Shown here piece after piece: positions 1 to 64,000 of a DNA stretch of 64,000 nucleotides (position 1 is the first letter of the stretch; the number at the start of each line of letters is the position of its first letter). Source of the stretch: an uncultured Bacteroidia bacterium (GTDB taxonomy: Bacteria; Bacteroidota; Bacteroidia; Bacteroidales; F082); the NCBI GenBank assembly GCA_902802535.1, contig CADCML010000006.1, forward strand, positions 1-64,000. Direction: 5' to 3'. The translations under genes and the position numbers were made by a program. Under the pieces are notes generated by a model. It did no database searches. It was not told where the DNA came from and was given only the letters and a program-made list of their open reading frames with translations.

Positions 1-1
1 C

Positions 2-64
2 GAAATAGACCCAAAACTCAGTAGTGTTAATCCTTCAAACAACCTTTCTGGAGGTTTAAGGTAA
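2..64 (+). CDS. possible 3' end of an upstream gene (partial)
   Basis: The frame starting at base 2 is open for 20 codons and ends at TAA 62-64, nine bases before a strong terminator hairpin. The residues end in NNLSGGLR. The piece is too short to recognise, and its position before a terminator is the main support. Confidence 0.3.
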   Translation, partial: EIDPKLSSVNPSNNLSGGLR

Positions 65-72
65 TCGTCCTT

Positions 73-103
73 GCTGGCGGCACTTGCGCCGCCAGCTCTT
101 TTT
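73..103 (+). terminator. Rho-independent terminator
   Basis: A perfect 9-bp GC-rich stem, GCTGGCGGC (73-81) and GCCGCCAGC (88-96), has a 6-nt loop and is followed by a T tract at 99-103. It ends whatever gene lies upstream of the window. Confidence 0.85.
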
Positions 104-214
104 ATGTGAAAGCGCGAAAAATGATACGGGAAAATATTTGAAAGAGGAATTGTTCGGTTAACTCAATAATTTCATGGTTTTTTGGATTTTTAGACACCGT
201 ATTGATATTAATCG

Positions 215-222
215 TATCTTTG
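215..222 (+). promoter_or_regulatory. -7 element of the toxin-antitoxin operon
   Basis: TATCTTTG matches the Bacteroidota -7 consensus TAnnTTTG. No good TTG lies 19-21 bp upstream, so only the -7 half is supported. Confidence 0.5.
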
Positions 223-281
223 TAAATTAATTAAAAGGGTTTGCTATGCCCATAATTGAACAAACGGAAAGGAGCATTACG

Positions 282-596
282 ATGAGTGAAACAACATTGA
301 CAAGCCTGCTGGAATACCTCTACGGTGCCCTCACCCCGAACAACCAACGTTGGTTGGCAGAGCATCTGATAGAACATGCCTATGCGGAAGAAGGCGAAGT
401 TTTGAAGCCATACACCGTTGAGGAACTTTTGGAAAGAGCTGAACAGGGGCGAAAAGAGATTGCACGCGGAAACTATGTGACAAGCGAGGACCTTTTTCGG
501 GATCTATTTGAGGAATTCGGGCTTGCCCCCAGCGACATGGAAGAAATAGACAGACAATTGGAAGAAACCAAATCGCTATACGCAGAAGCAATATGA
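282..596 (+). CDS. antitoxin of a ParE-type toxin-antitoxin pair
   Basis: A small acidic protein of 104 residues that probably binds and neutralises the toxin encoded immediately downstream. The ATG at 282 is preferred over an in-frame ATG at 246 because AAAGGAG sits 7 nt before it. The C-terminal half contains YTVEELLERAEQGRKEIARG, a pattern common in Bacteroidales antitoxins paired with ParE. Its stop overlaps the toxin start (ATGA, 593-596), so the two are translationally coupled. Autoregulation is usual for such pairs but no operator palindrome is visible. The fold class is inferred from the partner rather than from a clear DNA-binding motif. Confidence 0.7.
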   Translation: MSETTLTSLLEYLYGALTPNNQRWLAEHLIEHAYAEEGEVLKPYTVEELLERAEQGRKEIARGNYVTSEDLFRDLFEEFGLAPSDMEEIDRQLEETKSLYAEAI

Positions 597-925
597 GAAT
601 AGTTTGGTATCCCGAAGCGGCAAAAAGGCTTCGTCAAGTCGTCAGTTATATTCAAACCGAATATGGTTCGAAAAGCTGCACGAAATTCCTCAAAGAAGCC
701 TATCGCACGGAAAGACTTCTTGCGAGAAATCCTTGTTTGGGACCAGTAGAGACTCTTCTTGCAGATGCGCCAATTCAATACAGAAGTATCGTCGTGAACC
801 GATTGAACAAAATTGTCTACTGGATTAACGGGGATGTGATAGAGATTGTGGATTTCTGGGACACCCGCCGCGAACCCCAAAAACAAGCCCAACAAACAAT
901 AGAATCCTTAAATCTTAAATCTTAA
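593..925 (+). CDS. RelE/ParE-family toxin
   Basis: A basic 110-residue protein of the RelE/ParE superfamily. It begins MRIVWYPEAAKRLRQVVSYI, the usual strand and helix opening of ParE proteins, and the C-terminal stretch NKIVYWINGDVIEIVDFWDTRR matches the closing beta-strands with the typical D-x-R ending. ParE members poison DNA gyrase and RelE members cleave mRNA on the ribosome; sequence alone does not decide between them, although the long N-terminal helix favours ParE. It is coupled to the antitoxin by a 4-nt overlap. Confidence 0.8.
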   Translation: MRIVWYPEAAKRLRQVVSYIQTEYGSKSCTKFLKEAYRTERLLARNPCLGPVETLLADAPIQYRSIVVNRLNKIVYWINGDVIEIVDFWDTRREPQKQAQQTIESLNLKS

Positions 926-938
926 ATATTTAAATTTC
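903..938. repeat. AATCTTAAA-type AT-rich spacer repeat
   Basis: Overlapping copies of AATCTTAAA follow the toxin gene. The same word family (AATCTTGAA/AATCTTAAA) recurs in spacers near 6.8, 8.5, 22.8, 35.3, 37.0 and 37.3 kb. Confidence 0.5.
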
Positions 939-965
939 AATAATTTGTATTGTTAAGATTTGCAT

Positions 966-2546
966 TTAATTAATCAACCACTCTGAAATGGTCTTGGTTT
1001 CCTGTGAGAAGGCAATACCGATTTTTACAATGGGCTTTCCTCCCATTTGGTAAGGAATAGCATACGCTTTAGATTCAATCTGCTCCAAGGCGTCTTGTGC
1101 TGTGCCGTGCATCTTCAGTTCCATGACGTATGTGACATCGGGCATAAAGACCACCAAGTCGGTGCGACCGCGAGCCGACTTCACCTCGGTGTGTGTGCGG
1201 CAGTTGAAGATGGAAAAGACCACGTAGGTCAACACTTGGTAATAGGCCTCGTATTTGGTTATCTCATCAAGTTGCTTCTCGCCGTATTCCAAATACGGTA
1301 TCGACGCAAAGAAAGATTGCATGAGTTGCATAGCCCTGTCGAGTTCATGGCGCTTCAAGGCGGCATAGAACAAGCCCGCGAAGCCCTCGGAGTTGGAGCC
1401 TCTCAAGCCCATCATGGAACTGAGGAAGTTGTTCATGAAGCCAACTTTCACCTCGGCATTGGGGAAGTCGAGGGTGTAGGTGTTGCTATCGAAGTCGTAG
1501 CCTTTGATGGTGAGGTAGCCCGACTGGTAGAACAAAGGTAGGGCAGAGGTCATGCCCTCGGAGGGTATGTCAAACTCGGTGACAGCCACCTGGATCCTTT
1601 GCAAGCTCAGGATGTCGGTGTTGAACTGCCGCATCGTCTCGAAGAGGAAGGTGGGCGTGCCACTGCTGAACCAATAATAGTTCAAACACCTATCAGTGAA
1701 TACATTCACAATGCTAAAAGGATTGAAGATGTCTTCCGATTCATTACAGAAATGATAGCCATCGTACTGTTGTCGGAGCATTCCGTACATCACTTCTTTG
1801 GTGCAACCATATTGATCGGCCAAAGTTTGGACATCTTGGTCGAAAACCGTTGTCAGTTCTTCCTTGGTGATGCCGCAAAGAGCCGAATATTGGGGCAGCA
1901 TCGAGATGTTGCGCAGGTTGTTCAAGGTGGAGAAGATGCTAAGTTGGCTGAACTTGGTGATGCCCGTGATGAAGACAAACTGCTCGTCGGCATCGCAAAT
2001 CTTCAAAGATTGGTAAAACTCCTGCATGATTCTGCGTACTTCCGCTAATTTGTCGGGTTGGTGCAAATACTCCAACAGCGGCGCATCATATTCGTCGATG
2101 ATGACGACGGCCTTCAGACCCGTTTTCGCATGTGTTTGCTGAATCAGCTTTTTGAGGCGTTCGCCAGGCGAACCGTCCGTATGCTCCCAATGGTACCTCT
2201 GTTCGTGATAATCTAATTGGCTGTGCAGTTCGCTGATGATTTGACTCATTTCATACTTGTTCTTGCAGGCACTCATGTCGAAATGCAGCACGGGGTGTTG
2301 CTTCCAATCCTTTTCCAACTCGGCGATGGCGAGCCCTTCGAACAGGTCTTTTCGGCCTTGAAAATAGTATTTCAAAGTGCTGCAAACCAAAGATTTGCCG
2401 AACCTTCGTGGGCGACTGAGGAAAACGAATTGCGATTCATGGCACATCTTATAAATAAGGTGTGTCTTGTCAACATAGACGCGCCCGTCCTCACGGATGC
2501 GCTCGAAGTCGGCAAAGCCGGCGGTGTAGAGTCTCATGGGTAGCAT
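966..2546 (-). CDS. AAA-ATPase-like / PD-(D/E)XK nuclease-like protein
   Basis: A 526-residue member of the AAA-ATPase-like plus PD-(D/E)XK (DUF1703-type) family, which is abundant in Bacteroidales and has no established function. The Walker A-like motif is RPRRFGKS at residues 45-52 and the Walker B-like motif is VVIIDEYD ending near residue 154. Near the C terminus, GRTDLVV followed by YVMELK gives the D and E-x-K of a PD-(D/E)XK nuclease core. The protein therefore combines NTP-driven and nuclease-like parts. It lies alone between the toxin-antitoxin pair and the large exported protein. Unlike the other AAA genes in this window it has no palindrome at its promoter. Confidence 0.8.
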   Translation of the reverse strand: MLPMRLYTAGFADFERIREDGRVYVDKTHLIYKMCHESQFVFLSRPRRFGKSLVCSTLKYYFQGRKDLFEGLAIAELEKDWKQHPVLHFDMSACKNKYEMSQIISELHSQLDYHEQRYHWEHTDGSPGERLKKLIQQTHAKTGLKAVVIIDEYDAPLLEYLHQPDKLAEVRRIMQEFYQSLKICDADEQFVFITGITKFSQLSIFSTLNNLRNISMLPQYSALCGITKEELTTVFDQDVQTLADQYGCTKEVMYGMLRQQYDGYHFCNESEDIFNPFSIVNVFTDRCLNYYWFSSGTPTFLFETMRQFNTDILSLQRIQVAVTEFDIPSEGMTSALPLFYQSGYLTIKGYDFDSNTYTLDFPNAEVKVGFMNNFLSSMMGLRGSNSEGFAGLFYAALKRHELDRAMQLMQSFFASIPYLEYGEKQLDEITKYEAYYQVLTYVVFSIFNCRTHTEVKSARGRTDLVVFMPDVTYVMELKMHGTAQDALEQIESKAYAIPYQMGGKPIVKIGIAFSQETKTISEWLIN

Positions 2547-2566
2547 GGCGATTAGGTTTTATGCTG

Positions 2567-2574
2567 CAAATATA
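2567..2574 (-). promoter_or_regulatory. -7 element upstream of the AAA/PD-(D/E)XK gene
   Basis: Read on the minus strand, TATATTTG matches TAnnTTTG and ends 20 nt before the start codon at 2546. No clear -33 element is seen. Confidence 0.4.
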
Positions 2575-2603
2575 CATATTATCAAGGAATTTGGCGCTTT
2601 TAC

Positions 2604-5600
2604 TCACTTCTTGAGGTCATACACTATTATAAAGCGATTGCTGTTGTCGATAGTTTTCGCTTCAAAGCTATAGCTCGGGGTTTGGAGCAGGTCAATATCC
2701 GAGCCAGTCATATTGTCAATAAGGTGCAGATACTCCATTTCCACGTTTTCCGTGTTGACCACAAGGCTATAAGTCCCGTCTTCGGCGGCTTTGAAGCAGA
2801 CTGGAATCTCGCCCGTGTGGGCAGAGTGGACCACAGCGCAGTCCTTGCCGTTTTGCGGGATGAATAAGCGTGAGGCATCGTCATGCAGCATGAATTTTTC
2901 AAGGTCGGAGCCTTCGCTGAAGCGGATGCGGGCCAAGTCAACGGGATGGCCGGTTGAGGTGTTCAAGTTGATGTTCAAGATGCCTCTTCCGCCGACGTTA
3001 GGCATAGTGGCCGTAAAGCTGACGCTTTGTCCCTCGGCAGTGGCTTTCACGAAGACACCTTCGCAAGGAGGAATGGAACCCGAAGCTGGAACAAGCTCAG
3101 TGCCATTGATCTTGTAGAAGTTGAGGTCGCTATTGAGGTAGGCTTTGCATGGGAAGGGGTTGCCCACGAGGTTCCAACCCTTCAAAACGGCTTCGTCAGC
3201 ATAGGTGAGCGGGACGACGACATCCGTGTTGCTCGATTTCAGGTTGCCAACGAACCACGCAGTCTTATTGGCGTTGTTGGCGTAGAGGTAACCAGTGGTG
3301 TTGTCAAGGGTTGTGAACGTGCCAGACTTATGGTTGACCCATTCGTCTTGGGTTTGGTTGAACTTGTAGAGGTCGTACTCGTTGGAAATGAGGTTGGTAT
3401 GGTTCGGGTTGCTGAGTGTGAGGGCCTCCGCCATGGGCGAGGCAAGCAGGTAGTAGTGATCCTGGTCGCTTATGTATTTGTCGATGGCCTTTTGCATAGT
3501 GGCTGCAACACCGTTGCCCTTGAATTCTGCACCAGCTTCAATGATGAAATTGGCCGCAGTGCCTTGGTTGGTGAGCGTACCCGAAAGAACGGCAGGGCGG
3601 TGCACCGTGTAGGAGTCGTCTTCGGCAATGACGGCCGTCACGTTGGCATCGCTGTAGAACTCATAGATGGGGTCGTCGTTTTTGACGTAAAGGTAAACGT
3701 CCTGTTGGTTGTTGTTTTCAAAATAGCATGAGAAGATGAGGTCGGTGGCATTGAAGCGCATGGTGTTGCGGCTTGTGTTGTTGTTTTGCGCCTGGATGTT
3801 GGCGGCACCGCCTTCGCCAATCTCGATGGTCCAAGGACTGTCGTAACCGTTGGCATCATTTCTGGTTCTCAGGACGTTGTTGTTGGGATTGGAGGTATTG
3901 GTACACAGGAAACCTGTCGAACCGCTGGCTCCTTGCTCGTTTTTGTCGTGGATGGTCCAACAAGTGTCGTCAGACGGACCGCTCAAGGTGAACTGGTGGA
4001 GGTAGGGGTCGAGGATGGTAATGCTGTTTCCTTCGGGCGTCACTTCAAAAGACGACCTGTTGTTGCCTGCATTGCCAGAAGCGGTGATGGACTGCCCTCC
4101 CATGGCATAGTAGTCGGTGATGTTTCCTGTCGTCTTTTTGCCTACGATGATATAGTGTGCGCCCGGGACGAGGTCCTCAGTTGACTCGACCAAAGTATAG
4201 GTGCCTGATTGGGCTTCAGCGACTTGCGTGATGGCGATGAGCTCGGAATACACACCATAGTAGGCATAGGTGGGCGAGGTGTGAACATAGAGTTTGAAAT
4301 ATGCCGTGCGAACTGCCCCATCATTGGCTGTAACCGTATAGGTAAGGTTGTTGTCTTGGTCTATGGAAGCCGTAATCCAATCGTATGTGGTAGTATAGTA
4401 GCCGCCGGGCTGATAGAAACGCACTTCAATATCGCCCATGTACTGGAAGTTCAAGTATTGGACGGTGAGGGTGTTGGATTGTTCGGTGGCATCAACGAAA
4501 AATTCGGCATCGTCGAGGATGATGGTTGGGTCTGAGCCTTTAGTTATGGACATGGCACCAACGCCAACACTGGCACCGCAGGTAAAGACGAGCCTGACAT
4601 AGCGGTGGCTTTCATCAAATGGGCCCATAAAAGTAAGGGTGTGGGTGGTGTTTGCGCCTCCTCTGATGGGCAGGGTTTTAATGTCGGTGAAGTTGACTCC
4701 GTCAGCCGAGCCTTGCAAAGTGAAATAAGAGGTTCGTGAGCCACCAAACTTTTTCACGTCGATGGTGACAATGCCAGGTTTCTCGCCGGTTTTCACCAGG
4801 ATGTAGTCGCCGGTAGTGTTGAATTTCATCGAATACGGGCTATACCACAGATAATTGTCCGGGTCGTCGACATAATCTTCCACGCCATGCGTAGATGCAC
4901 CAGTCTGATTGTTGAAACTATATGTTGAGCCTCCACTCCAAATGAAAGGTAAGCTCGCATAGTCGTATATTCGACGGGTCTGAGTGATGGAAACAAGATT
5001 GGAATAGATGTTTTCACCGGCCAAATCCACCCGTTCTCTGAAATAAGCTGTGCGATGGTTTGTCGTCGAATTATTGGCTGCCATGAAATAGGTGATGTTG
5101 TTGTTCTCATCAATGTTGGTAACGAGCCAGTCGCAGGTGGTTTGGGTTTCGCCGTCTGATTGGTAAAAGACAATCGTGGGATTGGTTATCGTCTCGATAT
5201 TCGCATAGTATGGGACGAGGGTGCCTGAATGTTGGTCATAATTCAGTGTGAGTTGGTTGGGATTGATTATAATGGAAGGTTGGTCGCCGTCGTTGAAATC
5301 GAAGTCTCTCGGATTGACGATTTGTACTCCTGGGGAATAGTGGTAACCGACATTTCCAGTCAGGGAGAAGGTTCTGCCGACAAGGGCACCCGGGATGTTG
5401 TAATTGTAAATGGTGATGCTGTTCTCGCCTTGATTGATGGTAGTAACGGTAATGCCGTCGTTGGTTGTAATGGCTGTGATTTCGGCATCCACGATTCTGA
5501 CGAGTCGAGCTTGCAGGGAATCCGGCATTTGGTATCCGCCGCTATTGGCTTTGATTTCGGCGATGCTCTTCTCTGCTGGGGTGACAGTATTGCCATGCGA

Positions 5601-6578
5601 AATGATGGTGACGACGGGTTGGGTGAGTTCCGCAAGACCTTGGAAATAAGCCTTTTTGCCTTGCACGGTGATCTCGTCGCCGATGACGGCATCAAATTCG
5701 CCGTATACTACGATGGCACCCGTTGTGTCTTGGATATAGGCGGTCGACACGCCTTCGTTCGTGCTGATACCTGTGACAATGCCAGCGGTGAATACATTTG
5801 CCCCTGTGCTGTAAGTGCGCGCAACGGCAATGGTGACGGGTATATTGAAATTATATGTGGCTGAAGCTATGGAGCTGTTAATCATGCCTTCCTTGACGGC
5901 AATAGCTTTTACGGTGGTGTTGGTGCTAAGCGTGAATCCTCCAGTGTAAGTTGTACTTGAGGCTGTAGGATTGCTGCCGTTGGTGGTGTAATGGATGGTG
6001 GCGCCTTCCGTTTCGCAATCTATGGTCACTTCCTGGGGTTGGATGTAGATGCCTGGCTCAGGACTGAAGGTCGGAGTGGCCACGGCATCAGGGACAGTAC
6101 CGCCGTAGGTGACGCTGATGTATGTCCATCTCACTTGAGCAGAGGCAGTGAATACTAATTCGTTTGTCGAACCTGTCCAAGTATGAGTAATGGCAGTCGT
6201 GTTGGGGGTGAGGGATCCAATGGTGGTTGTGAATCTCATGTAGCTCGTTCCGGTGTAGTGAATCACAACTTGGGTGATGGCTTCGTCCGACGAGACGGTC
6301 AAGGTGCCGTCGAGGTATTCTCTAATGTGTGCGGGTTTGGGGTTGTAGGTGGAGCCAGAGGCGGGGGAATAATATGCTTTGGTGGAGGTGATGGTCACAC
6401 CGTTTTGGGTGGCCGTTGCAGTATCGCCTACACCTGCTTCACCGCCTTGTCCTTGATAGACTTCGGCCGCAAAGGTGATGGTTTGGCTTCTTGTTTGTCC
6501 GTTCGCCCACTTTGTCGGGGCCATGAAGGTCAACAGCGCGAGGGCTGTCAGTAGGAATGTTGTAAGTCTTCTTTTCAT
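2604..6578 (-). CDS. large exported multidomain beta-rich protein
   Basis: A 1324-residue protein with a cleavable signal peptide (hydrophobic TTFLLTALALLTFMAP, cleavage probably after GQ near residue 28). A chitobiase/hexosaminidase C-terminal-like domain lies around residues 165-245 (it contains ATIHYTTNGSNPT). An OB-fold-like stretch follows (residues 245-375), then two BACON-like beta-sandwich segments that begin PSIIINPNQL and PTIILDDAEF. No catalytic domain is evident, so adhesion, carbohydrate contact or a structural surface role is likelier. The last 40 residues are homologous to residues about 370-410 of the T9SS cargo protein at 27.8-29.3 kb, but this protein stops exactly where that one continues into its type IX sorting domain. 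Its route to the surface is therefore unclear. Confidence 0.75.
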   Translation of the reverse strand: MKRRLTTFLLTALALLTFMAPTKWANGQTRSQTITFAAEVYQGQGGEAGVGDTATATQNGVTITSTKAYYSPASGSTYNPKPAHIREYLDGTLTVSSDEAITQVVIHYTGTSYMRFTTTIGSLTPNTTAITHTWTGSTNELVFTASAQVRWTYISVTYGGTVPDAVATPTFSPEPGIYIQPQEVTIDCETEGATIHYTTNGSNPTASSTTYTGGFTLSTNTTVKAIAVKEGMINSSIASATYNFNIPVTIAVARTYSTGANVFTAGIVTGISTNEGVSTAYIQDTTGAIVVYGEFDAVIGDEITVQGKKAYFQGLAELTQPVVTIISHGNTVTPAEKSIAEIKANSGGYQMPDSLQARLVRIVDAEITAITTNDGITVTTINQGENSITIYNYNIPGALVGRTFSLTGNVGYHYSPGVQIVNPRDFDFNDGDQPSIIINPNQLTLNYDQHSGTLVPYYANIETITNPTIVFYQSDGETQTTCDWLVTNIDENNNITYFMAANNSTTNHRTAYFRERVDLAGENIYSNLVSITQTRRIYDYASLPFIWSGGSTYSFNNQTGASTHGVEDYVDDPDNYLWYSPYSMKFNTTGDYILVKTGEKPGIVTIDVKKFGGSRTSYFTLQGSADGVNFTDIKTLPIRGGANTTHTLTFMGPFDESHRYVRLVFTCGASVGVGAMSITKGSDPTIILDDAEFFVDATEQSNTLTVQYLNFQYMGDIEVRFYQPGGYYTTTYDWITASIDQDNNLTYTVTANDGAVRTAYFKLYVHTSPTYAYYGVYSELIAITQVAEAQSGTYTLVESTEDLVPGAHYIIVGKKTTGNITDYYAMGGQSITASGNAGNNRSSFEVTPEGNSITILDPYLHQFTLSGPSDDTCWTIHDKNEQGASGSTGFLCTNTSNPNNNVLRTRNDANGYDSPWTIEIGEGGAANIQAQNNNTSRNTMRFNATDLIFSCYFENNNQQDVYLYVKNDDPIYEFYSDANVTAVIAEDDSYTVHRPAVLSGTLTNQGTAANFIIEAGAEFKGNGVAATMQKAIDKYISDQDHYYLLASPMAEALTLSNPNHTNLISNEYDLYKFNQTQDEWVNHKSGTFTTLDNTTGYLYANNANKTAWFVGNLKSSNTDVVVPLTYADEAVLKGWNLVGNPFPCKAYLNSDLNFYKINGTELVPASGSIPPCEGVFVKATAEGQSVSFTATMPNVGGRGILNINLNTSTGHPVDLARIRFSEGSDLEKFMLHDDASRLFIPQNGKDCAVVHSAHTGEIPVCFKAAEDGTYSLVVNTENVEMEYLHLIDNMTGSDIDLLQTPSYSFEAKTIDNSNRFIIVYDLKK

Positions 6579-6736
6579 GTTTTCTGAGTTTTGTGTTGTT
6601 ATTTAATCTGTTGAAATGATACTTCGATGCAGTCAATTGTTTTGCATTCATGCGGTCAGTTGGAAAAATTGACATCAATAAACGCGGTAAAGATACAGTA
6701 TTTTTATAGAAAAATGAGAGTTGAAGGCATATTTTC

Positions 6737-6766
6737 TTGTTTGTAAGTATTTTTTCCGTATCTTTG
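6737..6766 (+). promoter_or_regulatory. iorAB promoter
   Basis: TTG (6737-6739), 19 bp, then TATCTTTG (6759-6766): a full match to the Bacteroidota -33/-7 promoter. The iorA start lies 65 nt downstream. Confidence 0.7.
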
Positions 6767-6830
6767 TGCACCTCCTCAACCCCAAAGGAGGTGCATTGAA
6801 TATTGAATTTTAAATTTTGAATTATTCGAT

Positions 6831-8411
6831 ATGGAGAAATTATTGCTTTTAGGCGATGAGGCCATAGCACAAGGCTTCATCGATGCTGGCGGCTCGGCCA
6901 TCAACAGCTATCCGGGCACGCCTTCAACCCAAATCACAGAGTATGTCATCAACTCGAAGCAGGCCAAGGAACTCGGCGTGATCGCCAATTGGTGCGCCAA
7001 CGAGAAGACGGCCCTTGAGGCTTCCATCGGCGTGGCCTACGCCGGCAAACGTGCCATGACCTGCATGAAACACGTGGGTCTCAACGTGTGCGGCGACCCC
7101 TTCATGAACGCTGCCATCATCGGCACGAAGGGCGTCCTTGTCGTGGTGGCTGACGACCCGAGCATGTTCTCGTCGCAAGACGAACAGGACAGCCGCTTCT
7201 ATGGTCATTGGGCCATGATTCCCATGCTGGAGCCTTCGAACCAACAAGAGGCCTACGACATGGTGCACTACGGCTTCGAACTGAGTGAAAAACTTGGTAC
7301 GCCGGTGCTCTACCGTATCCCGACCCGCTTGGCCCACAGCCGCGCTGGTGTGGTGCGCAAGCCCGTCCGTCCACAGAATGAGCTCACCGAGCCTGCCGAC
7401 GCCAAGTCGTTCGTGCTGCTGCCGGCCAACGCCAAGCGCCTCTACCGCGATCTCATCGACAAACAACCTAAGTTCACGGAGGCTTCCGAGACTTCGGGCT
7501 TCAACAAGTATTTCGACGGTCCGAACAAGAAACTCGGCATCATCACAACGGGTATCGCCTACAACTATCTGATGGAGAACTTCCCCGATGGCAAGTGCCC
7601 GTATCCCGTTGTTAAGATTACGCAGTATCCGCTGCCGTATGATATTATTAATAAGGTGTATGACGAGTGCGAAGAAATCCTCGTCCTCGAAGACGGCCAG
7701 CCGTTTGTTGAGGAGCTCATCAAGGGCTTCCTCGGCAAGGGCAAGAATGTCATGGGCCGTTTGGACGAGACCATCCGCCGCGACGGTGAACTGAATGCCG
7801 AAAAGGTGGCTAAAGCCCTCGGCATGGACGTGCCTACCATGTTCAAGGTGCCGGAGGTGGTCACCAACCGCCCGCCAGCGCTCTGCCAAGGTTGCCCGCA
7901 CGTCGACAGTTACAATGCCTTGAACGCCGTGATGGCTAACCACAAGGGTGGCAAGGTGTTCGGCGACATTGGTTGCTACACTTTGGGCTTCAACATGGGC
8001 GCCATCAACACTACCGTGTGCATGGGCGCTTCCATCACCATGGCCAAGGGTGCCGCTGAGGTGGGCATCTTCCCGAGCGTGGCGGTCATCGGCGACGGTA
8101 CCTTCGGTCACAGCGGCTTGACGGGTCTCATGGACTGCGTCAACGAGAAGGCCAATGTTGTGGTCATGATCCTTGACAACGACATCACCGCCATGACGGG
8201 CGGCCAGCCTTCGTCGGCTCACAATAAGATTCGCCGTATCTGCGAAGGTCTCGGTGTCGAACCCGAGCATATCCGCGACATCATCCCGCTGCCCAAGAAC
8301 CACGAAGAGAACGTGAAAATCATCGAGGAAGAGGTGAATTATAATGGTGTTTCTGTTATCATACCTCACCGCACCTGCATTGTGGAATTGAAGAAACACA
8401 TGAAGAAATAA
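6831..8411 (+). CDS. iorA: indolepyruvate:ferredoxin oxidoreductase, alpha subunit
   Basis: The thiamine diphosphate-binding subunit of an oxidoreductase that converts aryl 2-keto acids (indolepyruvate, phenylpyruvate) to aryl-acetyl-CoA with ferredoxin as acceptor; it is cytoplasmic. The N-terminal pyrimidine-binding domain starts LLLGDEAIAQGFIDAG with NSYPGTPSTQ. The C-terminal half has CQGCPH near residue 352 and the ThDP signature GDGTFGHSG followed by LDNDITAMTGGQ around residues 422-455. At 526 residues it ends soon after that domain and lacks the C-terminal two-cluster ferredoxin domain of the archaeal enzyme. The beta subunit follows 122 nt downstream. Confidence 0.93.
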   Translation: MEKLLLLGDEAIAQGFIDAGGSAINSYPGTPSTQITEYVINSKQAKELGVIANWCANEKTALEASIGVAYAGKRAMTCMKHVGLNVCGDPFMNAAIIGTKGVLVVVADDPSMFSSQDEQDSRFYGHWAMIPMLEPSNQQEAYDMVHYGFELSEKLGTPVLYRIPTRLAHSRAGVVRKPVRPQNELTEPADAKSFVLLPANAKRLYRDLIDKQPKFTEASETSGFNKYFDGPNKKLGIITTGIAYNYLMENFPDGKCPYPVVKITQYPLPYDIINKVYDECEEILVLEDGQPFVEELIKGFLGKGKNVMGRLDETIRRDGELNAEKVAKALGMDVPTMFKVPEVVTNRPPALCQGCPHVDSYNALNAVMANHKGGKVFGDIGCYTLGFNMGAINTTVCMGASITMAKGAAEVGIFPSVAVIGDGTFGHSGLTGLMDCVNEKANVVVMILDNDITAMTGGQPSSAHNKIRRICEGLGVEPEHIRDIIPLPKNHEENVKIIEEEVNYNGVSVIIPHRTCIVELKKHMKK

Positions 8412-8415
8412 GCTT

Positions 8416-8492
8416 GTTAGCTATTAGCCATTAGCTGTTAGCTTTTAGCCGGTGTCACGGCTGCTAATAGCTAACAGCTAAGAGCTAACAGC
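8416..8492. repeat. TTAGCTA-rich inverted repeat between iorA and iorB
   Basis: Tandem TTAGC words form a long imperfect hairpin; the outer arms GTTAGCTATTAGC (8416-8428) and GCTAATAGCTAAC (8463-8475) pair perfectly. An AATCTTGAA-type spacer repeat follows up to the iorB start. It may stabilise or attenuate the transcript between the two subunit genes. Confidence 0.65.
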
Positions 8493-8533
8493 CAATCTTG
8501 AAATTAGAAATCTTGAATTTTAAATTTAGAAAT

Positions 8534-9103
8534 ATGAAAAAAGACATAGTTTTATGCGGCGTGGGTGGCGACGGCATCGTTTCGGTGGCCAAGATCATCT
8601 CTGACGCTGCCTTGAATATGGGCATGAACCTGAAACAGAGTGAAATCCACGGCATGTCGCAGCGTGGCGGCTCGGTGTTCTCGCACCTTCGCATCTCCGA
8701 CAACGAGATTTTCGCCGACGTCATTCCAGAGGGTCAGGCCGACATCATCCTTTCGTCAGAGCCTATGGAAGCCCTGCGCTATCTGCCTTGGCTGAGCAAG
8801 GAAGGCTGGGTCATCACCAACAACGACCCCTTCATCAACATCGGCAACTATCCTGATATGGCGTTGATTAACGCTGAGTTGGGCAAGCTGGAGCATGTGG
8901 TTTCCTTCAATGCCAACGAAATCGCCAAGCAGCTGAAAGCCCGTTCCAACATGGTGCTGTTGGGTGCCACGGTGCCTTATCTCGGCATCTCCATGGAGAA
9001 GGTCGAGGAGGCTATCGCCCACATCTTCGGCAAGAAAGGCCAGGAGGTCGTCGACCTTAACATTCAGGCCGTGCGTGCCGGTTATGAACAAGCCACGAAA
9101 TGA
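8534..9103 (+). CDS. iorB: indolepyruvate:ferredoxin oxidoreductase, beta subunit
   Basis: The gamma-domain-type subunit of the 2-keto acid oxidoreductase, 189 residues and usual for the family. The ATG at 8534 is chosen because the family motif starts immediately (MKKDIVLCGVGGDGIVSVAK); an in-frame ATG at 8498 would add residues encoded by the spacer repeat. The motif EIHGMSQRGGSVFSHLR, near residue 42, is diagnostic for IorB and related pyruvate oxidoreductase gamma domains. It forms an operon with iorA and ends before a bidirectional terminator. Confidence 0.93.
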   Translation: MKKDIVLCGVGGDGIVSVAKIISDAALNMGMNLKQSEIHGMSQRGGSVFSHLRISDNEIFADVIPEGQADIILSSEPMEALRYLPWLSKEGWVITNNDPFINIGNYPDMALINAELGKLEHVVSFNANEIAKQLKARSNMVLLGATVPYLGISMEKVEEAIAHIFGKKGQEVVDLNIQAVRAGYEQATK

Positions 9104-9131
9104 GACGTGATAGGTAGCGTTTCTACAAGAA

Positions 9132-9163
9132 AAATCCCGATTGGTAGGTTCCAGTCGGGATTT
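9132..9163. terminator. bidirectional terminator between convergent genes
   Basis: AAATCCCGA (9132-9140) pairs with TCGGGATTT (9155-9163), with an A tract on the left and a T tract on the right. It serves iorAB on the plus strand and the lipoprotein gene on the minus strand. Confidence 0.85.
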
Positions 9164-9169
9164 TTTTCT

Positions 9170-9676
9170 TCATTTCTCGCCCCACTTGAGCGGGTAATTG
9201 GGACAGGTGCAATAGGCTGTTTCTCGGAGATAAAACCGAATGGCGTCTACCTGCCCTTCGCTGCCCACGGTGGAATAGCAGTCAATCCAGCCGTAACAAG
9301 GACCTTCGTCGGTGGTATGTCGCAAGCAGATGGCCGAGAGATGTTCCCAAAACACTTGATAGCCTTTGTTCCACCAAGTCACGATATTGATGTAACCATT
9401 GGTTGCGACACTGAGTTCCCAATCTGGAGCGGCGATGATGTACGGCGTTTCGAACAAAAAACAGATTTTCAGATCGGTAGTGTGGTCGCCGTCAACATCA
9501 ATCATGAGGGTGTCCCAAGTTTGCTCAACATCGTCCACGATGTAGTTGATGTTCAGCGCAGGGTCGTATTTCTTGTGCATGATTTTGCCTGTTTGACCTC
9601 CGTATTGCACTTTGTGACAGGCAGTTAAGCAGCAAAACAAGGCGGCAATGGCAAATGCTGTCGTTATCTTCTTCAT
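9170..9676 (-). CDS. small lipoprotein, function unknown
   Basis: A 168-residue protein starting MKKITTAFAIAALFCCLTAC, a lipoprotein signal peptide with Cys at residue 20 in a lipobox (LTAC). The rest has DVEQTWDTLMIDVDGDHTTDL, an acidic stretch resembling calcium-binding or FG-GAP-like turns, but no family is recognised. The start at 9676 overlaps the stop of the upstream cstA-like gene by 4 nt (ATGA), so it is probably translated from the same mRNA. The coupling may mean that it works with the transporter, which is inference only. Confidence 0.7.
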   Translation of the reverse strand: MKKITTAFAIAALFCCLTACHKVQYGGQTGKIMHKKYDPALNINYIVDDVEQTWDTLMIDVDGDHTTDLKICFLFETPYIIAAPDWELSVATNGYINIVTWWNKGYQVFWEHLSAICLRHTTDEGPCYGWIDCYSTVGSEGQVDAIRFYLRETAYCTCPNYPLKWGEK

Positions 9677-11133
9677 CGAAGCAGGCTTTTTTCGTTTCTC
9701 TTCAAAAACATCACAAACAGCACCAGACCCATCAAGGTGATGGCCGCACCAATGCCGAAACCGACTGGGCGGGGCAGGATGGAGCCTAAACCGCCGTCGG
9801 CCGCCTTGGCCACGAAGAGGAAACAGCCCGTCACCATGGTCATGAATAGGGCAGGGACGAGGGTGATAAGGTACCAGAGTTTGCCTTTGTTTTTGGCCAA
9901 ATACACCGAGATAGCCCAAAGTGTGACCGTGGCCAAAACTTGGTTGGCCCATGCGAAGTAACGCCAAATGACTTGGAAACCCTTGGCATCGGATATGCTG
10001 TAAACCAAGATGATGGCGGTGACGACAAACATTGGGATGGCCACAATCAAGCGGTTTTTGATGGGTTTTTGGTCGTAGTGCATGAAGTCGGCGATGATGA
10101 GTCGGGCCGAGCGCAAGGCCGTGTCGCCCGAGGTGACTGCCGCACTAATCACACCCAAAATGGTGATGGTGGCGATAACTGGCGTGAACCAAGTGTTGGC
10201 GATGATGCCCACGATGGCGGCACCACTTTTTCCCGATACATCAACGACGCTATCGGGACCAAAGAAATAGGCAGCAGCGGCGGCCCAAATCAAGGCGACG
10301 ATGCCTTCGGTAATCATGGCACCATAGAAAATCGGGCGGCCTTGCTTCTCATTGACCATGCAACGCGCCATGAGCGGCGACTGCGTGGCATGGAAACCGG
10401 AAATGGCACCGCAAGCAATCGAAATGAACATCATCGGGAAGATGGGGTTGTTGGCCGCGTCGGGGTGACGGTTTTGAAGTCCGCTCCACAATTCGGGGAT
10501 TTCGGGTTTGTAGAGGATGAAGGCGATGAAGATGGCCACGGCCATGCCCAAAAGCAAGATGCCGAAGATGGGGTAAATCTTTCCGATGACCTTGTCGATA
10601 GGTAACAATGTGGCAATCAGGTAGTAAACCAAAATGATGGCAATCCAGATATAAGGATTCCAGCCTTGTGTAAAGTGTGCGTTCAACAGGGTTGCAGGTG
10701 TGTTGACAAACACCACACCGACCAAAATCATCAGAATGATGGTGAAGGCACGCATCACCTGTTTGGCGCCATTGCCCAAATAAGTGCCGTGGATTTCGGG
10801 CAGGCTCGCGCCTTTATCGCGCAAGGAAATCATGCCAGCGAGATAATCGTGGACGGCACCGGCAAAGATGCTGCCCAGCACAATCCAAAGGAAAGAAGCC
10901 GTGCCGAACTGTGCTCCCATAATGGCCCCAATGATAGGGCCAACACCCGCAATATTAAGGAATTGGATGAGGAAAATGCGCCAGGGTTTCATCGGCACAT
11001 AGTCCACGCCGTCGGCCATGGTGGTGGCTGGGGTGGCGCGTTGTGGGTCGGCACCAAACATTTTTTCAACAAGCTTTCCGTAAACGAGATAGCCTACAAT
11101 CAGGACAGCCAAAGCGATAAAGAAAGTAATCAT
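9673..11133 (-). CDS. CstA-family carbon starvation / peptide-pyruvate carrier
   Basis: An integral inner-membrane protein of 486 residues with about a dozen hydrophobic helices, in the short CstA subfamily (E. coli CstA is about 700). Family-typical segments are DGVDYVPMKPWRIFLIQFLN near residue 46, GPIIGAIMGAQFG near 66 and ISGFHATQSPLMARCM near 240. CstA proteins import pyruvate and have been implicated in peptide uptake during starvation; the substrate here is not determined. It heads a two-gene unit with the overlapping lipoprotein gene. Confidence 0.88.
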   Translation of the reverse strand: MITFFIALAVLIVGYLVYGKLVEKMFGADPQRATPATTMADGVDYVPMKPWRIFLIQFLNIAGVGPIIGAIMGAQFGTASFLWIVLGSIFAGAVHDYLAGMISLRDKGASLPEIHGTYLGNGAKQVMRAFTIILMILVGVVFVNTPATLLNAHFTQGWNPYIWIAIILVYYLIATLLPIDKVIGKIYPIFGILLLGMAVAIFIAFILYKPEIPELWSGLQNRHPDAANNPIFPMMFISIACGAISGFHATQSPLMARCMVNEKQGRPIFYGAMITEGIVALIWAAAAAYFFGPDSVVDVSGKSGAAIVGIIANTWFTPVIATITILGVISAAVTSGDTALRSARLIIADFMHYDQKPIKNRLIVAIPMFVVTAIILVYSISDAKGFQVIWRYFAWANQVLATVTLWAISVYLAKNKGKLWYLITLVPALFMTMVTGCFLFVAKAADGGLGSILPRPVGFGIGAAITLMGLVLFVMFLKRNEKSLLR

Positions 11134-11155
11134 AGGTTTGAGTGATTAGTTGCCG

Positions 11156-11163
11156 CAAAATTA
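11156..11163 (-). promoter_or_regulatory. -7 element of the cstA-like gene
   Basis: Minus-strand TAATTTTG fits TAnnTTTG and ends 22 nt before the start codon. The nearest TTTG upstream is only 13 bp away, so the -33 element is uncertain. Confidence 0.45.
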
Positions 11164-11201
11164 CAGTTTTTGAAAACAAAATGAACGATTTATGGCAAAA
11201 A

Positions 11202-11235
11202 AAACAAAAAGCGGCTCGAAAAGTTCAAGCCGCTT
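11202..11235 (-). terminator. terminator of the PepSY operon
   Basis: On the minus strand AAGCGGCT (11235-11228) pairs with AGCCGCTT (11216-11209) and is followed by a T-rich run. It lies about 20 nt after the stop of the last PepSY-like gene. Confidence 0.8.
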
Positions 11236-11256
11236 GGAAAGTTGTTGAAATTCAAC

Positions 11257-11706
11257 TTATTTCTTGTAATCGATTTCGGTGACGTTGAATTTTCTGTCAA
11301 ACTCGATTTCAATGCCATTGCTCAGTTCGATTTCCCAGCCGCGACGGTCTTTTGATATTTTCACGATGGTATAATCTGAGTGGTACTTTGCGACATGTGT
11401 CGAGATTTCTGACGGAATCAGAGTGGAAGGCACAGTTTTGTAAACCGTTGAATGTTTGCAGTCTATTTCGTCCCATTCGAGTTTGCCGCCCAACAAGTTG
11501 CCGTCGAATTCAATTTTGGTGTAGTCGCTGAGGGTCACATCGTAGTCTAAGCCGTCTTTGATGGAGGAAAGTATCTCGACATCAGGAAAGTATGTCTTTA
11601 CAAAACTTTCGATAGTGGGCTGTGTCTGTGCCGTTACTTGTTTACTGCACGAGATGTTGAGTGCTGAGAACCCTACAAAAAGCGCTATGGCAATGAGTTT
11701 TTTCAT
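11257..11706 (-). CDS. PepSY-like lipoprotein
   Basis: A 149-residue exported lipoprotein (signal LIAIALFVGFSALNISC, Cys at residue 20) with one PepSY-like (DUF2874-type) unit. The unit has two half-repeats: the first carries FVKTYFPDVEIL and EWDEIDCKHS, although the usual strand is weak; the second carries VAKYHSDYTIVKI and RRGWEIELSNGIEIEFD. Proteins of this type are periplasmic or membrane-anchored in Bacteroidales and their biochemical role is unknown; the PepSY fold in other proteins can bind or inhibit partners. It is the last of three consecutive PepSY genes, 6 nt after the triple-domain gene. Confidence 0.8.
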   Translation of the reverse strand: MKKLIAIALFVGFSALNISCSKQVTAQTQPTIESFVKTYFPDVEILSSIKDGLDYDVTLSDYTKIEFDGNLLGGKLEWDEIDCKHSTVYKTVPSTLIPSEISTHVAKYHSDYTIVKISKDRRGWEIELSNGIEIEFDRKFNVTEIDYKK

Positions 11707-11712
11707 GGCTGC

Positions 11713-12999
11713 TTATTTTTTGTCGTCGAAACCAGTTACGTTAAAGTTGGAGTCGAAGGTAATTTCAAGGCCGTTGTTCAGTTCGATTTCCCAGCCGTTG
11801 TATTTCTTTTCGATGCTGTCAATGTGCTTGCCGGGGAAGTTAGCATTCACATAGTTAGTAATTTGCACAGGAACAAGTTCGGTCGGGACACTGCCGTAAA
11901 CATTGGACTCGTCACAGTCGATTTTCTTCCATTCAAAACTCAAATTGAAATCGATTTCGGTGTTGTCGGTGAGTTCGACTTCATACTTGTTGCCGTCGCG
12001 TTTCACTTTGCGGATGCTGACCTGTGGGAAATAAGTGTCAACGAAGGTGTTGATTTCCGGATAGTTGGAGTTGTTTCCGCCGCCGTTTCCGCCTCCGCCA
12101 TTGCCTCCGCCACCATTACCGCCGCCGCTGATGACATTGAAATTGTGGTCAAACTTGATTTCGTGGTCGTTGTTGAGTTCAATCTCCCAGCCAAAATTCG
12201 TCTTTTCGATTTGGTCGATGTGGTTGTTCGGGAAGTTGGCGACCACATAATCAGTGATTTGTGTGGGGACGAGTTCGGTCGGGATCATGCCATACACTTG
12301 GCTTTCATCGCAGTCGATATTCTTCCATTCGAAGGTGAGATAGAAATCGATTTCGGTTTTGTCAGTCAGTTTCACCTCAATCTCGTTGCCATCTTGATGG
12401 GTAGAGAGGATGCCGACTTGAGGGAAGTAGGTCTCAACGAAAGTGTTGATTTCTGGATAGTTTGAGTTGTTTCCACCACCGTTGCCGCCTCCGCCATTGC
12501 CACCGCCGCTGATGACATTGAAGTCGGCGTCAAACTTGATTTCATAATCGTGGTTCAACTCGATTTCCCAGCCGAAACTCTTCTTCTCGATTTCCTCGAT
12601 GAAATTGTTCGGGAAGTTGGTGGTCACGTAAGCCGTTATTTGCTCTGGTACGATGCCCGCTGGTACGCTGGTGTAAATGTTCGAGTGCTCGCAGTCCACC
12701 TTGATCCATTCGGGTGTGAGGGTGAAATGCAGTTTGGTTTGATCGTTCAGTGTCACTTTGTAGCGGTTCTGCGTTTGGTGGCAGTAGAGGATGCCGGTTT
12801 GCGGGAAATACGTTTCCACAAACTGCATGATGGAGGGGTCTACTTCGCTCAAATCCACAACGTTGCCGATTTCTACGTAGTCCCATTGCTGTTGGGGTTG
12901 AGCGCTTTTTGCCATGCCGTCCATGGCTTCAACTTTGGTGCAGGCCATTCCGAAAAGGGCCAGTGCCGCGAGGGCTGCGATGATGCTTAACTTTTTCAT
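11713..12999 (-). CDS. triple PepSY-like domain lipoprotein with Gly/Asn linkers
   Basis: A 428-residue lipoprotein (signal to Cys near residue 20, GMAC) containing three successive PepSY-like units, each of two half-repeats ending in GWEIELN followed by an acidic strand and FNV. The units are separated by low-complexity GGGNGGGGNGGG-type linkers, one shorter and one longer. The repeats are nearly identical in places (FPNN, IEK, GWEIELN), which points to recent internal duplication. It is probably a multivalent periplasmic binding or inhibitor protein, but no ligand can be named. It lies in a run with the genes at 13.0 and 11.3 kb. Confidence 0.82.
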   Translation of the reverse strand: MKKLSIIAALAALALFGMACTKVEAMDGMAKSAQPQQQWDYVEIGNVVDLSEVDPSIMQFVETYFPQTGILYCHQTQNRYKVTLNDQTKLHFTLTPEWIKVDCEHSNIYTSVPAGIVPEQITAYVTTNFPNNFIEEIEKKSFGWEIELNHDYEIKFDADFNVISGGGNGGGGNGGGNNSNYPEINTFVETYFPQVGILSTHQDGNEIEVKLTDKTEIDFYLTFEWKNIDCDESQVYGMIPTELVPTQITDYVVANFPNNHIDQIEKTNFGWEIELNNDHEIKFDHNFNVISGGGNGGGGNGGGGNGGGNNSNYPEINTFVDTYFPQVSIRKVKRDGNKYEVELTDNTEIDFNLSFEWKKIDCDESNVYGSVPTELVPVQITNYVNANFPGKHIDSIEKKYNGWEIELNNGLEITFDSNFNVTGFDDKK

Positions 13000-13044
13000 C
13001 TCTTTAAGTGTTTAAAGGGTTAGTAATCATTTTGTTAATGTTAT

Positions 13045-13482
13045 TCAATCGTCGTAGCGAAGGAATTCGCCGTTTTTGTTGAAAACGAGTTCCAATCCTG
13101 TGTTCAATTCAATTTCAACCTTGTATCGGCCTTTCGCGATTTCGTGGACGCAACAGTTGGGATAATTTTGGGTCAAATAGTTGAGAATGTTTTCGTTGAG
13201 AAACCCTGTCGGGAGACATTCGGCATGGCTTTCCACCTCTTCCCAATCGCCGGTGCTGTTGAACTCTATCTCCATTCCGTTCTCGAAACGCACGGTATAT
13301 TCGGTCTTTGTCACATCAACTTCTATCCTGACGAAAAGAATGCTTTGACTTGAGAAATTAGTGGTTACGAACTCTTGGGCCTTGATGGGAAGTTCCTCGA
13401 AGGTGATGATGCGATGAAGGTCCGCTGCCCAGACGGAAATACCAATTAATAAGGTGCAAAGTATGATAAGTGCTTTTTTCAT
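13045..13482 (-). CDS. PepSY-like periplasmic protein
   Basis: A 145-residue secreted protein with a type I signal peptide (MKKALIILCTLLIGISVWAA). The two PepSY half-repeats are divergent: FVTTNFSSQSILFVRIE with EYTVRFENGMEIEFN, then ILNYLTQNYPNCCVHEI with RYKVEIELNTGLELVF. It is the first PepSY gene after the sensor kinase gene. Three 11-bp-spaced TCTGAA repeats lie 54-81 nt upstream of its start, suggesting direct control by the adjacent response regulator. Confidence 0.78.
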   Translation of the reverse strand: MKKALIILCTLLIGISVWAADLHRIITFEELPIKAQEFVTTNFSSQSILFVRIEVDVTKTEYTVRFENGMEIEFNSTGDWEEVESHAECLPTGFLNENILNYLTQNYPNCCVHEIAKGRYKVEIELNTGLELVFNKNGEFLRYDD

Positions 13483-13535
13483 TTTATTTCAGATTGGTTT
13501 GACTGAGTTGAACCTTACGGTTTCGACTGCAAAAG

Positions 13536-13563
13536 TCTGAACCGAATCTGAAATAAATCTGAA
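13536..13563 (-). promoter_or_regulatory. candidate response-regulator box (three direct repeats)
   Basis: On the plus strand TCTGAA begins at 13536, 13547 and 13558, exactly 11 bp apart. On the minus strand these read TTCAGA and stand just before GACTTTTG, a near-match to a -7 element. OmpR-type regulators bind such helically phased direct repeats, and the adjacent gene pair encodes one. Confidence 0.6.
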
Positions 13564-13583
13564 ATGGGAATCTTTTTTTTCGA

Positions 13584-14861
13584 TTATTTGAACTTTACTG
13601 AGAAAGTATGTTGATTTTCAATGAATTGGTAACGAATTTTAAACCCGTATTCTGTGCAAACGGCTTTCGCAATGGCCAAACCTAAACCAGTGGAATGGGT
13701 GTTTTCGCCTTTTTTGTAGAAAGTTTGGAAAACGACATTTTCGTCCAAAGGCTCGTTGATTCCAGTATTACCAATGCTTAAAGTATTGTTTCTCAGTTTG
13801 ATGCTGATAGTTCCGTTCGGATGGTTATGGACAAAGGCGTTTTTCAGCAGATTGGTCACTAAGGAAGATGCCAAGGTTGGGTCCATTTTTATGGTAATAG
13901 GTTCGTTTTCAATGGTTTCTACCTTGATGTTCAGGTTTTCGTAGATTTCCGTGAGGTTGTCTAGCGTCTGGTTGACAATCTGCTGGATGTTGATTTCGGT
14001 TTCTTCCTTGAACTGGTGGTTGTCGATTTTCGAGATGAGCAACAACGACTTGTTGAGCCTCGAAATGTAGTTTAGCGTGTCCAAAGTCTTCTGAATTTCA
14101 GATAGTTGGGTCTCTTCTAATTGGGTGTTGTCCACCAAAAGTTCAAGTCGGTTGCGGCAAATGGCAATCGGGGTTTGGATTTCGTGCGAAGCATGGCCGA
14201 TGAAACGTTTCTGCTCCTCATAAACTTGCCTCGATTTCTCGGAAGCTTCCAAAACTGCCGATTCTATCTCTTTGAATTCCTGTGCTTTGATGCGACTATC
14301 TGGTTGAGGGATGGCTTCGTTTGCCTTGCGGTTGCGTAACCAGTCGGTGAGCCGATAGATGGGCTTCATGTTGGAGATGATGATGAGGCTGACAATCAGG
14401 ATGATGGCGATGAGTAGCACCACGGCCAAACTGATGATACTGACAAGGGCGAAATCGAGGGTGTCGTTCCAAGCAAAGACTTGAGTGGTTAGGGTGAGTT
14501 CATAGTTGATGCCTTGCTTTTGGAAAACGCGCGTCATCTCCCTGACGATTTCATCTTCCTGAATGTCATCGATGAATTCCTCATCGGTTTGAAACACAGG
14601 TGTTTGATGGTTTGCTGCATATTCGGGCGACACTTTCTCAATGAAGAACTCCATTGTTCCCGACATGCCCGAAAGTGAGTTGGGAAGGCTGTCGTTTTCT
14701 ATGAATCGGGTGATGATTTTGTCGGACTGTTGGGTCAAGAGGAGGTCGATGTGGCTGTAAATCTGTCGTTTGGCGTTCTGTGTGAAAACGATGGCCCAAA
14801 GGGCAAACAACACCACCAAGGCAATGGAAATGGACACTATGATGCGGCGAGAGAGTTTCAT
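13584..14861 (-). CDS. sensor histidine kinase
   Basis: An inner-membrane kinase of 425 residues. Transmembrane helix 1 is at residues 8-28 and helix 2 near 143-167, with a periplasmic sensing region of about 115 residues between them. The phosphoacceptor His is in FIGHASHEIQTPIA (around residue 225). The ATP-binding domain has LVTNLLKNAFVHNHP as N box, IGNTG as G1 (the usual Asp replaced) and TGLGLAIAK as G2. It overlaps the upstream regulator gene by 4 nt. The signal is unknown; the PepSY-like periplasmic proteins on both sides are candidate partners or targets. Confidence 0.92.
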   Translation of the reverse strand: MKLSRRIIVSISIALVVLFALWAIVFTQNAKRQIYSHIDLLLTQQSDKIITRFIENDSLPNSLSGMSGTMEFFIEKVSPEYAANHQTPVFQTDEEFIDDIQEDEIVREMTRVFQKQGINYELTLTTQVFAWNDTLDFALVSIISLAVVLLIAIILIVSLIIISNMKPIYRLTDWLRNRKANEAIPQPDSRIKAQEFKEIESAVLEASEKSRQVYEEQKRFIGHASHEIQTPIAICRNRLELLVDNTQLEETQLSEIQKTLDTLNYISRLNKSLLLISKIDNHQFKEETEINIQQIVNQTLDNLTEIYENLNIKVETIENEPITIKMDPTLASSLVTNLLKNAFVHNHPNGTISIKLRNNTLSIGNTGINEPLDENVVFQTFYKKGENTHSTGLGLAIAKAVCTEYGFKIRYQFIENQHTFSVKFK

Positions 14862-15535
14862 CGCTGCTCTAATTTGTAGCCGTAGCCGTGCACGGTCTTG
14901 ATTTCGATGTCGGCTTGCGCTTCGGCTAAGCGTTTGCGCAGGTTCTTCATTTGGGCATAGATGAAGTCGTAGTTGTCGGCTTGGTCGATGTAATCGCCCC
15001 AGACGGCCTCAGCCAAAGTGCCTTTGCTAACTGCCCGTTCAGGTCGCGTCATGAAGAAATGGAGGATGTCGAATTCCTTTTTCAACAGTTCGATGGATTG
15101 CCCGTTGATGAGCACTTGGCGCGTTTCGGGAAGTATCTTCACGTTGCCGCATTCAATGAAATGTTCGCCGTTTTGCTGTTTGCGACGGAAAACGCTCTTT
15201 ACTCGGGCGCACAATTCAGCGATGTGGAAAGGCTTGGTGAGGTAGTCGTCGGCACCGAGGTCGAGGCCTAAAATCTTGTCGTCCAAGGAATCTTTGGCCG
15301 AAACGATGATGACCCCCGCTTGTTTTCGAGAGGCTTTCAGCTGGCGTAACACATCAAGGCCGCTACCGTCGGGAAGCATGATGTCCAAAAGAATGCAATC
15401 GTAGTCGTAGATTTCGACCTTCATCAAAGCAGTTTTGGCGCTGGCAGCGGTTTCCACTATGTGGTGTTCGTCTGCCAACGCCTTGTGCATCAACTCTCTC
15501 AAGTTGTCGTCGTCCTCAATGATAAGGATTTTCAT
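14858..15535 (-). CDS. OmpR/PhoB-family response regulator
   Basis: A 225-residue cytoplasmic transcription factor. The receiver domain (1-120) has the acidic pair IEDDD at 6-10, the phosphoacceptor Asp in CILLDIMLPDGSG near residue 53 and the conserved Lys in GADDYLTKPF. The C-terminal winged helix (about 130-225) contains LLKKEFDILHFFM and ends in IKTVHGYGYKLEQ, typical of the OmpR class. Its stop overlaps the kinase start. The candidate target is the triple TCTGAA site at 13.54 kb. Confidence 0.95.
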   Translation of the reverse strand: MKILIIEDDDNLRELMHKALADEHHIVETAASAKTALMKVEIYDYDCILLDIMLPDGSGLDVLRQLKASRKQAGVIIVSAKDSLDDKILGLDLGADDYLTKPFHIAELCARVKSVFRRKQQNGEHFIECGNVKILPETRQVLINGQSIELLKKEFDILHFFMTRPERAVSKGTLAEAVWGDYIDQADNYDFIYAQMKNLRKRLAEAQADIEIKTVHGYGYKLEQR

Positions 15536-15587
15536 AACCTTTGTGCCGGACTATTTCCCTCAAAAACCCATCAAATAGTGATGAGGT

Positions 15588-16016
15588 TTAGTCGTCGATT
15601 TTGGTCACAGCGAAATTCTTGTCGAACTTGATTTCAAGCTCATTGTTCAGCTCAATCTCCCAACCTCTGCGTTGCTTCTCGATTTTGATGATGCCTTGGT
15701 TGGCGAAGCTGGTGCTCACGTAGTTGGTGATTTGCTCAGGAACGAGCTTCGCGGGCACGGTTGGATAGGTGGTGGAGTGCTCGCAGTCGATTTTCTTCCA
15801 TTCGGAGCTGCGGTTGAACTCGATTTGCGTGCCGTCGCTCAATCTCACTTCGTATTCGTCCCATTCAGCGTTCACCATAAGGATGTTGGCCTGAGGAAAA
15901 TATTGTTCAACGAACTGGGTAATTTCCGGAGTGCTGTTGTTGTTTTGCGCCTTTGCTGTGGTCATGCCGAAACAAAGGATGGCGACGAAAGCTGTAATGA
16001 TGCTTAGTTTTTTCAT
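15588..16016 (-). CDS. PepSY-like periplasmic protein
   Basis: A 142-residue secreted protein; MKKLSIITAFVAILCFGMTTAKAQ is the signal region. The ATG at 16016 is chosen because an in-frame ATG at 16064 would place extra charged residues before the signal peptide. The single PepSY-like unit has EITQFVEQYFPQANIL, EWKKIDCEHS, then a second half with RRGWEIELNNELEIKFD. It lies 52 nt upstream of the response regulator in the same direction and may lead the operon, giving the order PepSY, regulator, kinase, three PepSY genes. Confidence 0.82.
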   Translation of the reverse strand: MKKLSIITAFVAILCFGMTTAKAQNNNSTPEITQFVEQYFPQANILMVNAEWDEYEVRLSDGTQIEFNRSSEWKKIDCEHSTTYPTVPAKLVPEQITNYVSTSFANQGIIKIEKQRRGWEIELNNELEIKFDKNFAVTKIDD

Positions 16017-16087
16017 TCTTTTAGTTGATTTAGGGTTATCGATTATTCTGTCTATCAGTTGCAAAAATCATGCCTAAAACCTGAGGT

Positions 16088-17204
16088 TTATTCTTTCTTC
16101 CCGCCAAATTCCATCAAATAGGCCTTCAAAAATGCATCAATATTGCCGTCCATAACGCCTTGAACGTCAGAGGTCTGGTAGTTGGTGCGGTGGTCTTTCA
16201 CGCGGCGGTCGTCGAAGACGTAGGAGCGGATTTGGCTGCCCCATTCGATTTTCATCTTGCCCGCTTCGATTTTGTTCTGTTCCTCCATGCGGTGGCGCAT
16301 CTCACGGTCGTAGAGTTGCGACTTCAAGAGGCGCAGGGCGTTCTCCTTGTTCTTGGGTTGGTCGCGGGTTTCGGTGTTTTCGATGAGGATTTCCTCTTCC
16401 TCGCCAGTGTAGGGGTCTTTGTATTGGTAACGCAGGCGCACGCCCGACTCTACCTTGTTCACGTTTTGGCCGCCTGCGCCGCCACTGCGGAAAGTATCCC
16501 ACGACAAGCGCGACTGCTCGACTACAATCTCAATCGTGTCGTCGATGAGCGGCGTGACGAACACTGAAGCGAACGAAGTCATGCGTTTGCCTTGGGCGTT
16601 GTAGGGACTGACGCGCACCAAGCGGTGGACGCCGTTCTCGCCTTTCAAGTAGCCGTACCCGTAGTCGCCCTCGAGTTTCATCGTCACCGACTTGATGCCG
16701 GCATCGTCGCCTTCCAGCAAGTTCGAAATAGTGACTTTATATTTATGGTTCTCACCGTAACGCATGTACATGCGCATGAGCATCTGCGCCCAGTCTTGGG
16801 CCTCAGTGCCGCCCGCGCCCGCGTTGATTTTCAGCACGCAGCTCATCGGGTCGGCCTCGTCGCGCAGCATGTTCTTGAATTCTAGTGCTTCCACGATTTG
16901 GATGGTGGCGTTGTATTGCTCATCCACTTCTTCCTCGGTGGCTTCGCCTTCCTTGGCAAAGTCGAAGAGCACGGCGAGGTCGTTGTAGGCATCCTCGGCT
17001 TCCTTGTAGCCGTTGAGCCAGCCTTTCACCTCACGCACCTTTTTCATGGTGGCTTCGGCGGCTTTGGGGTCGTTCCAAAACTGCGGGTCTTGTGTCTTTT
17101 CGTCTAATTCTTGTGCTTCGATGGTACGTCTGTCGACGTCAAAGATACCTCCTCAAGGCATCAATCCTCTTACATAAGTCTTTAAGTTGGTCCTGGGTGA
17201 TCAT
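16088..17204 (-). CDS. prfB: peptide chain release factor 2 (with programmed +1 frameshift)
   Basis: RF2 terminates translation at UGA and UAA. The gene starts at ATG 17204 (MITQDQLKDLCKRIDALRRYL), meets an in-frame TGA at 17141-17139, and must shift +1 at CTT-TGA-C; the preceding AGGAGG is the internal Shine-Dalgarno that stimulates the shift. Translation then runs to 16088, giving 371 residues in total. The catalytic loop GGAGGQNVNKVESG is intact. The stop-recognition tripeptide reads SPY (VSPYNAQGKRMTSF) where E. coli has SPF. High RF2 levels favour termination at the internal TGA, so expression is autoregulated. Confidence 0.95.
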
Positions 17205-17232
17205 ATTAATTAGGTGTTTGTTTTCTGGGGTG

Positions 17233-17240
17233 CAAAAATA
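17233..17240 (-). promoter_or_regulatory. -7 element of prfB
   Basis: Minus-strand TATTTTTG, 28 nt before the prfB start. No -33 match is seen. Confidence 0.4.
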
Positions 17241-17320
17241 GTGAAAATTTGTCGTCCTCGATGTAATAAACCATTAATTTCGCTGTCTAACATGATGAAC
17301 GTTGCAACGAAAAACGCATT

Positions 17321-17776
17321 ATGAACAACGACAAGGAACATCAGTTTGAACTTTTGGTGCGGCAGCACAAGCGGACCATCTACGAAATCGACGACCTGTT
17401 TCAGGAAATCTTGATTAGGCTTTGGAATGGCTACGATACCTACGAGGGTCGCAGCGACGCAAGAACTTGGATTTACCGCGTGGCACTCAACACGGCCATC
17501 AACCAAGACAAGAAGGAACGCCGGCGCATCGAGACCGTGCCGCTGACGGTGGACATCGACCCCTACGAGGCCGACGACCCCAAGACGCAGCAAATCCGCG
17601 AACTTTACGACCGCATCTCGCGCTTAGACCTCATCGACCGAAGCCTCATCCTGCTTTGGCTCGAAGGCATCACTTACGATGAAATCGGGGCCATCATCGG
17701 CATCACGCCCAACAACGTTGGGGTGAGGCTGGCGCGCATCAAGGAAAAATTGGTGAAAATGTCGAAAAAAGAATGA
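17321..17776 (+). CDS. ECF-type RNA polymerase sigma factor, probably internally deleted
   Basis: A 151-residue sigma-70 family protein. Region 2 retains DDLFQEILIRLWNGY and RTWIYRVALNTAINQDKK; region 4 is LIDRSLILLWLEGITYDEIGAIIGI with a helix-turn-helix. In the family, HKRTIY is normally followed by a dozen or so residues before DDLFQE; here HKRTIY runs straight into EIDDLFQE, so a segment of region 2.1/2.2 that contacts core polymerase appears missing. The reading frame stays open. The 13-nt-distant partner gene is frameshifted, so the module may be decaying. Confidence 0.78.
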   Translation: MNNDKEHQFELLVRQHKRTIYEIDDLFQEILIRLWNGYDTYEGRSDARTWIYRVALNTAINQDKKERRRIETVPLTVDIDPYEADDPKTQQIRELYDRISRLDLIDRSLILLWLEGITYDEIGAIIGITPNNVGVRLARIKEKLVKMSKKE

Positions 17777-17788
17777 AAGGGAATCATT

Positions 17789-19064
17789 ATGGAAAACAAC
17801 GAAAACAACAATCTGAACGAACTCGACCAACTGAAAGCGCAATACGAAACGCTGAAACAGCAGTTCGACCAACAGGAAATCATCAACGACAGGCTGATGA
17901 AGTCGTCCATCAAACGCAGCACAGATTTTTACAAACGGTATCGTACCATTCAATTCATGGTTTATCCTTTGATGGTCATTGTCGGCCTGTTGACTATCAA
18001 ATGGCTAGCAGTTTTGGGTCGCATTTATGTTCACTTGCCTGGTCATTGAACTTGTTTTGACTCGCAAATTCCAGCGCAAAACATTGGAAAACGACGATTT
18101 GCTCGTTCTTTCCCACACCGCTCGAAGTTTCAAGAAACTCTTTTCCGTCTTTACCGTCCTGAATTATTCCACTGGACTCATCCTTGTTTGTGGCTTGTTA
18201 ATGTCATTGGTGGGCGAAAACTATAGTGGAAAGCCAATGATGTTGACATTTTTGGCAGTTGTTGTTGGAATGATAGTTTTGGGGATTAGTGAAATTCGCT
18301 ATAAGACAAGGCCTTGCGACGAGATTATTCGACAAATTGAGGCTTCTGACAGCACAAGAATTAATAGAAAAACTGGTTTTGACAAAAAACAAAAGTGGTT
18401 CTGCATCGTTATGATTGTCGTATTCCTTGGGTTCGACATTTGGGCTTACACGATTGTCGGAACCTATCTGAAACTGCCGCCGATGTGGCGCACCGTGGAA
18501 TATGTACGGGCTGCAGATGACCATTTGACGGAAGGGAAACTGGCAATCTGGGAAGTCTTTGCCGATACGGTCGTCTCCGAAAAGGATGTCCCAGAATTGC
18601 GGCAAATCTTAAATAATGATTCATATATTCTGATGGAAGGACGGCCGGAGGCAAAAATGGAAATTGGCGATGAGGCGATGCATAGCTGGAGACAAGACGA
18701 AAGTAATCCTAAGAGAGTGCAACTATATTTGCTGAAAAAGAACTCCCAGGAAGGTCCGGCGATTAGTTCGATGGCTTTGGAAGGCAAGCCAATGGTGCAA
18801 AGGGTGGATGTAACCAAACCTCCCAAATACCCAAGCAACGGCTCCGTTCCGATGATCGTGTGGCTGACTCCCGAAGCAGGCCAACTATTGCGTGAATTTG
18901 CCAAGCATCTCACTGGCAAAAGAGGTGCCGTTTCCATTGATGGCGTGGTAGTTCAGGAATGGAAAATTATGAGCAACCTTGAGAATGGCTGTTTCTTCAT
19001 CATGCGGGAATGGTCATCGAAAGAGGAATTGGAGGCGTTCTGCGAGCGTTTGATTCGCCAGTGA
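17789..19064 (+). pseudogene. membrane partner of the sigma factor, frameshifted
   Basis: Two overlapping frames make one protein. Frame A (17789-18049) gives a coiled-coil start (LNELDQLKAQYETLKQQFDQ) and a membrane helix MVYPLMVIVGLLTIKWLA. Frame B, open from 18009, continues with FWVAFMFTCLVIELVLTRK, a second helix, then further helices near VLNYSTGLILVCGLLMSL, FLAVVVGMIVLGI and WFCIVMIVVFLGFDIWA. A one-base shift near 18008-18014, at a T run, joins them. The C-terminal part (residues about 260-345 of frame B) resembles the SecD/SecDF P1-head pattern: LTPEAGQLLREFAKHLTGKR then SIDGVVVQEWKIMS. Mutation, assembly error or programmed shifting are all possible. Confidence 0.7.
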
Positions 19065-19067
19065 TAC

Positions 19068-19164
19068 GGCGTCGCTTCGCGTCATTGCGAGGAGGAACGA
19101 CGAAGCAATCCAGAAAACAAACAGACTTAGAGTCTGGATTGCTTCGCTTCGCTCGCAATGACGT
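19068..19164. repeat. palindromic repeat, copy 1 (GTCATTGCGAG type)
   Basis: Left arm CGTCATTGCGAGGAGGAACG...GAAGCAATCCAGA (19080-19114) pairs with a right arm from TCTGGATTGCTTCG to CGCAATGACG (19133-19163). A second copy in the same family lies at 41.07-41.18 kb. Repeats with GTCATTGCGAG ends occur in several unrelated bacterial genomes and behave like small non-coding mobile palindromes. Confidence 0.8.
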
Positions 19165-19201
19165 ACCCGCAGAAAAAAAACGAAAAAAAACAACTTTTTT
19201 C

Positions 19202-19231
19202 TTGACAGTATTCAAAAAAGCTGTACTTTTG
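19202..19231 (+). promoter_or_regulatory. strong promoter of the exporter operon
   Basis: TTG (19202-19204), 19 bp, TACTTTTG (19224-19231). The predicted transcript start, near 19237, lies about 20 nt before the small Cys-rich ORF and 160 nt before the ABC ATPase gene. Confidence 0.75.
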
Positions 19232-19257
19232 CAGTGTTCTAATAAACTAATACACTA

Positions 19258-19395
19258 ATGCTAAAAAGTACAACATGCGGATTGTCAAGCAAATGCGGAA
19301 ACAAGCAATTATTTTCGTCGGGATGTAACAAATGCAGGCTTTCTGCGTATTACCTTTGGCAAAAGTGTTATTCAGGCACACCTATTAATAAATAA
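19258..19395 (+). CDS. small Cys-rich peptide ORF (45 aa), candidate
   Basis: ATG 19258 opens a 45-codon frame ending at TAA 19393-19395, four bases before the ABC ATPase start. The product begins MLKSTTCGLSSKCGNK and has five cysteines (7, 13, 23, 26, 37) with a basic, Gly/Ser-rich composition; it includes CNKCRLSAYYLWQKC. It has no signal peptide or known family. Its position, first after a strong promoter and directly coupled to a MacAB-TolC-type exporter, suggests an exported or modified peptide, or else a regulatory leader peptide. Chance cannot be excluded at this length. Confidence 0.45.
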   Translation: MLKSTTCGLSSKCGNKQLFSSGCNKCRLSAYYLWQKCYSGTPINK

Positions 19396-19399
19396 GGCG

Positions 19400-20107
19400 A
19401 TGATTCGATTGGAAAAAATAAACAAGACTTACTTTGGCGCACAGCCCCTGCATGTGCTGAAAGGCATTGATTTGGAGGTGGCAGAGGGGGAGATGGTCAG
19501 CATCATGGGGGCCTCAGGCTCGGGGAAATCGACCATGCTCAATATTTTGGGCATCCTCGACAACTACGACTCGGGCAACTATTACCTCAACGGCAGGTTG
19601 GTGAAAGACCTCAGCGAAAACGAGGCCGCCGACGTGCGCAACCGGACCATCGGCTTCATCTTCCAGTCGTTCAACCTTATCCCGTTCAAGACGGCGATGG
19701 AGAACGTGGCCTTGCCCTTGTATTACCAAAACGTGAACCGCAAGAAGCGAAACCAAATCGCTATGGAGTACTTGGAACGCTTTGGCCTGAAGGAATGGGC
19801 CGACCACTACCCTAACGAACTCTCCGGCGGACAAAAGCAGCGCGTTTCGATGGCCCGCGCCTTGGTGACCCAGCCGAAGGTCATCCTCGCCGACGAGCCT
19901 ACAGGTGCTTTGGACAGCAAAACCTCCGCTGAGGTGATGCAAATCCTCCGCGAAGTAAACCAAACGGGCATCACCATGGTCATCGTCACGCACGAAAGAG
20001 GCATTGCCTTGAGAACCAATAAAATCATCCACCTGAAGGATGGCGTGATTGAAAACATCGAAACCAATAACCCCGACCAAATCGATTTCAGCAAGGAGAT
20101 TAAATAA
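19400..20107 (+). CDS. ABC transporter ATPase (MacB/LolD type)
   Basis: A 235-residue nucleotide-binding protein that powers the two permeases encoded next. Walker A is GASGSGKST (residues 37-45), the signature is LSGGQKQRVSMARAL near 140, and Walker B is VILADEPTGALD near 160, with the switch His in VIVTHERG. The GASGSGKST/EPTGALD combination is that of the MacB/LolD (type VII, mechanotransmission) class. Its stop overlaps the first permease start by one base. It is part of a five-gene export operon. Confidence 0.93.
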   Translation: MIRLEKINKTYFGAQPLHVLKGIDLEVAEGEMVSIMGASGSGKSTMLNILGILDNYDSGNYYLNGRLVKDLSENEAADVRNRTIGFIFQSFNLIPFKTAMENVALPLYYQNVNRKKRNQIAMEYLERFGLKEWADHYPNELSGGQKQRVSMARALVTQPKVILADEPTGALDSKTSAEVMQILREVNQTGITMVIVTHERGIALRTNKIIHLKDGVIENIETNNPDQIDFSKEIK

Positions 20108-21342
20108 TGGACTTCTGGCGCGAAATATTCATGGCCTTGAGCCGCAACAAACTGAGGACTTTCCTCACGGGATTCGCCATTTCGTGGGGTATCTTCATCC
20201 TCATTGTGCTGCTCGCCGCCGGCAACGGCCTCATGAACGGCGTCAGTGAAGAGTTCAGCGACCAGTCCACCAACGTCTATATGATTTATGGCGGCGAGAC
20301 CTCAATACCTTTCAAAGGACATGGTACCAATCGTTCCATCATGTTCACGGACAAGGATATACGCTTCTTGGAAACCGAGGTGAAAGAGGTGGATCAAGTG
20401 TCGCCGCGCATTTATCAAAGTGGTTTTGCCAACTTCGGCGACAAGTCGGGCAGCATTTTCGTGCAAGGTGTAAGGCCTGTTTTCAAGGATATCGACAATG
20501 TCAAAATGCTCGAAGGCCGCTTCATCAGCGAATTGGACGAGAAAAGCAGCGAGAAGTTCATCGTCATCGACGACAACCTGAGCAAAAAACTTTTTGATGA
20601 CGAGGTTTCCCCGCTTGGTCAGTTTGTCATCGTCAATGGCATTGCCTATAAAGTGGTAGGCGTTTGCGAAAGCGAGGGTCGTTCTGATGGCGGCAACGGC
20701 TATGTGCCTTTCTCTACCATGAAGAAAATCACGCGGCAGAGCCGGTATTGGATGCTGCATTTCACCGTCAAAGGTTTGGAAACCAAGGAGGACAACGAGA
20801 TGTTTACCGAGTATCTGCGCACCCAACTGGCACGTTTTCATGAATTTGACCCCGACGACACCTCTGCTGTTTACATTCGCAGCAGGCAAGAGGAATACCT
20901 GCAAACCATGAAGATTTTCAACACAATACAACTCTTCATCTGGATTATCGGCTTCGCCATGCTCATTTCGGGCATCGTGGGCGTGAGCAACATCATGCGC
21001 ATCACCGTGAAGGAGCGTACCAACGAAATCGGTATCCGTAAGGCTCTTGGCGCCAAGTCGCGCTCAATTTTGGCCTCCATCGTTACTGAATCCTTGATTA
21101 TCACCACGATTTTCGGCTACATCGGGATGTGGCTCGGCATGGTGGTGGCCGAAGTCAGCGGAAATATTTTGACCAAGGTCCAGGAAGGCAAGGAAATCTC
21201 CTTGAACATCGTCCCAAGCATCGACATCCGTATCGTGCTGATGGCCACGGCATTACTCATCGTGTGCGGTGTGCTGGCAGGTTTTTTCCCTGCTCGCAAC
21301 GCCGTGAAAATCAAACCTATTGAAGCAATGAATTACAGATAA
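20107..21342 (+). CDS. MacB-like ABC permease 1
   Basis: A 411-residue FtsX/MacB-type permease: transmembrane helix 1 at about residues 18-40, a periplasmic MacB core domain (about 45-270), then three C-terminal helices. The coupling segment MRITVKERTNEIGIRKALGA and the final FFPARNAVKIKPIEAM are characteristic. It likely pairs with the second permease as a heterodimer over the ATPase. Such complexes use ATP hydrolysis to move periplasmic substrates towards the outer membrane channel rather than across the inner membrane. Confidence 0.92.
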   Translation: MDFWREIFMALSRNKLRTFLTGFAISWGIFILIVLLAAGNGLMNGVSEEFSDQSTNVYMIYGGETSIPFKGHGTNRSIMFTDKDIRFLETEVKEVDQVSPRIYQSGFANFGDKSGSIFVQGVRPVFKDIDNVKMLEGRFISELDEKSSEKFIVIDDNLSKKLFDDEVSPLGQFVIVNGIAYKVVGVCESEGRSDGGNGYVPFSTMKKITRQSRYWMLHFTVKGLETKEDNEMFTEYLRTQLARFHEFDPDDTSAVYIRSRQEEYLQTMKIFNTIQLFIWIIGFAMLISGIVGVSNIMRITVKERTNEIGIRKALGAKSRSILASIVTESLIITTIFGYIGMWLGMVVAEVSGNILTKVQEGKEISLNIVPSIDIRIVLMATALLIVCGVLAGFFPARNAVKIKPIEAMNYR

Positions 21343-21354
21343 AAACCACGCATC

Positions 21355-22617
21355 ATGTTCGACTTTGACGGCATACACGAGATTTGGCAGACCATCACAC
21401 GCAACAAGACCCGCAGTCTGTTGACGGCCTTCGGCGTGTTTTGGGGCATTTTCCTCCTTGTCGTCCTCACTTCGACAGGCAACGGTTTCGAGAAAGGATT
21501 GATGATGCAGGTGGAAGGCGTGACGCCCAACACGGTTTTCTTTTATACCAGCGTCACCAGCGAACCTTACAAAGGCTACCAAAAAGGTCGCTCGTGGTCG
21601 ATGCAAATGGCTGATATTGAAGCTATCAGGGAGGCGTTTCCTTGTGTCAAGGCTATCTCGCCCGAAGCCAGCGTGTGGTCGAGCGAGGACAAGAACGTGG
21701 TCTATAATAGTCGCGGCGGCAGTTTCACGGTGAAAGGGGTGATGCCCGAGTACAACGAAATCGAGAAGTCGAAGATTATGAAGGGACGTTTCATCAACGA
21801 CACCGACATCGCCACCAACCGCAAAGTGTGCCTTTTGGGCAAAAAAGTGTATGAAACCATGTTTGAGAAAGGCGAAAACCCGCTTGGTAAGATGGTGAAA
21901 GTCAACGGTATCTATTTCCAAGTGGTGGGTGTGATGCGTTCCTACACCGAACACGTCAACATCAATGGCACCATCGACGAGTCGGTCATTTTGCCCTTCA
22001 CCACCATGCAACAGGTCTTTGCCTTGGGCGACAAAATCGGTTTCTTCGCCTTTGTTGCCGACGACAACACGCCCATTTCGGACATCGAGGAGGAGGTCAA
22101 GCAACTCATCAAGCAGCGCCACGACATCGCGCCCACCGACAACGAGGCCATCGAATCTTTCAACCTTTCGGAAATCTTCAAGGCTTTTAAGGGCTTGTTC
22201 TTCGGCATCCACATCTTGATTTGGATTGTGGGTTTGGGTACTTTGATGTCGGGCGTCATCGGTGTGAGCAATATCATGCTCGTGACCGTGAAAGAGCGCA
22301 CCCGCGAAATCGGGGTCAGGCGCGCCATCGGGGCCAAGCCCAAGGATATTATTGGTCAAGTGCTGTCGGAGAGCCTGTTGCTCACTACTTTGGCGGGTTT
22401 GGTGGGACTTTGCATCGGCGTGGGCATCATGGCGATAGTGGGCACAATTGTAGCCAACAACCCAAGTGAAGACATGATGTTCCAAGACCCGAACCTCGGT
22501 TTCGGAGCCGCCGTGGCTGCCACTATTATTGTCATCATTTCTGGACTCCTTGCCGGCGTGTTGCCTGCTTGGAGAGCCATTCAAATCAAAGCAATCGACG
22601 CAATCAGGGAGGAATAA
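21355..22617 (+). CDS. MacB-like ABC permease 2
   Basis: A 420-residue paralogue of the preceding permease with the same plan: one N-terminal helix (TAFGVFWGIFLLVVLTSTGN), a large periplasmic domain and three C-terminal helices. LVTVKERTREIGVRRAIGA is the coupling segment and LPAWRAIQIKAIDAIREE the end. It starts 12 nt after the first permease gene. Two different permeases beside one ATPase suggest an asymmetric transporter. Confidence 0.92.
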   Translation: MFDFDGIHEIWQTITRNKTRSLLTAFGVFWGIFLLVVLTSTGNGFEKGLMMQVEGVTPNTVFFYTSVTSEPYKGYQKGRSWSMQMADIEAIREAFPCVKAISPEASVWSSEDKNVVYNSRGGSFTVKGVMPEYNEIEKSKIMKGRFINDTDIATNRKVCLLGKKVYETMFEKGENPLGKMVKVNGIYFQVVGVMRSYTEHVNINGTIDESVILPFTTMQQVFALGDKIGFFAFVADDNTPISDIEEEVKQLIKQRHDIAPTDNEAIESFNLSEIFKAFKGLFFGIHILIWIVGLGTLMSGVIGVSNIMLVTVKERTREIGVRRAIGAKPKDIIGQVLSESLLLTTLAGLVGLCIGVGIMAIVGTIVANNPSEDMMFQDPNLGFGAAVAATIIVIISGLLAGVLPAWRAIQIKAIDAIREE

Positions 22618-22627
22618 TATTATGAGA

Positions 22628-22769
22628 AACTACAGATTATACAGATTAAACGGATGTCGTTCTTCGAATTTTGCAGCTAAAGCTGCGGATTATACAAATC
22701 CGTACCAATCCGCAACGAAGTTGCAAAATTTATCCACAATAATTCGTAAAATCTGTGAAATCTGTAGTT
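22628..22769. repeat. palindromic intergenic repeat (AATCTGTGAAATCTGTAGTT type)
   Basis: Arms AACTACAGATTATACAGATT (22628-22647) and AATCTGTGAAATCTGTAGTT (22750-22769) pair with three mismatches. Nested pairs inside (AATTTTGCA with TGCAAAATT) give a long branched hairpin. It sits inside the exporter operon between the second permease and the adaptor gene, and an AATCTTGAA-type spacer follows to 22815. Confidence 0.7.
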
Positions 22770-22822
22770 AACAAAAGGAATCTTGAAATCTGAAATCTTG
22801 AAATATTAAAATCACAAATACC

Positions 22823-23926
22823 ATGAAAAAAATTTTCAAAATCCTGTTTTTCATCTTGTTAGGCGTAGGAGTCATCTGGACTTTCGTCTATCTTTACAAG
22901 AAATCGAGGCCGCAAGAGGTCGTTTACGAAATCGAAGTGGCCAAAATCGACACGATTCAAAAGACCACAGTCGTGACGGGACAAATCGACCCCCGCGATG
23001 AGGTGGCCATGAAGCCCCAAGTGTCGGGCATCATCTCCGAAATTCTCAAGGAACCCGGGCAGTCGGTCCAGCAAGGCGAGGTCATCGCCGTGGTGAAAGT
23101 CATCCCCGACGTGAGCAACCTCGCCGCCGCCGAATCGCAGGTGCGCGTGGCCAAAATGAACCTTGACAATGTGGAAAAAATCTACCACCGTCAAGAGAAC
23201 ATGAAGGTTAAAGGCTTGATTTCCACAGAGGAATTCGAGAAGTCACAACTCGAATACCAGCAGGCGAAGGAGAGTTACAGCAACGCCCAAGACCAACTCA
23301 ACATCATCAAGGAAGGCATCTCGAAGAGCACTTCGGGCTACAGCAACACGAAAATCAAGGCCACCATTTCGGGCATGATTCTCGACATTCCCGTGAAGGT
23401 TGGCAACTCGGTCATCAACTCCAACACCTTCAACGACGGCACCACCATCGCGACTATCGCCAACATGAAGGACATGATTTTCAAGGGCAAACTCGACGAG
23501 ACAGAGGTGGGCAAAATCCATGAGGGAATGCCCATGGTTTTGACCATTGGCGCCATGAACGACCGTAAGTTTGACGCCGTGTTGGAGTACATTGCGCCCA
23601 AAGGCACGCAGGAGAGCGGTGCCGTCTTCTTCGAGATGAAAGCTCGCGCCATCCTGCCCGACGATGTTTTCGTCCGTGCCGGCTACTCCGCCAATGCCGA
23701 AATCGTTTTGGACGAGGCCAAAGGCGCCGTGACCGTGCCCGAAAGCTGCATCACCTACGAGGACGGAGAAGCCTATGTGTATCGCTGCACCAAGGAAGAT
23801 GCTCCGCAACAATTTGAGAAACAATCCGTTAAAGTCGGCCTTTCCGACGGTGTCAACATTGTGATCACTGAAGGGCTGCAAGTCGGCGACAAAGTCCGTG
23901 GAATCGAAAAAACCGAAGAAAAATGA
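22823..23926 (+). CDS. MacA/HlyD-type periplasmic adaptor
   Basis: A 367-residue membrane fusion protein. One N-terminal helix (ILFFILLGVGVIWTFVYLY) anchors it in the inner membrane. A lipoyl-like segment starts GQIDPRDEVAMKPQVSGIIS, followed by a helical hairpin (about 95-160) with QLEYQQAKESYSNAQDQL, then the second lipoyl half IKATISGMILDIPVKVGNSV and a beta-barrel domain. It bridges the MacB-like permeases and the TolC-like channel. It overlaps the tolC-like gene by 4 nt. Confidence 0.92.
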   Translation: MKKIFKILFFILLGVGVIWTFVYLYKKSRPQEVVYEIEVAKIDTIQKTTVVTGQIDPRDEVAMKPQVSGIISEILKEPGQSVQQGEVIAVVKVIPDVSNLAAAESQVRVAKMNLDNVEKIYHRQENMKVKGLISTEEFEKSQLEYQQAKESYSNAQDQLNIIKEGISKSTSGYSNTKIKATISGMILDIPVKVGNSVINSNTFNDGTTIATIANMKDMIFKGKLDETEVGKIHEGMPMVLTIGAMNDRKFDAVLEYIAPKGTQESGAVFFEMKARAILPDDVFVRAGYSANAEIVLDEAKGAVTVPESCITYEDGEAYVYRCTKEDAPQQFEKQSVKVGLSDGVNIVITEGLQVGDKVRGIEKTEEK

Positions 23927-25239
23927 AACGCGCACTTCTGATAACGCTGTTGGTGACAACCGTTTTCACCACCCAAGCACAAAAAGTCTGGACGCTTGAC
24001 GAATGCATCGACTATGCCATCGAGCATAACCTTGATTTGCAAAAGACTCAATTGGCTCGTCAACAAGCTGAATACCAATACAAAGCCAGCAAAAACGCTT
24101 GGTTGCCCACGTTGAGTGCCAATGCAGGCGAATACCTTGGATTCGGTCAATCACCTTCATACACAGGCGTTTATGTGTCAGACAATTCCTCTTCCACTTC
24201 GTTCGGGGCCAGTCTTTCCCTGCCGTTGTTTCAAGGTTTGAACTTCTACAACACCGCCAAGGCCGATGCCCTGAACCTGCAAGCCACCGAAATGGATCAG
24301 AAGGCCACCCAACTCAACCTGAAACTCAACGTGATGGCCTTTTACATGCAGGTGCTTTACGGTAAGGAGCAGGTTGAAATCGCCCGCCGACAAGTGGAAC
24401 TTTCTGCTGAACAGTTGCAAAAGACCCAACAACTCTTTGAAAATGGGCGCGTTGCCGAGGCAGATGTCTATGAAAGCAGGGCCCAACTTGCCACCGACCA
24501 AGCTACCCTCACCCAAAAGGAAACCGATTTGGCTTTGAGCCTGCTCACTTTGACACAGGTTCTTGAAATAGAAGAATTTGAAGGTTTTGAGGTGAGTTCC
24601 CCTGAAGCCTTTTTCGCAGGTCAAAAACTGGAACTTGACACGCCGCAAACCACCATTACATTAGCCTTGCAGAATCAACCTTCCATGGAAGCCGCCCGTC
24701 TGCGCGTACAAAAGAGCCATTATGACCTGAAAGCCTCAAAATCAGCGTGGTATCCCTCGTTGGACTTTTACGGCGGCTATTCCAACGGACTGTACCATTA
24801 TTTTGGCGACAACTACCCCAACACGCCCGTCGACGAGCAACTGAAACGCAACAGCAGGGCGCAACTCGGCGTTTCGCTCAACATTCCGATTTTCAACGGA
24901 ATGAGGACGAAATATCGCGTGAAAATGACCGAGATTTCCATCGCCGACCAGCAACTCAGCCTTGAAAACACGGAGAAAACCCTGCGCAAGGAAATCCAGC
25001 AAGCCTACGGCAATGCACGTGCAGCGCAACAGAAGATGGCCGCCATGGAAAATAGTTTGGAAGCCTCACGCGTGGCCTACGACTACGCCAAAGCCGGCTA
25101 CGACATGGGCAAAAAGACCCTGCTCGAACTGAACGAGAGCAAAATCCGCTTCCACAAGGCCGAATCTGACCTGTTGCAAGCGCGTTATGAGTACCTTTAC
25201 CGCTGCAAAATCATTGAATATTACAGAAATGCGGAATAA
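23923..25239 (+). CDS. TolC-family outer membrane channel
   Basis: A 438-residue outer membrane efflux protein with a signal peptide (ALLITLLVTTVFTTQAQ) and the two repeated OEP domains: the first starts LDECIDYAIEHNLDLQKTQL and the second is marked by TLALQNQPSMEAARLRVQKS. Long helical regions with alternating Gln and Ala (ENTEKTLRKEIQQAYGNARA) form the periplasmic tunnel. It completes an inner-to-outer-membrane export path with the preceding four genes. Confidence 0.92.
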   Translation: MKRALLITLLVTTVFTTQAQKVWTLDECIDYAIEHNLDLQKTQLARQQAEYQYKASKNAWLPTLSANAGEYLGFGQSPSYTGVYVSDNSSSTSFGASLSLPLFQGLNFYNTAKADALNLQATEMDQKATQLNLKLNVMAFYMQVLYGKEQVEIARRQVELSAEQLQKTQQLFENGRVAEADVYESRAQLATDQATLTQKETDLALSLLTLTQVLEIEEFEGFEVSSPEAFFAGQKLELDTPQTTITLALQNQPSMEAARLRVQKSHYDLKASKSAWYPSLDFYGGYSNGLYHYFGDNYPNTPVDEQLKRNSRAQLGVSLNIPIFNGMRTKYRVKMTEISIADQQLSLENTEKTLRKEIQQAYGNARAAQQKMAAMENSLEASRVAYDYAKAGYDMGKKTLLELNESKIRFHKAESDLLQARYEYLYRCKIIEYYRNAE

Positions 25240-25316
25240 TTGCAATTCGCAATAATTCAGTTTTAACTTCGTTATTTAGTCAAACAATGAAATACCGTTT
25301 TGTAAAAATAACAACC

Positions 25317-27764
25317 ATGAAAAAGCGTGTTTTTATCCTCTTTGCGTTTATCGGGTGCTTCGTTATGCCCGCTTTGGCGCAAAACAAAGTGACAGGAACC
25401 ATCGTCGAAGAAGCCAATGGCAAGGCGATTCCTTTTGTCAATGTGGGGCTGTTCCGTCAGTCCGACAGCGTTTTCGTCAGTGGCTCGGCTTCCGACGACA
25501 AAGGCCGTTTTGAGCTGCAAGCCGTGCCCAATGGCGACTATCGCCTGATGGTCTCAGCCATTGGTTTCCAGACCTTTGAGCAAATGTTGACCGTGAAAGG
25601 CAACCAAGATTTGGGACAACTGAAACTCTCGGAAGGCTCCACCAAACTTGATGAGGTGGTCATCACGGAGAAGCGTCCCTTGTTTGCCGTGGAAGGGGAG
25701 AAGACCATGTACAATGTGGCCGAAGACCCCAGCATCCAGACGGGAACGGCCTCTGATGCCTTGCAGAATGCTCCTGGCGTGGAAGTGGACGTGGAGGGCA
25801 ACATCAGCTTGCGCGGTACATCAAGCGTGGAGGTGTGGATCAACGACAAACCCTCGCACATGACCGCCGAGAACCTCAAGACCTACATCCAGACCATGCC
25901 AGCCAATAGCATTGATAGAGTGGAAGTTATCACCAATCCATCGGCGCGCTACGGCTCCAAGGCCGATGGCATCATCAACATCGTGACCAATGCCAAAATC
26001 CAGAAAAACGAGTTCTTCAGCTTTGGCGTGAACGCTTCGACGAGCCCTTACATTGGCCCCTGGCTTTCTTACGTCTGGTCGAACGAAAAACTGACGATCA
26101 ACGCTTACGTTAATGGCGGCTTTTCCATTTGGAAGGGCTACAATAGCGTGGAGCAATCCCTTTTCACCGACGATGGACTCGCTAACCATGAGATTGACTC
26201 GTCGAGCTACAACGAAAAGAATTTCAGTGCAGGTGGTCACTTCAGCCTTGATTATGAGATAGATACCGCCAATAGTATAAACGTCTGGTTCAGTACGTGG
26301 CCCAATTGGGGGAAAGATGCCCAATGGGCTTACAAGTTCAGGGAAGAGTTTTTGCCCGATTCAGTCATTACTGCCCTTACGGAAAGCAGCAGCGTCCCGA
26401 ACCGCAACTTTTTCGCCAATGGCGGCTTGTATTACCAGCACAAATTTGACAGCAAGGGCCACAACCTTTCCGTCAGCCTCAATGGTATCGGTTGGAAGAG
26501 CGGAAACGGCGGCCGAGTCGAGAGGGTGTTCACCTTGCCCACATCCTACACACGAACGATGTATCAGTACGGCGAATATGGTTCCATGGGCGCGGAGGCC
26601 GAAATCGTCTATAACCGTCCCTATTCCGAGAATGGCGAGGTTTCGGTGGGCTACACGATAGGCTACGACCCTGAAAACCGCTATCTTGTCACCGACACGA
26701 TGGTCGATGGCGAGTGGGTGAACGACGTTTACCGTTCCTATAATGCCAAGTTTACCAATCTGAACAACGAGGCTTTCATCACTGTGCAGCACAAGTTTGG
26801 CGGCTTCACGGTGAAACCGGGCGTTCGTTTCGTCAGTGAATTGGTCAGTGGTAAATACCTTACCACTTTCCCGGGCGACACCACCAATTACAATTTCAGA
26901 AAGCATTTCTTCAGTGTCAGGCCGTCGTTGCACCTGTCTTACAGGACTGAGTCGATGCACAACTTCAAGTTGAGCTACACAATGCGCATTGCCGCACCCC
27001 AAGCCGAGCAATTGAGCAAATTCCCGTTGTATGATGAGGACTCTTACAGCACGGGCAACCCCGAATTGGAGCGCATTTACACTCATTCCGTCGAGGCGGG
27101 CTGGACCAAATATTGGAACAGCTTCGGTTCCATCGGTTTGTCGGCTTACTATCGGGGCAAAACCAACGAAGTCAATACGATACGGCTTTCGGAATACCAT
27201 TGGCTCTATGGCCGAGTGGTGCCTTACGGTTATCCCGTCAATGTGGGCCGTAGCCATACTGCAGGTTTGGAATACAACATGATGTACCGCCCGAGCGGGT
27301 TTTTCAATCTGCGCTTCTACGCCAACCTTTACAACTCCTACATCAATACGGAATACGATGGCAAGCCTTACGAATTTGACAAATGGTCTTACAGTTTCCG
27401 CCTGAACATGTGGGCCAAGCTGTGGAACAAACTGGAAGTGACGGCTTCAGGCTATTACAGCTCACCGACGCAATCGCTGTTCAGCGAGCGCCATGCCCGT
27501 TACGGCATCAACGCCGGCCTTCGCGCCGACTTCTTCGACCGCAAGCTCTCAGTGTATGTCAACGCTAACGATATCTTCAACTGGAACAGTTGGGGTAGTA
27601 CGAACAATAGCCCATCCGTGCAGTCCATCTCCAATTCGAAGTATAACAGCCGCAGCGTTTCGGTCGGCCTGACCTTCCGTTTCGGCAAGATGGAATTGGA
27701 GCAGATGGCTCGCCAAGGCGAGGGCGAATCGGGTAGCGCCCCACAAGGCATGGGTGGAATGTAA
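25317..27764 (+). CDS. outer membrane beta-barrel protein, TonB-receptor-like
   Basis: An 815-residue protein. The ATG at 25317 is chosen because it places the signal peptide (VFILFAFIGCFVMPALAQ) at the N terminus. A carboxypeptidase-regulatory-like beta domain (about residues 22-105) carries the peptidase-associated DDKGRFELQAVPNGDYRLM pattern. A plug-like domain follows (TASDALQNAPGVEVDVEGNI), then a barrel of the OMP_b-brl_3 type. It lies 77 nt after the TolC-like gene and may be co-transcribed, hinting at a common substrate or envelope response. No SusD partner is present, so a glycan-uptake system is unlikely. Confidence 0.85.
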   Translation: MKKRVFILFAFIGCFVMPALAQNKVTGTIVEEANGKAIPFVNVGLFRQSDSVFVSGSASDDKGRFELQAVPNGDYRLMVSAIGFQTFEQMLTVKGNQDLGQLKLSEGSTKLDEVVITEKRPLFAVEGEKTMYNVAEDPSIQTGTASDALQNAPGVEVDVEGNISLRGTSSVEVWINDKPSHMTAENLKTYIQTMPANSIDRVEVITNPSARYGSKADGIINIVTNAKIQKNEFFSFGVNASTSPYIGPWLSYVWSNEKLTINAYVNGGFSIWKGYNSVEQSLFTDDGLANHEIDSSSYNEKNFSAGGHFSLDYEIDTANSINVWFSTWPNWGKDAQWAYKFREEFLPDSVITALTESSSVPNRNFFANGGLYYQHKFDSKGHNLSVSLNGIGWKSGNGGRVERVFTLPTSYTRTMYQYGEYGSMGAEAEIVYNRPYSENGEVSVGYTIGYDPENRYLVTDTMVDGEWVNDVYRSYNAKFTNLNNEAFITVQHKFGGFTVKPGVRFVSELVSGKYLTTFPGDTTNYNFRKHFFSVRPSLHLSYRTESMHNFKLSYTMRIAAPQAEQLSKFPLYDEDSYSTGNPELERIYTHSVEAGWTKYWNSFGSIGLSAYYRGKTNEVNTIRLSEYHWLYGRVVPYGYPVNVGRSHTAGLEYNMMYRPSGFFNLRFYANLYNSYINTEYDGKPYEFDKWSYSFRLNMWAKLWNKLEVTASGYYSSPTQSLFSERHARYGINAGLRADFFDRKLSVYVNANDIFNWNSWGSTNNSPSVQSISNSKYNSRSVSVGLTFRFGKMELEQMARQGEGESGSAPQGMGGM

Positions 27765-27765
27765 T

Positions 27766-29277
27766 TTATTCGATTACAATTCTTTGCGTTCTGACTGCGT
27801 TACCATTGTTAAGGCGCAACAAATAAATGCCCGGTGCCAGTCCCTCCGTAGAGATGCAATTTGTCGCGTTCCCCTTGCGCGAAACCACCACGCGACCTGT
27901 CATGTCAATTATTTGTAGAGACGCAACATTTTGCGCCTCTACAATATTTATCATCCCATCCGCATAATACGCAAACGCTTCATTCCCAAATTCTTCCACG
28001 CCATAATGCGGGTCAAAAACCATTTTGAAGCGCAAGGCGTAATCGTTCACTTGAGCGGAGAAGGTATAATCTGGCGTATTCAACAGGTTATGGTTGACTC
28101 CTGCAATATTGTCAATGAGGTGCAGATAGTTGAGGTTCAATTCTTTGAGGTCAAAATGAAGTGTATAGCTGCCATTTTCCTCGACCTTGAATTTGAGGGG
28201 AAGGGCATCCACACTATCGATGCTGAGGACGGCCAAGTCTTGATTGTCTTTGGTGAAATATACCCATGGCGTATCTTCGAAGAACTGATATTTGGCCAAA
28301 TCGTCGCCCGCGTTGAAACTAAGGAGAGCCTGGTCAAGAATCTCGGTTGGGGTGTCGGATTTGGTCGCAGTGATTTCAATATAGCCACGGTTCTCTGCTG
28401 GTTGCTCAAAAACTCCATTATCCAACCTAACTATCGCATCTTCAATGCCTTTCGACTGTACAATGATGCCCATGCAAGGCACGATGGGGCGACCCATTGA
28501 GAAAGGCACAGCAATCATGCTATTGCCTATTTCGCTGAAGAAATAATAGCTTCTGTCGACGAAAGCGTTGCAAGGTAGCGGGTTGCCTATTATGTTGCAG
28601 CCTGCCAATGCGCCGTTTGAGGCATGGTAGGACAAACCACATTCGGCAAGGGTACCGATGGTTTTCCCCTCAAATAGCAATGTCGTGTCCAAAGCGTTGG
28701 CATACAAGTAACCGCGCCCTTTTTCGATGACGAATGGCGACTCTTTGAAGTCGTTCCATTGCGCGGTGGCTTGGTCGAAGGAATAGAGTGCGTAGCCTGT
28801 TTCAGGCTCGGTGAGGAATCCATTTTCGATGGAAGGCGTGATGTCGTCCTCAACGGGCGAGGCGATGAAATTCCATAAGTGGTCGTCGGCAAAGATTTTC
28901 TTTTTCACCGTCACCTTGACGGGCGAGGGGCAGACCAGTTGGGCCTTGTCTTCAAGGATAAAATCGTTTTCGTCGCCCCAAATGATGGAAGCGTTGGCGG
29001 TCAGCGTATACCTCTCTTTGACGGTGAGGCTGAAGTTGCCTGAATTGTAGAGCGTTCCGATGTTCACGTTTTGGTCGACGATGACATCGGCGGAGATGGT
29101 CACGTAAGAAGATTCGCTGTTGGGCATCAGGCCGTCAAGCCAGTTGCCGGAATCCGACCAAAGTTGGTTGCCCATCGTCCCGATAAAGGTTTGCGCCTGG
29201 GCAAAAAAACATCCTGTGAGTAGAAATCCAACCGTAAGTAATACGCGGTTGAAGGCGAGAATCATGTTTTTTTTCAT
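27766..29277 (-). CDS. exported protein with type IX secretion C-terminal domain
   Basis: A 503-residue protein with a signal peptide (VLLTVGFLLTGCFFAQAQ). The central part is beta-rich and shares a region (NYLHLIDNIAGVNHNLL) with the giant exported protein at 2.6-6.6 kb. The last 75 residues form a type A T9SS sorting domain: LQIIDMTGRVVV, then GLAPGIYLLRLNNGN and a KI/RI-V ending (TQRIVIE). It is thus expected at the cell surface or released. A repeat element is embedded in the codons before the sorting domain. Its stop is one base from the stop of the convergent barrel gene. Confidence 0.85.
   Translation of the reverse strand: MKKNMILAFNRVLLTVGFLLTGCFFAQAQTFIGTMGNQLWSDSGNWLDGLMPNSESSYVTISADVIVDQNVNIGTLYNSGNFSLTVKERYTLTANASIIWGDENDFILEDKAQLVCPSPVKVTVKKKIFADDHLWNFIASPVEDDITPSIENGFLTEPETGYALYSFDQATAQWNDFKESPFVIEKGRGYLYANALDTTLLFEGKTIGTLAECGLSYHASNGALAGCNIIGNPLPCNAFVDRSYYFFSEIGNSMIAVPFSMGRPIVPCMGIIVQSKGIEDAIVRLDNGVFEQPAENRGYIEITATKSDTPTEILDQALLSFNAGDDLAKYQFFEDTPWVYFTKDNQDLAVLSIDSVDALPLKFKVEENGSYTLHFDLKELNLNYLHLIDNIAGVNHNLLNTPDYTFSAQVNDYALRFKMVFDPHYGVEEFGNEAFAYYADGMINIVEAQNVASLQIIDMTGRVVVSRKGNATNCISTEGLAPGIYLLRLNNGNAVRTQRIVIE
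27913..27944. repeat. GTAGAGACGCAA palindrome inside a coding region
   Basis: TTGTAGAGACGCAA (27913-27926) and TTGCGCCTCTACAA (27931-27944) pair with one mismatch. This is the GTAGAGACGCAA-type palindrome that recurs in many Bacteroidota and cyanobacterial genomes. Here it is translated within the T9SS protein (VEAQNVASLQIID). A degenerate partial copy (GTAGAGATGCAA) starts near 27848. Confidence 0.75.
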
Positions 29278-29563
29278 ATCGATTTTGGTGTTATTTTTCG
29301 GAAATAAGCTTGTTTTGAGGCCTCAAAATTAGGGAAAACTGGCCTAATAAAGGGTTTTGGATTGGTTTTTGCTATAAATTTCGCTGAATTACATCACAAA
29401 AATCCCGATTTCGGCACGTTTTTCACGCGGATTTTGGAAGCGTTGCAGTTCAAAAGCATTGTTTTTACAGTAAAAAAACAGGCGAATAATCGATAAATTT
29501 ACTGAACGTGAAAGGTATAATTGTTATAATGGTGGTGCCTATGGGTTGGTGTCATCGATTCGG

Positions 29564-32320
29564 TCATAGACTCTTATTGACAGCAGATTTCAGAGAAGAA
29601 ACAATCTTTTCTTTCTCTCCACTTTCGTTGGTTTTCAATCTGATTAGAGGCAGACCATAAACTTCAAGTATATGATTTTTCAACAGGTCGCGATGATGCT
29701 GCTCTGTCTCATCATTATGAAAAGTATAGCCATCTGTTTCGATTGCCAATACTGGTTTCTTTGTAACATGATTGATGATAAGAAAATCGAGATGAGTGCT
29801 ATAATGTGAAATATACATTCGTTCCTCTTCGTTCAATAAAGTCCAGTCGCGAATGACATTGCGTAGCGGAGTATGACAGAAAACACCTAAATGATTAAAC
29901 TCTGGGTATTCAGACAGAGTCTTCTCCAACAACGAGAATGTAAGGTTCTCCGAGTCATATTCTGATATTTTCTTGTGTCCCATGAGGAATTGCATCCTCT
30001 CTCGCGTATATTGACTAAACAAATAATCAAAGATTGAACTTGTTTTGCTGTCAGTGACGGTGAGATTGTTGTACGCTATATAGTCAATCAAATCATTAAT
30101 GATTCCCTTATGATTCTGTTCATTTCCAGACACCACAAGACAAAAATGCTTTTTTGCCCTAGAGACAGCTACATTGATTAGGTTAGGGTCGTCACTAAAT
30201 TCTGTTATCTGATCATCTGTGACACTCATGATAATCGTGTCCTTTTCCCTACCTTGATATTTATGGATGGTCGCTGCCTCTATCGAATGAACTTGTTGAT
30301 TAAACTCGTTAACTTGATTATTGTAAGGCGCAATGATTCCAACATCGTCCAAGTTTTCCAATTGCGGCAAAATTTCATTCTTAACCACATCAATTTCTCG
30401 TTGGTTATAATGATTATATTCATGGTGACCCGGCACAGTTCTTATCGCCATCATAACATCATCCTCATGATGGTCTTCTGTCATAATAAGCAAATTGCCG
30501 CCATAGAACCGTTGATTGCAGAAATTAATGATTGTCGGATGACAACGATAATGCTCACGGAGTAGCGTTTGCTCCACATTAGGAATAACTGCACACACTG
30601 ACTGCAAAAAACTATAGTCAGCACAATTAAACCCTTGTGCAACATTAAATTCATTAAAAATCCCGTTTAACTTTATTCGATCCTCTTCTTTGACAACATT
30701 TGGTAGTTGCATAGTATCACCTACTATCACAGCATTCTTCGCACATGTCAATGCTAATGCACCAGTTTCTATTGCCACTTGCGAGGCTTCATCCATTATG
30801 AGATAATCATAGATTTGGTTTGGAATTGCCGTTCGAGCTGAAAAAGTAGTGCTCAAAATCACGGGGTATTGTTTACAAAATTCTTCCGAATGTAATCGGA
30901 TATCCTTGACATTATCTACAACGAGACGTTGCTCACTATGATAATTCTCAAATAACCTATCCTTAAGTAGTGACAATGACAGAGAGGACAGCTCTTCTGT
31001 TAATTTGTTCGTATTGATTGTTTGCAGTTCTGTTTCTATTTCATTAATACGTTTCGATAATTCCTTTAATCGAACTATGAAGTAAAGGGATTGCAACTCC
31101 ATAATCGAAGGTTGAAGATTAGATGCTGTTATGTTTGATTTGATACCTAACACAAATTTCCTTATAAAATTCATCCATTGCCATTTTAACCAACGGACTA
31201 TTTTGTTTTGATGAATACGAGGGACTTCGTCTTCGATGAATGTTTGGTATTCTAACCATAGTTTCATCAATTGTTTAGATTCAACGTTTGGCTTTGGCTT
31301 GAAATCTCCGTTTCCAATGTTGTTATCTATTTTAAAATGTCGCCATTCCAACTCTACATCTTTTATTTCTCGTTTGCATTCAGCTAATTCCTCTTGGAAA
31401 GAGAAAACTTTCTGAAGTTTCGAAAATGCTAACGAAACATTTCGCTTCGCGTTATCCCTATGTTCTGGTGTAAGTTCCCAGGAATGGAGTTCTTGCGGTA
31501 TTGTTGGTTGGTTTTTAATGAAACGTTCTTTGTTCTCTCGCCTCCCTAATGGAGCAACGATGAAGCCCATATCATATTTTTGCAATTTCTCCAGCACATT
31601 AGTAGTCGCAGAATTGTTGTTTGACACAACCATTACCGTTTGGTTGCGCATCAAGATATTAGCAATAATATTAAGAATCGTTTGTGTTTTACCAGTGCCA
31701 GGAGGACCTTGGATTACGCTAATTTGCTTTTCAAATGCATTTTTTACGGCATTGGATTGGCTAGCATTACAACCAAAAGGGAAAAGCAAAGTTGATGAAC
31801 GCATTGTATGCGGCTTATACTTGTTAGCATCCAAGTAAGGAGCTGCGGTTAGTGATTCGTCAATAAAATCAATATTTTGATATAGAGAAGGGAGAATACC
31901 ACCATTTTCTTCATCTTTTCCCAGTTCATTGATTTGAGCAATTCGCTTGAGATATTCAAATGCATTCTTTGCTACTTTATCTCCCAAGCAGGACTTTACC
32001 ACCTTGATAGTACCGTCCAAATAGTCTTGAACATAGCCGTTTTCATATGTAACACGCCAATGTGTTAGGTTTCCTTGACTAAAGGAACGCACGTCCGAAA
32101 TATTATGCAGTTCCCGATTGTCAACATAAACTTTAAGATGAAGATGGTCGTGCCATACAGCATTTTGCAGCCATACTACATCACTATTTCGATAATGATA
32201 GGTTTTAGGACTGTTTTTGAATTTTATTGCATACACACCATGCTCGCCCAACTCAATTTTTTCAATCAAAAGAGCTTTGGGCTGTCCTTTTATAATTATG
32301 AAAGAGCGAGGTGCGGACAT
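29564..32320 (-). CDS. SF1 helicase with C-terminal nuclease-like domain
   Basis: A 918-residue protein. The N-terminal 190 residues are beta-rich and unassigned. The superfamily 1 (UPF1/AAA_11-AAA_12) motor has Walker A GPPGTGKTQT near residue 205, a Walker B-like YLIMDEASQVAIE with a long helical insertion before it, EHYRCHPTIINFCN (motif IV region) and VAVSRAKKHFCLVVSG (motif VI) near 740. The C-terminal 110 residues contain HLDFLIINH, LAIETDGYTFH and LIRLKT, resembling DUF2726/Vsr-like endonuclease ends (D, E-x-D). Helicase-nuclease fusions of this build are frequent in phage-defence islands. It follows the DUF5131 gene by 82 nt in the same direction. Confidence 0.82.
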   Translation of the reverse strand: MSAPRSFIIIKGQPKALLIEKIELGEHGVYAIKFKNSPKTYHYRNSDVVWLQNAVWHDHLHLKVYVDNRELHNISDVRSFSQGNLTHWRVTYENGYVQDYLDGTIKVVKSCLGDKVAKNAFEYLKRIAQINELGKDEENGGILPSLYQNIDFIDESLTAAPYLDANKYKPHTMRSSTLLFPFGCNASQSNAVKNAFEKQISVIQGPPGTGKTQTILNIIANILMRNQTVMVVSNNNSATTNVLEKLQKYDMGFIVAPLGRRENKERFIKNQPTIPQELHSWELTPEHRDNAKRNVSLAFSKLQKVFSFQEELAECKREIKDVELEWRHFKIDNNIGNGDFKPKPNVESKQLMKLWLEYQTFIEDEVPRIHQNKIVRWLKWQWMNFIRKFVLGIKSNITASNLQPSIMELQSLYFIVRLKELSKRINEIETELQTINTNKLTEELSSLSLSLLKDRLFENYHSEQRLVVDNVKDIRLHSEEFCKQYPVILSTTFSARTAIPNQIYDYLIMDEASQVAIETGALALTCAKNAVIVGDTMQLPNVVKEEDRIKLNGIFNEFNVAQGFNCADYSFLQSVCAVIPNVEQTLLREHYRCHPTIINFCNQRFYGGNLLIMTEDHHEDDVMMAIRTVPGHHEYNHYNQREIDVVKNEILPQLENLDDVGIIAPYNNQVNEFNQQVHSIEAATIHKYQGREKDTIIMSVTDDQITEFSDDPNLINVAVSRAKKHFCLVVSGNEQNHKGIINDLIDYIAYNNLTVTDSKTSSIFDYLFSQYTRERMQFLMGHKKISEYDSENLTFSLLEKTLSEYPEFNHLGVFCHTPLRNVIRDWTLLNEEERMYISHYSTHLDFLIINHVTKKPVLAIETDGYTFHNDETEQHHRDLLKNHILEVYGLPLIRLKTNESGEKEKIVSSLKSAVNKSL

Positions 32321-32402
32321 GTTACTCTAATTCAAGGATTGTCAGTAGTCTTTATTATTTTTTCCAACAATGTGTCTTCCTCTTTATATTTCATTTAATC
32401 CC

Positions 32403-33146
32403 TCAAACCGCCATCCTCTCCGGCATCTGCTGGATGACTTCACCGAGGAGCAGTTTGCCGTTGGCGTGCTTGTTGCGTTTGATGCCATCGCTGCCCCACG
32501 TGCCCCACTGCTTGAAGAAGAAAGCGGCACCGTGTTGTTCTACCTGCTGCTTGATGTTGACAACCCACTCCAACAACATGGGACGAGCCTTGGGTCCACT
32601 CTCGCCACCCACGATAATCCAATCGATGCCCCGAAGATCCATCTCTCCCAAATCTTCAATCAGCGGCTCACACGACAGGAACTTGATGCCAGCATCCATT
32701 TTCCGCAAACAATCTATGCGCATTTTGGCTGCACGACATTCCACCGTGACACCTAACCATACATTTGACGGGACGAGCCGAGTACTGAAATACTTGGCCA
32801 TACGCTCAGCCCGTTTGGTCAATATCTGGTAGCGGTGTTGGGGACTTCGGTGAATGGTGTCCATGATGCGGTCGACAAACTCAAAGGGCACCTCCTCATG
32901 GAAGATGTCGCTCATGGAGCAGACGAAGATATTGTGCGGCTTTTTCCATTGCAGCGGCTCTTCGAGGTCTTCCTCGTGCAGAGTCAATCCGAAGCCATTG
33001 CGGTATTTCTCCAACCCCATGGCCTTAAGGCGCCGCGCCATCACCTCGGCATAGCAATGCGCACAACCCGCAGACCGCTTGGTACATCCCGTGATGGGAT
33101 TCCAAGTTTTGTCAGTCCATTCTATTTTGGTGGTTTTTGATGGCAT
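32403..33146 (-). CDS. DUF5131 / phage Gp37-Gp68-like three-Cys-motif protein
   Basis: A 247-residue protein of the Gp37/Gp68 (DUF5131) family. The signature is at the N terminus: IEWTDKTWNPITGC then C-x2-C in GCAHCYAEVMARRL, giving a Cys-x6-Cys-x2-Cys cluster similar to radical-SAM iron-sulfur sites. Further conserved blocks are MSDIFHEEVP, RYQILTKRAERM, NVWLGVTVE and WIIVGGESGP. Its enzymatic activity is unknown. It is a standard partner of TcmP, encoded 6 nt upstream. The gene looks richer in G and C than both neighbours, so it may have a separate origin. Confidence 0.88.
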   Translation of the reverse strand: MPSKTTKIEWTDKTWNPITGCTKRSAGCAHCYAEVMARRLKAMGLEKYRNGFGLTLHEEDLEEPLQWKKPHNIFVCSMSDIFHEEVPFEFVDRIMDTIHRSPQHRYQILTKRAERMAKYFSTRLVPSNVWLGVTVECRAAKMRIDCLRKMDAGIKFLSCEPLIEDLGEMDLRGIDWIIVGGESGPKARPMLLEWVVNIKQQVEQHGAAFFFKQWGTWGSDGIKRNKHANGKLLLGEVIQQMPERMAV

Positions 33147-33152
33147 AGTGCA

Positions 33153-34094
33153 CTATTTGATAATGTCTTTTGCAATCTTTACTGCTGTTGGATTATTTGA
33201 AGCAAATGCAAAATGGAAAATAGGGGTGTTTCGCGTATTGTAGAGGACCAATGGCCGCTCGGTCACATGTTTGAAGATTTTCTTCAATTGTTCGATGTAT
33301 AGGTCAGCAATCAACCTAATAGGCTCTTTAACTTTCTCAACAATCTCCGTTTCTCCAAAAAGAGTGGATTCTTGTCGGGTTTTGTAGAAATAATCTTTCA
33401 AATAAGCTTCATCCTTTCCGAAGAAAGAAACGAGTTTGTCAATATGAGTCAGTTTGCATCTTCTATCTAACAGACGATTGACAATGACACCGGTAGGTAT
33501 GAGAATCCACAGGTCCGTACCAGTTCCTTTCAATTGCTCTATCGTGGCCCAATTTACTTGCATTCCGAATGGATCCAATAAAACCAAAGATTTCATTTTG
33601 TTATCAGCATGCATTGCTTTAGCCAGCTCTGCAACTTGATTATTTGCATCTGAAGCTCGAAATATCAATTTCTTATTCGCCTTAAACGGGGCGAGTTTTT
33701 CTTCCAGCATCTGACTCGAAACAACATCTTTGTCGATGAAATAGTAGTAGTCAAATCCATCTTGGGCAATACTCAAAACACGTTCTGCTGCCCCTTTATA
33801 GGGAGTCAGTTCCTCTGCTGTGAGCTGATGCTCGTCAATCAAATCAATCATCAGTTGGTTGTCATCGGATACTATCGCTTCATTACGAGATCCGCTACCA
33901 GCAAAACCGTCAAAATATATCAATTTCCAACCGTACTGGTCACGGTATTTGTTCATAATGGTTAGGTATGCATTGACATACTTTTCAAATGCGTTCAGTT
34001 TTTCCTCCGTCCATGCACCGCCCCAAGATGAGACTGGTTCGTTAGCCATCATGCACTGAGAGGCTTCTTCCGACATTTCATATTCCCTTACCAT
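33153..34094 (-). CDS. tcmP: three-Cys-motif partner protein TcmP
   Basis: A 313-residue protein from ATG 34094 (34076 is an alternative); longer starts lie upstream of the promoter. LIYFDGFAGSGSR near residue 58 resembles methyltransferase motif I and LVLLDPFGMQVNWATI near 170 resembles motif IV (DPFG), so a SAM-dependent methyltransferase-like Rossmann fold is likely. By definition the family sits beside a three-Cys-motif protein, as here. Its targets are unknown, and repeated association with phage and mobile DNA suggests a conflict function. It is the first gene of the tcmP-DUF5131-helicase run. Confidence 0.85.
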   Translation of the reverse strand: MVREYEMSEEASQCMMANEPVSSWGGAWTEEKLNAFEKYVNAYLTIMNKYRDQYGWKLIYFDGFAGSGSRNEAIVSDDNQLMIDLIDEHQLTAEELTPYKGAAERVLSIAQDGFDYYYFIDKDVVSSQMLEEKLAPFKANKKLIFRASDANNQVAELAKAMHADNKMKSLVLLDPFGMQVNWATIEQLKGTGTDLWILIPTGVIVNRLLDRRCKLTHIDKLVSFFGKDEAYLKDYFYKTRQESTLFGETEIVEKVKEPIRLIADLYIEQLKKIFKHVTERPLVLYNTRNTPIFHFAFASNNPTAVKIAKDIIK

Positions 34095-34123
34095 TGGCAC
34101 ATTTTTATATATAATCCGCATCG

Positions 34124-34155
34124 CAAAAATACACAAAAAACCCAGAATTTTGCAA
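34124..34155 (-). promoter_or_regulatory. promoter of the tcmP operon
   Basis: Minus strand TTG (34155-34153), 21 bp, TATTTTTG (34131-34124). It places transcription start near 34118, which supports the start codon at 34094. Confidence 0.65.
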
Positions 34156-34277
34156 CAAGCTTCGTTGGAAACTCCGATTTTCGCCCCAAAAATCCTCGAA
34201 TTTCGCCCCAAATACAAGATTTTCGCCACATTTCGCCCGTTTTGGACACATTTTCCGCGCGGCATGACACGATGCTG

Positions 34278-34285
34278 TACTTTTG
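34278..34285 (+). promoter_or_regulatory. -7 element of the fab operon
   Basis: TACTTTTG fits TAnnTTTG. The -33 region has only TTTTCC at 34251-34256, so that half is weak. Start of fabH is 50 nt downstream. Confidence 0.55.
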
Positions 34286-34290
34286 CGGCG

Positions 34291-34330
34291 TTTTAATCGA
34301 AACCGAAAACGAGTTTTATTTTAATCGAAA
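34291..34330 (+). promoter_or_regulatory. direct repeats in the fabH 5' UTR
   Basis: TTTTAATCGAAA occurs at 34291-34302 and 34319-34330, 28 bp apart, between the -7 element and the fabH start. It could be an operator for a lipid-synthesis regulator or arise from duplication of the leader. Confidence 0.45.
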
Positions 34331-34335
34331 ACGAA

Positions 34336-35289
34336 ATGAAAATTATTGGAACAGGAAGCGCACTGCCCGCCTTGACGGTCACCAACGAGGACTTGACAGG
34401 ATTTTTGGATACCAGCGACGAGTGGATTTCCACCCGCACGGGCATACAGGCGCGTCATTTATTATCGACCGAAGATTTGTACGACATCGCCGTGGAGGCC
34501 GCCAACAAGGCCATCAAGGCCTCAGGGCTCCGTCCCGACCAGATAGATTTCCTCTTGGTCTCCAACGTGGCCAACCGCCATGTCACCCCGGGACTGAGTT
34601 GCATCATCCAAAAGCGGATTGACGTGACTTGCGCCGGTTTGGACATCAACGTGGCCTGCGCCGGATTCGTCAATGCGCTGATGCTCGCCGACGGCATGAT
34701 GAAGGCTGGCCACGCGAGGAACATATTAATAGTATGTGCCGAGGAACCCACCAAATACTGCAACTGGAAGGAACGCGATTGCAGCGTCCTCTTCGGCGAC
34801 GGTGCCGGTGCGGTCGTCTTGACCGAGGGCAACGCCTTCAAGGACGTGAAACTCACCATGATTTCCGACCGCGACGTGCTCTATTACGAAAGAGGTATGG
34901 AGCCTACGCCGTTTGAGGAGAAATACATCATCGGGCAACCGTTGGTGATGAAAGGCAAGGAATTGTTCCGCACCGCTGTTTCGGAGTCGGCCAAGGACAT
35001 CAATACCCTGCTGAAACGCAATGACTTGCAGTCCGATGACATCGATTGGTTCATGTTGCATCAAGCCAACAAGCGCATCATTGAAGGCATTCGCAATATC
35101 GTGGGTGGCCCCTGCGTTAAGTACCCGACCATCATCGAGAAATACGGCAACACCTCCTCGGCCAGCATCCCGATTATGCTCGACGAAATGATTGCCGATG
35201 ACAAAATCAAGGCTGGCCAAAAGATTGTCATGAGTGCCTTTGGCGCAGGATTCGTCTCCGCTGCCTGCTTGTGGGAATGGGAATTTTAA
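34336..35289 (+). CDS. fabH: 3-oxoacyl-ACP synthase III
   Basis: A cytoplasmic KAS III enzyme (317 residues) that condenses acetyl-CoA (or a branched starter) with malonyl-ACP to begin fatty acid synthesis. The catalytic triad is visible: Cys in NVACAGFVNAL near residue 110, His in WFMLHQANKRI near 238, and Asn in KYGNTSSASIP near 273. It opens the five-gene fab operon; fabF starts 17 nt later across an AATCTTGAA-type spacer. Confidence 0.93.
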   Translation: MKIIGTGSALPALTVTNEDLTGFLDTSDEWISTRTGIQARHLLSTEDLYDIAVEAANKAIKASGLRPDQIDFLLVSNVANRHVTPGLSCIIQKRIDVTCAGLDINVACAGFVNALMLADGMMKAGHARNILIVCAEEPTKYCNWKERDCSVLFGDGAGAVVLTEGNAFKDVKLTMISDRDVLYYERGMEPTPFEEKYIIGQPLVMKGKELFRTAVSESAKDINTLLKRNDLQSDDIDWFMLHQANKRIIEGIRNIVGGPCVKYPTIIEKYGNTSSASIPIMLDEMIADDKIKAGQKIVMSAFGAGFVSAACLWEWEF

Positions 35290-35306
35290 ATCTTGAATCT
35301 TGAATT

Positions 35307-36539
35307 ATGAATAGGAGAGTAGTTATAACCGGCATGGGCGCCGTTTCGCCCATTGGCAACGATTTGCCCACCATTTGGGATAACTTGATGAAAGGCTATT
35401 GTGGCATCGACTTCATCAAGTCGTTCGATACCACCGATCTTCCCGTGAAAATCGCCGCCGAGCTGAAAGACTTTGACCCTGAGACTCTTGGAGTTGACAA
35501 GGCTTTCGTCAAACGCAACGACCGTTTCGCCGTTTACACCTTGGCCGCAGCGTATCAGGCCATGAAAGACAATGCGGATATGCAGATGAGCCCTGACCGT
35601 TTGGGCGTGTATGTCGGATCCGGCATCGGCGGTTTCGACACCATTATGCGTGGTGTCAAGACTTATTATGATGAAGGTGCGCGCTGGATATCGCCCCTGA
35701 TGATCCCCACCATGATAGGCAACATGGCTTCGGGCAGCGTGGCCATCCGCTACAATGCACAAGGTCCATGTGTACCTATTGTAACGGCTTGTGCTACAGG
35801 CACTCACTCCATCGGCGAGGCCTATCGCGCCATCAAACATGGTTATGCCGATGCCATCATCGCGGGTGGCTCTGAGGCGGGCATCAACCCCGTTTCCATC
35901 GGCGGTTTCGCCAACTGCAAGGCTTTGACCAAGGCCGAAGACCCGAAACATGCCTCTTTGCCGTTCAACAAGAATCGTGCGGGTTTTGTCATTGCTGAAG
36001 GCTCAGGCATCGTGCTTTTGGAAGAATACGAACACGCCAAGCAACGCGGCGCGACCATTTACGCCGAGCTTTTCGGCTACGGCAACAGCTGCGATGCCTA
36101 CCACAGCACGGCTCCGCGTCCTGACGGCACCACACAGAGTTTGGCCATCAAGCAAGCCTTGGACGAGGCCCAATTCAAGGCGGGCGAGAGCATCTACATC
36201 AACGCGCACGGCACTGGTACGCCCATGAACGACAGCGGCGAGACCAAGGCCATCAAGATTGCGATGGGCGAGGAGGAAGCCTACAAGGCTCACATCAGCT
36301 CAACGAAATCGGAGATGGGACATGCTCTTGGTGCTGCTGGTGCCATTGAATTGATTATCAGTGTAATGACATTGAACAACGGCATCATCCCACCCACCAT
36401 CGGCTTGGATGAACCCGACCCTGAATGTGACCTCAACTATACACCCAACACGCCCGTCAAGGCCAACTTGGACATTGCTATTTCCAATTCTTTGGGCTTC
36501 GGTGGACATAACGCTTGCCTGGCAATTAGAAAAATATAA
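35307..36539 (+). CDS. fabF: 3-oxoacyl-ACP synthase II
   Basis: A KAS II elongating condensing enzyme of 410 residues. The nucleophile is in VTACATGTHSIGEAYR (Cys near residue 161) and the two His are in NAHGTGTPMNDSGE and MGHALGAAGAIE. N-terminal VVITGMGAVSPIGND is typical. It elongates acyl-ACP in type II fatty acid synthesis. It lies between fabH and fabZ, consistent with one pathway operon. Confidence 0.95.
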   Translation: MNRRVVITGMGAVSPIGNDLPTIWDNLMKGYCGIDFIKSFDTTDLPVKIAAELKDFDPETLGVDKAFVKRNDRFAVYTLAAAYQAMKDNADMQMSPDRLGVYVGSGIGGFDTIMRGVKTYYDEGARWISPLMIPTMIGNMASGSVAIRYNAQGPCVPIVTACATGTHSIGEAYRAIKHGYADAIIAGGSEAGINPVSIGGFANCKALTKAEDPKHASLPFNKNRAGFVIAEGSGIVLLEEYEHAKQRGATIYAELFGYGNSCDAYHSTAPRPDGTTQSLAIKQALDEAQFKAGESIYINAHGTGTPMNDSGETKAIKIAMGEEEAYKAHISSTKSEMGHALGAAGAIELIISVMTLNNGIIPPTIGLDEPDPECDLNYTPNTPVKANLDIAISNSLGFGGHNACLAIRKI

Positions 36540-36555
36540 TCAACAACTTAACAAT

Positions 36556-36987
36556 ATGAACAGAGACGAAATCAAACAGTATCTTCCGCATCGCGAGCCT
36601 ATGCTCTTGGTCGACGAAATGACCCTCGACGAGAACCATGTGGCCCATTCCAAGTACCACGTGACGGGCGAGGAGTTCTTCCTGAAAGGCCACTTCCCGG
36701 GCGAACCCGTCGTGCCAGGGGTCATCCTTTGCGAAATCATGGCCCAATCGTGCGCCCTGCTGATGAAAGACGACCTCATCGGCAAACTGACCTTCTATAC
36801 TGGCATCGACAAGGTGCGCTTCAAGAACAGCGTCAAACCCGGCGACACCGTCGAAGTGGAAGCCACGTTGACCTACCACATGCGCAACATCTACATCTGC
36901 TCCGCTGTGCTCAGCGTGGGTGGCAAAATGTGCGTCAAGGGCGAGCTTTCCTTTGCCCTGCTTCCCGACACTCGAAATAAACAATGA
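36556..36987 (+). CDS. fabZ: 3-hydroxyacyl-ACP dehydratase
   Basis: A 143-residue hot-dog-fold dehydratase. The ATG at 36556 is used because the family opening (DEIKQYLPHREPMLLVDEM) follows at once. The active-site His is in LKGHFPGEPVVPGV and Glu in ILCEIMAQS. In many Bacteroidota FabZ is fused to LpxC; here it stands alone and is linked to fatty acid genes rather than lipid A genes. Confidence 0.92.
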   Translation: MNRDEIKQYLPHREPMLLVDEMTLDENHVAHSKYHVTGEEFFLKGHFPGEPVVPGVILCEIMAQSCALLMKDDLIGKLTFYTGIDKVRFKNSVKPGDTVEVEATLTYHMRNIYICSAVLSVGGKMCVKGELSFALLPDTRNKQ

Positions 36988-37022
36988 ATCTTGAATCTTG
37001 AATTTTAAATCTTAAATTTGAA
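36985..37022. repeat. AATCTTGAA-type spacer repeat in the fab operon
   Basis: AATCTTGAATCTTGAA and related words fill the fabZ-acpP gap. Similar AT-rich words fill the gaps before fabF and fabG. Confidence 0.5.
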
Positions 37023-37265
37023 ATGGCAAGTATACAAGACAAAGCGCAGGCGTTGATTGCTTCGAAGCTGAAAGTCAGTGAGAAAGAGATTGCGCCAGAG
37101 AAGCATCTTTTCAACGACTTGGGTGCCGACTCGTTGGATGTTGTGGAGCTTATCATGATCTTGGAGCGCGAATTCAACGTGAAGTTCTCCGAGGAAGAGA
37201 CGGCCAACATCAAGACCGTTGGAGATGTTTATGCATTGATTGATAAATACACAAAGAAATCTTAA
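37023..37265 (+). CDS. acpP: acyl carrier protein
   Basis: An 80-residue acidic helical protein that carries growing acyl chains on phosphopantetheine. The attachment Ser is in LGADSLDVVEL (residue 37). The length and composition are standard. It lies between fabZ and fabG. Confidence 0.94.
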   Translation: MASIQDKAQALIASKLKVSEKEIAPEKHLFNDLGADSLDVVELIMILEREFNVKFSEEETANIKTVGDVYALIDKYTKKS

Positions 37266-37291
37266 ATTTTGAATCTTAAATCTGAAACACT

Positions 37292-38038
37292 ATGAAGCTT
37301 TTAGAAAATAAAGTGGCTCTGATTACGGGTGCTGGTCGCGGCATCGGCAAGGCCATCGCTCTGCGTTTTGCCCAGGAAGGCTGCAACATCGCCTTCACCG
37401 ACATTGCTTTGAACGATGTCGTCATGGAAACGGAAAAGGAACTGCAAGCCCTTGGCGTCAAGGTGAAGGCATACGCCTCCAATGCCGCCAACTTTGAGGA
37501 AACGCATCAGGTCGTCGACGAAATCGTCAAGGACTTTGGTCGCATCGACATCCTCGTCAACAACGCGGGCATCACCAAGGATACTGCCCTCAAGCGCATG
37601 ACTGAGGAACAGTGGGATGCTGTCATCAACGTGAACCTCAAGTCGGTGTTCAACTTCACCAAGGCCGTGCAACCCGTCATGTGGAAGCAGGCTGGCGGTA
37701 GTGTCATCAACATGAGCTCGGTGGTGGGCGTTTCGGGCAATGCCAACCAATGCAACTACAGCGCCTCGAAGGCTGGAATCATCGGCTTCACCAAGAGCGC
37801 GGCCAAGGAGATGGGTGTGCGCAACATCCGCCACAACGCCATCGCTCCGGGCTTCATCATCACCGCTATGACCAATGCCCTTCCTGAGGATGTCCGCAAA
37901 GCTTGGGAAAGCCTCATTCCGTTGCGTCGCGGCGGCACGCCTGAGGATGTGGCCAACGTAGCCCTCTTCCTCGCCTCCGACCTTTCCTCGTATGTCACGG
38001 GTCAGGTCATCCACTGCTGTGGTGGAATGAATTGCTAA
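37292..38038 (+). CDS. fabG: 3-oxoacyl-ACP reductase
   Basis: A 248-residue short-chain dehydrogenase/reductase. The NADPH-binding motif is TGAGRGIGKA near residue 14; NNAGIT near 89, catalytic Ser in VINMSSVVGVSG, and YSASK (Tyr near 155, Lys 159) complete the active site. The first reductive step of elongation fits its place at the end of the fab operon. A terminator follows at 38.15 kb. Confidence 0.92.
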   Translation: MKLLENKVALITGAGRGIGKAIALRFAQEGCNIAFTDIALNDVVMETEKELQALGVKVKAYASNAANFEETHQVVDEIVKDFGRIDILVNNAGITKDTALKRMTEEQWDAVINVNLKSVFNFTKAVQPVMWKQAGGSVINMSSVVGVSGNANQCNYSASKAGIIGFTKSAAKEMGVRNIRHNAIAPGFIITAMTNALPEDVRKAWESLIPLRRGGTPEDVANVALFLASDLSSYVTGQVIHCCGGMNC

Positions 38039-38152
38039 AATACACTGGGCTTTGCAGCAGCCATGTCATCCCAACGCAGGTTCGTGCGTGGCAGGGGATC
38101 TATGGCTGCGTCTAAGAGGTAATTTGAATTTTATTGAAAACGATAGCAGAAG

Positions 38153-38180
38153 AAAAGCCTCGCTGATTGGCGGGGCTTTT
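38153..38180. terminator. terminator after fabG
   Basis: AAAAGCCTCGC and GCGGGGCTTTT form an 11-bp stem with one G-U pair and a short loop, followed by T-rich sequence. The flanking A and T runs let it work in both directions, which would also close the relic gene on the other strand. Confidence 0.8.
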
Positions 38181-38217
38181 CTATTTGTATTCTTTCCGTT
38201 TGCCAACAGAATACGCC

Positions 38218-38406
38218 TCAAAACAAGTGATCTAACGTGACCACTTGCTGGAAAACGCCGCTATGGTAGCCGTATTTCAGCCCGAAAGTGGTGACGAGAG
38301 TCATTTGTAGACTTTGTTTGCGGTTGATATGGTCTAACATCCATTGCAGGCGATGGCGCAGTTAGCGTTCATTCATTTCACGAATTTCTTCTTCTCTACC
38401 TACCAT
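38218..38406 (-). pseudogene. relic of an AAA/DUF234 ATPase gene (internal deletion)
   Basis: ATG 38406 opens MVGREEEIREMNER then TAA; the same frame continues without further stops for 47 codons to TGA at 38218. The downstream part contains LQMTLVTTFGLKYGYHSG and VVTLDHLF, matching the C-terminal ends of the ATPases at 45.1 kb and 51.9 kb (LTLLTTYGLNEGRYSS, LTMDDLF in the latter). The first 14 residues match their N termini (GREHEI / GRQEEI). About 400 codons in the middle are therefore missing. A palindrome with a -7 element lies upstream, as at the intact paralogues. Confidence 0.7.
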
Positions 38407-38421
38407 TTTTCTTAAAAAGTG

Positions 38422-38472
38422 TTTTATTTTTTCTGCAAAGATATAAAAAATATCAATTGCAGAAAAATAAAA
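38422..38472 (-). promoter_or_regulatory. palindrome around the promoter of the ATPase relic
   Basis: TTTTATTTTTTCTGCA (38422-38437) and TGCAGAAAAATAAAA (38458-38472) pair with a single bulged T. The minus-strand -7 element TATCTTTG (38443-38436) is inside and overlaps the left arm. Confidence 0.65.
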
Positions 38473-38509
38473 CGATGTTTTTGATTGAAATTTTTCTGGA
38501 ATAAGATTT

Positions 38510-39388
38510 TTACTTCTTATTAAACGCCTCCAATACCTTGGCAGAGTAGGTCTTTGAAACCGGTACGGAATCCAGCCCTTCGCGCTCGAAGTCGATGACG
38601 AAACCATCGGATTCGTTGTGAAGCACGCTCACCTTGCTGATGTTGACGATATAAGAACGGTGACAGCGCATCAAACTGCTGGAATCCACGCAATTATCGG
38701 CGATGGTCTGCATCTTGCAGCGAAGCATGTAGCTGGCGATGTTGCCGCTGCGTTGGTAGAACACGTTGATGTAGTTGTCCTCCGCCTTGATATAGTACAG
38801 GTTGTCGAGTTTGACGGACAATTTCAGGTTGCCGTTGTTGTCCATCAGGTTGATGATTTCGGTGTGTTGGGGCATCACTTCGTCGTCCGATTCCACCGTG
38901 TCGCTCTTGGTGAGCATGAGGCGTTGTCTCGTGTCTTTCAGTAAGATAGAAAGAATGGTGACGGTATAGGGTACGGCCAAGGCGACAAAGGTAATCAACA
39001 CGCTTTTCGCATAGAGATAGCCGAAACTGTGGTCGGTGGACTGAATCTCAAAATAGGAAATCAGGGTGTGGCACACTGCGATAATCATGATTTCGAGGAA
39101 CAGCCAAAGAATGTACACCCCAAATGGGAAATGCCTGCTTTTGCGGATGACCCAGTTCATTAGCACGCGGCTGAGTGCCAGAAACAAGGTGCCTGTGCCC
39201 ACAAACGCCGCCGTAATGAAGAAATAATTTCCGCGTCCCACCTGAAACCAAGCAGTTTCCGAAAACGGGACGTATGCGGTCAGGAACACCAAAGCGAACA
39301 GCGTCGAGATAATCACATTAAGCACCTGCCCGACGGGTTCTGTCAGGCACTCAGGCGTTTGCGTTATCAGGCGTTTTGGGAATTTCAT
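38510..39388 (-). CDS. membrane-bound LytTR-type transcription regulator
   Basis: A 292-residue protein with four hydrophobic helices in residues 20-155 (for example NVIISTLFALVFLTAYV and SVLITFVALAVPYTVTILS) and a C-terminal LytTR DNA-binding domain (about 185-292) containing LYYIKAEDNYINVFY and MRCHRSYIVNISKV. It may read an envelope or lipid signal and bind DNA directly. The start at 39388 is chosen because the -7 element at 39419-39412 lies downstream of a longer in-frame ATG. No receiver domain is present, so it is not a standard response regulator. Confidence 0.85.
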   Translation of the reverse strand: MKFPKRLITQTPECLTEPVGQVLNVIISTLFALVFLTAYVPFSETAWFQVGRGNYFFITAAFVGTGTLFLALSRVLMNWVIRKSRHFPFGVYILWLFLEIMIIAVCHTLISYFEIQSTDHSFGYLYAKSVLITFVALAVPYTVTILSILLKDTRQRLMLTKSDTVESDDEVMPQHTEIINLMDNNGNLKLSVKLDNLYYIKAEDNYINVFYQRSGNIASYMLRCKMQTIADNCVDSSSLMRCHRSYIVNISKVSVLHNESDGFVIDFEREGLDSVPVSKTYSAKVLEAFNKK

Positions 39389-39411
39389 AGCGTTTGTTCT
39401 AAACAACGCGG

Positions 39412-39419
39412 CAAAGATA
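39412..39419 (-). promoter_or_regulatory. -7 element of the LytTR gene
   Basis: Minus-strand TATCTTTG, 23 nt before the start codon at 39388. No -33 match is seen. Confidence 0.5.
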
Positions 39420-39557
39420 TGAATTTTTTCGGGATTGCCTTGCGGCAAGAAATCTTTCAAGAATCGAAATCAAAATCTATCAAAATCAATCATATTAAGT
39501 CTGAGGTCGTCTGAAAAGCGATTTTGAATGATTTTAAAAGCAGATTTTGAACAATTT

Positions 39558-40040
39558 CTATGCGAAGCATATCCCATTAATAACCTCCCAAACCAAAGAA
39601 CCTTCAAAACCCTTCTGCATAGCGTATGCGGCCAATTTGCGTTTTCTCTCGAAATCGTTTTCAGCCTTCACGGTCTTGGATTTTGTTTTCAAAATGTCAA
39701 TAAGCCGCTGGCGATAAAGGTCTTCGTCGGTCTGTGTCAAAGCTTCGTCAATAATGTCCTTGGCAATACCTTTCTGTATGAGGTGAAAACGAATCTTGTT
39801 TATTCCCCAGCCGCTTTGGTTGATTTTGCCACGGACATAACTTCTGGCAAACCTTTCATCGTTGACAAAACGGTTGTCCACCAGATAATCAATGATTTTG
39901 TCTTTTTCTTTTTGCGGAAGGTCAAAGGTTTTCAATTTGTCCCGCACATCCTTCACGCAACGTTCCTGATAGGCGCAATATTTGGCCATTTTGTCCAAAA
40001 CTTGGTCAGGAGTGAGCGGTTGGGCGGCTTGTTTGGGCAT
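39558..40040 (-). CDS. recX: RecX-family regulatory protein
   Basis: A 160-residue helical protein of the RecX family, which modulates RecA filaments in recombination and repair. Typical blocks are YCAYQERCVKDVRDKL, IIDYLVDNRFVNDERFARSY and KIRFHLIQKGI, the three-helix repeats of the family. The start at 40040 overlaps the stop of the upstream permease gene by one base (TGATG), so the two are co-translated although functionally unrelated. recA is not in this window. Confidence 0.9.
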   Translation of the reverse strand: MPKQAAQPLTPDQVLDKMAKYCAYQERCVKDVRDKLKTFDLPQKEKDKIIDYLVDNRFVNDERFARSYVRGKINQSGWGINKIRFHLIQKGIAKDIIDEALTQTDEDLYRQRLIDILKTKSKTVKAENDFERKRKLAAYAMQKGFEGSLVWEVINGICFA

Positions 40041-41059
40041 CAGCAATCGATTTTGAGGTCGCCTTCTTTGATCCAACCGATTTTTCTGAAAATCAGGCCG
40101 AAAAGCCATGATAGTACGGCGGGCAGAATGAAGCAAACCAAAGCCATACCCATCCACATGTTTGCGCCGCCTTCGGGCATGGCCGTGTAGATGCCGATAG
40201 GTCCGACAAGGCCACAGGTGCCCATGCCGGAGCCTATGGGAATGTTCTCCAAATGGAAAACACAAGTCGAAATAGGGCCAGTGATGGCAGCAGTGAGCAG
40301 CACGGGAATCCAAATGCGCGGGTTCTTCACGATGTTGCCCATTTGCAGCATCGAAGTACCTAAACCCTGCGCGACGAGCCCGCCCCAACGATTTTCCCTG
40401 AAACTCAGGATGGCGAAACCAATCATCTGGGCGCAGCAGCCGGCTGTGGCCGCGCCACCCGCCAATCCGCCCAAACCAATGGCGAGGCAGATGGCCGCTG
40501 AACTGATGGGCAAAGTGAGCACCATGCCGATGACTACGGAGACGACGATACCCATGAGGAAGGGCTGCATTTGTGTGGCGTTCTCGATGAAGGTGCCGAG
40601 GGCGGTCATCACCCTTTGGATGGGCGCACCCACAGCGTAGGCCACCAAAACGCCGCTGATAATGACCACAGCAGGTGTGACCAAAATATCCACTTGAGTC
40701 TCCTTGTAGACCATTTTGCCCAACTCAATCGCCACAATGACAGCGGCATACGCTCCCATTGGGCCACCGAGTTCATTGCCCGCAATGCCCACAGCAATGG
40801 CGCTGAACAGCACCAAGCCTTCGCAGCCTAATTTGTAGGCGATGGCCACCGCGATGGCGGCTCCTGTGGCGGCCTTGGCGTATTTCGCGATAGTGGCGAA
40901 AGCCTCAATGCCCGTCTTGTCGCCCAAGGTTTGGAAGATGGTGCCGATGAGCAGCGAGGCGAACAAACCCAAGGCCATAGCGCCAAGAGCGTCGACAAAA
41001 TAGGCGCGCCAGGTGAGGTCGATGTTTTTGCGTTTCAGGAAGTCCTTGAAGTTTCCCAT
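40040..41059 (-). CDS. PTS EIIC-like membrane transporter
   Basis: A 339-residue inner-membrane protein with about ten helices and many Gly-rich turns (IGLGGLAGGAATAGCCAQMIG, GPIGIYTAMPEGGANMWMG). It matches the PTS_EIIC_2 group of EIIC-like permeases that occur without other PTS components; none is encoded nearby. The substrate is unknown. It shares a transcript with recX. Confidence 0.75.
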   Translation of the reverse strand: MGNFKDFLKRKNIDLTWRAYFVDALGAMALGLFASLLIGTIFQTLGDKTGIEAFATIAKYAKAATGAAIAVAIAYKLGCEGLVLFSAIAVGIAGNELGGPMGAYAAVIVAIELGKMVYKETQVDILVTPAVVIISGVLVAYAVGAPIQRVMTALGTFIENATQMQPFLMGIVVSVVIGMVLTLPISSAAICLAIGLGGLAGGAATAGCCAQMIGFAILSFRENRWGGLVAQGLGTSMLQMGNIVKNPRIWIPVLLTAAITGPISTCVFHLENIPIGSGMGTCGLVGPIGIYTAMPEGGANMWMGMALVCFILPAVLSWLFGLIFRKIGWIKEGDLKIDC

Positions 41060-41070
41060 GAGTTATTATG

Positions 41071-41178
41071 CATCGCTTTGCGTCACTGCGAGGCACGAAG
41101 CAGTCCAGAGTTAAAGTTCAATAGTTAGTATTACTCTGGATTGCTTCGTCGTTCCTCCTCGCAATGACGCGAAGCGTG
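41071..41178. repeat. palindromic repeat, copy 2 (GTCATTGCGAG type)
   Basis: CGTCACTGCGAGGCACGAAG then CAGTCCAGAG pair with CTCTGGATTGCTTCG and CGCAATGACG on the right. Same family as 19068-19164, but with a different loop and extra outer pairing (CGCTTTGCG/CGCGAAGCG). It fills the gap between the EIIC-like and nicotinamidase genes. Confidence 0.8.
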
Positions 41179-41182
41179 TCAA

Positions 41183-41902
41183 TTAGAATTCAATACCTTG
41201 GATGCCATTCTCCTTCATCAGGTCGGCGAGCTTGGTGTCGTTGTCGTCGACGGCGGCGAGGCAGTTCGTGACGATGCGGATTTTCTTGGCAGGATAGAAG
41301 GCCATCAGGTCTTTGGTGGTCTCATAGACGCAATAATCGGTGGCGATACCGCAAATGTCGATGCCTTCAAATTTTTCATTTTCAATGACATGGCGCAGTT
41401 TTTCACCGCTATGCTCGTTTTGGAAGATACTGAATTCTTCCTTGTCAGCTAAATCGCCCTTCTCCATGAAGTGGACTTGAATATTGCTTCCGTTGCCCAT
41501 CAGGCCGTCAAGAACTTTGAGCAGGCGGGGATAGATATTCATGCCTTCGGTGCCTTGCACGCAATGGGGTGGGAACACACCACCTTGCTCCACGAACGAG
41601 CAATGGTTTTTGGGATGTGCGTCTTGGGTGGCAATAATCCAACCATAGTTTTTCCAAGCGCCTTCGTTCAGGGCTTTGGCGAGGTAGTCCATGGCAGCGG
41701 GACCTTTGGCCGTAGCCAAACTGCCTGTGGTGAAGTCGACTTGCGGGTCTACGATGATGAGCAGCCGATTAGGCAGTTGGGGCTTTTCCGCTTTGGCTTC
41801 GGTCTTGTCTTCTTTTTGTCTCTTCTCTTTTTTGTCGTTGTTGCAACCCGTCATGGCGAGGGCGGCGATGAGCACAATGGCTCCGATGATGCTTTTCTTC
41901 AT
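41183..41902 (-). CDS. exported nicotinamidase-type cysteine hydrolase (lipoprotein)
   Basis: A 239-residue isochorismatase-fold hydrolase. Catalytic Asp is in LLIIVDPQVDFTTGSLA and Cys in DICGIATDYCVYETTKDL; His residues for metal binding follow in ATQDAHPKNHCSF. This matches nicotinamidase (nicotinamide to nicotinate). Unusually, the N terminus MKKSIIGAIVLIAALAMTGC is a lipoprotein signal with Cys at 20, then a charged linker rich in Lys and Glu. The enzyme would thus act in the periplasm or at the cell surface. A -7 element (TATTTTTG, 41940-41933) lies upstream. Confidence 0.85.
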   Translation of the reverse strand: MKKSIIGAIVLIAALAMTGCNNDKKEKRQKEDKTEAKAEKPQLPNRLLIIVDPQVDFTTGSLATAKGPAAMDYLAKALNEGAWKNYGWIIATQDAHPKNHCSFVEQGGVFPPHCVQGTEGMNIYPRLLKVLDGLMGNGSNIQVHFMEKGDLADKEEFSIFQNEHSGEKLRHVIENEKFEGIDICGIATDYCVYETTKDLMAFYPAKKIRIVTNCLAAVDDNDTKLADLMKENGIQGIEF

Positions 41903-42007
41903 GATTGAATGATGTTTGTTAGAAATTTGCTGCAAAAATACGGAAATTTTGAATTGCCATAAAGGGAATTGACGATTTTCGAACTTGCTATGAATGTTTT
42001 ACTTATA

Positions 42008-43129
42008 TCAATGGTTCTCAAGCCACCGGGAAAGAAAGACATTGTAAACACTATAAGAGAGGCCTTCAAGGGTTGAGTTGGCAAGTATCAGTTCCTTGTC
42101 TATAAGAGCTTCCAACAGTCGCTGGGAATTAGCCGATGTGCCAATATTGTATTTTTGGATGAATTGGGTTGAATAAGGTTTCTCAACGGATTGCTCTTTG
42201 GCCACGGCCTTCAAATAATTCCATTGGTTGGAAGTCAGCAGGTTGCGCCACTGGATGAAAGTTTGTTCGTTCTCTTTCAGGATTTGGTTGGCCGATTTCA
42301 GCACTTCTTCTTTGTCAATCTTCTTGTTGCTTTTCAGAAACACATGATTACAAAGCGATTGCGTGTAGAATGTGTGCAGTTTTGTCCAGTCAAGAATAAA
42401 GTCGAGAGCTTCCTCCGTGACAGTCTTTTTCCCTTTCTCAAGCATTCTGATAATGAACTCAGCGTAGACAGCCCTGTCAATTTTCTCGAGGTAAAGACAA
42501 CGGGTACTTTCGTAGAATGGGCTTCGGGCATCGGTGAACATCTCTGTCATTATGTGTTTCTTGCTTCCACAAAAGATAAACTGCACATTTCGCAGGGGTT
42601 GGATATAAGAACGCAACAAAGCCTCCATGTTGATACCATAATATCTGATTTGCTGGAATTCATCTATGGCGACAATGGTCTTTTTGTCTTGTTTCTCAAT
42701 AAATTCGAAGATGGAAGCAAGCGTTTGCTTTTTCTCATGGTCGGTGCGGAAAGTAAGCGTCAGTTCGGGATTTCCCGACACGGGATCGTAACTGAGCATG
42801 GGACGAAGGCCACCGAGGAATTGGAAAAACGACTTGATGGCTTTTTTCTTTTCCATAGAGGCGATGACGGCTTCGGAAAACACTTTGATGAAATCTTCTA
42901 AGGTTTCTGTCGCATAAATATCGACATAGCATGTGCTGACATTGGCTTTTTGTTGCTTTATTTCATCAAAAACGCGATAAATCAGTCCTGTTTTTCCGTA
43001 TCTACGAGGTGAAATTAGAGTAATATTTGAGCCATTTCGAAGGTATTCTACGATGGTTTTTGTCTCTTCTTCTCGGTCGCAGAAATACTCCTTAGATATA
43101 TATGGTACAAGGGCAAACGGATTTTCCAT
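42008..43129 (-). CDS. archaeal-type AAA+ ATPase
   Basis: A 373-residue ATP-binding protein of the archaeal-ATPase (PF01637-like) group. Walker A is LISPRRYGKTGL near residue 40, Walker B TIVAIDEFQQI near 150, and a sensor region ends QFIFCGSKKHIM. The C-terminal part is a winged-helix-like segment (residues 270-373) without a recognisable nuclease motif, unlike its neighbours at 45.1 and 51.9 kb. The start at 43129 is set by the promoter, which excludes the longer ATG at 43156. A 19-nt inverted repeat straddles that promoter. Confidence 0.78.
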   Translation of the reverse strand: MENPFALVPYISKEYFCDREEETKTIVEYLRNGSNITLISPRRYGKTGLIYRVFDEIKQQKANVSTCYVDIYATETLEDFIKVFSEAVIASMEKKKAIKSFFQFLGGLRPMLSYDPVSGNPELTLTFRTDHEKKQTLASIFEFIEKQDKKTIVAIDEFQQIRYYGINMEALLRSYIQPLRNVQFIFCGSKKHIMTEMFTDARSPFYESTRCLYLEKIDRAVYAEFIIRMLEKGKKTVTEEALDFILDWTKLHTFYTQSLCNHVFLKSNKKIDKEEVLKSANQILKENEQTFIQWRNLLTSNQWNYLKAVAKEQSVEKPYSTQFIQKYNIGTSANSQRLLEALIDKELILANSTLEGLSYSVYNVFLSRWLENH

Positions 43130-43134
43130 AATAC

Positions 43135-43205
43135 TTTTTTTGCTATCTATTTTCAATGCAAAAATACTACTTTTTTTGTATAATACAAAATAGATAGTAA
43201 AAAAA
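43135..43205 (-). promoter_or_regulatory. promoter enclosed in a 19-nt inverted repeat
   Basis: Arms 43135-43153 and 43187-43205 pair at 18 of 19 positions (core CTATCTATTTT / AAAATAGATAG). Between and overlapping them is a full promoter on the minus strand: TTTTG (43190-43186), 19 bp, TATTTTTG (43166-43159). A protein bound to the arms would cover the -33 element and the transcript start. Confidence 0.75.
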
Positions 43206-43231
43206 TGGTTTTTTTGAGTTTTTCAGCCATT

Positions 43232-45061
43232 CTAATTCTTGGCAGAATACAACTTTTTGATCCAATCTGAATGCCCGATTTTGCGCAAGGCATTCTTTAC
43301 CCACTCGCGGTTTTCGGGCTTGTACCAGAAGAAAAAGCGTTGTTGGGCAAGTTTTTCCTCTTTCGTTTTGGCACAAAAGACGGGTTCCAAGGTGTAGGGG
43401 TCGTAGCCGGAGTAATAGATTTCGGTGGCCAAGGTCATGGGGGTGGGGGTGAAGTCTTGCACTTGTTCCAGATGATAGCCTAATTCCTTGGTTCTCACCG
43501 CCAAATCGGCCATATCTTCAAGGTAGCAGTCGGGATGTGAGGAGATGAAATAGGGGATGAGTTGCTGGTTCAGATGTTCCTTTTCGTTGATTTGGTCGAA
43601 CTTCTTTTTCAGTTTGACGAACATGTCGAACTTGGGCTTGCGCATGAGTTTTAGGACGGCATCGGAAGTGTGCTCTGGCGCGACTTTCAGCCTTCCGCTG
43701 ACGTGTCGCGTCACCAATTGGCGGAAGTATTCATCGTAGCCCATCGCCTTGTTTTCTTCAGGTGTGCTGTCGTGCAGAAACAGGTCGTAGCGAATGCCTG
43801 AGCCGATGGTGGCTTTCTTGACCTTCGGGTGCGCGTCCACCTCTTTATATATGTCAATCAGCGGGTGGTGGTCGGTGTTGAGGTTTTTGCAAACGGTGGG
43901 TTGCAGGCAGGTCGGACGGGCGCATTTTTCGCAAAAACGTTCGTCCTTGCCCTTCATGCGGTACATGTTGGCCGAGGGCCCGCCCAAGTCGCTGATGTAA
44001 CCCTTAAAGTCTTCCATTTCTGTGACTTTCTCCACCTCGCGCATAATGGATTCCTTACTTCGTGAAGCCACAAACTTGCCTTGGTGTGCCGAAATGGTGC
44101 AGAAAGCACAACCGCCAAAGCAGCCTCGATGTAAATTGACAGAGTGCCGAATCATTTCGTAGGCGGGGATGACGCCGCGCTTGGCGTATTTCGGATGCGG
44201 CAGCCTTGTGTAAGGCAAATCGAAGGAAGCGTCAATCTGTTCGGTGGTGAAAGTCGGCAAGGGCGGGTTGATAATAAGTCTTTGGTTGCCAATGTCTTGA
44301 ATCAGTCTTGCCGCATGTTTCTTGTTCGATTCTTCTTCGATGTGGCGGAAATTGGAGGCATATTTCTTTTTGTCTTTGAGGCAGACTTCGTGCGAAACGA
44401 GTTCGATGGTCTCGCCCTCGAAAGCAGGAAGCGGTTGTTTCTTGTCTTGCAAAAAGAAGGTCTGCTTGATGTCGGTCAATTCGCTGACTTTCTTTCCGTT
44501 TTGGATGGCCTTAGCGATTTCCACCATGGTGAGTTCGCCCATACCGTAAACCCCGATGTCAGCCTTGGAATCGACCAAAATGCTGGGTTTCAGGCTGTCC
44601 GACCAGTAGTCATAGTGCGTCACGCGCCTCAACGAGGCCTCAATGCCGCCGATGACGACGGGCACATCGGGATAGAGTTGCTTGAGGATGTTGCTATAGA
44701 CCACCGAGGCGTAGTCGGGACGGAAGCCTGCCTCGCCGCCCGGGGTGTAAGCATCGTTGCTGCGCAGGCGTTTGTTGGCGGTGTAGTGGTTCACCATAGA
44801 GTCCATGCAACCCGCCGACACGCCGAAAAACAACCTCGGCTTGCCAAACTTCTTGAAATCACGCAAATCGTCCCTCCAATTGGGTTGCGGAATCAATGCG
44901 ACACGAAAACCGTTGTGCTCCAGCACCCTCCCAATGACTGCTGCCCCGAAAGCTGGATGGTCGACATACGCATCGCCCGTGACGAACACGATGTCCACCT
45001 CGTCCCAACCGCGCAGGTCAGTTTCTTTTTTCGTTATGGGGAGCCAATCGAGTAGAGTCAT
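43232..45061 (-). CDS. ygiQ: YgiQ-family radical SAM protein
   Basis: A 609-residue radical SAM enzyme of unknown reaction. The N-terminal part (1-290) has the UPF0313 pattern (VFVTGDAYVDHPAFGAAVIG, IPQPNW). The iron-sulfur motif is HRGCFGGCAFCTISAHQGK near residue 315 (C-x3-C-x2-C). A second Cys group, FCEKCARPTCLQPTVC, follows near 390. Its start overlaps the stop of the upstream AAA ATPase gene by 4 nt, so they are translated together. Confidence 0.92.
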   Translation of the reverse strand: MTLLDWLPITKKETDLRGWDEVDIVFVTGDAYVDHPAFGAAVIGRVLEHNGFRVALIPQPNWRDDLRDFKKFGKPRLFFGVSAGCMDSMVNHYTANKRLRSNDAYTPGGEAGFRPDYASVVYSNILKQLYPDVPVVIGGIEASLRRVTHYDYWSDSLKPSILVDSKADIGVYGMGELTMVEIAKAIQNGKKVSELTDIKQTFFLQDKKQPLPAFEGETIELVSHEVCLKDKKKYASNFRHIEEESNKKHAARLIQDIGNQRLIINPPLPTFTTEQIDASFDLPYTRLPHPKYAKRGVIPAYEMIRHSVNLHRGCFGGCAFCTISAHQGKFVASRSKESIMREVEKVTEMEDFKGYISDLGGPSANMYRMKGKDERFCEKCARPTCLQPTVCKNLNTDHHPLIDIYKEVDAHPKVKKATIGSGIRYDLFLHDSTPEENKAMGYDEYFRQLVTRHVSGRLKVAPEHTSDAVLKLMRKPKFDMFVKLKKKFDQINEKEHLNQQLIPYFISSHPDCYLEDMADLAVRTKELGYHLEQVQDFTPTPMTLATEIYYSGYDPYTLEPVFCAKTKEEKLAQQRFFFWYKPENREWVKNALRKIGHSDWIKKLYSAKN

Positions 45062-46488
45062 TTGCTGGGATTATAAAACAGGTCGTCCATTGTCACTTGG
45101 TATTGCACGGAGGCGGAATACTCGTTCTTGAACAATCCATGAGGTGTTATCCAAGTAGGGATGATGCCGCATTTGGTTTTCGTTGCATTGCTGAAAGCAG
45201 AGATACGGGCTTTCAGTTTCTTGTCCTCGCTTGCCGTGATGGTGTATTCCGAATAGGTGTATTTGATTTCGCAAAGGTTAATCAAATGATCGGCGCGCTC
45301 GATGATGAGGTCGATTTGGGCTTTTGGCGTAGTGTTGTTTCGCCAGGAATAAAACTCCACAGCAATACGGTCAAGCCCCAAAGCATGGCGGATTTGGTAT
45401 TGGTGGGCGACACAGATTCTCTCGAAGGCAAGTCCCAACCATGTGTTGGCTACGGGGGTGTTGAGGTGTTGCTCCCAGTAGTCCTCCGTAGTGATTTTCT
45501 TGGAGAAAGTGAGGTAAAAGAACGAGAAGAAGTCCACCAATTGGTAATAGGCATCCTTCATCTTTGGCTTTCCGTTCACTTTGGAGATGTACCGTCTGAT
45601 GAGGTCGCAGTGTACAAGGTTGTCAAGTTGCTTGGTCAAGGAGCCGCTTGACGGAGTTTTCAGTGCTTCCTCTAATTCGGATCGGGTCATGCCCTGCTTG
45701 TTTTTCCCCAAGACTTCCACGATGCGGAGATAAGGCTCAGGCGATTTGAAAAGCGAGGCGTAAAGGCGGTTGTATTCTTGGCTGAGTTCGGCATTTTTTC
45801 GGAAATAGAGCCTGTCGATATTCTGGGCAAGACTTTCCTGTTTGTCCAAAAGACTGAGATAATAAGGAACGCCGCCCAACATCATGTAGGTTTCCACCAC
45901 GTTTTGCCGAGGCCAATGGATGCCCAAGGTGTGCAGATAGGCCTCGGTTTCGGCGAGGTTGAACTGCCTTAGATAGATGCTGTGCGTGATGCGGTTGTGC
46001 AGCCCTCCGTGGTTGTTGATGATGTTGCTCACCATCCATGAGGTAGCTGACCCGCATACGATGAGGGTGACATTCTTCCGCAATGAAGCCCAAGTGTTCC
46101 AAAAATGCCCCAACGCCTTGACGAAACCCGATTTCGGCGTGTCGAAGCAAGGCAACTCGTCTATATAGATGATGCAACGGCTTTTGCGGTTATGTTGCTC
46201 CAAAGTCGTTTTGAGCATCTCAAAGGCTTCGAGCCAGTTTTTTGGTTTTTTCCCCTGATAGCCTGCCACGGCCAAGGCACTTGTGAAGGCGAACATTTGG
46301 TCTTCTTTTTTCCCGCCGATGATGCCGGAGGCTGCAAAGGAAAACTTGTTCTCGAAAAACTGTTGGATGAGATAGGTCTTGCCCACGCGCCTTCTTCCGT
46401 AAACCGCAACAAACTCAGGCTTTCCGGATTTTTGCAGTTTTTGGAGGAGTCGTATTTCCTCTTGTCGTCCGATGAAGTTCTTATCCAT
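45058..46488 (-). CDS. AAA+ ATPase with DUF234 nuclease-like domain
   Basis: A 476-residue protein. GRQEEIRLLQKL at the N terminus leads to Walker A VYGRRRVGKTYL (near 30) and Walker B CIIYIDELPCFD (near 120), followed by LIVCGSATSWM. The C-terminal DUF234-like region has PKAQIDLIIERADH then LCEIKYT, the D and E-x-K of a PD-(D/E)XK core. Its paralogue is at 51.9 kb. The start at 46488 is chosen because the -7 element lies between it and a longer ATG. Two tandem palindromes lie upstream. Function unknown; conflict or selfish roles are possible. Confidence 0.82.
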   Translation of the reverse strand: MDKNFIGRQEEIRLLQKLQKSGKPEFVAVYGRRRVGKTYLIQQFFENKFSFAASGIIGGKKEDQMFAFTSALAVAGYQGKKPKNWLEAFEMLKTTLEQHNRKSRCIIYIDELPCFDTPKSGFVKALGHFWNTWASLRKNVTLIVCGSATSWMVSNIINNHGGLHNRITHSIYLRQFNLAETEAYLHTLGIHWPRQNVVETYMMLGGVPYYLSLLDKQESLAQNIDRLYFRKNAELSQEYNRLYASLFKSPEPYLRIVEVLGKNKQGMTRSELEEALKTPSSGSLTKQLDNLVHCDLIRRYISKVNGKPKMKDAYYQLVDFFSFFYLTFSKKITTEDYWEQHLNTPVANTWLGLAFERICVAHQYQIRHALGLDRIAVEFYSWRNNTTPKAQIDLIIERADHLINLCEIKYTYSEYTITASEDKKLKARISAFSNATKTKCGIIPTWITPHGLFKNEYSASVQYQVTMDDLFYNPSK

Positions 46489-46511
46489 GTTTTTTGTCTG
46501 AAATTCAGCCG

Positions 46512-46519
46512 CAAAGATA
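46512..46519 (-). promoter_or_regulatory. -7 element of the 45.1-kb ATPase gene
   Basis: Minus-strand TATCTTTG, 23 nt before the start codon at 46488. Confidence 0.5.
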
Positions 46520-46530
46520 CAAAAAAATAT

Positions 46531-46640
46531 ATTCGATAGCTCCCCAAAACTCATTTTTTTTGATAGATTTGGGGAATTATCGATGCTATAAATCCCCAAA
46601 ACTCAAAAAAATTGATAGAAATGGGGGATTATCGAATCGA
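46531..46640. repeat. two tandem palindromes upstream of the ATPase gene
   Basis: Copy A (46531-46584) has TCCCCAAA pairing with TTTGGGGA plus outer TCGATA/TATCGA. Copy B (46588-46640) is a variant with ATCCCCA and TGGGGGAT. Both share CCCCAAAACTCA, an A/T run, TTGATAGA or TTTGATAGA, and ATTATCGA. They lie just beyond the -7 element. Confidence 0.7.
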
Positions 46641-46689
46641 TTAGGATGACATTTGTGGCAGATTTCCGCAAGATTTGTTTCTTTTTTCC

Positions 46690-46718
46690 TTGCCCAATCC
46701 GAAAATTCTGTATTTTTG
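46690..46718 (+). promoter_or_regulatory. promoter of the candidate structured RNA
   Basis: TTG (46690-46692), 18 bp, TATTTTTG (46711-46718). No gene starts within 300 nt downstream; the first is at 47020. Confidence 0.6.
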
Positions 46719-46723
46719 CCCCT

Positions 46724-46997
46724 GTCAATCCGAGAGAAAACGGGTTGATGAAGAAAGCGCATTTTTCGCTTTATTCTGCTAATGGTGAACTTGGACAATT
46801 CGCTTCGTAAGCAGGGATAAGTGGAAAGAAGGGCTTCCATTGGTTTGCAATCATTATTACGATGATACTCCCAGTGGAGCAATTCTTGACCTTATTTTGC
46901 TTACACGGGAGTCCAAGCCCAACCATTAGGAAATAGGGCAAAGATGAATGGCTCCACTCTCTTCATGCATCAAGTAGATTCCCGTTTGGGCCGTTAG
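46724..46997 (+). ncRNA. candidate structured RNA or long structured leader
   Basis: A promoter precedes a gene-free stretch with dense complementarity. Local hairpins: TCAATCCG/CGGGTTGA (46725-46748), AAAGCG/CGCTTT (46754-46772), CTGCT/AGCAG around 46776-46814, TCCATTGG/CCAGTGGA (46836-46878), ATGAA/TTCAT (46944-46966). A long-range helix pairs AAACGGGTTGATG (46738-46750) with CATCAA (46968-46973) and CCCGTTT (46981-46987), interrupted by 7 nt, closing about 250 nt. It competes with the first hairpin. A 20-codon ORF from 46748 also exists. It could be a 6S-like or other Bacteroidales RNA, or the leader of the 47.0-kb gene. RNase P, tmRNA and SRP RNA signatures are absent. Confidence 0.4.
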
Positions 46998-47019
46998 GGA
47001 CAAACAAAACAAGTTTCAA

Positions 47020-47334
47020 ATGAAGTTGAGAAACTTATCATTGAGAATGCGGAAAACCATAGCAATGATGCTTGCTTTGTCGTTGCCGTTCAGCGTATTG
47101 GCGCAAGGCGGATTGTTTCAACGAGGTGATGGCAATACAGACCAAAACTCGGGACTTTTGCGCGATGGAGAGGCAACAATTACGATGACCAACCAAGCCT
47201 TTGGCAATCCCAATGGAAGCGACCTGACCAATCAGACCTTTGGCGCACCGATAGGCAGCGGACTATTCGTCATGCTGATGGCTGGCGCAGGTTATGCCGC
47301 ATTGAAAACAAACAAGAAAACCAACAAAAAGTAA
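47020..47334 (+). CDS. small exported protein with C-terminal hydrophobic tail
   Basis: A 104-residue protein with a signal peptide (TIAMMLALSLPFSVLAQ), a short low-complexity middle with two NQ-x-FG repeats (TNQAFGNPNGSDL, TNQTFGAPIGSG), then a hydrophobic segment LFVMLMAGAGYAALK and a Lys-rich end. The tail resembles a membrane-anchor or sorting signal. Similar short proteins with GLFxRG starts and GSG-hydrophobic-Lys tails occur in gut Bacteroidales, but no function is known to me. It lies 14 nt upstream of a FISUMP lipoprotein gene. Confidence 0.65.
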   Translation: MKLRNLSLRMRKTIAMMLALSLPFSVLAQGGLFQRGDGNTDQNSGLLRDGEATITMTNQAFGNPNGSDLTNQTFGAPIGSGLFVMLMAGAGYAALKTNKKTNKK

Positions 47335-47348
47335 AAGGAGAATCGAAA

Positions 47349-48737
47349 ATGAAAAGGATTAGCACAATCATAATGGCATTGGTCATGGTGATGACAATGG
47401 CACAATGCAAGAAGGACAACCCAACCACACCTGACAATCAGAATAATGTTGTGACCATCACCCTTGATGTGAAGAACAATAATGGCTCAAAAGTGGATGT
47501 GAATACTACTACAGGTACCGTTGATTTTGAAACTGGCGACAAGGTTTATGTCGGAAGCGGCGGCAAGTATGTAGGATTCTTGACCCACAACGGCACCAAT
47601 TTCGTGGGCAACATCACCAACCCGACTGAAAACCAACCTTTACAATTCTATTTTCTTGGCAATGTAACGCCAACCGAAACGCTTTCCGCAGGAACAACGG
47701 AAGAATGTTCGGTAATCATCAGCGACCAAACAGAGCATTTGCCTGTGATTTCGTGTGCAGCCTCATTTGAAAACTATGTTTCGAGTTTGACATCCTACAC
47801 AGGGCATTTGCTGAACAAGTGCGCTTTGGTGAAGTTCAATGTGACCACGCCTTCTAACTCGCCTATCTGCATTACTGGAATGAATAACAAAGTGACGGTA
47901 GATTTCTCCCAAAACACGATAACGCCCAGCCAAGATGGAGAAGGAATAATCAAGTTGCCTGCTGGAAGTGGAGAGAATGTTGAGAAATGGGCTATTTTGT
48001 TGCCGCAAGAGGCGTTGGAAGAAGGAGAAGAAGGGTCTGTTTATTCGGAGGATGGTAATTATATTGGAATACATCCATCAATTCCTACTATTATTGAAAA
48101 TGGGTATTTTGCGGAAGGGATTGTAGTATTAATTGTAATGCATTCCTATGTTGATCTAGGCCTTCCAAGCGGCCTTTTGTGGGCTACTTGCAATGTAGGT
48201 TCAGACTCACAGGAGGACTATGGTGACTATTTTGCTTGGGGTGAGACTCAACCTAAAAATACTTACAACTGGGACACGTACCAGTATTGCAATGGTGGCG
48301 ACCATACATTCACCAAGTACTGTTATGATTCTAGTTATGGTTATAATGGTTATACTGATGAATTGACTTTCCTGTTGCCCGAAGACGATGCTGCCTCGGT
48401 TATATGGGGTAGTAATTGGCGTATCCCCACTGAGGCCGAATGGGAGGAACTTTATAATAACACAACTGTTATATGGACATCTCTAAACGGTGTGAATGGT
48501 CGGCTTTTTACTGCTTCGAATGGGAATACTCTTTTCTTGCCTGCCGCTGGAGCCATTGGTGGAAGTTGGCACCAACATGAAGGAATAGGCATGTATTGGT
48601 CGAGTTCGCTCAGTGTTATGGACTATTATGGTCCCGACTATGCGAAAGAATTCATTTTCAGTATGGATTATTATCGTTTAGGTGCAAATGCTCGTATCCT
48701 TGGTGAAACTATTCGAGCAGTTCGTTCTGTTGAGTGA
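47349..48737 (+). CDS. FISUMP-domain lipoprotein
   Basis: A 462-residue protein with a lipoprotein-like signal (IIMALVMVMTMAQC, Cys near 20). The N-terminal half (30-270) is a beta-rich fimbrillin-like region. From about residue 272 it has the Fibrobacter succinogenes major paralogous pattern: YVDLGLPSGLLWATCNVG, DYFAWGETQPK, WRIPTEAEWEEL and a final YWSSS with IRAVRSV. Such proteins are surface-exposed. It may be co-transcribed with the small exported protein before it. Confidence 0.82.
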   Translation: MKRISTIIMALVMVMTMAQCKKDNPTTPDNQNNVVTITLDVKNNNGSKVDVNTTTGTVDFETGDKVYVGSGGKYVGFLTHNGTNFVGNITNPTENQPLQFYFLGNVTPTETLSAGTTEECSVIISDQTEHLPVISCAASFENYVSSLTSYTGHLLNKCALVKFNVTTPSNSPICITGMNNKVTVDFSQNTITPSQDGEGIIKLPAGSGENVEKWAILLPQEALEEGEEGSVYSEDGNYIGIHPSIPTIIENGYFAEGIVVLIVMHSYVDLGLPSGLLWATCNVGSDSQEDYGDYFAWGETQPKNTYNWDTYQYCNGGDHTFTKYCYDSSYGYNGYTDELTFLLPEDDAASVIWGSNWRIPTEAEWEELYNNTTVIWTSLNGVNGRLFTASNGNTLFLPAAGAIGGSWHQHEGIGMYWSSSLSVMDYYGPDYAKEFIFSMDYYRLGANARILGETIRAVRSVE

Positions 48738-48749
48738 TTTTAATTCGTG

Positions 48750-48806
48750 ATGCCAACCATCAAGCCGCTACAAGACCTAAGTAGAGAGGACTTTGGAGAG
48801 ACTTAA
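48750..48806 (+). pseudogene. possible antitoxin N-terminal remnant
   Basis: ATG 48750 begins MPTIKPLQDLS and stops after 18 codons. MPTIKPxxDL is a frequent start of Phd/YefM-type antitoxins. No toxin gene follows. The remaining gap up to 48995 is AT-rich and holds only a promoter-like sequence. Confidence 0.3.
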
Positions 48807-48967
48807 TGGTTGAAGATCCAAGATAGGGTGCAAAAGGCTTGGAAGAAGGAAAGGAACGCGATTATTTTCTTTTTATCTTTTCTAAATTATGCATATAAAT
48901 AGTTTGATAATCAGATTATTTAAATTCTAAAGAAATTGATAAATAGCGTTTACTGATAAAATATTAT

Positions 48968-48975
48968 TACTTTTG
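48968..48975 (+). promoter_or_regulatory. -7 element of the three-gene cassette
   Basis: TACTTTTG, 19 nt before the start of the first cassette gene. The -33 element is unclear. Confidence 0.5.
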
Positions 48976-48994
48976 CAAATTAAATTTTTGTCAA

Positions 48995-49573
48995 ATGGAA
49001 ATCAATGCTTCTATTGTTAGTATAGGTGGATGGAATTCGCGTATTTTCACCCCTCAATGGGTGGCAACCAATGTGTTTGGTATTAATGATGGGACAATTA
49101 TGGAATTGAAACTTGACGAAAGACAAATGACCTTGTTGTATAAAAGCGGTGATATTGAGTTTTCGGCAACAGAAATTGGTGTTGAATTTAAAACACATAA
49201 CACAACTGTTGATAATTGTCGCAAACTTGAAAGATGTTATCAACATTTGGTAGAGTTGTTGCCATATACTCCAATTCGAGCGTTTGGATACAATTATAAT
49301 TTGATATTCCTTCTCAATGATTTTCAAAATACTAGACTTGCACAATTTGTAGAGAGAAAAGACATTGGTGCTGATTACAAAAGTACATCTTTTTCTTTCA
49401 CGGTTTCTAAAGGAAAAGCACTTCGTTCGGTAAATGTCAATTTTCAGGACGATAAAGTAGAGGTTGTTTGTAACTTTCAATATAATAAAATTACTGATAT
49501 TCCTGAAGTCAGTGTGTTTGACTGTATTAAGGACGAATTAAAGCATATTTTAGGCAATGACACAGACTTTTAA
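48995..49573 (+). CDS. unknown cassette protein 1
   Basis: A 192-residue soluble protein, no signal peptide. Recognisable blocks are GGWNSRIFTPQWVATNVF near residue 11 and VELLPYTPIRAFGYNYNLIF near 88. I recall this WN-x-x-I-x-x-P-x-W / TP-I-x-x-G-x-N arrangement in uncharacterised proteins of other bacteria, but cannot name a family. It is the first gene of an AT-rich operon and overlaps the second by 17 nt. Composition differs from the surrounding GC-richer genes, suggesting transfer. Confidence 0.6.
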   Translation: MEINASIVSIGGWNSRIFTPQWVATNVFGINDGTIMELKLDERQMTLLYKSGDIEFSATEIGVEFKTHNTTVDNCRKLERCYQHLVELLPYTPIRAFGYNYNLIFLLNDFQNTRLAQFVERKDIGADYKSTSFSFTVSKGKALRSVNVNFQDDKVEVVCNFQYNKITDIPEVSVFDCIKDELKHILGNDTDF

Positions 49574-50063
49574 TATAATAACAAAATCATTACAACCCAA
49601 TTTAGAATTGGAAGAAGAAGTAGAGGTAGTTGGAGCTACTTGTTCTTTTGTTCAAAACAAAAAAACAGGTGTTTTTATTGCTGATTATAAGGCTTATCCT
49701 AGTCAGGGAGAATTTGCAAAGACTCTCGTAGGGAGTATAATGGGTGCAAAAAAGGAGAAACTCTATGTTGAGGCTCTTCGCAATCTTTATAAAAGAATTG
49801 ATTTCCTTGAACTCAACCAAGCATTGGAAAGCAAAGAAATTGATGAAGACCAATTTGAAAAAGAGTTGACAGTTAACGAAGATAAGTATCTTATCCCTTA
49901 TCCAGAAAAAAGGCCAGATGCTATACAGGTTTTATTGGTATCCGACATAGTTCAGAAAATCGAAAGAGTCAAAGAAATGACCGTTGACGAGGCTTCAGAA
50001 CTATTCCAACTTGACTTAAGTACCGCTGAGAATGTTTTAGAGGAGATGAAAACCTTAGCTTAA
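49557..50063 (+). CDS. unknown cassette protein 2
   Basis: A 168-residue acidic protein without signal or membrane segments. It begins with a predicted beta segment (EEEVEVVGATCSFVQNKKTG) followed by a helical half ending DEASELFQLDLSTAENVLEEM, similar in appearance to a small helix-turn-helix or coiled helix domain. No family is recognised. It starts 17 nt inside the preceding gene and ends 12 nt before the next. Confidence 0.55.
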   Translation: MTQTFNIITKSLQPNLELEEEVEVVGATCSFVQNKKTGVFIADYKAYPSQGEFAKTLVGSIMGAKKEKLYVEALRNLYKRIDFLELNQALESKEIDEDQFEKELTVNEDKYLIPYPEKRPDAIQVLLVSDIVQKIERVKEMTVDEASELFQLDLSTAENVLEEMKTLA

Positions 50064-50075
50064 TAGTTTATTGTT

Positions 50076-50513
50076 ATGGTTGAGTATTATCAACAAGGAG
50101 AATGCGTTGATGGGCACCGAGTGCAGATTACAACTAGAAAGTTGGAATCGAAAAGTTTTAGTTTAGCACCAACAGGATTCAAGGGTTTGAAATACAATTG
50201 CTCTCTCAATAGTAAATCTATTATTGACACTCCACTGTCAATAGAAGATGAAAAAACTGCAAAAAAGAAGAAGAAAACAGTTCATTGTGCTCAAGGAGAT
50301 GGGTTAAATTGTAGTAAAATGTATTTTATTGCAGAAACCACTAGAAAGTTGAATTGTTTCAAAGTGGCAATGATGAGCGGACAGCATGAATGTAGTCAAG
50401 GAAAGCCCAATACTAGAGTATATGCTGAAATTCAAACACCATTTGAGCATATTGTTCATGCAACGGAAAAAAAGTTGCAAGAATTAAAACAAAAAGAAAT
50501 AGAACAAAAATAA
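50076..50513 (+). CDS. unknown cassette protein 3, Cys-rich
   Basis: A 145-residue basic protein with six Cys and several His: GECVDGH at the start, YNCSLN, HCAQGDGLNCSK near residue 70, LNCFK and GQHECSQGK near 105. The C-x7-C and H-x-C arrangement could bind zinc or iron-sulfur. A Lys run (KTAKKKKKT) precedes the central pair, and the C-terminal 20 residues are a charged helix. Function unknown; it completes a compact three-gene unit. Confidence 0.55.
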   Translation: MVEYYQQGECVDGHRVQITTRKLESKSFSLAPTGFKGLKYNCSLNSKSIIDTPLSIEDEKTAKKKKKTVHCAQGDGLNCSKMYFIAETTRKLNCFKVAMMSGQHECSQGKPNTRVYAEIQTPFEHIVHATEKKLQELKQKEIEQK

Positions 50514-50648
50514 CTTTTTTTGCAAAAACTGTTTTTTTTACTTTCGGTACAATTATCCACGTTGACACGTTCTTCCGAATTGAAAATTCCGAAGTCCTGA
50601 TTATCACCATTTTCAATGCGCGAATGAATATTGCGGTTGCCGTGGTAC

Positions 50649-50687
50649 GACAGCCCTACAGCCCGGGCGGTATGGTGTAGGGCTGTC
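50649..50687. repeat. 12-bp perfect hairpin
   Basis: GACAGCCCTACA (50649-50660) and TGTAGGGCTGTC (50676-50687) pair perfectly around a 15-nt GC-rich loop. GCTGAGCCTGTCGAAGCA follows, another commonly repeated intergenic word. No poly-T follows, so it is not a standard terminator. Confidence 0.6.
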
Positions 50688-50845
50688 ACAAAGTTGCTGA
50701 GCCTGTCGAAGCATCGTGGCAGCCGCTTGTTTATGTCATATTTTCTCCAACGAGTCTCTCATTACACGCTTATTGTTTAAGCGTTACATAATACTTTACA
50801 ACAAAACAGCGGAGCTTCAAAAACTCTATCGTTTTTGGTGAATAC

Positions 50846-50959
50846 TTATGGATTGAAATACTCCTCCGCCATCCGATTAATTTCCTCAATGTCCAAGTTA
50901 TCAAGTTGGATTGTCGGTAGCACTTTGAAAGCGAAAAATTCCGCTTTTTTTGCAAATAC
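50846..50959 (-). pseudogene. C-terminal remnant of an unidentified gene
   Basis: In the minus frame ending TAA at 50846, 37 codons are open and read PTIQLDNLDIEEINRMAEEY before FNP, a plausible helical protein end. Two in-frame TGA codons precede it and there is no ATG. The rest of the 50.5-51.0 kb gap shows only the hairpin above and the downstream promoter. Confidence 0.35.
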
Positions 50960-50983
50960 TCATCACATTTCAAAAAATCGCTG

Positions 50984-50991
50984 TATCTTTG
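50984..50991 (+). promoter_or_regulatory. -7 element of the RelB/PIN operon
   Basis: TATCTTTG, 19 nt before the antitoxin start codon. Confidence 0.5.
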
Positions 50992-51010
50992 CCATCAAAA
51001 CAACATCATT

Positions 51011-51304
51011 ATGTCACAATCAGCATACACTATCCGTTTGGATTCAGACTTGAAAAAACGCTTCGATACGCTTTGCGAAGGCTTCGGCATGAGTGCTTCC
51101 ACGGCGTTTAATGTTTTTGTTCGGGCTGTTGTCCGTCAGCGCAAGATTCCTTTTGAAATCGAGATGTCGGAAAAAGACGAAAGTTTTGAAAAAGGCAGAC
51201 AGGCATTCCTTGAAATCAGAAGGCAAGCCGAAGAAGGTCGCTTTCCTGACCTAACATTGGAAGAAATCAATGAAGAAATCAGATTGGCAAGAGAAGGCAA
51301 ATGA
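51011..51304 (+). CDS. RelB/DinJ-family antitoxin
   Basis: A 97-residue ribbon-helix-helix protein: YTIRLDSDLKKRFDTLCEGF followed by GMSASTAFNVFVRAVV is the DinJ/RelB DNA-binding fold. The C-terminal acidic helix likely wraps the toxin. It overlaps the toxin gene by 4 nt (51301-51304). RelB/DinJ antitoxins usually pair with RelE/YafQ; here the partner is a PIN protein, a mixed pairing that is known in bacteria. Confidence 0.88.
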   Translation: MSQSAYTIRLDSDLKKRFDTLCEGFGMSASTAFNVFVRAVVRQRKIPFEIEMSEKDESFEKGRQAFLEIRRQAEEGRFPDLTLEEINEEIRLAREGK

Positions 51305-51726
51305 AGAATCATTTTGTTGTTATTGACACTAATGTCCTCGTTTCAGGTTTAATTAGCCGAAATCCTGATTCACCAACTTTGGGAATCGTGAATTACTTGC
51401 TTGCCAACAAAGGCATTATTACCCCAATGTATAATGAAGAGATTTACAAGGAATATGAAAATGTCCTACATAGAACGAAATTTAATTTTGAACCATCTAC
51501 AGTAAATGATGTTCTGGAAAGAATTCGGGACATAGGTATTTCAAGTGAAAGGAAATCTTCCAAGGAATTTATTCCCGACCCGAAAGATGTTGTGTTTTAC
51601 GAAGTTGCCTTGTCGAAAGAGGATTCGTTCTTGGTTACGGGCAATATCAAACATTTCCCGAAAGTAGATATGGTGGTCACACCAGCAGAAATGATGGAAA
51701 TCATAAAGCGTAATTTGGAAGAATAG
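51301..51726 (+). CDS. PIN-domain toxin (VapC-like)
   Basis: A 141-residue PIN ribonuclease of the 'putative toxin component, PIN family' subgroup. Acidic active-site residues: Asp in VVIDTNVLVSGLI (residue 9), Glu in YNEEIYKEYENVL, and Asp in FIPDPKDVVFYEVAL; SFLVTGNIKHFP carries the last conserved stretch. It presumably cleaves RNA when free of antitoxin. The gene ends 27 bp before a palindromic element that also borders the following ATPase gene. Confidence 0.85.
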   Translation: MKNHFVVIDTNVLVSGLISRNPDSPTLGIVNYLLANKGIITPMYNEEIYKEYENVLHRTKFNFEPSTVNDVLERIRDIGISSERKSSKEFIPDPKDVVFYEVALSKEDSFLVTGNIKHFPKVDMVVTPAEMMEIIKRNLEE

Positions 51727-51752
51727 TTTTCAATACCGACCGAAAATCAATC

Positions 51753-51801
51753 TGAGTTTTTTCCAAAATCGAGAAAAAATCACAATTTTGGAAAAAACTC
51801 A
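51753..51801. repeat. 49-bp palindromic element, upstream copy
   Basis: Perfect 17-nt arms TGAGTTTTTTCCAAAAT (51753-51769) and ATTTTGGAAAAAACTCA (51785-51801) around a 15-nt spacer. It ends immediately before the -33 TTG of the next gene. The other copy is at 53296-53344. Confidence 0.85.
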
Positions 51802-51831
51802 TTGTGGTTTCAGAATAATTTATTTCCTTTG
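51802..51831 (+). promoter_or_regulatory. promoter of the 51.9-kb ATPase gene
   Basis: TTG (51802-51804), 19 bp, TTCCTTTG (51824-51831), one mismatch from TAnnTTTG. It directly abuts the palindrome. Confidence 0.5.
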
Positions 51832-51855
51832 CATCCTGTTAGAATATAGAATGTT

Positions 51856-53280
51856 ATGGAAAAATTGATAGGTCGCGAACATGAGATAAAATTGCTGAAG
51901 GAATATACCAGTTCCGAGCATCCTGAATTTGTTGCCATTTATGGCCGCAGAAGGGTCGGCAAGACTTATCTCGTCAACCAACTGTTCAATGGAAAAATGG
52001 CTTTTGCCATGACGGGCGTACTCAACGGCACCAAGGAGGAGCAGATGGAGGCTTTCATTGACGCCATGCAGGAATATAGCGGCAAACTGCCCGAAAAACC
52101 CAAGACATGGATGGAGGCTTTCAGGATTCTGAAACTTTATCTGAAAAAGAAAGTCACGCTGAAACGCCGTTGCATCGTGTTCCTCGATGAATTGCCTTCG
52201 ATGGACACGCAACGGTCGGGATTCGTGCGGGCATTGGGCTATTTTTGGAACAGTTGGGCTTCGCTGCAAGACAACCTGACGCTGATTGTGTGCGGCAGCG
52301 CCACCTCGTGGATGATACGCAACATCGTCAACGACAAAGGCGGCCTCCACGACCGCATCACACACGAATTGCATTTGCACCCGTTTACGCTGAAAGAGAC
52401 GGAGTTATACCTCAAGAGCCGGCAATTCAAGTGGGACCGCCTGACCGTCATGCAGGCATACATGGCCTTGGGCGGCGTGCCCTATTATTTGAGCCTGCTT
52501 CATCGTGGCGAGAGTTTCGCCGCCAACATCGACCGACTGTTTTTCGGCGACGAAGAAGAACTTCGCAGGGAATACAAACGGCTGTATTCCACTTTGTTCA
52601 AGTCGCCGGAATCGTATATGACCATCGTCAATGCTCTGGCAAAAGCCAAGGCAGGAATGTCGCGCGACGAATTGAGAAAGGCTTTGGGGCAGGATTCAAG
52701 CGGATCGCTCAGCGGGAAACTTGAAGACCTCGTCAATTGCGACATTCTTCGCAAGTATCCCATCCACAACAAAACGACGAAAAAGAATTCCGCCATCTAC
52801 CAACTTGTTGATTTCTACTCGCTTTTCTACCTTACCTTTGTGTCGCGTGCCGAGGCTGAGACGGGCTATTGGAGCAACCATATCGACACTTCCGAGGTCA
52901 ACACATGGTTGGGATTGAGTTTTGAGCGGGTGTGCCTGACCCATGTACAACAAATCAAGCAAGCACTTCACATCGATAGGATTTCGACCCAATTCTATTC
53001 GTGGCGAAGCCAGAAAAGTACACCAAAAGCGCAAATCGACATGGTTCTTGACCGCGCCGATGGCATCATCAATCTGTTTGAAATCAAATACAGCGAGGCG
53101 GATTTTCGCCTTGATAACGATGAGGCCAAAAAACTGCAAAACAGGATGGCGACCTTCCGCAATGAAACAAAAACAAAGAAAGCCTTATGGCTCACATTGC
53201 TAACTACTTACGGTCTTAATGAAGGCCGTTATTCCTCAACTTTTGTTTCGGTTTTAACGATGGATGACTTGTTCCAATAA
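51856..53280 (+). CDS. AAA+ ATPase with DUF234 nuclease-like domain
   Basis: A 474-residue paralogue of the 45.1-kb ATPase, colinear over its length. N-terminal LIGREHEIKLLKEY, Walker A IYGRRRVGKTYLV (near 32), Walker B CIVFLDELPSMD (near 110), sensor LIVCGSATSWM, central winged-helix region with AKAGMSRDELRKAL, and C-terminal PKAQIDMVLDRADG with LFEIKYSEAD as the PD-(D/E)XK-like core. It lies between two copies of a 49-bp palindrome, one abutting its promoter and one 15 nt after its stop. Function unknown; the nuclease-like end and flanking repeats suggest a selfish, defensive or regulatory unit. Confidence 0.82.
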   Translation: MEKLIGREHEIKLLKEYTSSEHPEFVAIYGRRRVGKTYLVNQLFNGKMAFAMTGVLNGTKEEQMEAFIDAMQEYSGKLPEKPKTWMEAFRILKLYLKKKVTLKRRCIVFLDELPSMDTQRSGFVRALGYFWNSWASLQDNLTLIVCGSATSWMIRNIVNDKGGLHDRITHELHLHPFTLKETELYLKSRQFKWDRLTVMQAYMALGGVPYYLSLLHRGESFAANIDRLFFGDEEELRREYKRLYSTLFKSPESYMTIVNALAKAKAGMSRDELRKALGQDSSGSLSGKLEDLVNCDILRKYPIHNKTTKKNSAIYQLVDFYSLFYLTFVSRAEAETGYWSNHIDTSEVNTWLGLSFERVCLTHVQQIKQALHIDRISTQFYSWRSQKSTPKAQIDMVLDRADGIINLFEIKYSEADFRLDNDEAKKLQNRMATFRNETKTKKALWLTLLTTYGLNEGRYSSTFVSVLTMDDLFQ

Positions 53281-53295
53281 TCGGTTTTTGTAATC

Positions 53296-53344
53296 TGAGT
53301 TTTTTCCAAAATCGATAAAAAATCACAATTTTGGAAAAAACTCA
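53296..53344. repeat. 49-bp palindromic element, downstream copy
   Basis: Same orientation, arms and spacer as 51753-51801 with one base different (CGAT instead of CGAG at the spacer start). It lies between the convergent ATPase and aldehyde dehydrogenase genes. Confidence 0.85.
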
Positions 53345-53376
53345 ACCGAAAATCCTACACCCCTTTTCAACGAGTT

Positions 53377-54795
53377 TTACCGTTCAAAAACCCTCAAAAT
53401 CCCCAATTTCGTCTTCTCCATCTTGCCGCCGTAAGGATGCTCCCTTAACGGTAAATTGAACCGCGTTTTGCCTTTGAGCACGGTTTGCGGATGCGTAAAC
53501 TCACGGAAGCCCCACTCACCGTGGTAGGCACCCATGCCGGAATGGCCTGTGCCGTTGAAGGGAACGCCTTTCACCATCATGTGGATGCAGACCTCGTTGA
53601 TGCAGCCTCCACCGTATTGTTGGGTTTGCATGGTGCGGTTGGCCCACTTCATGTCCTTGGTAAACAGATACATGGCCAAAGGATGCTCGCGCTCGGCGAT
53701 GGTGTCCATTAGTTTGTCAACTTCGGCATCTTTGAAGGGTACGATGGGCAACAAGGGACAGAAAAGTTCGTGTTGCACAATGTGTTCGTTGATGTCGACG
53801 GGATAGATGAGGGTGGGCGCAAAGCGACGGGTTTCCTTGTCGCCAATGCCGCCAAATACGATGCGGTCGCGGTATTCGTTGGCGAGGTGGGCGCATTTGT
53901 CGTAGGCACCATCGGTGATGAGTTTGGGATATTCAGGGTTGCTCTCGGGATGTTCGCCGATTTGCTTGATGAAGGCTTGTTTGAGTTCCTCAATGAAAGG
54001 CTTGGCCACTTCTTCTGCAATGGCTATCTGGTTGATATTGATGCAGATTTGTCCCGCGTTGCAGAGTTTGAAGAAGGCAATTTTGCGGGCGGTGTCCTTC
54101 AGGTCGGCGTCTTTGCGGACGACGCACCAGTTGCCGGTTTCGCCACCGAGTTCCAAGGCCACGGGTGTGAGGTTTTTGGCGGCCTCGGCCAACACATGCT
54201 TGCCCACCGATGGCGAACCCGTGTAGAAAATCTTGTCGAAACGCTGGGCCAGACACATGTCCGCCACATCGTGACCGCCATCAATCAAGGTGACGTATTC
54301 GGGCGGGAAGACCTCGGCGAAAAACTTTTTGAGAAATGCAGTGCTGGCCGCCGACTTTGAACTGGCCTTGATGACCGCCGTATTACCGCCACACATCGCC
54401 GCAGCCACCACGCCGATGGTGAGCAGCATTGGGAAATTGAACGGACTGATGACCAACGACACGCCGTAAGGCATCTTATACACCTTAGTAATTAGGCTCG
54501 GGAAGCACATAAGCCCGCTGAAATGCCTTTCGGGGCGCGACCAACGGCGCATACCGCGAATCATCTCGTTGATTTCCACGATGATGGGACCAATGTCGCA
54601 GAGATAGGCCTCCACGCGGCTCCGGCCAAGGTCTTTGGCGAGGGCATCTTCCATCTCGGTTTCGTGGGCAATCACAGCGGCCTTCAGTTTCTTGAGTTGC
54701 TGGATTCTCCATTTTATGGGTAGCGTGGTGCCAGTGCGGAAAAACTTCCGTTGTGCAGCCACGATTTCGCTGATTTCGCTTTCGGTATAAGTCAT
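53377..54795 (-). CDS. aldehyde dehydrogenase
   Basis: A 472-residue NAD(P)-dependent aldehyde dehydrogenase resembling the class 3/coniferyl aldehyde group. The cofactor region has SPFNFPMLLTIGVVAAAM near residue 116; the general base Glu is in ALELGGETG near 215 and the nucleophile Cys in NAGQICININQ near 249. C-terminal PFNGTGHSGMGAYHGEWGF is typical of this group. The gene follows the iron alcohol dehydrogenase by 9 nt, so the pair may interconvert alcohol, aldehyde and acid. The substrate is unknown. Confidence 0.92.
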   Translation of the reverse strand: MTYTESEISEIVAAQRKFFRTGTTLPIKWRIQQLKKLKAAVIAHETEMEDALAKDLGRSRVEAYLCDIGPIIVEINEMIRGMRRWSRPERHFSGLMCFPSLITKVYKMPYGVSLVISPFNFPMLLTIGVVAAAMCGGNTAVIKASSKSAASTAFLKKFFAEVFPPEYVTLIDGGHDVADMCLAQRFDKIFYTGSPSVGKHVLAEAAKNLTPVALELGGETGNWCVVRKDADLKDTARKIAFFKLCNAGQICININQIAIAEEVAKPFIEELKQAFIKQIGEHPESNPEYPKLITDGAYDKCAHLANEYRDRIVFGGIGDKETRRFAPTLIYPVDINEHIVQHELFCPLLPIVPFKDAEVDKLMDTIAEREHPLAMYLFTKDMKWANRTMQTQQYGGGCINEVCIHMMVKGVPFNGTGHSGMGAYHGEWGFREFTHPQTVLKGKTRFNLPLREHPYGGKMEKTKLGILRVFER

Positions 54796-54804
54796 GATGA
54801 TGGG

Positions 54805-56013
54805 TTATGGGTTGGGCGTGACGGTTTTTAGGATTTGTTCTATATCATTATTATTCAGTGTAATAGGCGAAGAATAATTGATGGAGTCTTGGGCAACCAT
54901 GCTTATCAACTCAGCATAGTCTTCCGCCTTGACGGGTGAGACCAATTTGTCCATGCCGCATTGCGCCATCAGTTGGGCAACGGCTTGCAGGAACAGCTCG
55001 GCGGCCTGCTCGTCGTCGGTGTCGAGATGGGCAAAATGGCAATGTCGTGCCAACATGGCGTACTTTTCCGTGCAGACTTTTTTCTGAAACTCCAATACAG
55101 GCATGAGCATCATGGAGATGGCTTGTCCGTGCGGCAGATGATATTTGGCTCCGATGCTGTGTGCAAATGCGTGAACATAGCCTGCCAACTGCGTGTTGAT
55201 GGCATGACCGCCGAAATAGGCCGCCCGACACATGTTCAAACGCGCCTCGATATTCTCTGGCTCGCGCATCACGATGGGCAGATTCTCGAAAATGAGCCGC
55301 ACGCCCTCCTTGGAAAGATACATGTTCGCCTCATCCACTTTGACATCGCTGACAGCACCTTCAATGACATGGCTGAGGGCATCCATGCCGCAGGCGGCAG
55401 TCACGCTTTGCGGAGCGTGGATGGTTAGTTCGCTGTCAAGAACCACATGGGTCACATCAAGGCCAATCAACACGGTGGAAGTCTTCACCCCTTGGCTGTT
55501 ATGCACCACGGCACCCACAGTGACTTCGGCTCCCGTGCCGGCAGTGGAAGGCACCGAAATCATGGGCAACGTCTTTCCAGGGACGGGCAAAAACTTTATC
55601 AGCAAGGACTTGACGCTTCTGCGAGGCATCTTTGCTCCAGCAGCAATCATCTTGGTGGTATCCATCACCGAACCACCTCCGAGGGCAATCACACATTCCG
55701 CCTGACATTCGATGGCTTTTTTGCGGCCTGCCTCAATGAGGTCGATGTTGGGTTCGGAATTGATGTCGTTGAAGACGGCGTAATGGATTTCGGCCTCCTC
55801 CAAGGCTTGCGTAATGGCTTGCTCATATCCGAGGCTGCTCAAAGTTTGGTCTGTGACCACCAGCACATTTTTGTAGCCACATTTTTGACAAATCTTGCCC
55901 ATCTTTTTGCGTGCGCCGTGGCCTTCCACCAACTGTGGCTGCGGTAACGGGACGGTGTGAATCACCTTGCCGGGCAAACGGTGAATCTGTTTTCTGATAT
56001 GATAGGTTTCCAT
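54805..56013 (-). CDS. iron-containing alcohol dehydrogenase
   Basis: A 402-residue group III alcohol dehydrogenase. NAD-binding GGGSVMDTTKMIA is near residue 95 and SVPSTAGTGAEVT near 138; metal-binding His lie in HAFAHSIGAKYHLPHGQA near 265-280, with an upstream Asp in CGMDALSHVIEG. The start at 56013 is taken over one at 56043 because the -7-like TATTTTTG (56040-56033) lies between. It is the first gene of a two-gene unit with the aldehyde dehydrogenase; butanol- or propanediol-type activity is possible. Confidence 0.9.
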   Translation of the reverse strand: METYHIRKQIHRLPGKVIHTVPLPQPQLVEGHGARKKMGKICQKCGYKNVLVVTDQTLSSLGYEQAITQALEEAEIHYAVFNDINSEPNIDLIEAGRKKAIECQAECVIALGGGSVMDTTKMIAAGAKMPRRSVKSLLIKFLPVPGKTLPMISVPSTAGTGAEVTVGAVVHNSQGVKTSTVLIGLDVTHVVLDSELTIHAPQSVTAACGMDALSHVIEGAVSDVKVDEANMYLSKEGVRLIFENLPIVMREPENIEARLNMCRAAYFGGHAINTQLAGYVHAFAHSIGAKYHLPHGQAISMMLMPVLEFQKKVCTEKYAMLARHCHFAHLDTDDEQAAELFLQAVAQLMAQCGMDKLVSPVKAEDYAELISMVAQDSINYSSPITLNNNDIEQILKTVTPNP

Positions 56014-56145
56014 GATTTGATCTTTAGTGGAGCAAAAATACAATTATTATTCGAATTGTTTTCATATTTCAAAAAGAATTACGACCTTTGCAGCCGCAAA
56101 TTTCGAATGAAAGAATTGTATTAAAAAATTGTAAACCAAAATATT

Positions 56146-57138
56146 ATGAGTAAGTTTAACGACATAATGAGCGAAATCGGTCAGGCTTTGGTGAGCAAAA
56201 AGTTCTGGGTTGAGCTGCTGATCATGACTTTCGGCATGTTCATGACGGGCGTTTGCGTGTATTATTTCCTCGTCCCGAGCAAACTGATTGTCGGCTCCAT
56301 TTCGGGTTTGTCCATCGTGCTGACCAACATTTTCAACGGCATGGGTATCAATATCAGCCTGTCTATGATGATTTCCATCATCAACGCTATCTTGTTGATT
56401 TTAGCCTATTTGCTCATCGGCAAGGAGTTTGGTCTCAAGACGGTCTATTGCGCCATGATTCTCGGTCCCATGACCAAGGTGTGCGAATGGATTTACCCTT
56501 GGGAAAACTTCGCCACCCCGAACAGCTACCTTATTAATATGGGTGTCGACCCCAGTTCGGCCTATTCAGTGATGGGCAACCCGTGGTTCGATCTGCTTTG
56601 CTGTGTGATCATCCTCAGCGCGGCCCAAACGCTGATGTTCTCCATCAACGCTTCCACGGGCGGCCTCGACATTTTGGCCAAGATCGTCAACAAATACTTG
56701 CACTTCGACATGGGCAAGTCGGTGAGCGTGGCGGGTGCCATCATCTGCCTCACGGCTTTCGCCATCAACCCCTTCCAGATGGTTGTCATCGGCCTCATCG
56801 CCACTTGGATTAACGGTCTGGTAGTGAATATGTTCACTGCAAACCTCAACCAACGAAAGCGCGTTTGCATCGTCTCGAAGGATTATGATCGAATTCGTCA
56901 TTACATCATTGACGAGCTTCACCGTGGCTGCACGCTTTATGAAGTCATCGGAGGCTACACCAACGAAAAGTCGATTGAATTGGAATCGTTGCTTACCAAC
57001 GACGAATTCTCAAAACTGATGGAATACCTCGGCAAGAACGAAATCAATGCCTTCACCACGGCGGGCAACGTGAGTGAGGTGTACGGCTTGTGGGCCAAAG
57101 ACCGCCACAGAGCGAGAAAACACGCCGAAAAGCGTTGA
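56146..57138 (+). CDS. YitT-family membrane protein (DUF2179)
   Basis: A 330-residue inner-membrane protein. Five or six helices fill residues 20-230 (MTFGMFMTGVCVYYFLVPSK, then GSISGLSIVLTNIF). The C-terminal cytosolic DUF2179-type domain (about 240-325) includes RGCTLYEVIGGYTNEKS. Its function is not established; related proteins are described only as YitT family. It is transcribed alone and followed by a clear terminator. Confidence 0.88.
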   Translation: MSKFNDIMSEIGQALVSKKFWVELLIMTFGMFMTGVCVYYFLVPSKLIVGSISGLSIVLTNIFNGMGINISLSMMISIINAILLILAYLLIGKEFGLKTVYCAMILGPMTKVCEWIYPWENFATPNSYLINMGVDPSSAYSVMGNPWFDLLCCVIILSAAQTLMFSINASTGGLDILAKIVNKYLHFDMGKSVSVAGAIICLTAFAINPFQMVVIGLIATWINGLVVNMFTANLNQRKRVCIVSKDYDRIRHYIIDELHRGCTLYEVIGGYTNEKSIELESLLTNDEFSKLMEYLGKNEINAFTTAGNVSEVYGLWAKDRHRARKHAEKR

Positions 57139-57174
57139 ATAAGAAATAAAAGTAATGTTGTTTTTTTCATGGTG

Positions 57175-57208
57175 CCGCGGTTTGGAGCAATCCAGCCGCG
57201 GTTTTTTT
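57175..57208 (+). terminator. Rho-independent terminator
   Basis: CCGCGG (57175-57180) and CCGCGG (57196-57201) pair around a 15-nt loop, followed by seven T. It separates the YitT gene from pepT. Confidence 0.8.
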
Positions 57209-57224
57209 GTATGAATTTTTTTTC

Positions 57225-57232
57225 TATTTTTG
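57225..57232 (+). promoter_or_regulatory. -7 element of pepT
   Basis: TATTTTTG, 23 nt before the pepT start; the nearest TTTG upstream is 15 bp away. Confidence 0.5.
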
Positions 57233-57255
57233 TGCCAAATTTAAACCGAACGAAA

Positions 57256-58479
57256 ATGGAAAAAATAATCGACAAATTCCTGAGATACGTCTCAGTGGAA
57301 ACGACTTCTGACGAAAACTCCGAATCGCAGCCCAGCACTGCCAAACAGTTGAACCTCTTGCAAATGCTCCGCGATGAATTGCAAGCTATGGGCATTGAAG
57401 CCACGCTTGACGAATACGGCTACGTGATGGCCACGATTCCGTCCAATGTGGATAGGGAAATACCCGTCATCGGTTTCATCGCGCATGTGGATACCTCGCC
57501 CGACGCTTCGGGTGCCGACATCAAGCCGCAAATCATTGAGAATTATGATGGTGGCGACATCGTTTTGAACAAGGAAAAGAACATCGTCCTGCGCGTGTCG
57601 GAATTTCCTGAAATGCAGCAATATAAGGGACAAACGATGATTACCACCGACGGCACGACCCTGCTCGGTGCCGATGACAAGGCGGGCGTAGCCGAAATCA
57701 TGTATGCCGCCCAGTATATGATGGAACATCCTGACTTCAAGCACGGCGAAATCAAAATCGGTTTCACGCCGGACGAGGAAATCGGGCGCGGTGTGGTGAA
57801 ATTTGATGTGAAGAAATTCGGCGCCAAGTATGCTTACACCATGGACGGCGGCGAAATTGGCGAGCTGGAGTATGAAAACTTCAATGCCGCTGGCGCGAAA
57901 ATCCACATCCAAGGCAGCAACATCCACCCCGGCTACGGCAAGGACAAGATGGTGAACTCGATGCTGATTGCCATGGAACTCAATGGAATGTTGCCCGTGG
58001 AACAGCGTCCGCGCTTCACGCAGGGCTACGAAGGCTTCTTCCACCTGACTGAAATCAACGGCACGGTGGAAGAGACCACGATGTCGTACATCATCCGCGA
58101 CCACGACCGCGCCAAGTTCGAGGAAAAGAAAGCCCTAATTACCTCAGTGGCAGAGTTTTTGAACAAGAAATACGGCGATGTGGTGAAATTGGAGCTGAAG
58201 CACCAATACTACAACATGCGCCAGGAGGTGGAGCCACATTTCTTCATCGTGGAAAGAGCGATTAAGGCGATGGAAATGGCCAACATCAAGCCGAAAGTGC
58301 AACCCATCCGTGGCGGCACCGACGGCGCGAACCTCTCGTTCATGGGTCTGCCTTGTCCTAACATCTTCGCAGGCGGACACAACTTCCACGGCAAGTTGGA
58401 ATACGTGCCACTCGAAAGCATGATGAAGGCTTCGGAGGTCATTTTGAACATCATTACGCTATTCCAAGCGGAGGGCTGA
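57256..58479 (+). CDS. pepT: peptidase T (tripeptide aminopeptidase)
   Basis: A 407-residue M20 metallopeptidase that removes N-terminal residues from tripeptides in the cytoplasm. Zinc ligands and catalytic residues appear in FIAHVDTSPDASGAD (His and Asp near residue 80), LLGADDKAGVAEI (Asp near 140) and FTPDEEIGRG (catalytic Glu near 174). IRGGTDGANLSFMGLPCPN is the C-terminal metal-binding block. The ATG at 57256 gives the usual length. The stop overlaps the start of the next gene by one base (TGATG). Confidence 0.95.
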   Translation: MEKIIDKFLRYVSVETTSDENSESQPSTAKQLNLLQMLRDELQAMGIEATLDEYGYVMATIPSNVDREIPVIGFIAHVDTSPDASGADIKPQIIENYDGGDIVLNKEKNIVLRVSEFPEMQQYKGQTMITTDGTTLLGADDKAGVAEIMYAAQYMMEHPDFKHGEIKIGFTPDEEIGRGVVKFDVKKFGAKYAYTMDGGEIGELEYENFNAAGAKIHIQGSNIHPGYGKDKMVNSMLIAMELNGMLPVEQRPRFTQGYEGFFHLTEINGTVEETTMSYIIRDHDRAKFEEKKALITSVAEFLNKKYGDVVKLELKHQYYNMRQEVEPHFFIVERAIKAMEMANIKPKVQPIRGGTDGANLSFMGLPCPNIFAGGHNFHGKLEYVPLESMMKASEVILNIITLFQAEG

Positions 58480-59930
58480 TGAAGTCGCTGACTTTGAGCA
58501 AACGGCACAAAAACATCACACTGGCGGCGGTTTTCACCACTGCCGGTGTGTTGTATTGCCTCATTTCCTTGGTCAACCATTACCTCTTCAAGACCTACGC
58601 GCTCGACTTGGGGCTGTACACCCATGCGATGTACGACTATGCGCATTTCCGCATCGACGACTGCAGCATGTTCTTGCCTCAGCCTCAAAGCATCCTAAGT
58701 GCCCATTTCGACCTGTATCTTCTGCTGCTTTCGCCTTTGATGTATCTGTTTGGGAGCTATACCCTGCTCATCGTCCAAATCGCGGCGGTGCTGTTTGGCG
58801 GATGGGGCATCTACAAGCTGATCGGCCTCTATTCCGACGACGACTGGATGCCGGTTTTTGCCGCGGCGGTTTTCTTCTTTTCGTTCGGCATCATCCACGC
58901 CTTGTCCTATGATTACCATTCCAATGTGGTTTCCGCCATGATGATCCCTTGGATGCTGTATTCCTTGAAAAAAGGTCGTTTCGGGCTGTCGGCGCTGTTT
59001 GCCGTGCTGATTGTCATCGGCAAGGAAAACATGTCCTTGTTGTTGTTTTTCATTGCGTTAGGCCTGATGTGGGACTATCGAAAAGACCGTAAGTCGCTAT
59101 GGTTCTTGGCAGGTTGTGCGCTTTTTGCCGTAGTTTATTTTGTCATCGTCAACATGCTGATATTACCTCGCTTGGGTGCACAGGGCATCATCCGATACGA
59201 TTACCTCGGCAGCAATTATCTCGAAATTGCCAAAACCCTGATAACCAATCCTAAAGAAACCTTACGCATCTTGTTTGCCAACACGAACATGCCTTCACGT
59301 TATGACGGAGTCAAGACCGAGTTCTATCTCTGTGCCTTGCTGACGGGAATGGTGCTTACCTTGCTGAAACCCAACTTCTTGCTCATGCTTGTTCCGCTGA
59401 TTGCACAGAAGATGCTGTCCATCGACCCCACTTTTTGGGGCATATCCTTCCAGTATTCCGTTGAGTTTATGCCAATTATTGTCATCGCTTCGTTTTTGGT
59501 CATCGTCAAGTTGAAGAAAAAAGTTTGGCGTATGACGCTGGCTTCGTGTCTGTTGCTTTCCACCGTATTGACTACTTTTTACACCATCGGCATTCCCAAG
59601 TCGCAGGTTTGGCTCGACCAGTTGTGCGTCTATCAAGGGCGACATTACGAGCAGAAGGATTTCGACGTACATTTTGCCTATGAGGTCATCAAGCAGATTC
59701 CCGACGAGGCTTCGGTGTGTGCCATCACACAGTTTGTGCCTCACCTTGCTTTGCGCGACGAAATCAGGAATTTTTCCGACACAAGGGACGTCAAGACCGA
59801 CTATGTGCTGATAACTGCGCCCTATTTCGAATATGAGCGTAGAGGGGTGCTGGTGCTCAAGAATCGTGATGAGTATGAGACCGTTGCGACGGACGGCACT
59901 ATCTATCTCCTGCAGCGGATTGTGCCATGA
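58479..59930 (+). CDS. DUF2079-type multi-helix membrane protein
   Basis: A 483-residue integral membrane protein with about nine helices, matching the DUF2079 group. A conserved loop after helix 1 contains LDLGLYTHAMYDYAH and QPQSILSAHFDLYLL; ALSYDYHSNVVSAMM and GKENMSLLLFFIALG are further family-typical parts. DUF2079 proteins resemble GT-C lipid-linked sugar transferases, so a glycosyltransferase role is plausible but unproven. It is coupled to pepT and its 3' end overlaps the convergent GT39-like gene by 32 nt. Confidence 0.8.
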   Translation: MKSLTLSKRHKNITLAAVFTTAGVLYCLISLVNHYLFKTYALDLGLYTHAMYDYAHFRIDDCSMFLPQPQSILSAHFDLYLLLLSPLMYLFGSYTLLIVQIAAVLFGGWGIYKLIGLYSDDDWMPVFAAAVFFFSFGIIHALSYDYHSNVVSAMMIPWMLYSLKKGRFGLSALFAVLIVIGKENMSLLLFFIALGLMWDYRKDRKSLWFLAGCALFAVVYFVIVNMLILPRLGAQGIIRYDYLGSNYLEIAKTLITNPKETLRILFANTNMPSRYDGVKTEFYLCALLTGMVLTLLKPNFLLMLVPLIAQKMLSIDPTFWGISFQYSVEFMPIIVIASFLVIVKLKKKVWRMTLASCLLLSTVLTTFYTIGIPKSQVWLDQLCVYQGRHYEQKDFDVHFAYEVIKQIPDEASVCAITQFVPHLALRDEIRNFSDTRDVKTDYVLITAPYFEYERRGVLVLKNRDEYETVATDGTIYLLQRIVP

Positions 59931-61488
59931 AATCCTGTAGGGTAGGGGGCGCAACGAGGAGGTCTTTGCAGGTATAGACGAAGAAATTCTTGGCGGGTTT
60001 ACCGCATCGCTCAATCTCAATCATGCCCACCTGCTTGATTTCCTTAAAGTACCACTGGTAGGTTTCCTTTGGGTCTTTCATGTAACGGCTATCGGAGAGG
60101 AACCAATAATTCTCGCCGAGATGGAATCCGCCTCGTTCATCGTTGATCCACAGGTATTTGTGCAAAAACTCAGGCCAACCCAATCCCATGACTCTCATAC
60201 CTAAAGGTCGCGCCACGTAATAGTCGAGGTTGGCAAGTGGGAACCATTGGTTGGCAACGATGCCGTCTTCAGATTTCATCACGCCTTCAGCGATTTTCTG
60301 TTCTCGGAAATCGGCAAATTTTTCGCCCAATTGCCGCCAGCCGTACATGTCTAAGGTGAAGTCGTCCCGACCAAGTTGTTCAGGCTCAGTGTGTTTGTCA
60401 AGCGGGATGAAACCTGTCTTAATTTCGGCCACACCAATGACCAAGACAACCACAAGTAACGCTAATGCCGCCATGACGGATTTGGGCAATTGGCCTGAGT
60501 TGACCTGCCTATCGCGCAGATATACAGCGGATAATAGGATAATCGATACATAGCCAGGTGCATTCCAGTGCGGCAAAGTCGGGCGAGTGAGGGAAAAAAC
60601 CAGGAAGACCAAAATGAGCGGTAAAGCGATGCACATGATAAGTCGTTGCGCGGATTTCTCGATGTTGAGTTTCTTTTTGAAAGCTGCGATGACGGTGATA
60701 ATAGCCAGCACAAAGTTGAAGGGGTTATTATAGAGAAATTCGCCCGCCAATTCGGTGCAGAAAGTGCTGAAATTGAGTTTGTTCCCGCCAACACGAGCCC
60801 CATGAAAACTGAAACTGATGAAGTCGTATTGTAGGTTCCATTTCAAAATGGGCAGAACCAAATTGATGGAAACAAACAAGGCGCAATAAAATGCCCAGGT
60901 TTTGAGCGGTTTCCTGTCAAAAATGAGGATGTAGAGCATCATTCCGACCCAAAGAAACACACCCGAATATTTGGAAAGCATAGCCAATCCTGAGAATGTT
61001 CCGAACAAAATGATGTAACTGTCAGAATGTTGCTGGGTATGCAGTCGTTTGAAATAAATGACCGCCATCCAAATCGCCAAGAGCCAAAACCACATCAACG
61101 GTGTGTCGGGCATGATGAAGATGCCAGTGATGACAAAGGCATAGATGGAAGCGGTGTAGAGCAGCGCGGCATAAAGTCCAGTCCTTGCGTCCTTGATGTC
61201 TTTGCCGATGCGATATATAATATAGGTGTTGGCAGTCATGAAGACCACCGAGGCCAAACGGATGAAGAACTCGCTGTCGAACAATAGGTTAAGGCTGAAA
61301 AGTTGGATAACTCTGCCTACCATGGGCGGATGGTCGAAGTGGCTCCAGTCGGGATAGAGGGCATAAGTCCAATAATAGACCTCATCGTTGCCGAACTCCA
61401 TCCACGCGGACAAAACGCCCCTCACGACCGCGCTGATGGCTAAGAGCCAAACCATTATCTTGTTGATATTTTGCTCTTTAATGCTCAC
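59899..61488 (-). CDS. GT39/ArnT-like membrane glycosyltransferase
   Basis: A 529-residue membrane protein with 9-11 helices. The acidic pair in the first periplasmic loop, FGNDEVYYWTYALYPDWSHF followed by DHPPMV, is the ArnT/PMT-type catalytic and polyprenyl-sugar binding signature. A soluble C-terminal part follows the helices. GTG 61488 is taken as start because it overlaps the stop of the upstream gene (GTGA). It likely moves a sugar from a lipid carrier to an envelope acceptor. Confidence 0.85.
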   Translation of the reverse strand: MSIKEQNINKIMVWLLAISAVVRGVLSAWMEFGNDEVYYWTYALYPDWSHFDHPPMVGRVIQLFSLNLLFDSEFFIRLASVVFMTANTYIIYRIGKDIKDARTGLYAALLYTASIYAFVITGIFIMPDTPLMWFWLLAIWMAVIYFKRLHTQQHSDSYIILFGTFSGLAMLSKYSGVFLWVGMMLYILIFDRKPLKTWAFYCALFVSINLVLPILKWNLQYDFISFSFHGARVGGNKLNFSTFCTELAGEFLYNNPFNFVLAIITVIAAFKKKLNIEKSAQRLIMCIALPLILVFLVFSLTRPTLPHWNAPGYVSIILLSAVYLRDRQVNSGQLPKSVMAALALLVVVLVIGVAEIKTGFIPLDKHTEPEQLGRDDFTLDMYGWRQLGEKFADFREQKIAEGVMKSEDGIVANQWFPLANLDYYVARPLGMRVMGLGWPEFLHKYLWINDERGGFHLGENYWFLSDSRYMKDPKETYQWYFKEIKQVGMIEIERCGKPAKNFFVYTCKDLLVAPPTLQDFMAQSAAGDR

Positions 61489-62720
61489 TTGCTTTCCTCT
61501 TTTTGGGCTTTGGCCTTGTTGAACAGGTACCACACGAAAGCGGCTAAAGCCACGAGATACACGAACCAGTACAAATAGGTCTGCGCCTTGTTGACGACAT
61601 CAAGCCGTTGGTCGATGGGCTCGGGTGTTGGGTGACGTGTCACAGGGTTGAGATAAAAATGCTGCAACCCATTGACATTGATGACTGTCCGCACATAATG
61701 GTCCTCGGGTTGGATGACGTAATAGGCCGTCGCGACCGCCTCTTCTGTTTTCAGCACCTTGCCGTCTTGCCCGATGAATTTCACTTCCTGCATCTTGTTG
61801 GCCGAAGTCGCGACGAACAAAGTGTCGCCCACTAACTCGGCGCGGGTCAAGTGGGGCAAGGCCTTGACCTGCTTGACTTTTTCCTCCAAGGTCATGGGGA
61901 AATGATACCAGTTGTCGAACTCCACGGCATAGCACAAACCTTTGTCCAAAGCCTCGTAAGCGCTTTCAGCATCAAGGTTTTGCGTATTGATCATGGTCAG
62001 GTTGTGGCACACTTCGCTGTGGTCGGTGATGTTGTGCGTGTCGTCATCGCCGAGGGCATATACGCGATGGCCGTTGGAGAGTGCCATGTCCCAATGTTCG
62101 AAGGCGTTGCCGTAGGGATTCAGCACCTCAAGCAGGCGGTAGTTGCTTAGCAGTACCATGTCGTTCACCTTGTAGCCAGTGGTAAACGAGGCATGAGCCG
62201 GCATGACGAAGCGGCTCCGCTCAGCCAATTTATTGAGAGTATGCTGCTTCATGTTGAGGTTTTGCATGAAAGGGAAGTCAGGCCAATACACCGACTCCGC
62301 CCCGATGCAGATTTGGTGCGTCTTGCGGAAAAGGCCGTAGCCGTGTTCGTATGTAGGGATATAGTCTTGTTTATCAGTATGATGTGGGTTAATGCTCATA
62401 TAATCTGAAATACCATAATGGTCGTAACCGAGAGCCTGATACACGCTGTCGATGGCCGTTTCGGTGCTTTTGCGCCCGTTGGTCAAACCGAAATACTTAC
62501 GCGAATGGCAATGGAAATGGTACTTTTTCCACTGGTCAGGGTTCATGCCCTGGTATGGGTTGTAGAGATACTCGCCGCTGAAGGGTTTGGGCTCCTTGAA
62601 GCTGTAGGTTGGCACGGAGAGGTAGACATACAGAATCAGCAACAGCAAGGCGATGCCGAGGCCAGCCATCACTTTGCCAAAGTAAAACCAAAAGCCATGT
62701 TTCTTTTTTTCTTTACTCAT
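61485..62720 (-). CDS. membrane-anchored PHP-domain protein
   Basis: A 411-residue protein with a helix at 17-38 ([20 protein letters not shown]) and one near the C terminus ([16 protein letters not shown]). Between them is a PHP-type metallohydrolase fold: [17 protein letters not shown] (first metal His pair), [21 protein letters not shown] and [14 protein letters not shown]. The substrate is unknown; PHP enzymes are phosphoesterases or related hydrolases, here facing the periplasm. The promoter ends only 8 nt before the start codon, implying a very short leader. Confidence 0.75.
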
Positions 62721-62728
62721 ACGGACTG

Positions 62729-62760
62729 CAAAACTAAAGGAAAAAAATGTAAAGCCCAAA
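62729..62760 (-). promoter_or_regulatory. promoter of the PHP-GT39 operon
   Basis: Minus strand TTTG (62760-62757), 20 bp, TAGTTTTG (62736-62729): a full consensus match. The start codon at 62720 begins 9 nt downstream of the last G. Confidence 0.75.
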
Positions 62761-62808
62761 AGATGACCGTTTTTTGTAGAAAAATGCATCCAAACCATAA
62801 GAAAATCG

Positions 62809-62816
62809 TATCTTTG
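62809..62816 (+). promoter_or_regulatory. -7 element of sufB
   Basis: TATCTTTG, 33 nt before the sufB start; the -33 half is not clear. Confidence 0.55.
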
Positions 62817-62849
62817 CGGCCTAATTTGAAATCATTCTTAATAAGAAAA

Positions 62850-64000
62850 ATGGACTCGAATCCGAAAGACAATATCATCAGCGAAGTCACGAGCAAGGAC
62901 TATGAATACGGCTTTGTGACCGACATTGAGACCGATTTCGTGCCGAAAGGTTTGAATGAAGACATCATCCGCCTGATTTCCAAGAAGAAAGAAGAACCTG
63001 AATGGTTGTTGGAATTCCGCTTGAAGGCCTTCCGACATTGGCAAACCTTGAAACAACCCAATTGGGCGCATCTCGACATTCCTGAGATTAACTATCAGGA
63101 CATTATCTACTACGCTGCACCTCGTAAAAGGCAGCAAAAACAAAGCCTTGACGAAGTCGACCCCGAACTGTTGGCCACCTTCGATAAACTTGGCATCTCC
63201 CTTGACGAACAGAAGAAACTCTCGGGCGTGGCCGTCGATGCGGTCATGGACTCGACCTCGGTGAAGACGACTTTCCAAGAGACGCTTTCGAAGCATGGCG
63301 TCATCTTCATGTCGTTCAGCGAAGCCGTCAAGCAGCACCCCGACTTGGTGAAAAAGTATCTCGGCAAGGTGGTGCCTTACACCGACAACTTCTTCGCCGC
63401 TTTGAACTCGGCGGTCTTTAGCGACGGCTCATTCTGCTACATTCCGAAGGGCGTGCGCTGCCCCTTGGAGTTGTCCACCTATTTCCGCATCAACGCGGCC
63501 AACACGGGTCAGTTTGAGCGCACCCTCATCGTGGCCGACGAAGGCGCGTATGTGAGTTACATGGAAGGCTGCACGGCACCGCAACGCGATGAAAACCAAC
63601 TTCATGCGGCCATTGTGGAAATCATTGCCGAAACTGATGCTGAGGTGAAATACTCTACCGTGCAGAACTGGTATCCTGGCGATAAAAACGGCAAAGGCGG
63701 GGTGTATAACCTCGTCACGAAGCGCGGCCTCTGCCGCGGCGACCGCTCCAAAATATCGTGGACGCAGGTTGAGACGGGATCAGCCATCACTTGGAAATAC
63801 CCGGGCTGCGTGCTGATGGGCGACAACTCCGTGGGCGAGTTCTATTCCGTCGCCGTGACCAACAACTACCAACAAGCCGACACGGGCACGAAGATGATTC
63901 ATTTGGGCAAGAACACCCGCAGTACCATCATATCGAAAGGCATCTCCGCTGGCCACAGCCAAAACGGTTATCGTGGTTTGGTGAGGGTGGCTGCCAAAGC
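62850..64000 (+). CDS. sufB: Fe-S cluster assembly scaffold SufB (partial, runs off the window)
   Basis: ATG 62850 opens a frame that continues to the end of the window (383 codons of an expected 470-480). It starts [53 protein letters not shown] (Cys near residue 245, equivalent to the conserved sulfur-acceptor Cys) and NVVTKRG-like [20 protein letters not shown] are diagnostic. SufB is the core scaffold of the SufBCD complex that assembles iron-sulfur clusters. The remaining suf genes probably follow beyond 64 kb. Confidence 0.95.

Follow-up and report, generated by a model that had tools for sequence, protein, structure and literature searches.

Members of PDC-S27, a family listed in PADLOC-DB as a single-gene phage-defence candidate, appear to be small mobile gene units of a type not described so far. 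Comparison of gene sequences and their flanks indicates that the unit is mobile, and we give moderate credence to a reading in which it is a compact element whose ATPase-nuclease reads its own palindrome and drives movement from the palindrome edges. The family is abundant: the accessible text of PMC12988326, which describes the protein as an ATPase fused to PD-(D/E)XK, tallies 3503 archaeal and 4562 bacterial copies and lists it as a defence candidate without a mechanism. That text and the corresponding portions of PMC13356809 name PDC-S27 with no mention of palindromes, self-recognition or a mobile unit; its antiviral role is that of a candidate only, and most candidates of this sort are described in the available literature excerpts as still awaiting validation.

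The window, the whole 64,000-nt stretch of DNA that was analysed, comes from an uncultured Bacteroidia bacterium and contains the following features, in which class A denotes PDC-S27.

966–2546, minus strand: DUF1703-type ATPase, no inverted repeat reported at the gene start
38218–38406, minus strand: relic of a class A gene, assigned by eye against the class A family alignment; 14 N-terminal codons and the C-terminal tail kept, middle deleted, in-frame stop
38414–38481: palindrome preceding the relic, with 76% complementarity between its 25-nt arms
42008–43129, minus strand: class B ATPase (PF01637), without PD-(D/E)XK motif
43135–43205: inverted repeat belonging to the class B gene and resembling an operator; a 33-nt spacer separates 19-nt arms with 95% complementarity
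45058–46488, minus strand: second PDC-S27 ATPase, same C-terminal motif as 51856–53280
46531–46634: tandem pair of palindromes that have an arm sequence of their own and lie upstream of the 45058–46488 ATPase
51749–51801: upstream palindrome of the 51856–53280 gene, left edge of the unit
51856–53280, plus strand: PDC-S27 ATPase with AAA+ (PF01637), winged helix (HTH helices at residues 270–277 and 283–294) and C-terminal PD-(D/E)XK-type motif (E357, D395, E409, K411)
53292–53344: downstream palindrome copy of the same gene, right edge of the unit

The initial annotation had located the four upstream palindromes correctly and had rightly seen PD-(D/E)XK-like ends in two intact ATPases; its statement that the DUF1703-type ATPase has no palindrome at its start agrees with the inverted repeats reported, of which the one at 910–961 adjoins that gene behind its stop codon. 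It did not record the copy at 53292–53344 behind the ATPase gene, which is 98% identical over 53 nt to the upstream palindrome, itself built of perfect 17-bp arms (TGAGTTTTTTCCAAAAT / ATTTTGGAAAAAACTCA) around an AT-rich 15-nt spacer. A search for a downstream copy at the 45058–46488 gene found none.

By profile comparison, both intact class A ATPases of the window belong to PDC-S27. They match PADLOC model PDLC04984 at E 1e-190 and 8e-186 (residues 1–473 of the 51856–53280 protein align to positions 1–473 of 474, E 1.3e-190), as do 3/3 class A proteins scanned with PADLOC. The protein is an ORC/Cdc6-like AAA+ ATPase with a winged helix and a PD-(D/E)XK-type end. A Pfam scan (E 0.01) returned only ATPase families, DUF234 and DUF4143 in protein 1, the DUF234 match falling just under its cut-off, and no transposase or recombinase domain (DDE, HUH, tyrosine or serine recombinase). 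Foldseek placed 2qen first and next Cdc6/Orc1 on origin DNA (2qby, E 4.8e-9, TM-score 0.36–0.46), with no nuclease among the 50 matches listed; the putative nuclease assignment draws on the conserved motif and on the accessible text of PMC12988326.

The excess of palindromes over random promoters, on which the initial annotation had staked its proposal, is pronounced. Upstream hairpins with a score of at least 12 occur at 129/186 class A genes, a set that includes close relatives, versus 11/129 controls (Fisher p 4e-29). The controls, genes preceded by intergenic DNA, were drawn from a 400-kb stretch sampled in the window's genome; their promoters are less AT-rich than those of class A (59% versus 65%). 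When relatives were thinned to below 85% and below 60% protein identity, 78/121 and 53/79 class A genes had such a hairpin, as did 12 of the 15 examined in the window's own genome. Sequence common to both flanks, often a second palindrome copy, was present at 88/186 class A genes versus 4/129 controls, and at 47/121 class A genes after removal of relatives above 85%. Only 51/111 deduplicated class A genes have a downstream palindrome copy, and two palindromes are therefore not obligatory. The 193 genes counted as distinct include three loci (L141, L144, L145) that each show a gene a second time; these lie outside the 186 tested. They were left out of the pair counts, together with two pairs whose loci overlap or are mismatched.

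Each palindrome is private to its gene. The pattern of 51749–51801 occurs at just two places in its own-genome assembly, both beside its gene, and the arms of the 15 own-genome class A genes share a pairwise score of at most 8. Searched in 464 kb, the 15 arm cores matched only the window's own palindromes and one outlying 12-mer inside apparent coding sequence; with a palindrome at two places and arm cores that are not dispersed, a dispersed REP family was rejected. Arm similarity follows protein similarity (Mantel r 0.19, 0/999 permutations as high). With overall identity removed, covariation, a small effect, peaks at residues 265–296 (partial r 0.18, null maximum 0.114, 0/500 permutations), which correspond to the modelled HTH. 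Among single columns, S281 ranks first and S284 third (tied with S20), followed closely by columns outside the HTH (T150, R242, A401, E437 and R384, ~0.095). Since arm similarity tracks the protein most in the HTH, the PDC-S27 protein likely recognises the palindrome of its own gene. In 96/111 genes a −7 box (TAnnTTTG) is present near −31, and the palindrome ends a median of 25 nt upstream of it.

Several lines of comparison point to movement of the whole unit. A relative of the window unit lies in other flanks in G044, where homology runs from palindrome to palindrome (51753–53343, 84%). In 51 of 97 non-syntenic cases the left homology boundary falls at most 5 nt from the outer edge of the palindrome, the boundary pairs not being mutually independent; right boundaries are blurrier (13/59 within 5 nt and 23/59 within 15 nt), and some common boundaries may reflect operator conservation, not movement. 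One candidate for relocation, L008, was discarded: the flank on its right is orthologous, and a differing number of palindromes produced the break, so homology breaks alone are no proof of movement.

Long direct repeats in the flanks (score at least 20) accompany 29/186 class A genes versus 1/367 shuffled flank pairs. Sorting these matches by eye, a subjective step, set aside 13 as leftover palindromes, terminators or dispersed repeats (L060, L009, L193, L212, L057, L213, L080, L241, L125, L048, L110, L209 and L138), marked five as ambiguous (L084, L124, L189, L063 and L076) and kept 11, including two orthologs; about 10/186 genes show clear target duplications by this sorting. These vary in length (about 23–277 bp), at odds with the fixed short duplication of an insertion sequence, and three are single-copy in relatives without the unit. 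They also occur at units without a downstream palindrome (L051, L054 and L120). At L120 relatives carry one copy of the duplicated stretch, but their left flanks do not match, and at L239 two relatives share the right gene only and the junction is not comparable. The right gene of L116 was read in 24 other loci, none with an ATPase or this palindrome; the search matched 36/60 genomes, and the left flank is not shared.

Sites without the unit lack the palindrome: none was present at the uninserted site in G024, in 24/24 other genomes read at the G044 site, or, by eye, in G018 and G033 at the L225 site. The idea that the unit homes into a palindrome already in place is therefore not supported. 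Solo palindromes at which no neighbouring ATPase was found occur in G030, G012, G007 and G016 (three loci); the single palindrome of G030 reads as a loss product, the opposite order also being possible. Among the sampled genes, which cover part of the members of some genomes, 0/703 within-genome pairs reach 72% DNA identity, and a replicative transposon is not supported because such similar copies are lacking. Viral data contain few relatives (10 loci in an IMG/VR pattern scan, 3/50,697 phage records), and a phage-borne system was set aside on this account.

Private palindromes, HTH covariation, unit movement, long target duplications, empty sites and solo palindromes are thus read from sequence comparison, whereas DNA binding, autorepression, nuclease activity and protein-driven movement are what we infer for the protein. 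In the mechanism that we propose, the unit would consist of one or more gene-specific palindromes, a promoter and a single ATPase-nuclease gene, followed in about half of the members by a further palindrome copy. The winged-helix domain would read the gene's own palindrome, and, with the upstream palindrome close to the promoter, the protein would most likely repress itself. The palindromes would also mark the edges of the moving segment: the ATPase may assemble on them, the PD-(D/E)XK domain nicking or cutting there, and the segment would enter new sites via widely spaced nicks whose filling by host repair would leave long, variable target duplications. A solo palindrome would be the product of recombination or excision between two palindromes. 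More tentatively, and with less than even confidence, the unit might be a fully autonomous element with the ORC/Cdc6-like AAA+/winged-helix/PD-(D/E)XK protein as its sole protein, using its own palindromes for distant-nick excision and insertion, excluding from the genome a second copy with the same specificity and leaving a solo palindrome on loss. For most PDC-S27 copies the palindrome provides a predicted DNA target, which makes binding, cutting and movement testable gene by gene.

A possible but rather unlikely alternative is passive mobility, in which a defence or selfish nuclease gene is moved as restriction-modification genes are, the palindromes serve only as autoregulatory operators and host recombination performs the insertion. 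Long, variable target duplications have been reported for inserted restriction-modification genes (Nobusato et al. 2000, as cited in the accessible text of PMC1643837 and PMC3031569). PDC-S27 resembles these genes in being a compact nuclease gene with such duplications that moves without a transposase of its own, but differs in its gene-specific adjoining palindromes and in consisting of one gene, no companion methyltransferase having been found between the edges. The PADLOC listing, the position of the palindromes upstream of the −7 box, the duplications at units without a downstream palindrome and further Foldseek matches to STAND and NLR immune ATPases fit this alternative. PDC-S27-like genes may be classed as defence on account of their mobility. 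Passive mobility alone does not account for the second, near-identical palindrome that about half of the members have behind the gene, or for the solo palindromes at three loci.

It is improbable that the unit is a minimal replicon-like element, with the ATPase as initiator and the arms around an AT-rich spacer as origin or iterons, although incompatibility would then also account for there being a single specificity in each genome. Orc1/Cdc6 initiators share the AAA+ plus winged-helix fold (2qby) and use inverted sites around AT-rich DNA, as in PDC-S27 palindromes, whose spacers are 73% AT; the lack of similar pairs within one genome among sampled genes agrees with this reading. PDC-S27, however, has private sites beside its own gene and a C-terminal PD-(D/E)XK-type domain, which to our knowledge is not part of known ORC/Cdc6 initiators.

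We regard as very unlikely a scheme in which the palindromes are MITE- or REP-like ends moved by a transposase in trans, with the ATPase as passenger. Elsewhere in the genome (L181) there is a gene resembling, by eye, a Y1 IS200-type transposase with flanking repeats, but the arms differ from gene to gene, covary with their own HTH and are not dispersed. RAYT genes are likewise flanked by their own palindrome, each gene having its own; PDC-S27 differs in that its palindromes are not dispersed and no Y1/HUH transposase was found beside them, one gene lying between the edges. Tn7-type systems combine AAA+ (TnsC) and PD-(D/E)XK (TnsA) modules with a TnsB-like DDE transposase and a short fixed target duplication; PDC-S27 shares the two modules, with a weak profile match to VchTnsC (E 0.0086), but neither of the other traits. 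Hairpins also occur at some control promoters, but that the palindromes are just terminators, or arise by chance in AT-rich promoters, is scarcely credible given the class A enrichment, the near-identical copies on both sides and the covariation with the protein.

The model of the initial annotation, an ATPase-nuclease that regulates itself, may be selfish and recognises the palindrome beside it, suits both PDC-S27 genes as well as the relic, with HTH covariation, a palindrome upstream of the promoter −7 box and the mobile unit in its favour, but its extension to the 42008–43129 gene is not supported. That ATPase belongs to a separate, related class B outside the mobile PDC-S27 unit: its dyad is different, a search revealed neither a PD-(D/E)XK motif nor a downstream palindrome copy, and only 2/39 class B genes share sequence between their flanks. 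The division of the three intact genes into two classes had been overlooked. Upstream dyads scoring at least 10 were found at 25/39 class B genes versus 23/129 controls, the class B scan admitting spacers up to 40 nt plus 20 nt of coding sequence and the control scan spacers up to 35 nt with no coding sequence.

The genome from which the window derives, a 3.7-Mb draft that is 85% complete with 6.3% contamination and Bacteroidales-like judging from its relatives, contains 41 PF01637 matches, which divide into classes. Of the class A genes in the window, two are intact and one is a relic; class B is represented there by one gene. Adjacent genes called aldehyde dehydrogenase, PIN pair, sugar kinase, Y1 or DUF4143 in this text were identified by eye except where a record annotation is cited.

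38218-38406 (-), class A ATPase gene, relic
42008-43129 (-), class B ATPase gene
45058-46488 (-), class A ATPase gene, intact
51749-51801, palindrome upstream of the next gene
51856-53280 (+), class A ATPase gene, intact
53292-53344, palindrome downstream of that gene

Class A proteins are ~475 aa long and carry an AAA+ domain (PF01637; 16 members from this genome aligned). All three that were scanned match the PADLOC candidate family PDC-S27 over almost their full length, a family described in excerpts of PMC12988326 as an ATPase fused to PD-(D/E)XK. In both class A alignments (16 and 53 sequences), E357, D395, E409 and K411 show no variation, and we read them as a putative PD-(D/E)XK site. 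A Pfam match to DUF234 fell slightly below the cut-off in one window class A gene and was absent from the remaining two proteins scanned. Using an AlphaFold2 model (pLDDT 90, pTM 0.89), Foldseek returned 2qen first and Cdc6/Orc1 on origin DNA next, as well as STAND and NLR ATPases. The class B proteins are ~375 aa long and lack the nuclease motif (eight aligned, including the window's member); their end appears winged-helix-like by eye, with a weak Pfam hint in the single locus L017.

Of 193 class A genes, 171 received a hairpin call, and in the 111 left after proteins more than 85% identical had been taken out, the median arm is 16 nt and the AT-rich spacer has a median of 15 nt. Upstream hairpins scoring at least 12 precede 129/186 class A genes compared to 11/129 control genes of the window's genome, and a sequence common to both flanks (score at least 16) was found in 88/186 compared to 4/129, ratios that are approximate given that the controls, all of a single genome, have a lower AT content and that the class A genes come from many genomes. 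The four positive controls include a Y1-like and a DUF4143-like gene (by eye). Upstream hairpins and cross-flank sequences were retained in 78 and 47 of 121 class A genes under an 85% identity filter, and in 53 and 31 of 79 under a 60% filter. In the window's own genome alone, 12 of 15 class A genes examined have such an upstream hairpin; the initial annotation had noted a long palindrome at or beside the promoter of the window's three intact ATPases and of the relic. A -7 box (TAnnTTTG) is present in 96 of the 111 genes (6% in shuffles), its median position being -31; the nearest palindrome ends 25 nt (median) upstream of this box, and 22 genes have at least two related upstream hairpins. Upstream of class B genes (e.g. 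L030, L318, L322, L317) lie compact dyads with 3-nt centres at about -105 to -40; the dyads vary from subfamily to subfamily and are probably autoregulatory operators.

Each palindrome is largely private to its gene. The window palindrome is confined, in its own assembly, to both ends of its own gene, and the arms of the 15 class A genes of this genome share a maximum common score of 8. When 60 genomes (own included) were searched for the window pattern, it occupied 15 places, 11 adjoining the gene and four solo; the pattern of another locus, L008, occupied nine, every one adjoining its gene when positions were compared. Across the 111 genes, arm similarity correlates with protein similarity (Mantel r 0.19, 0/999 permutations). 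After regressing out overall identity, the signal was highest at residues 265-296 (partial r 0.18; null maximum 0.114; 0/500), where it persisted using only pairs below 55% identity (0/300). In the model, these residues form the helix-turn-helix of a winged helix (helices 270-277 and 283-294). The effect is small, yet lies where protein-palindrome recognition predicts; the self-recognition reading is weakened because single columns outside the helix-turn-helix come close (S20 tied second; T150, R242, A401, E437 and R384 at ~0.095).

We compared 204 gene pairs with DNA identity of at least 72% (179 without repeat views). A relative of the window's gene found in genome G044 has different flanks, and its 84% homology to the window spans palindrome to palindrome (51753-53343). 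Of the pairs in which palindromes were called, 23 show synteny on both sides. Non-syntenic left boundaries often fall near the outer palindrome edge (51/97 within 5 nt, 61/97 within 15 nt), right boundaries fit less tightly where a downstream palindrome exists (13/59 and 23/59), and where none exists 37 right boundaries stop close to the stop codon (median -7). The pairs cannot be treated as independent, and left-edge sharpness is also expected from an operator retained by selection. For these reasons, and because L008 shows that palindrome copy number can produce a homology break, insertion scars weigh more. With palindromes masked, long direct repeats (score at least 20) surround the unit in 29/186 genes compared to 1/367 shuffled flank pairs, and about ten clear target duplications were recognized by eye (L064, L131, L120, L079, L134, L054, L239, L051, L198 and L225, the last counted once with its ortholog L083). 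The duplicated stretch is single in unit-free relatives for L131 (G044 and G029; in G044 the left flank is common as well), L225 (G018 and G033; both flanks common) and L120 (right flank alone common). At the site of the L205/L072 unit, genome G024 shows the neighbouring genes but lacks both the unit and a palindrome.

Near the L120 right flank, class A ATPases adjoin one conserved gene in several genomes of the genus, and in the window's genome a class B ATPase lies close to this same gene (G000:C5:34105-34715), a possible insertion hot spot.

Probable loss products were also found. At the window's locus, between the PIN pair and the aldehyde dehydrogenase, G030 has one palindrome and no ATPase; this palindrome matches exactly the right-hand copy seen in its relatives. 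The window palindrome is likewise solo at the 3' end of a sugar-kinase-like gene in G012 and G007 and at a separate locus in G016, with no PDC-S27 match within ~1.5 kb on each side in G012 and G016, or on one side in G007 (contig end). G018 has a 5'-truncated gene keeping the right palindrome only, and the relic in the window also counts as a loss product. An antitoxin and PIN toxin pair (51011-51726, by eye) lies immediately left of the window palindrome, and the corresponding locus of G055 and of G018 lacks it.

Taken together, there is good sequence evidence that class A is a self-recognising mobile gene unit. The main rival is passive mobility as in restriction-modification genes, the nearest precedent, whose insertions, according to excerpts of two reports, carry long, variable target duplications (PMC3031569, PMC1643837). 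A classical transposon is disfavoured because a Pfam search of class A proteins found no transposase domain, a downstream palindrome is present in just 51/111 genes, and 0/703 possible within-genome pairs among the fetched genes (the five richest genomes, with 16 to 27 counted members each, contributed 14 to 19 apiece) are at least 72% identical, compared to 149/6557 between genomes, a figure inflated by vertical inheritance. For the self-recognising unit, we infer that its own nuclease may move it, or that class A may defend against phage.

Plasmid members have upstream hairpins too: the score is 17 in Segatella, 15 in Butyrivibrio and 14 in Emticicia, and a hairpin on one faecal phage contig reaches 17. 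In Phocaeicola and Malaciobacter the hairpins are less strong or lie at a greater distance from the gene. Hairpins scoring at least 12 were present in 3/9 viral contigs examined. In Wolbachia phage WO (L353:1381-3025), a PDC-S27 relative follows portal and GP5 head genes (record annotation) and is preceded by two tandem ACCGCGG...CCGCGGT inverted repeats, one imperfect, whose 7-nt arms are under the hairpin cut-off. Excerpts of PMC6652019 describe 26 archaeal-ATPase-like proteins in a lichen alga, which horizontal transfer probably brought in. The PDC-S27 literature, as excerpted from the two papers that name the family (PMC12988326, PMC13356809), covers prevalence and the fusion without a palindrome, and among the open-access papers listed in our searches we found none that describes PF01637, DUF234 or DUF4143 genes with palindromes or inverted repeats.

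Several other repeats were noticed. Window positions 50565-50690 are part of a REP-like dispersed repeat of ~120 bp with the hairpin GACAGCCCTACA...TGTAGGGCTGTC, which also adjoins the ATPases L009, L113 and L115. The DUF4143-type ATPase (by eye) at L178:1374-2513(-), which we take to be of the PDC-S01 kind, has flanks with a common direct repeat of score 32; this family may be bracketed by repeats like class A. Finally, the window contains inverted repeats at 8417-8495 (33-nt arms made of TTAGCTATTAGCC-like repeats) and 22628-22769 (28-nt arms, AACTACAGATTATACAG..., spacer 86 nt).
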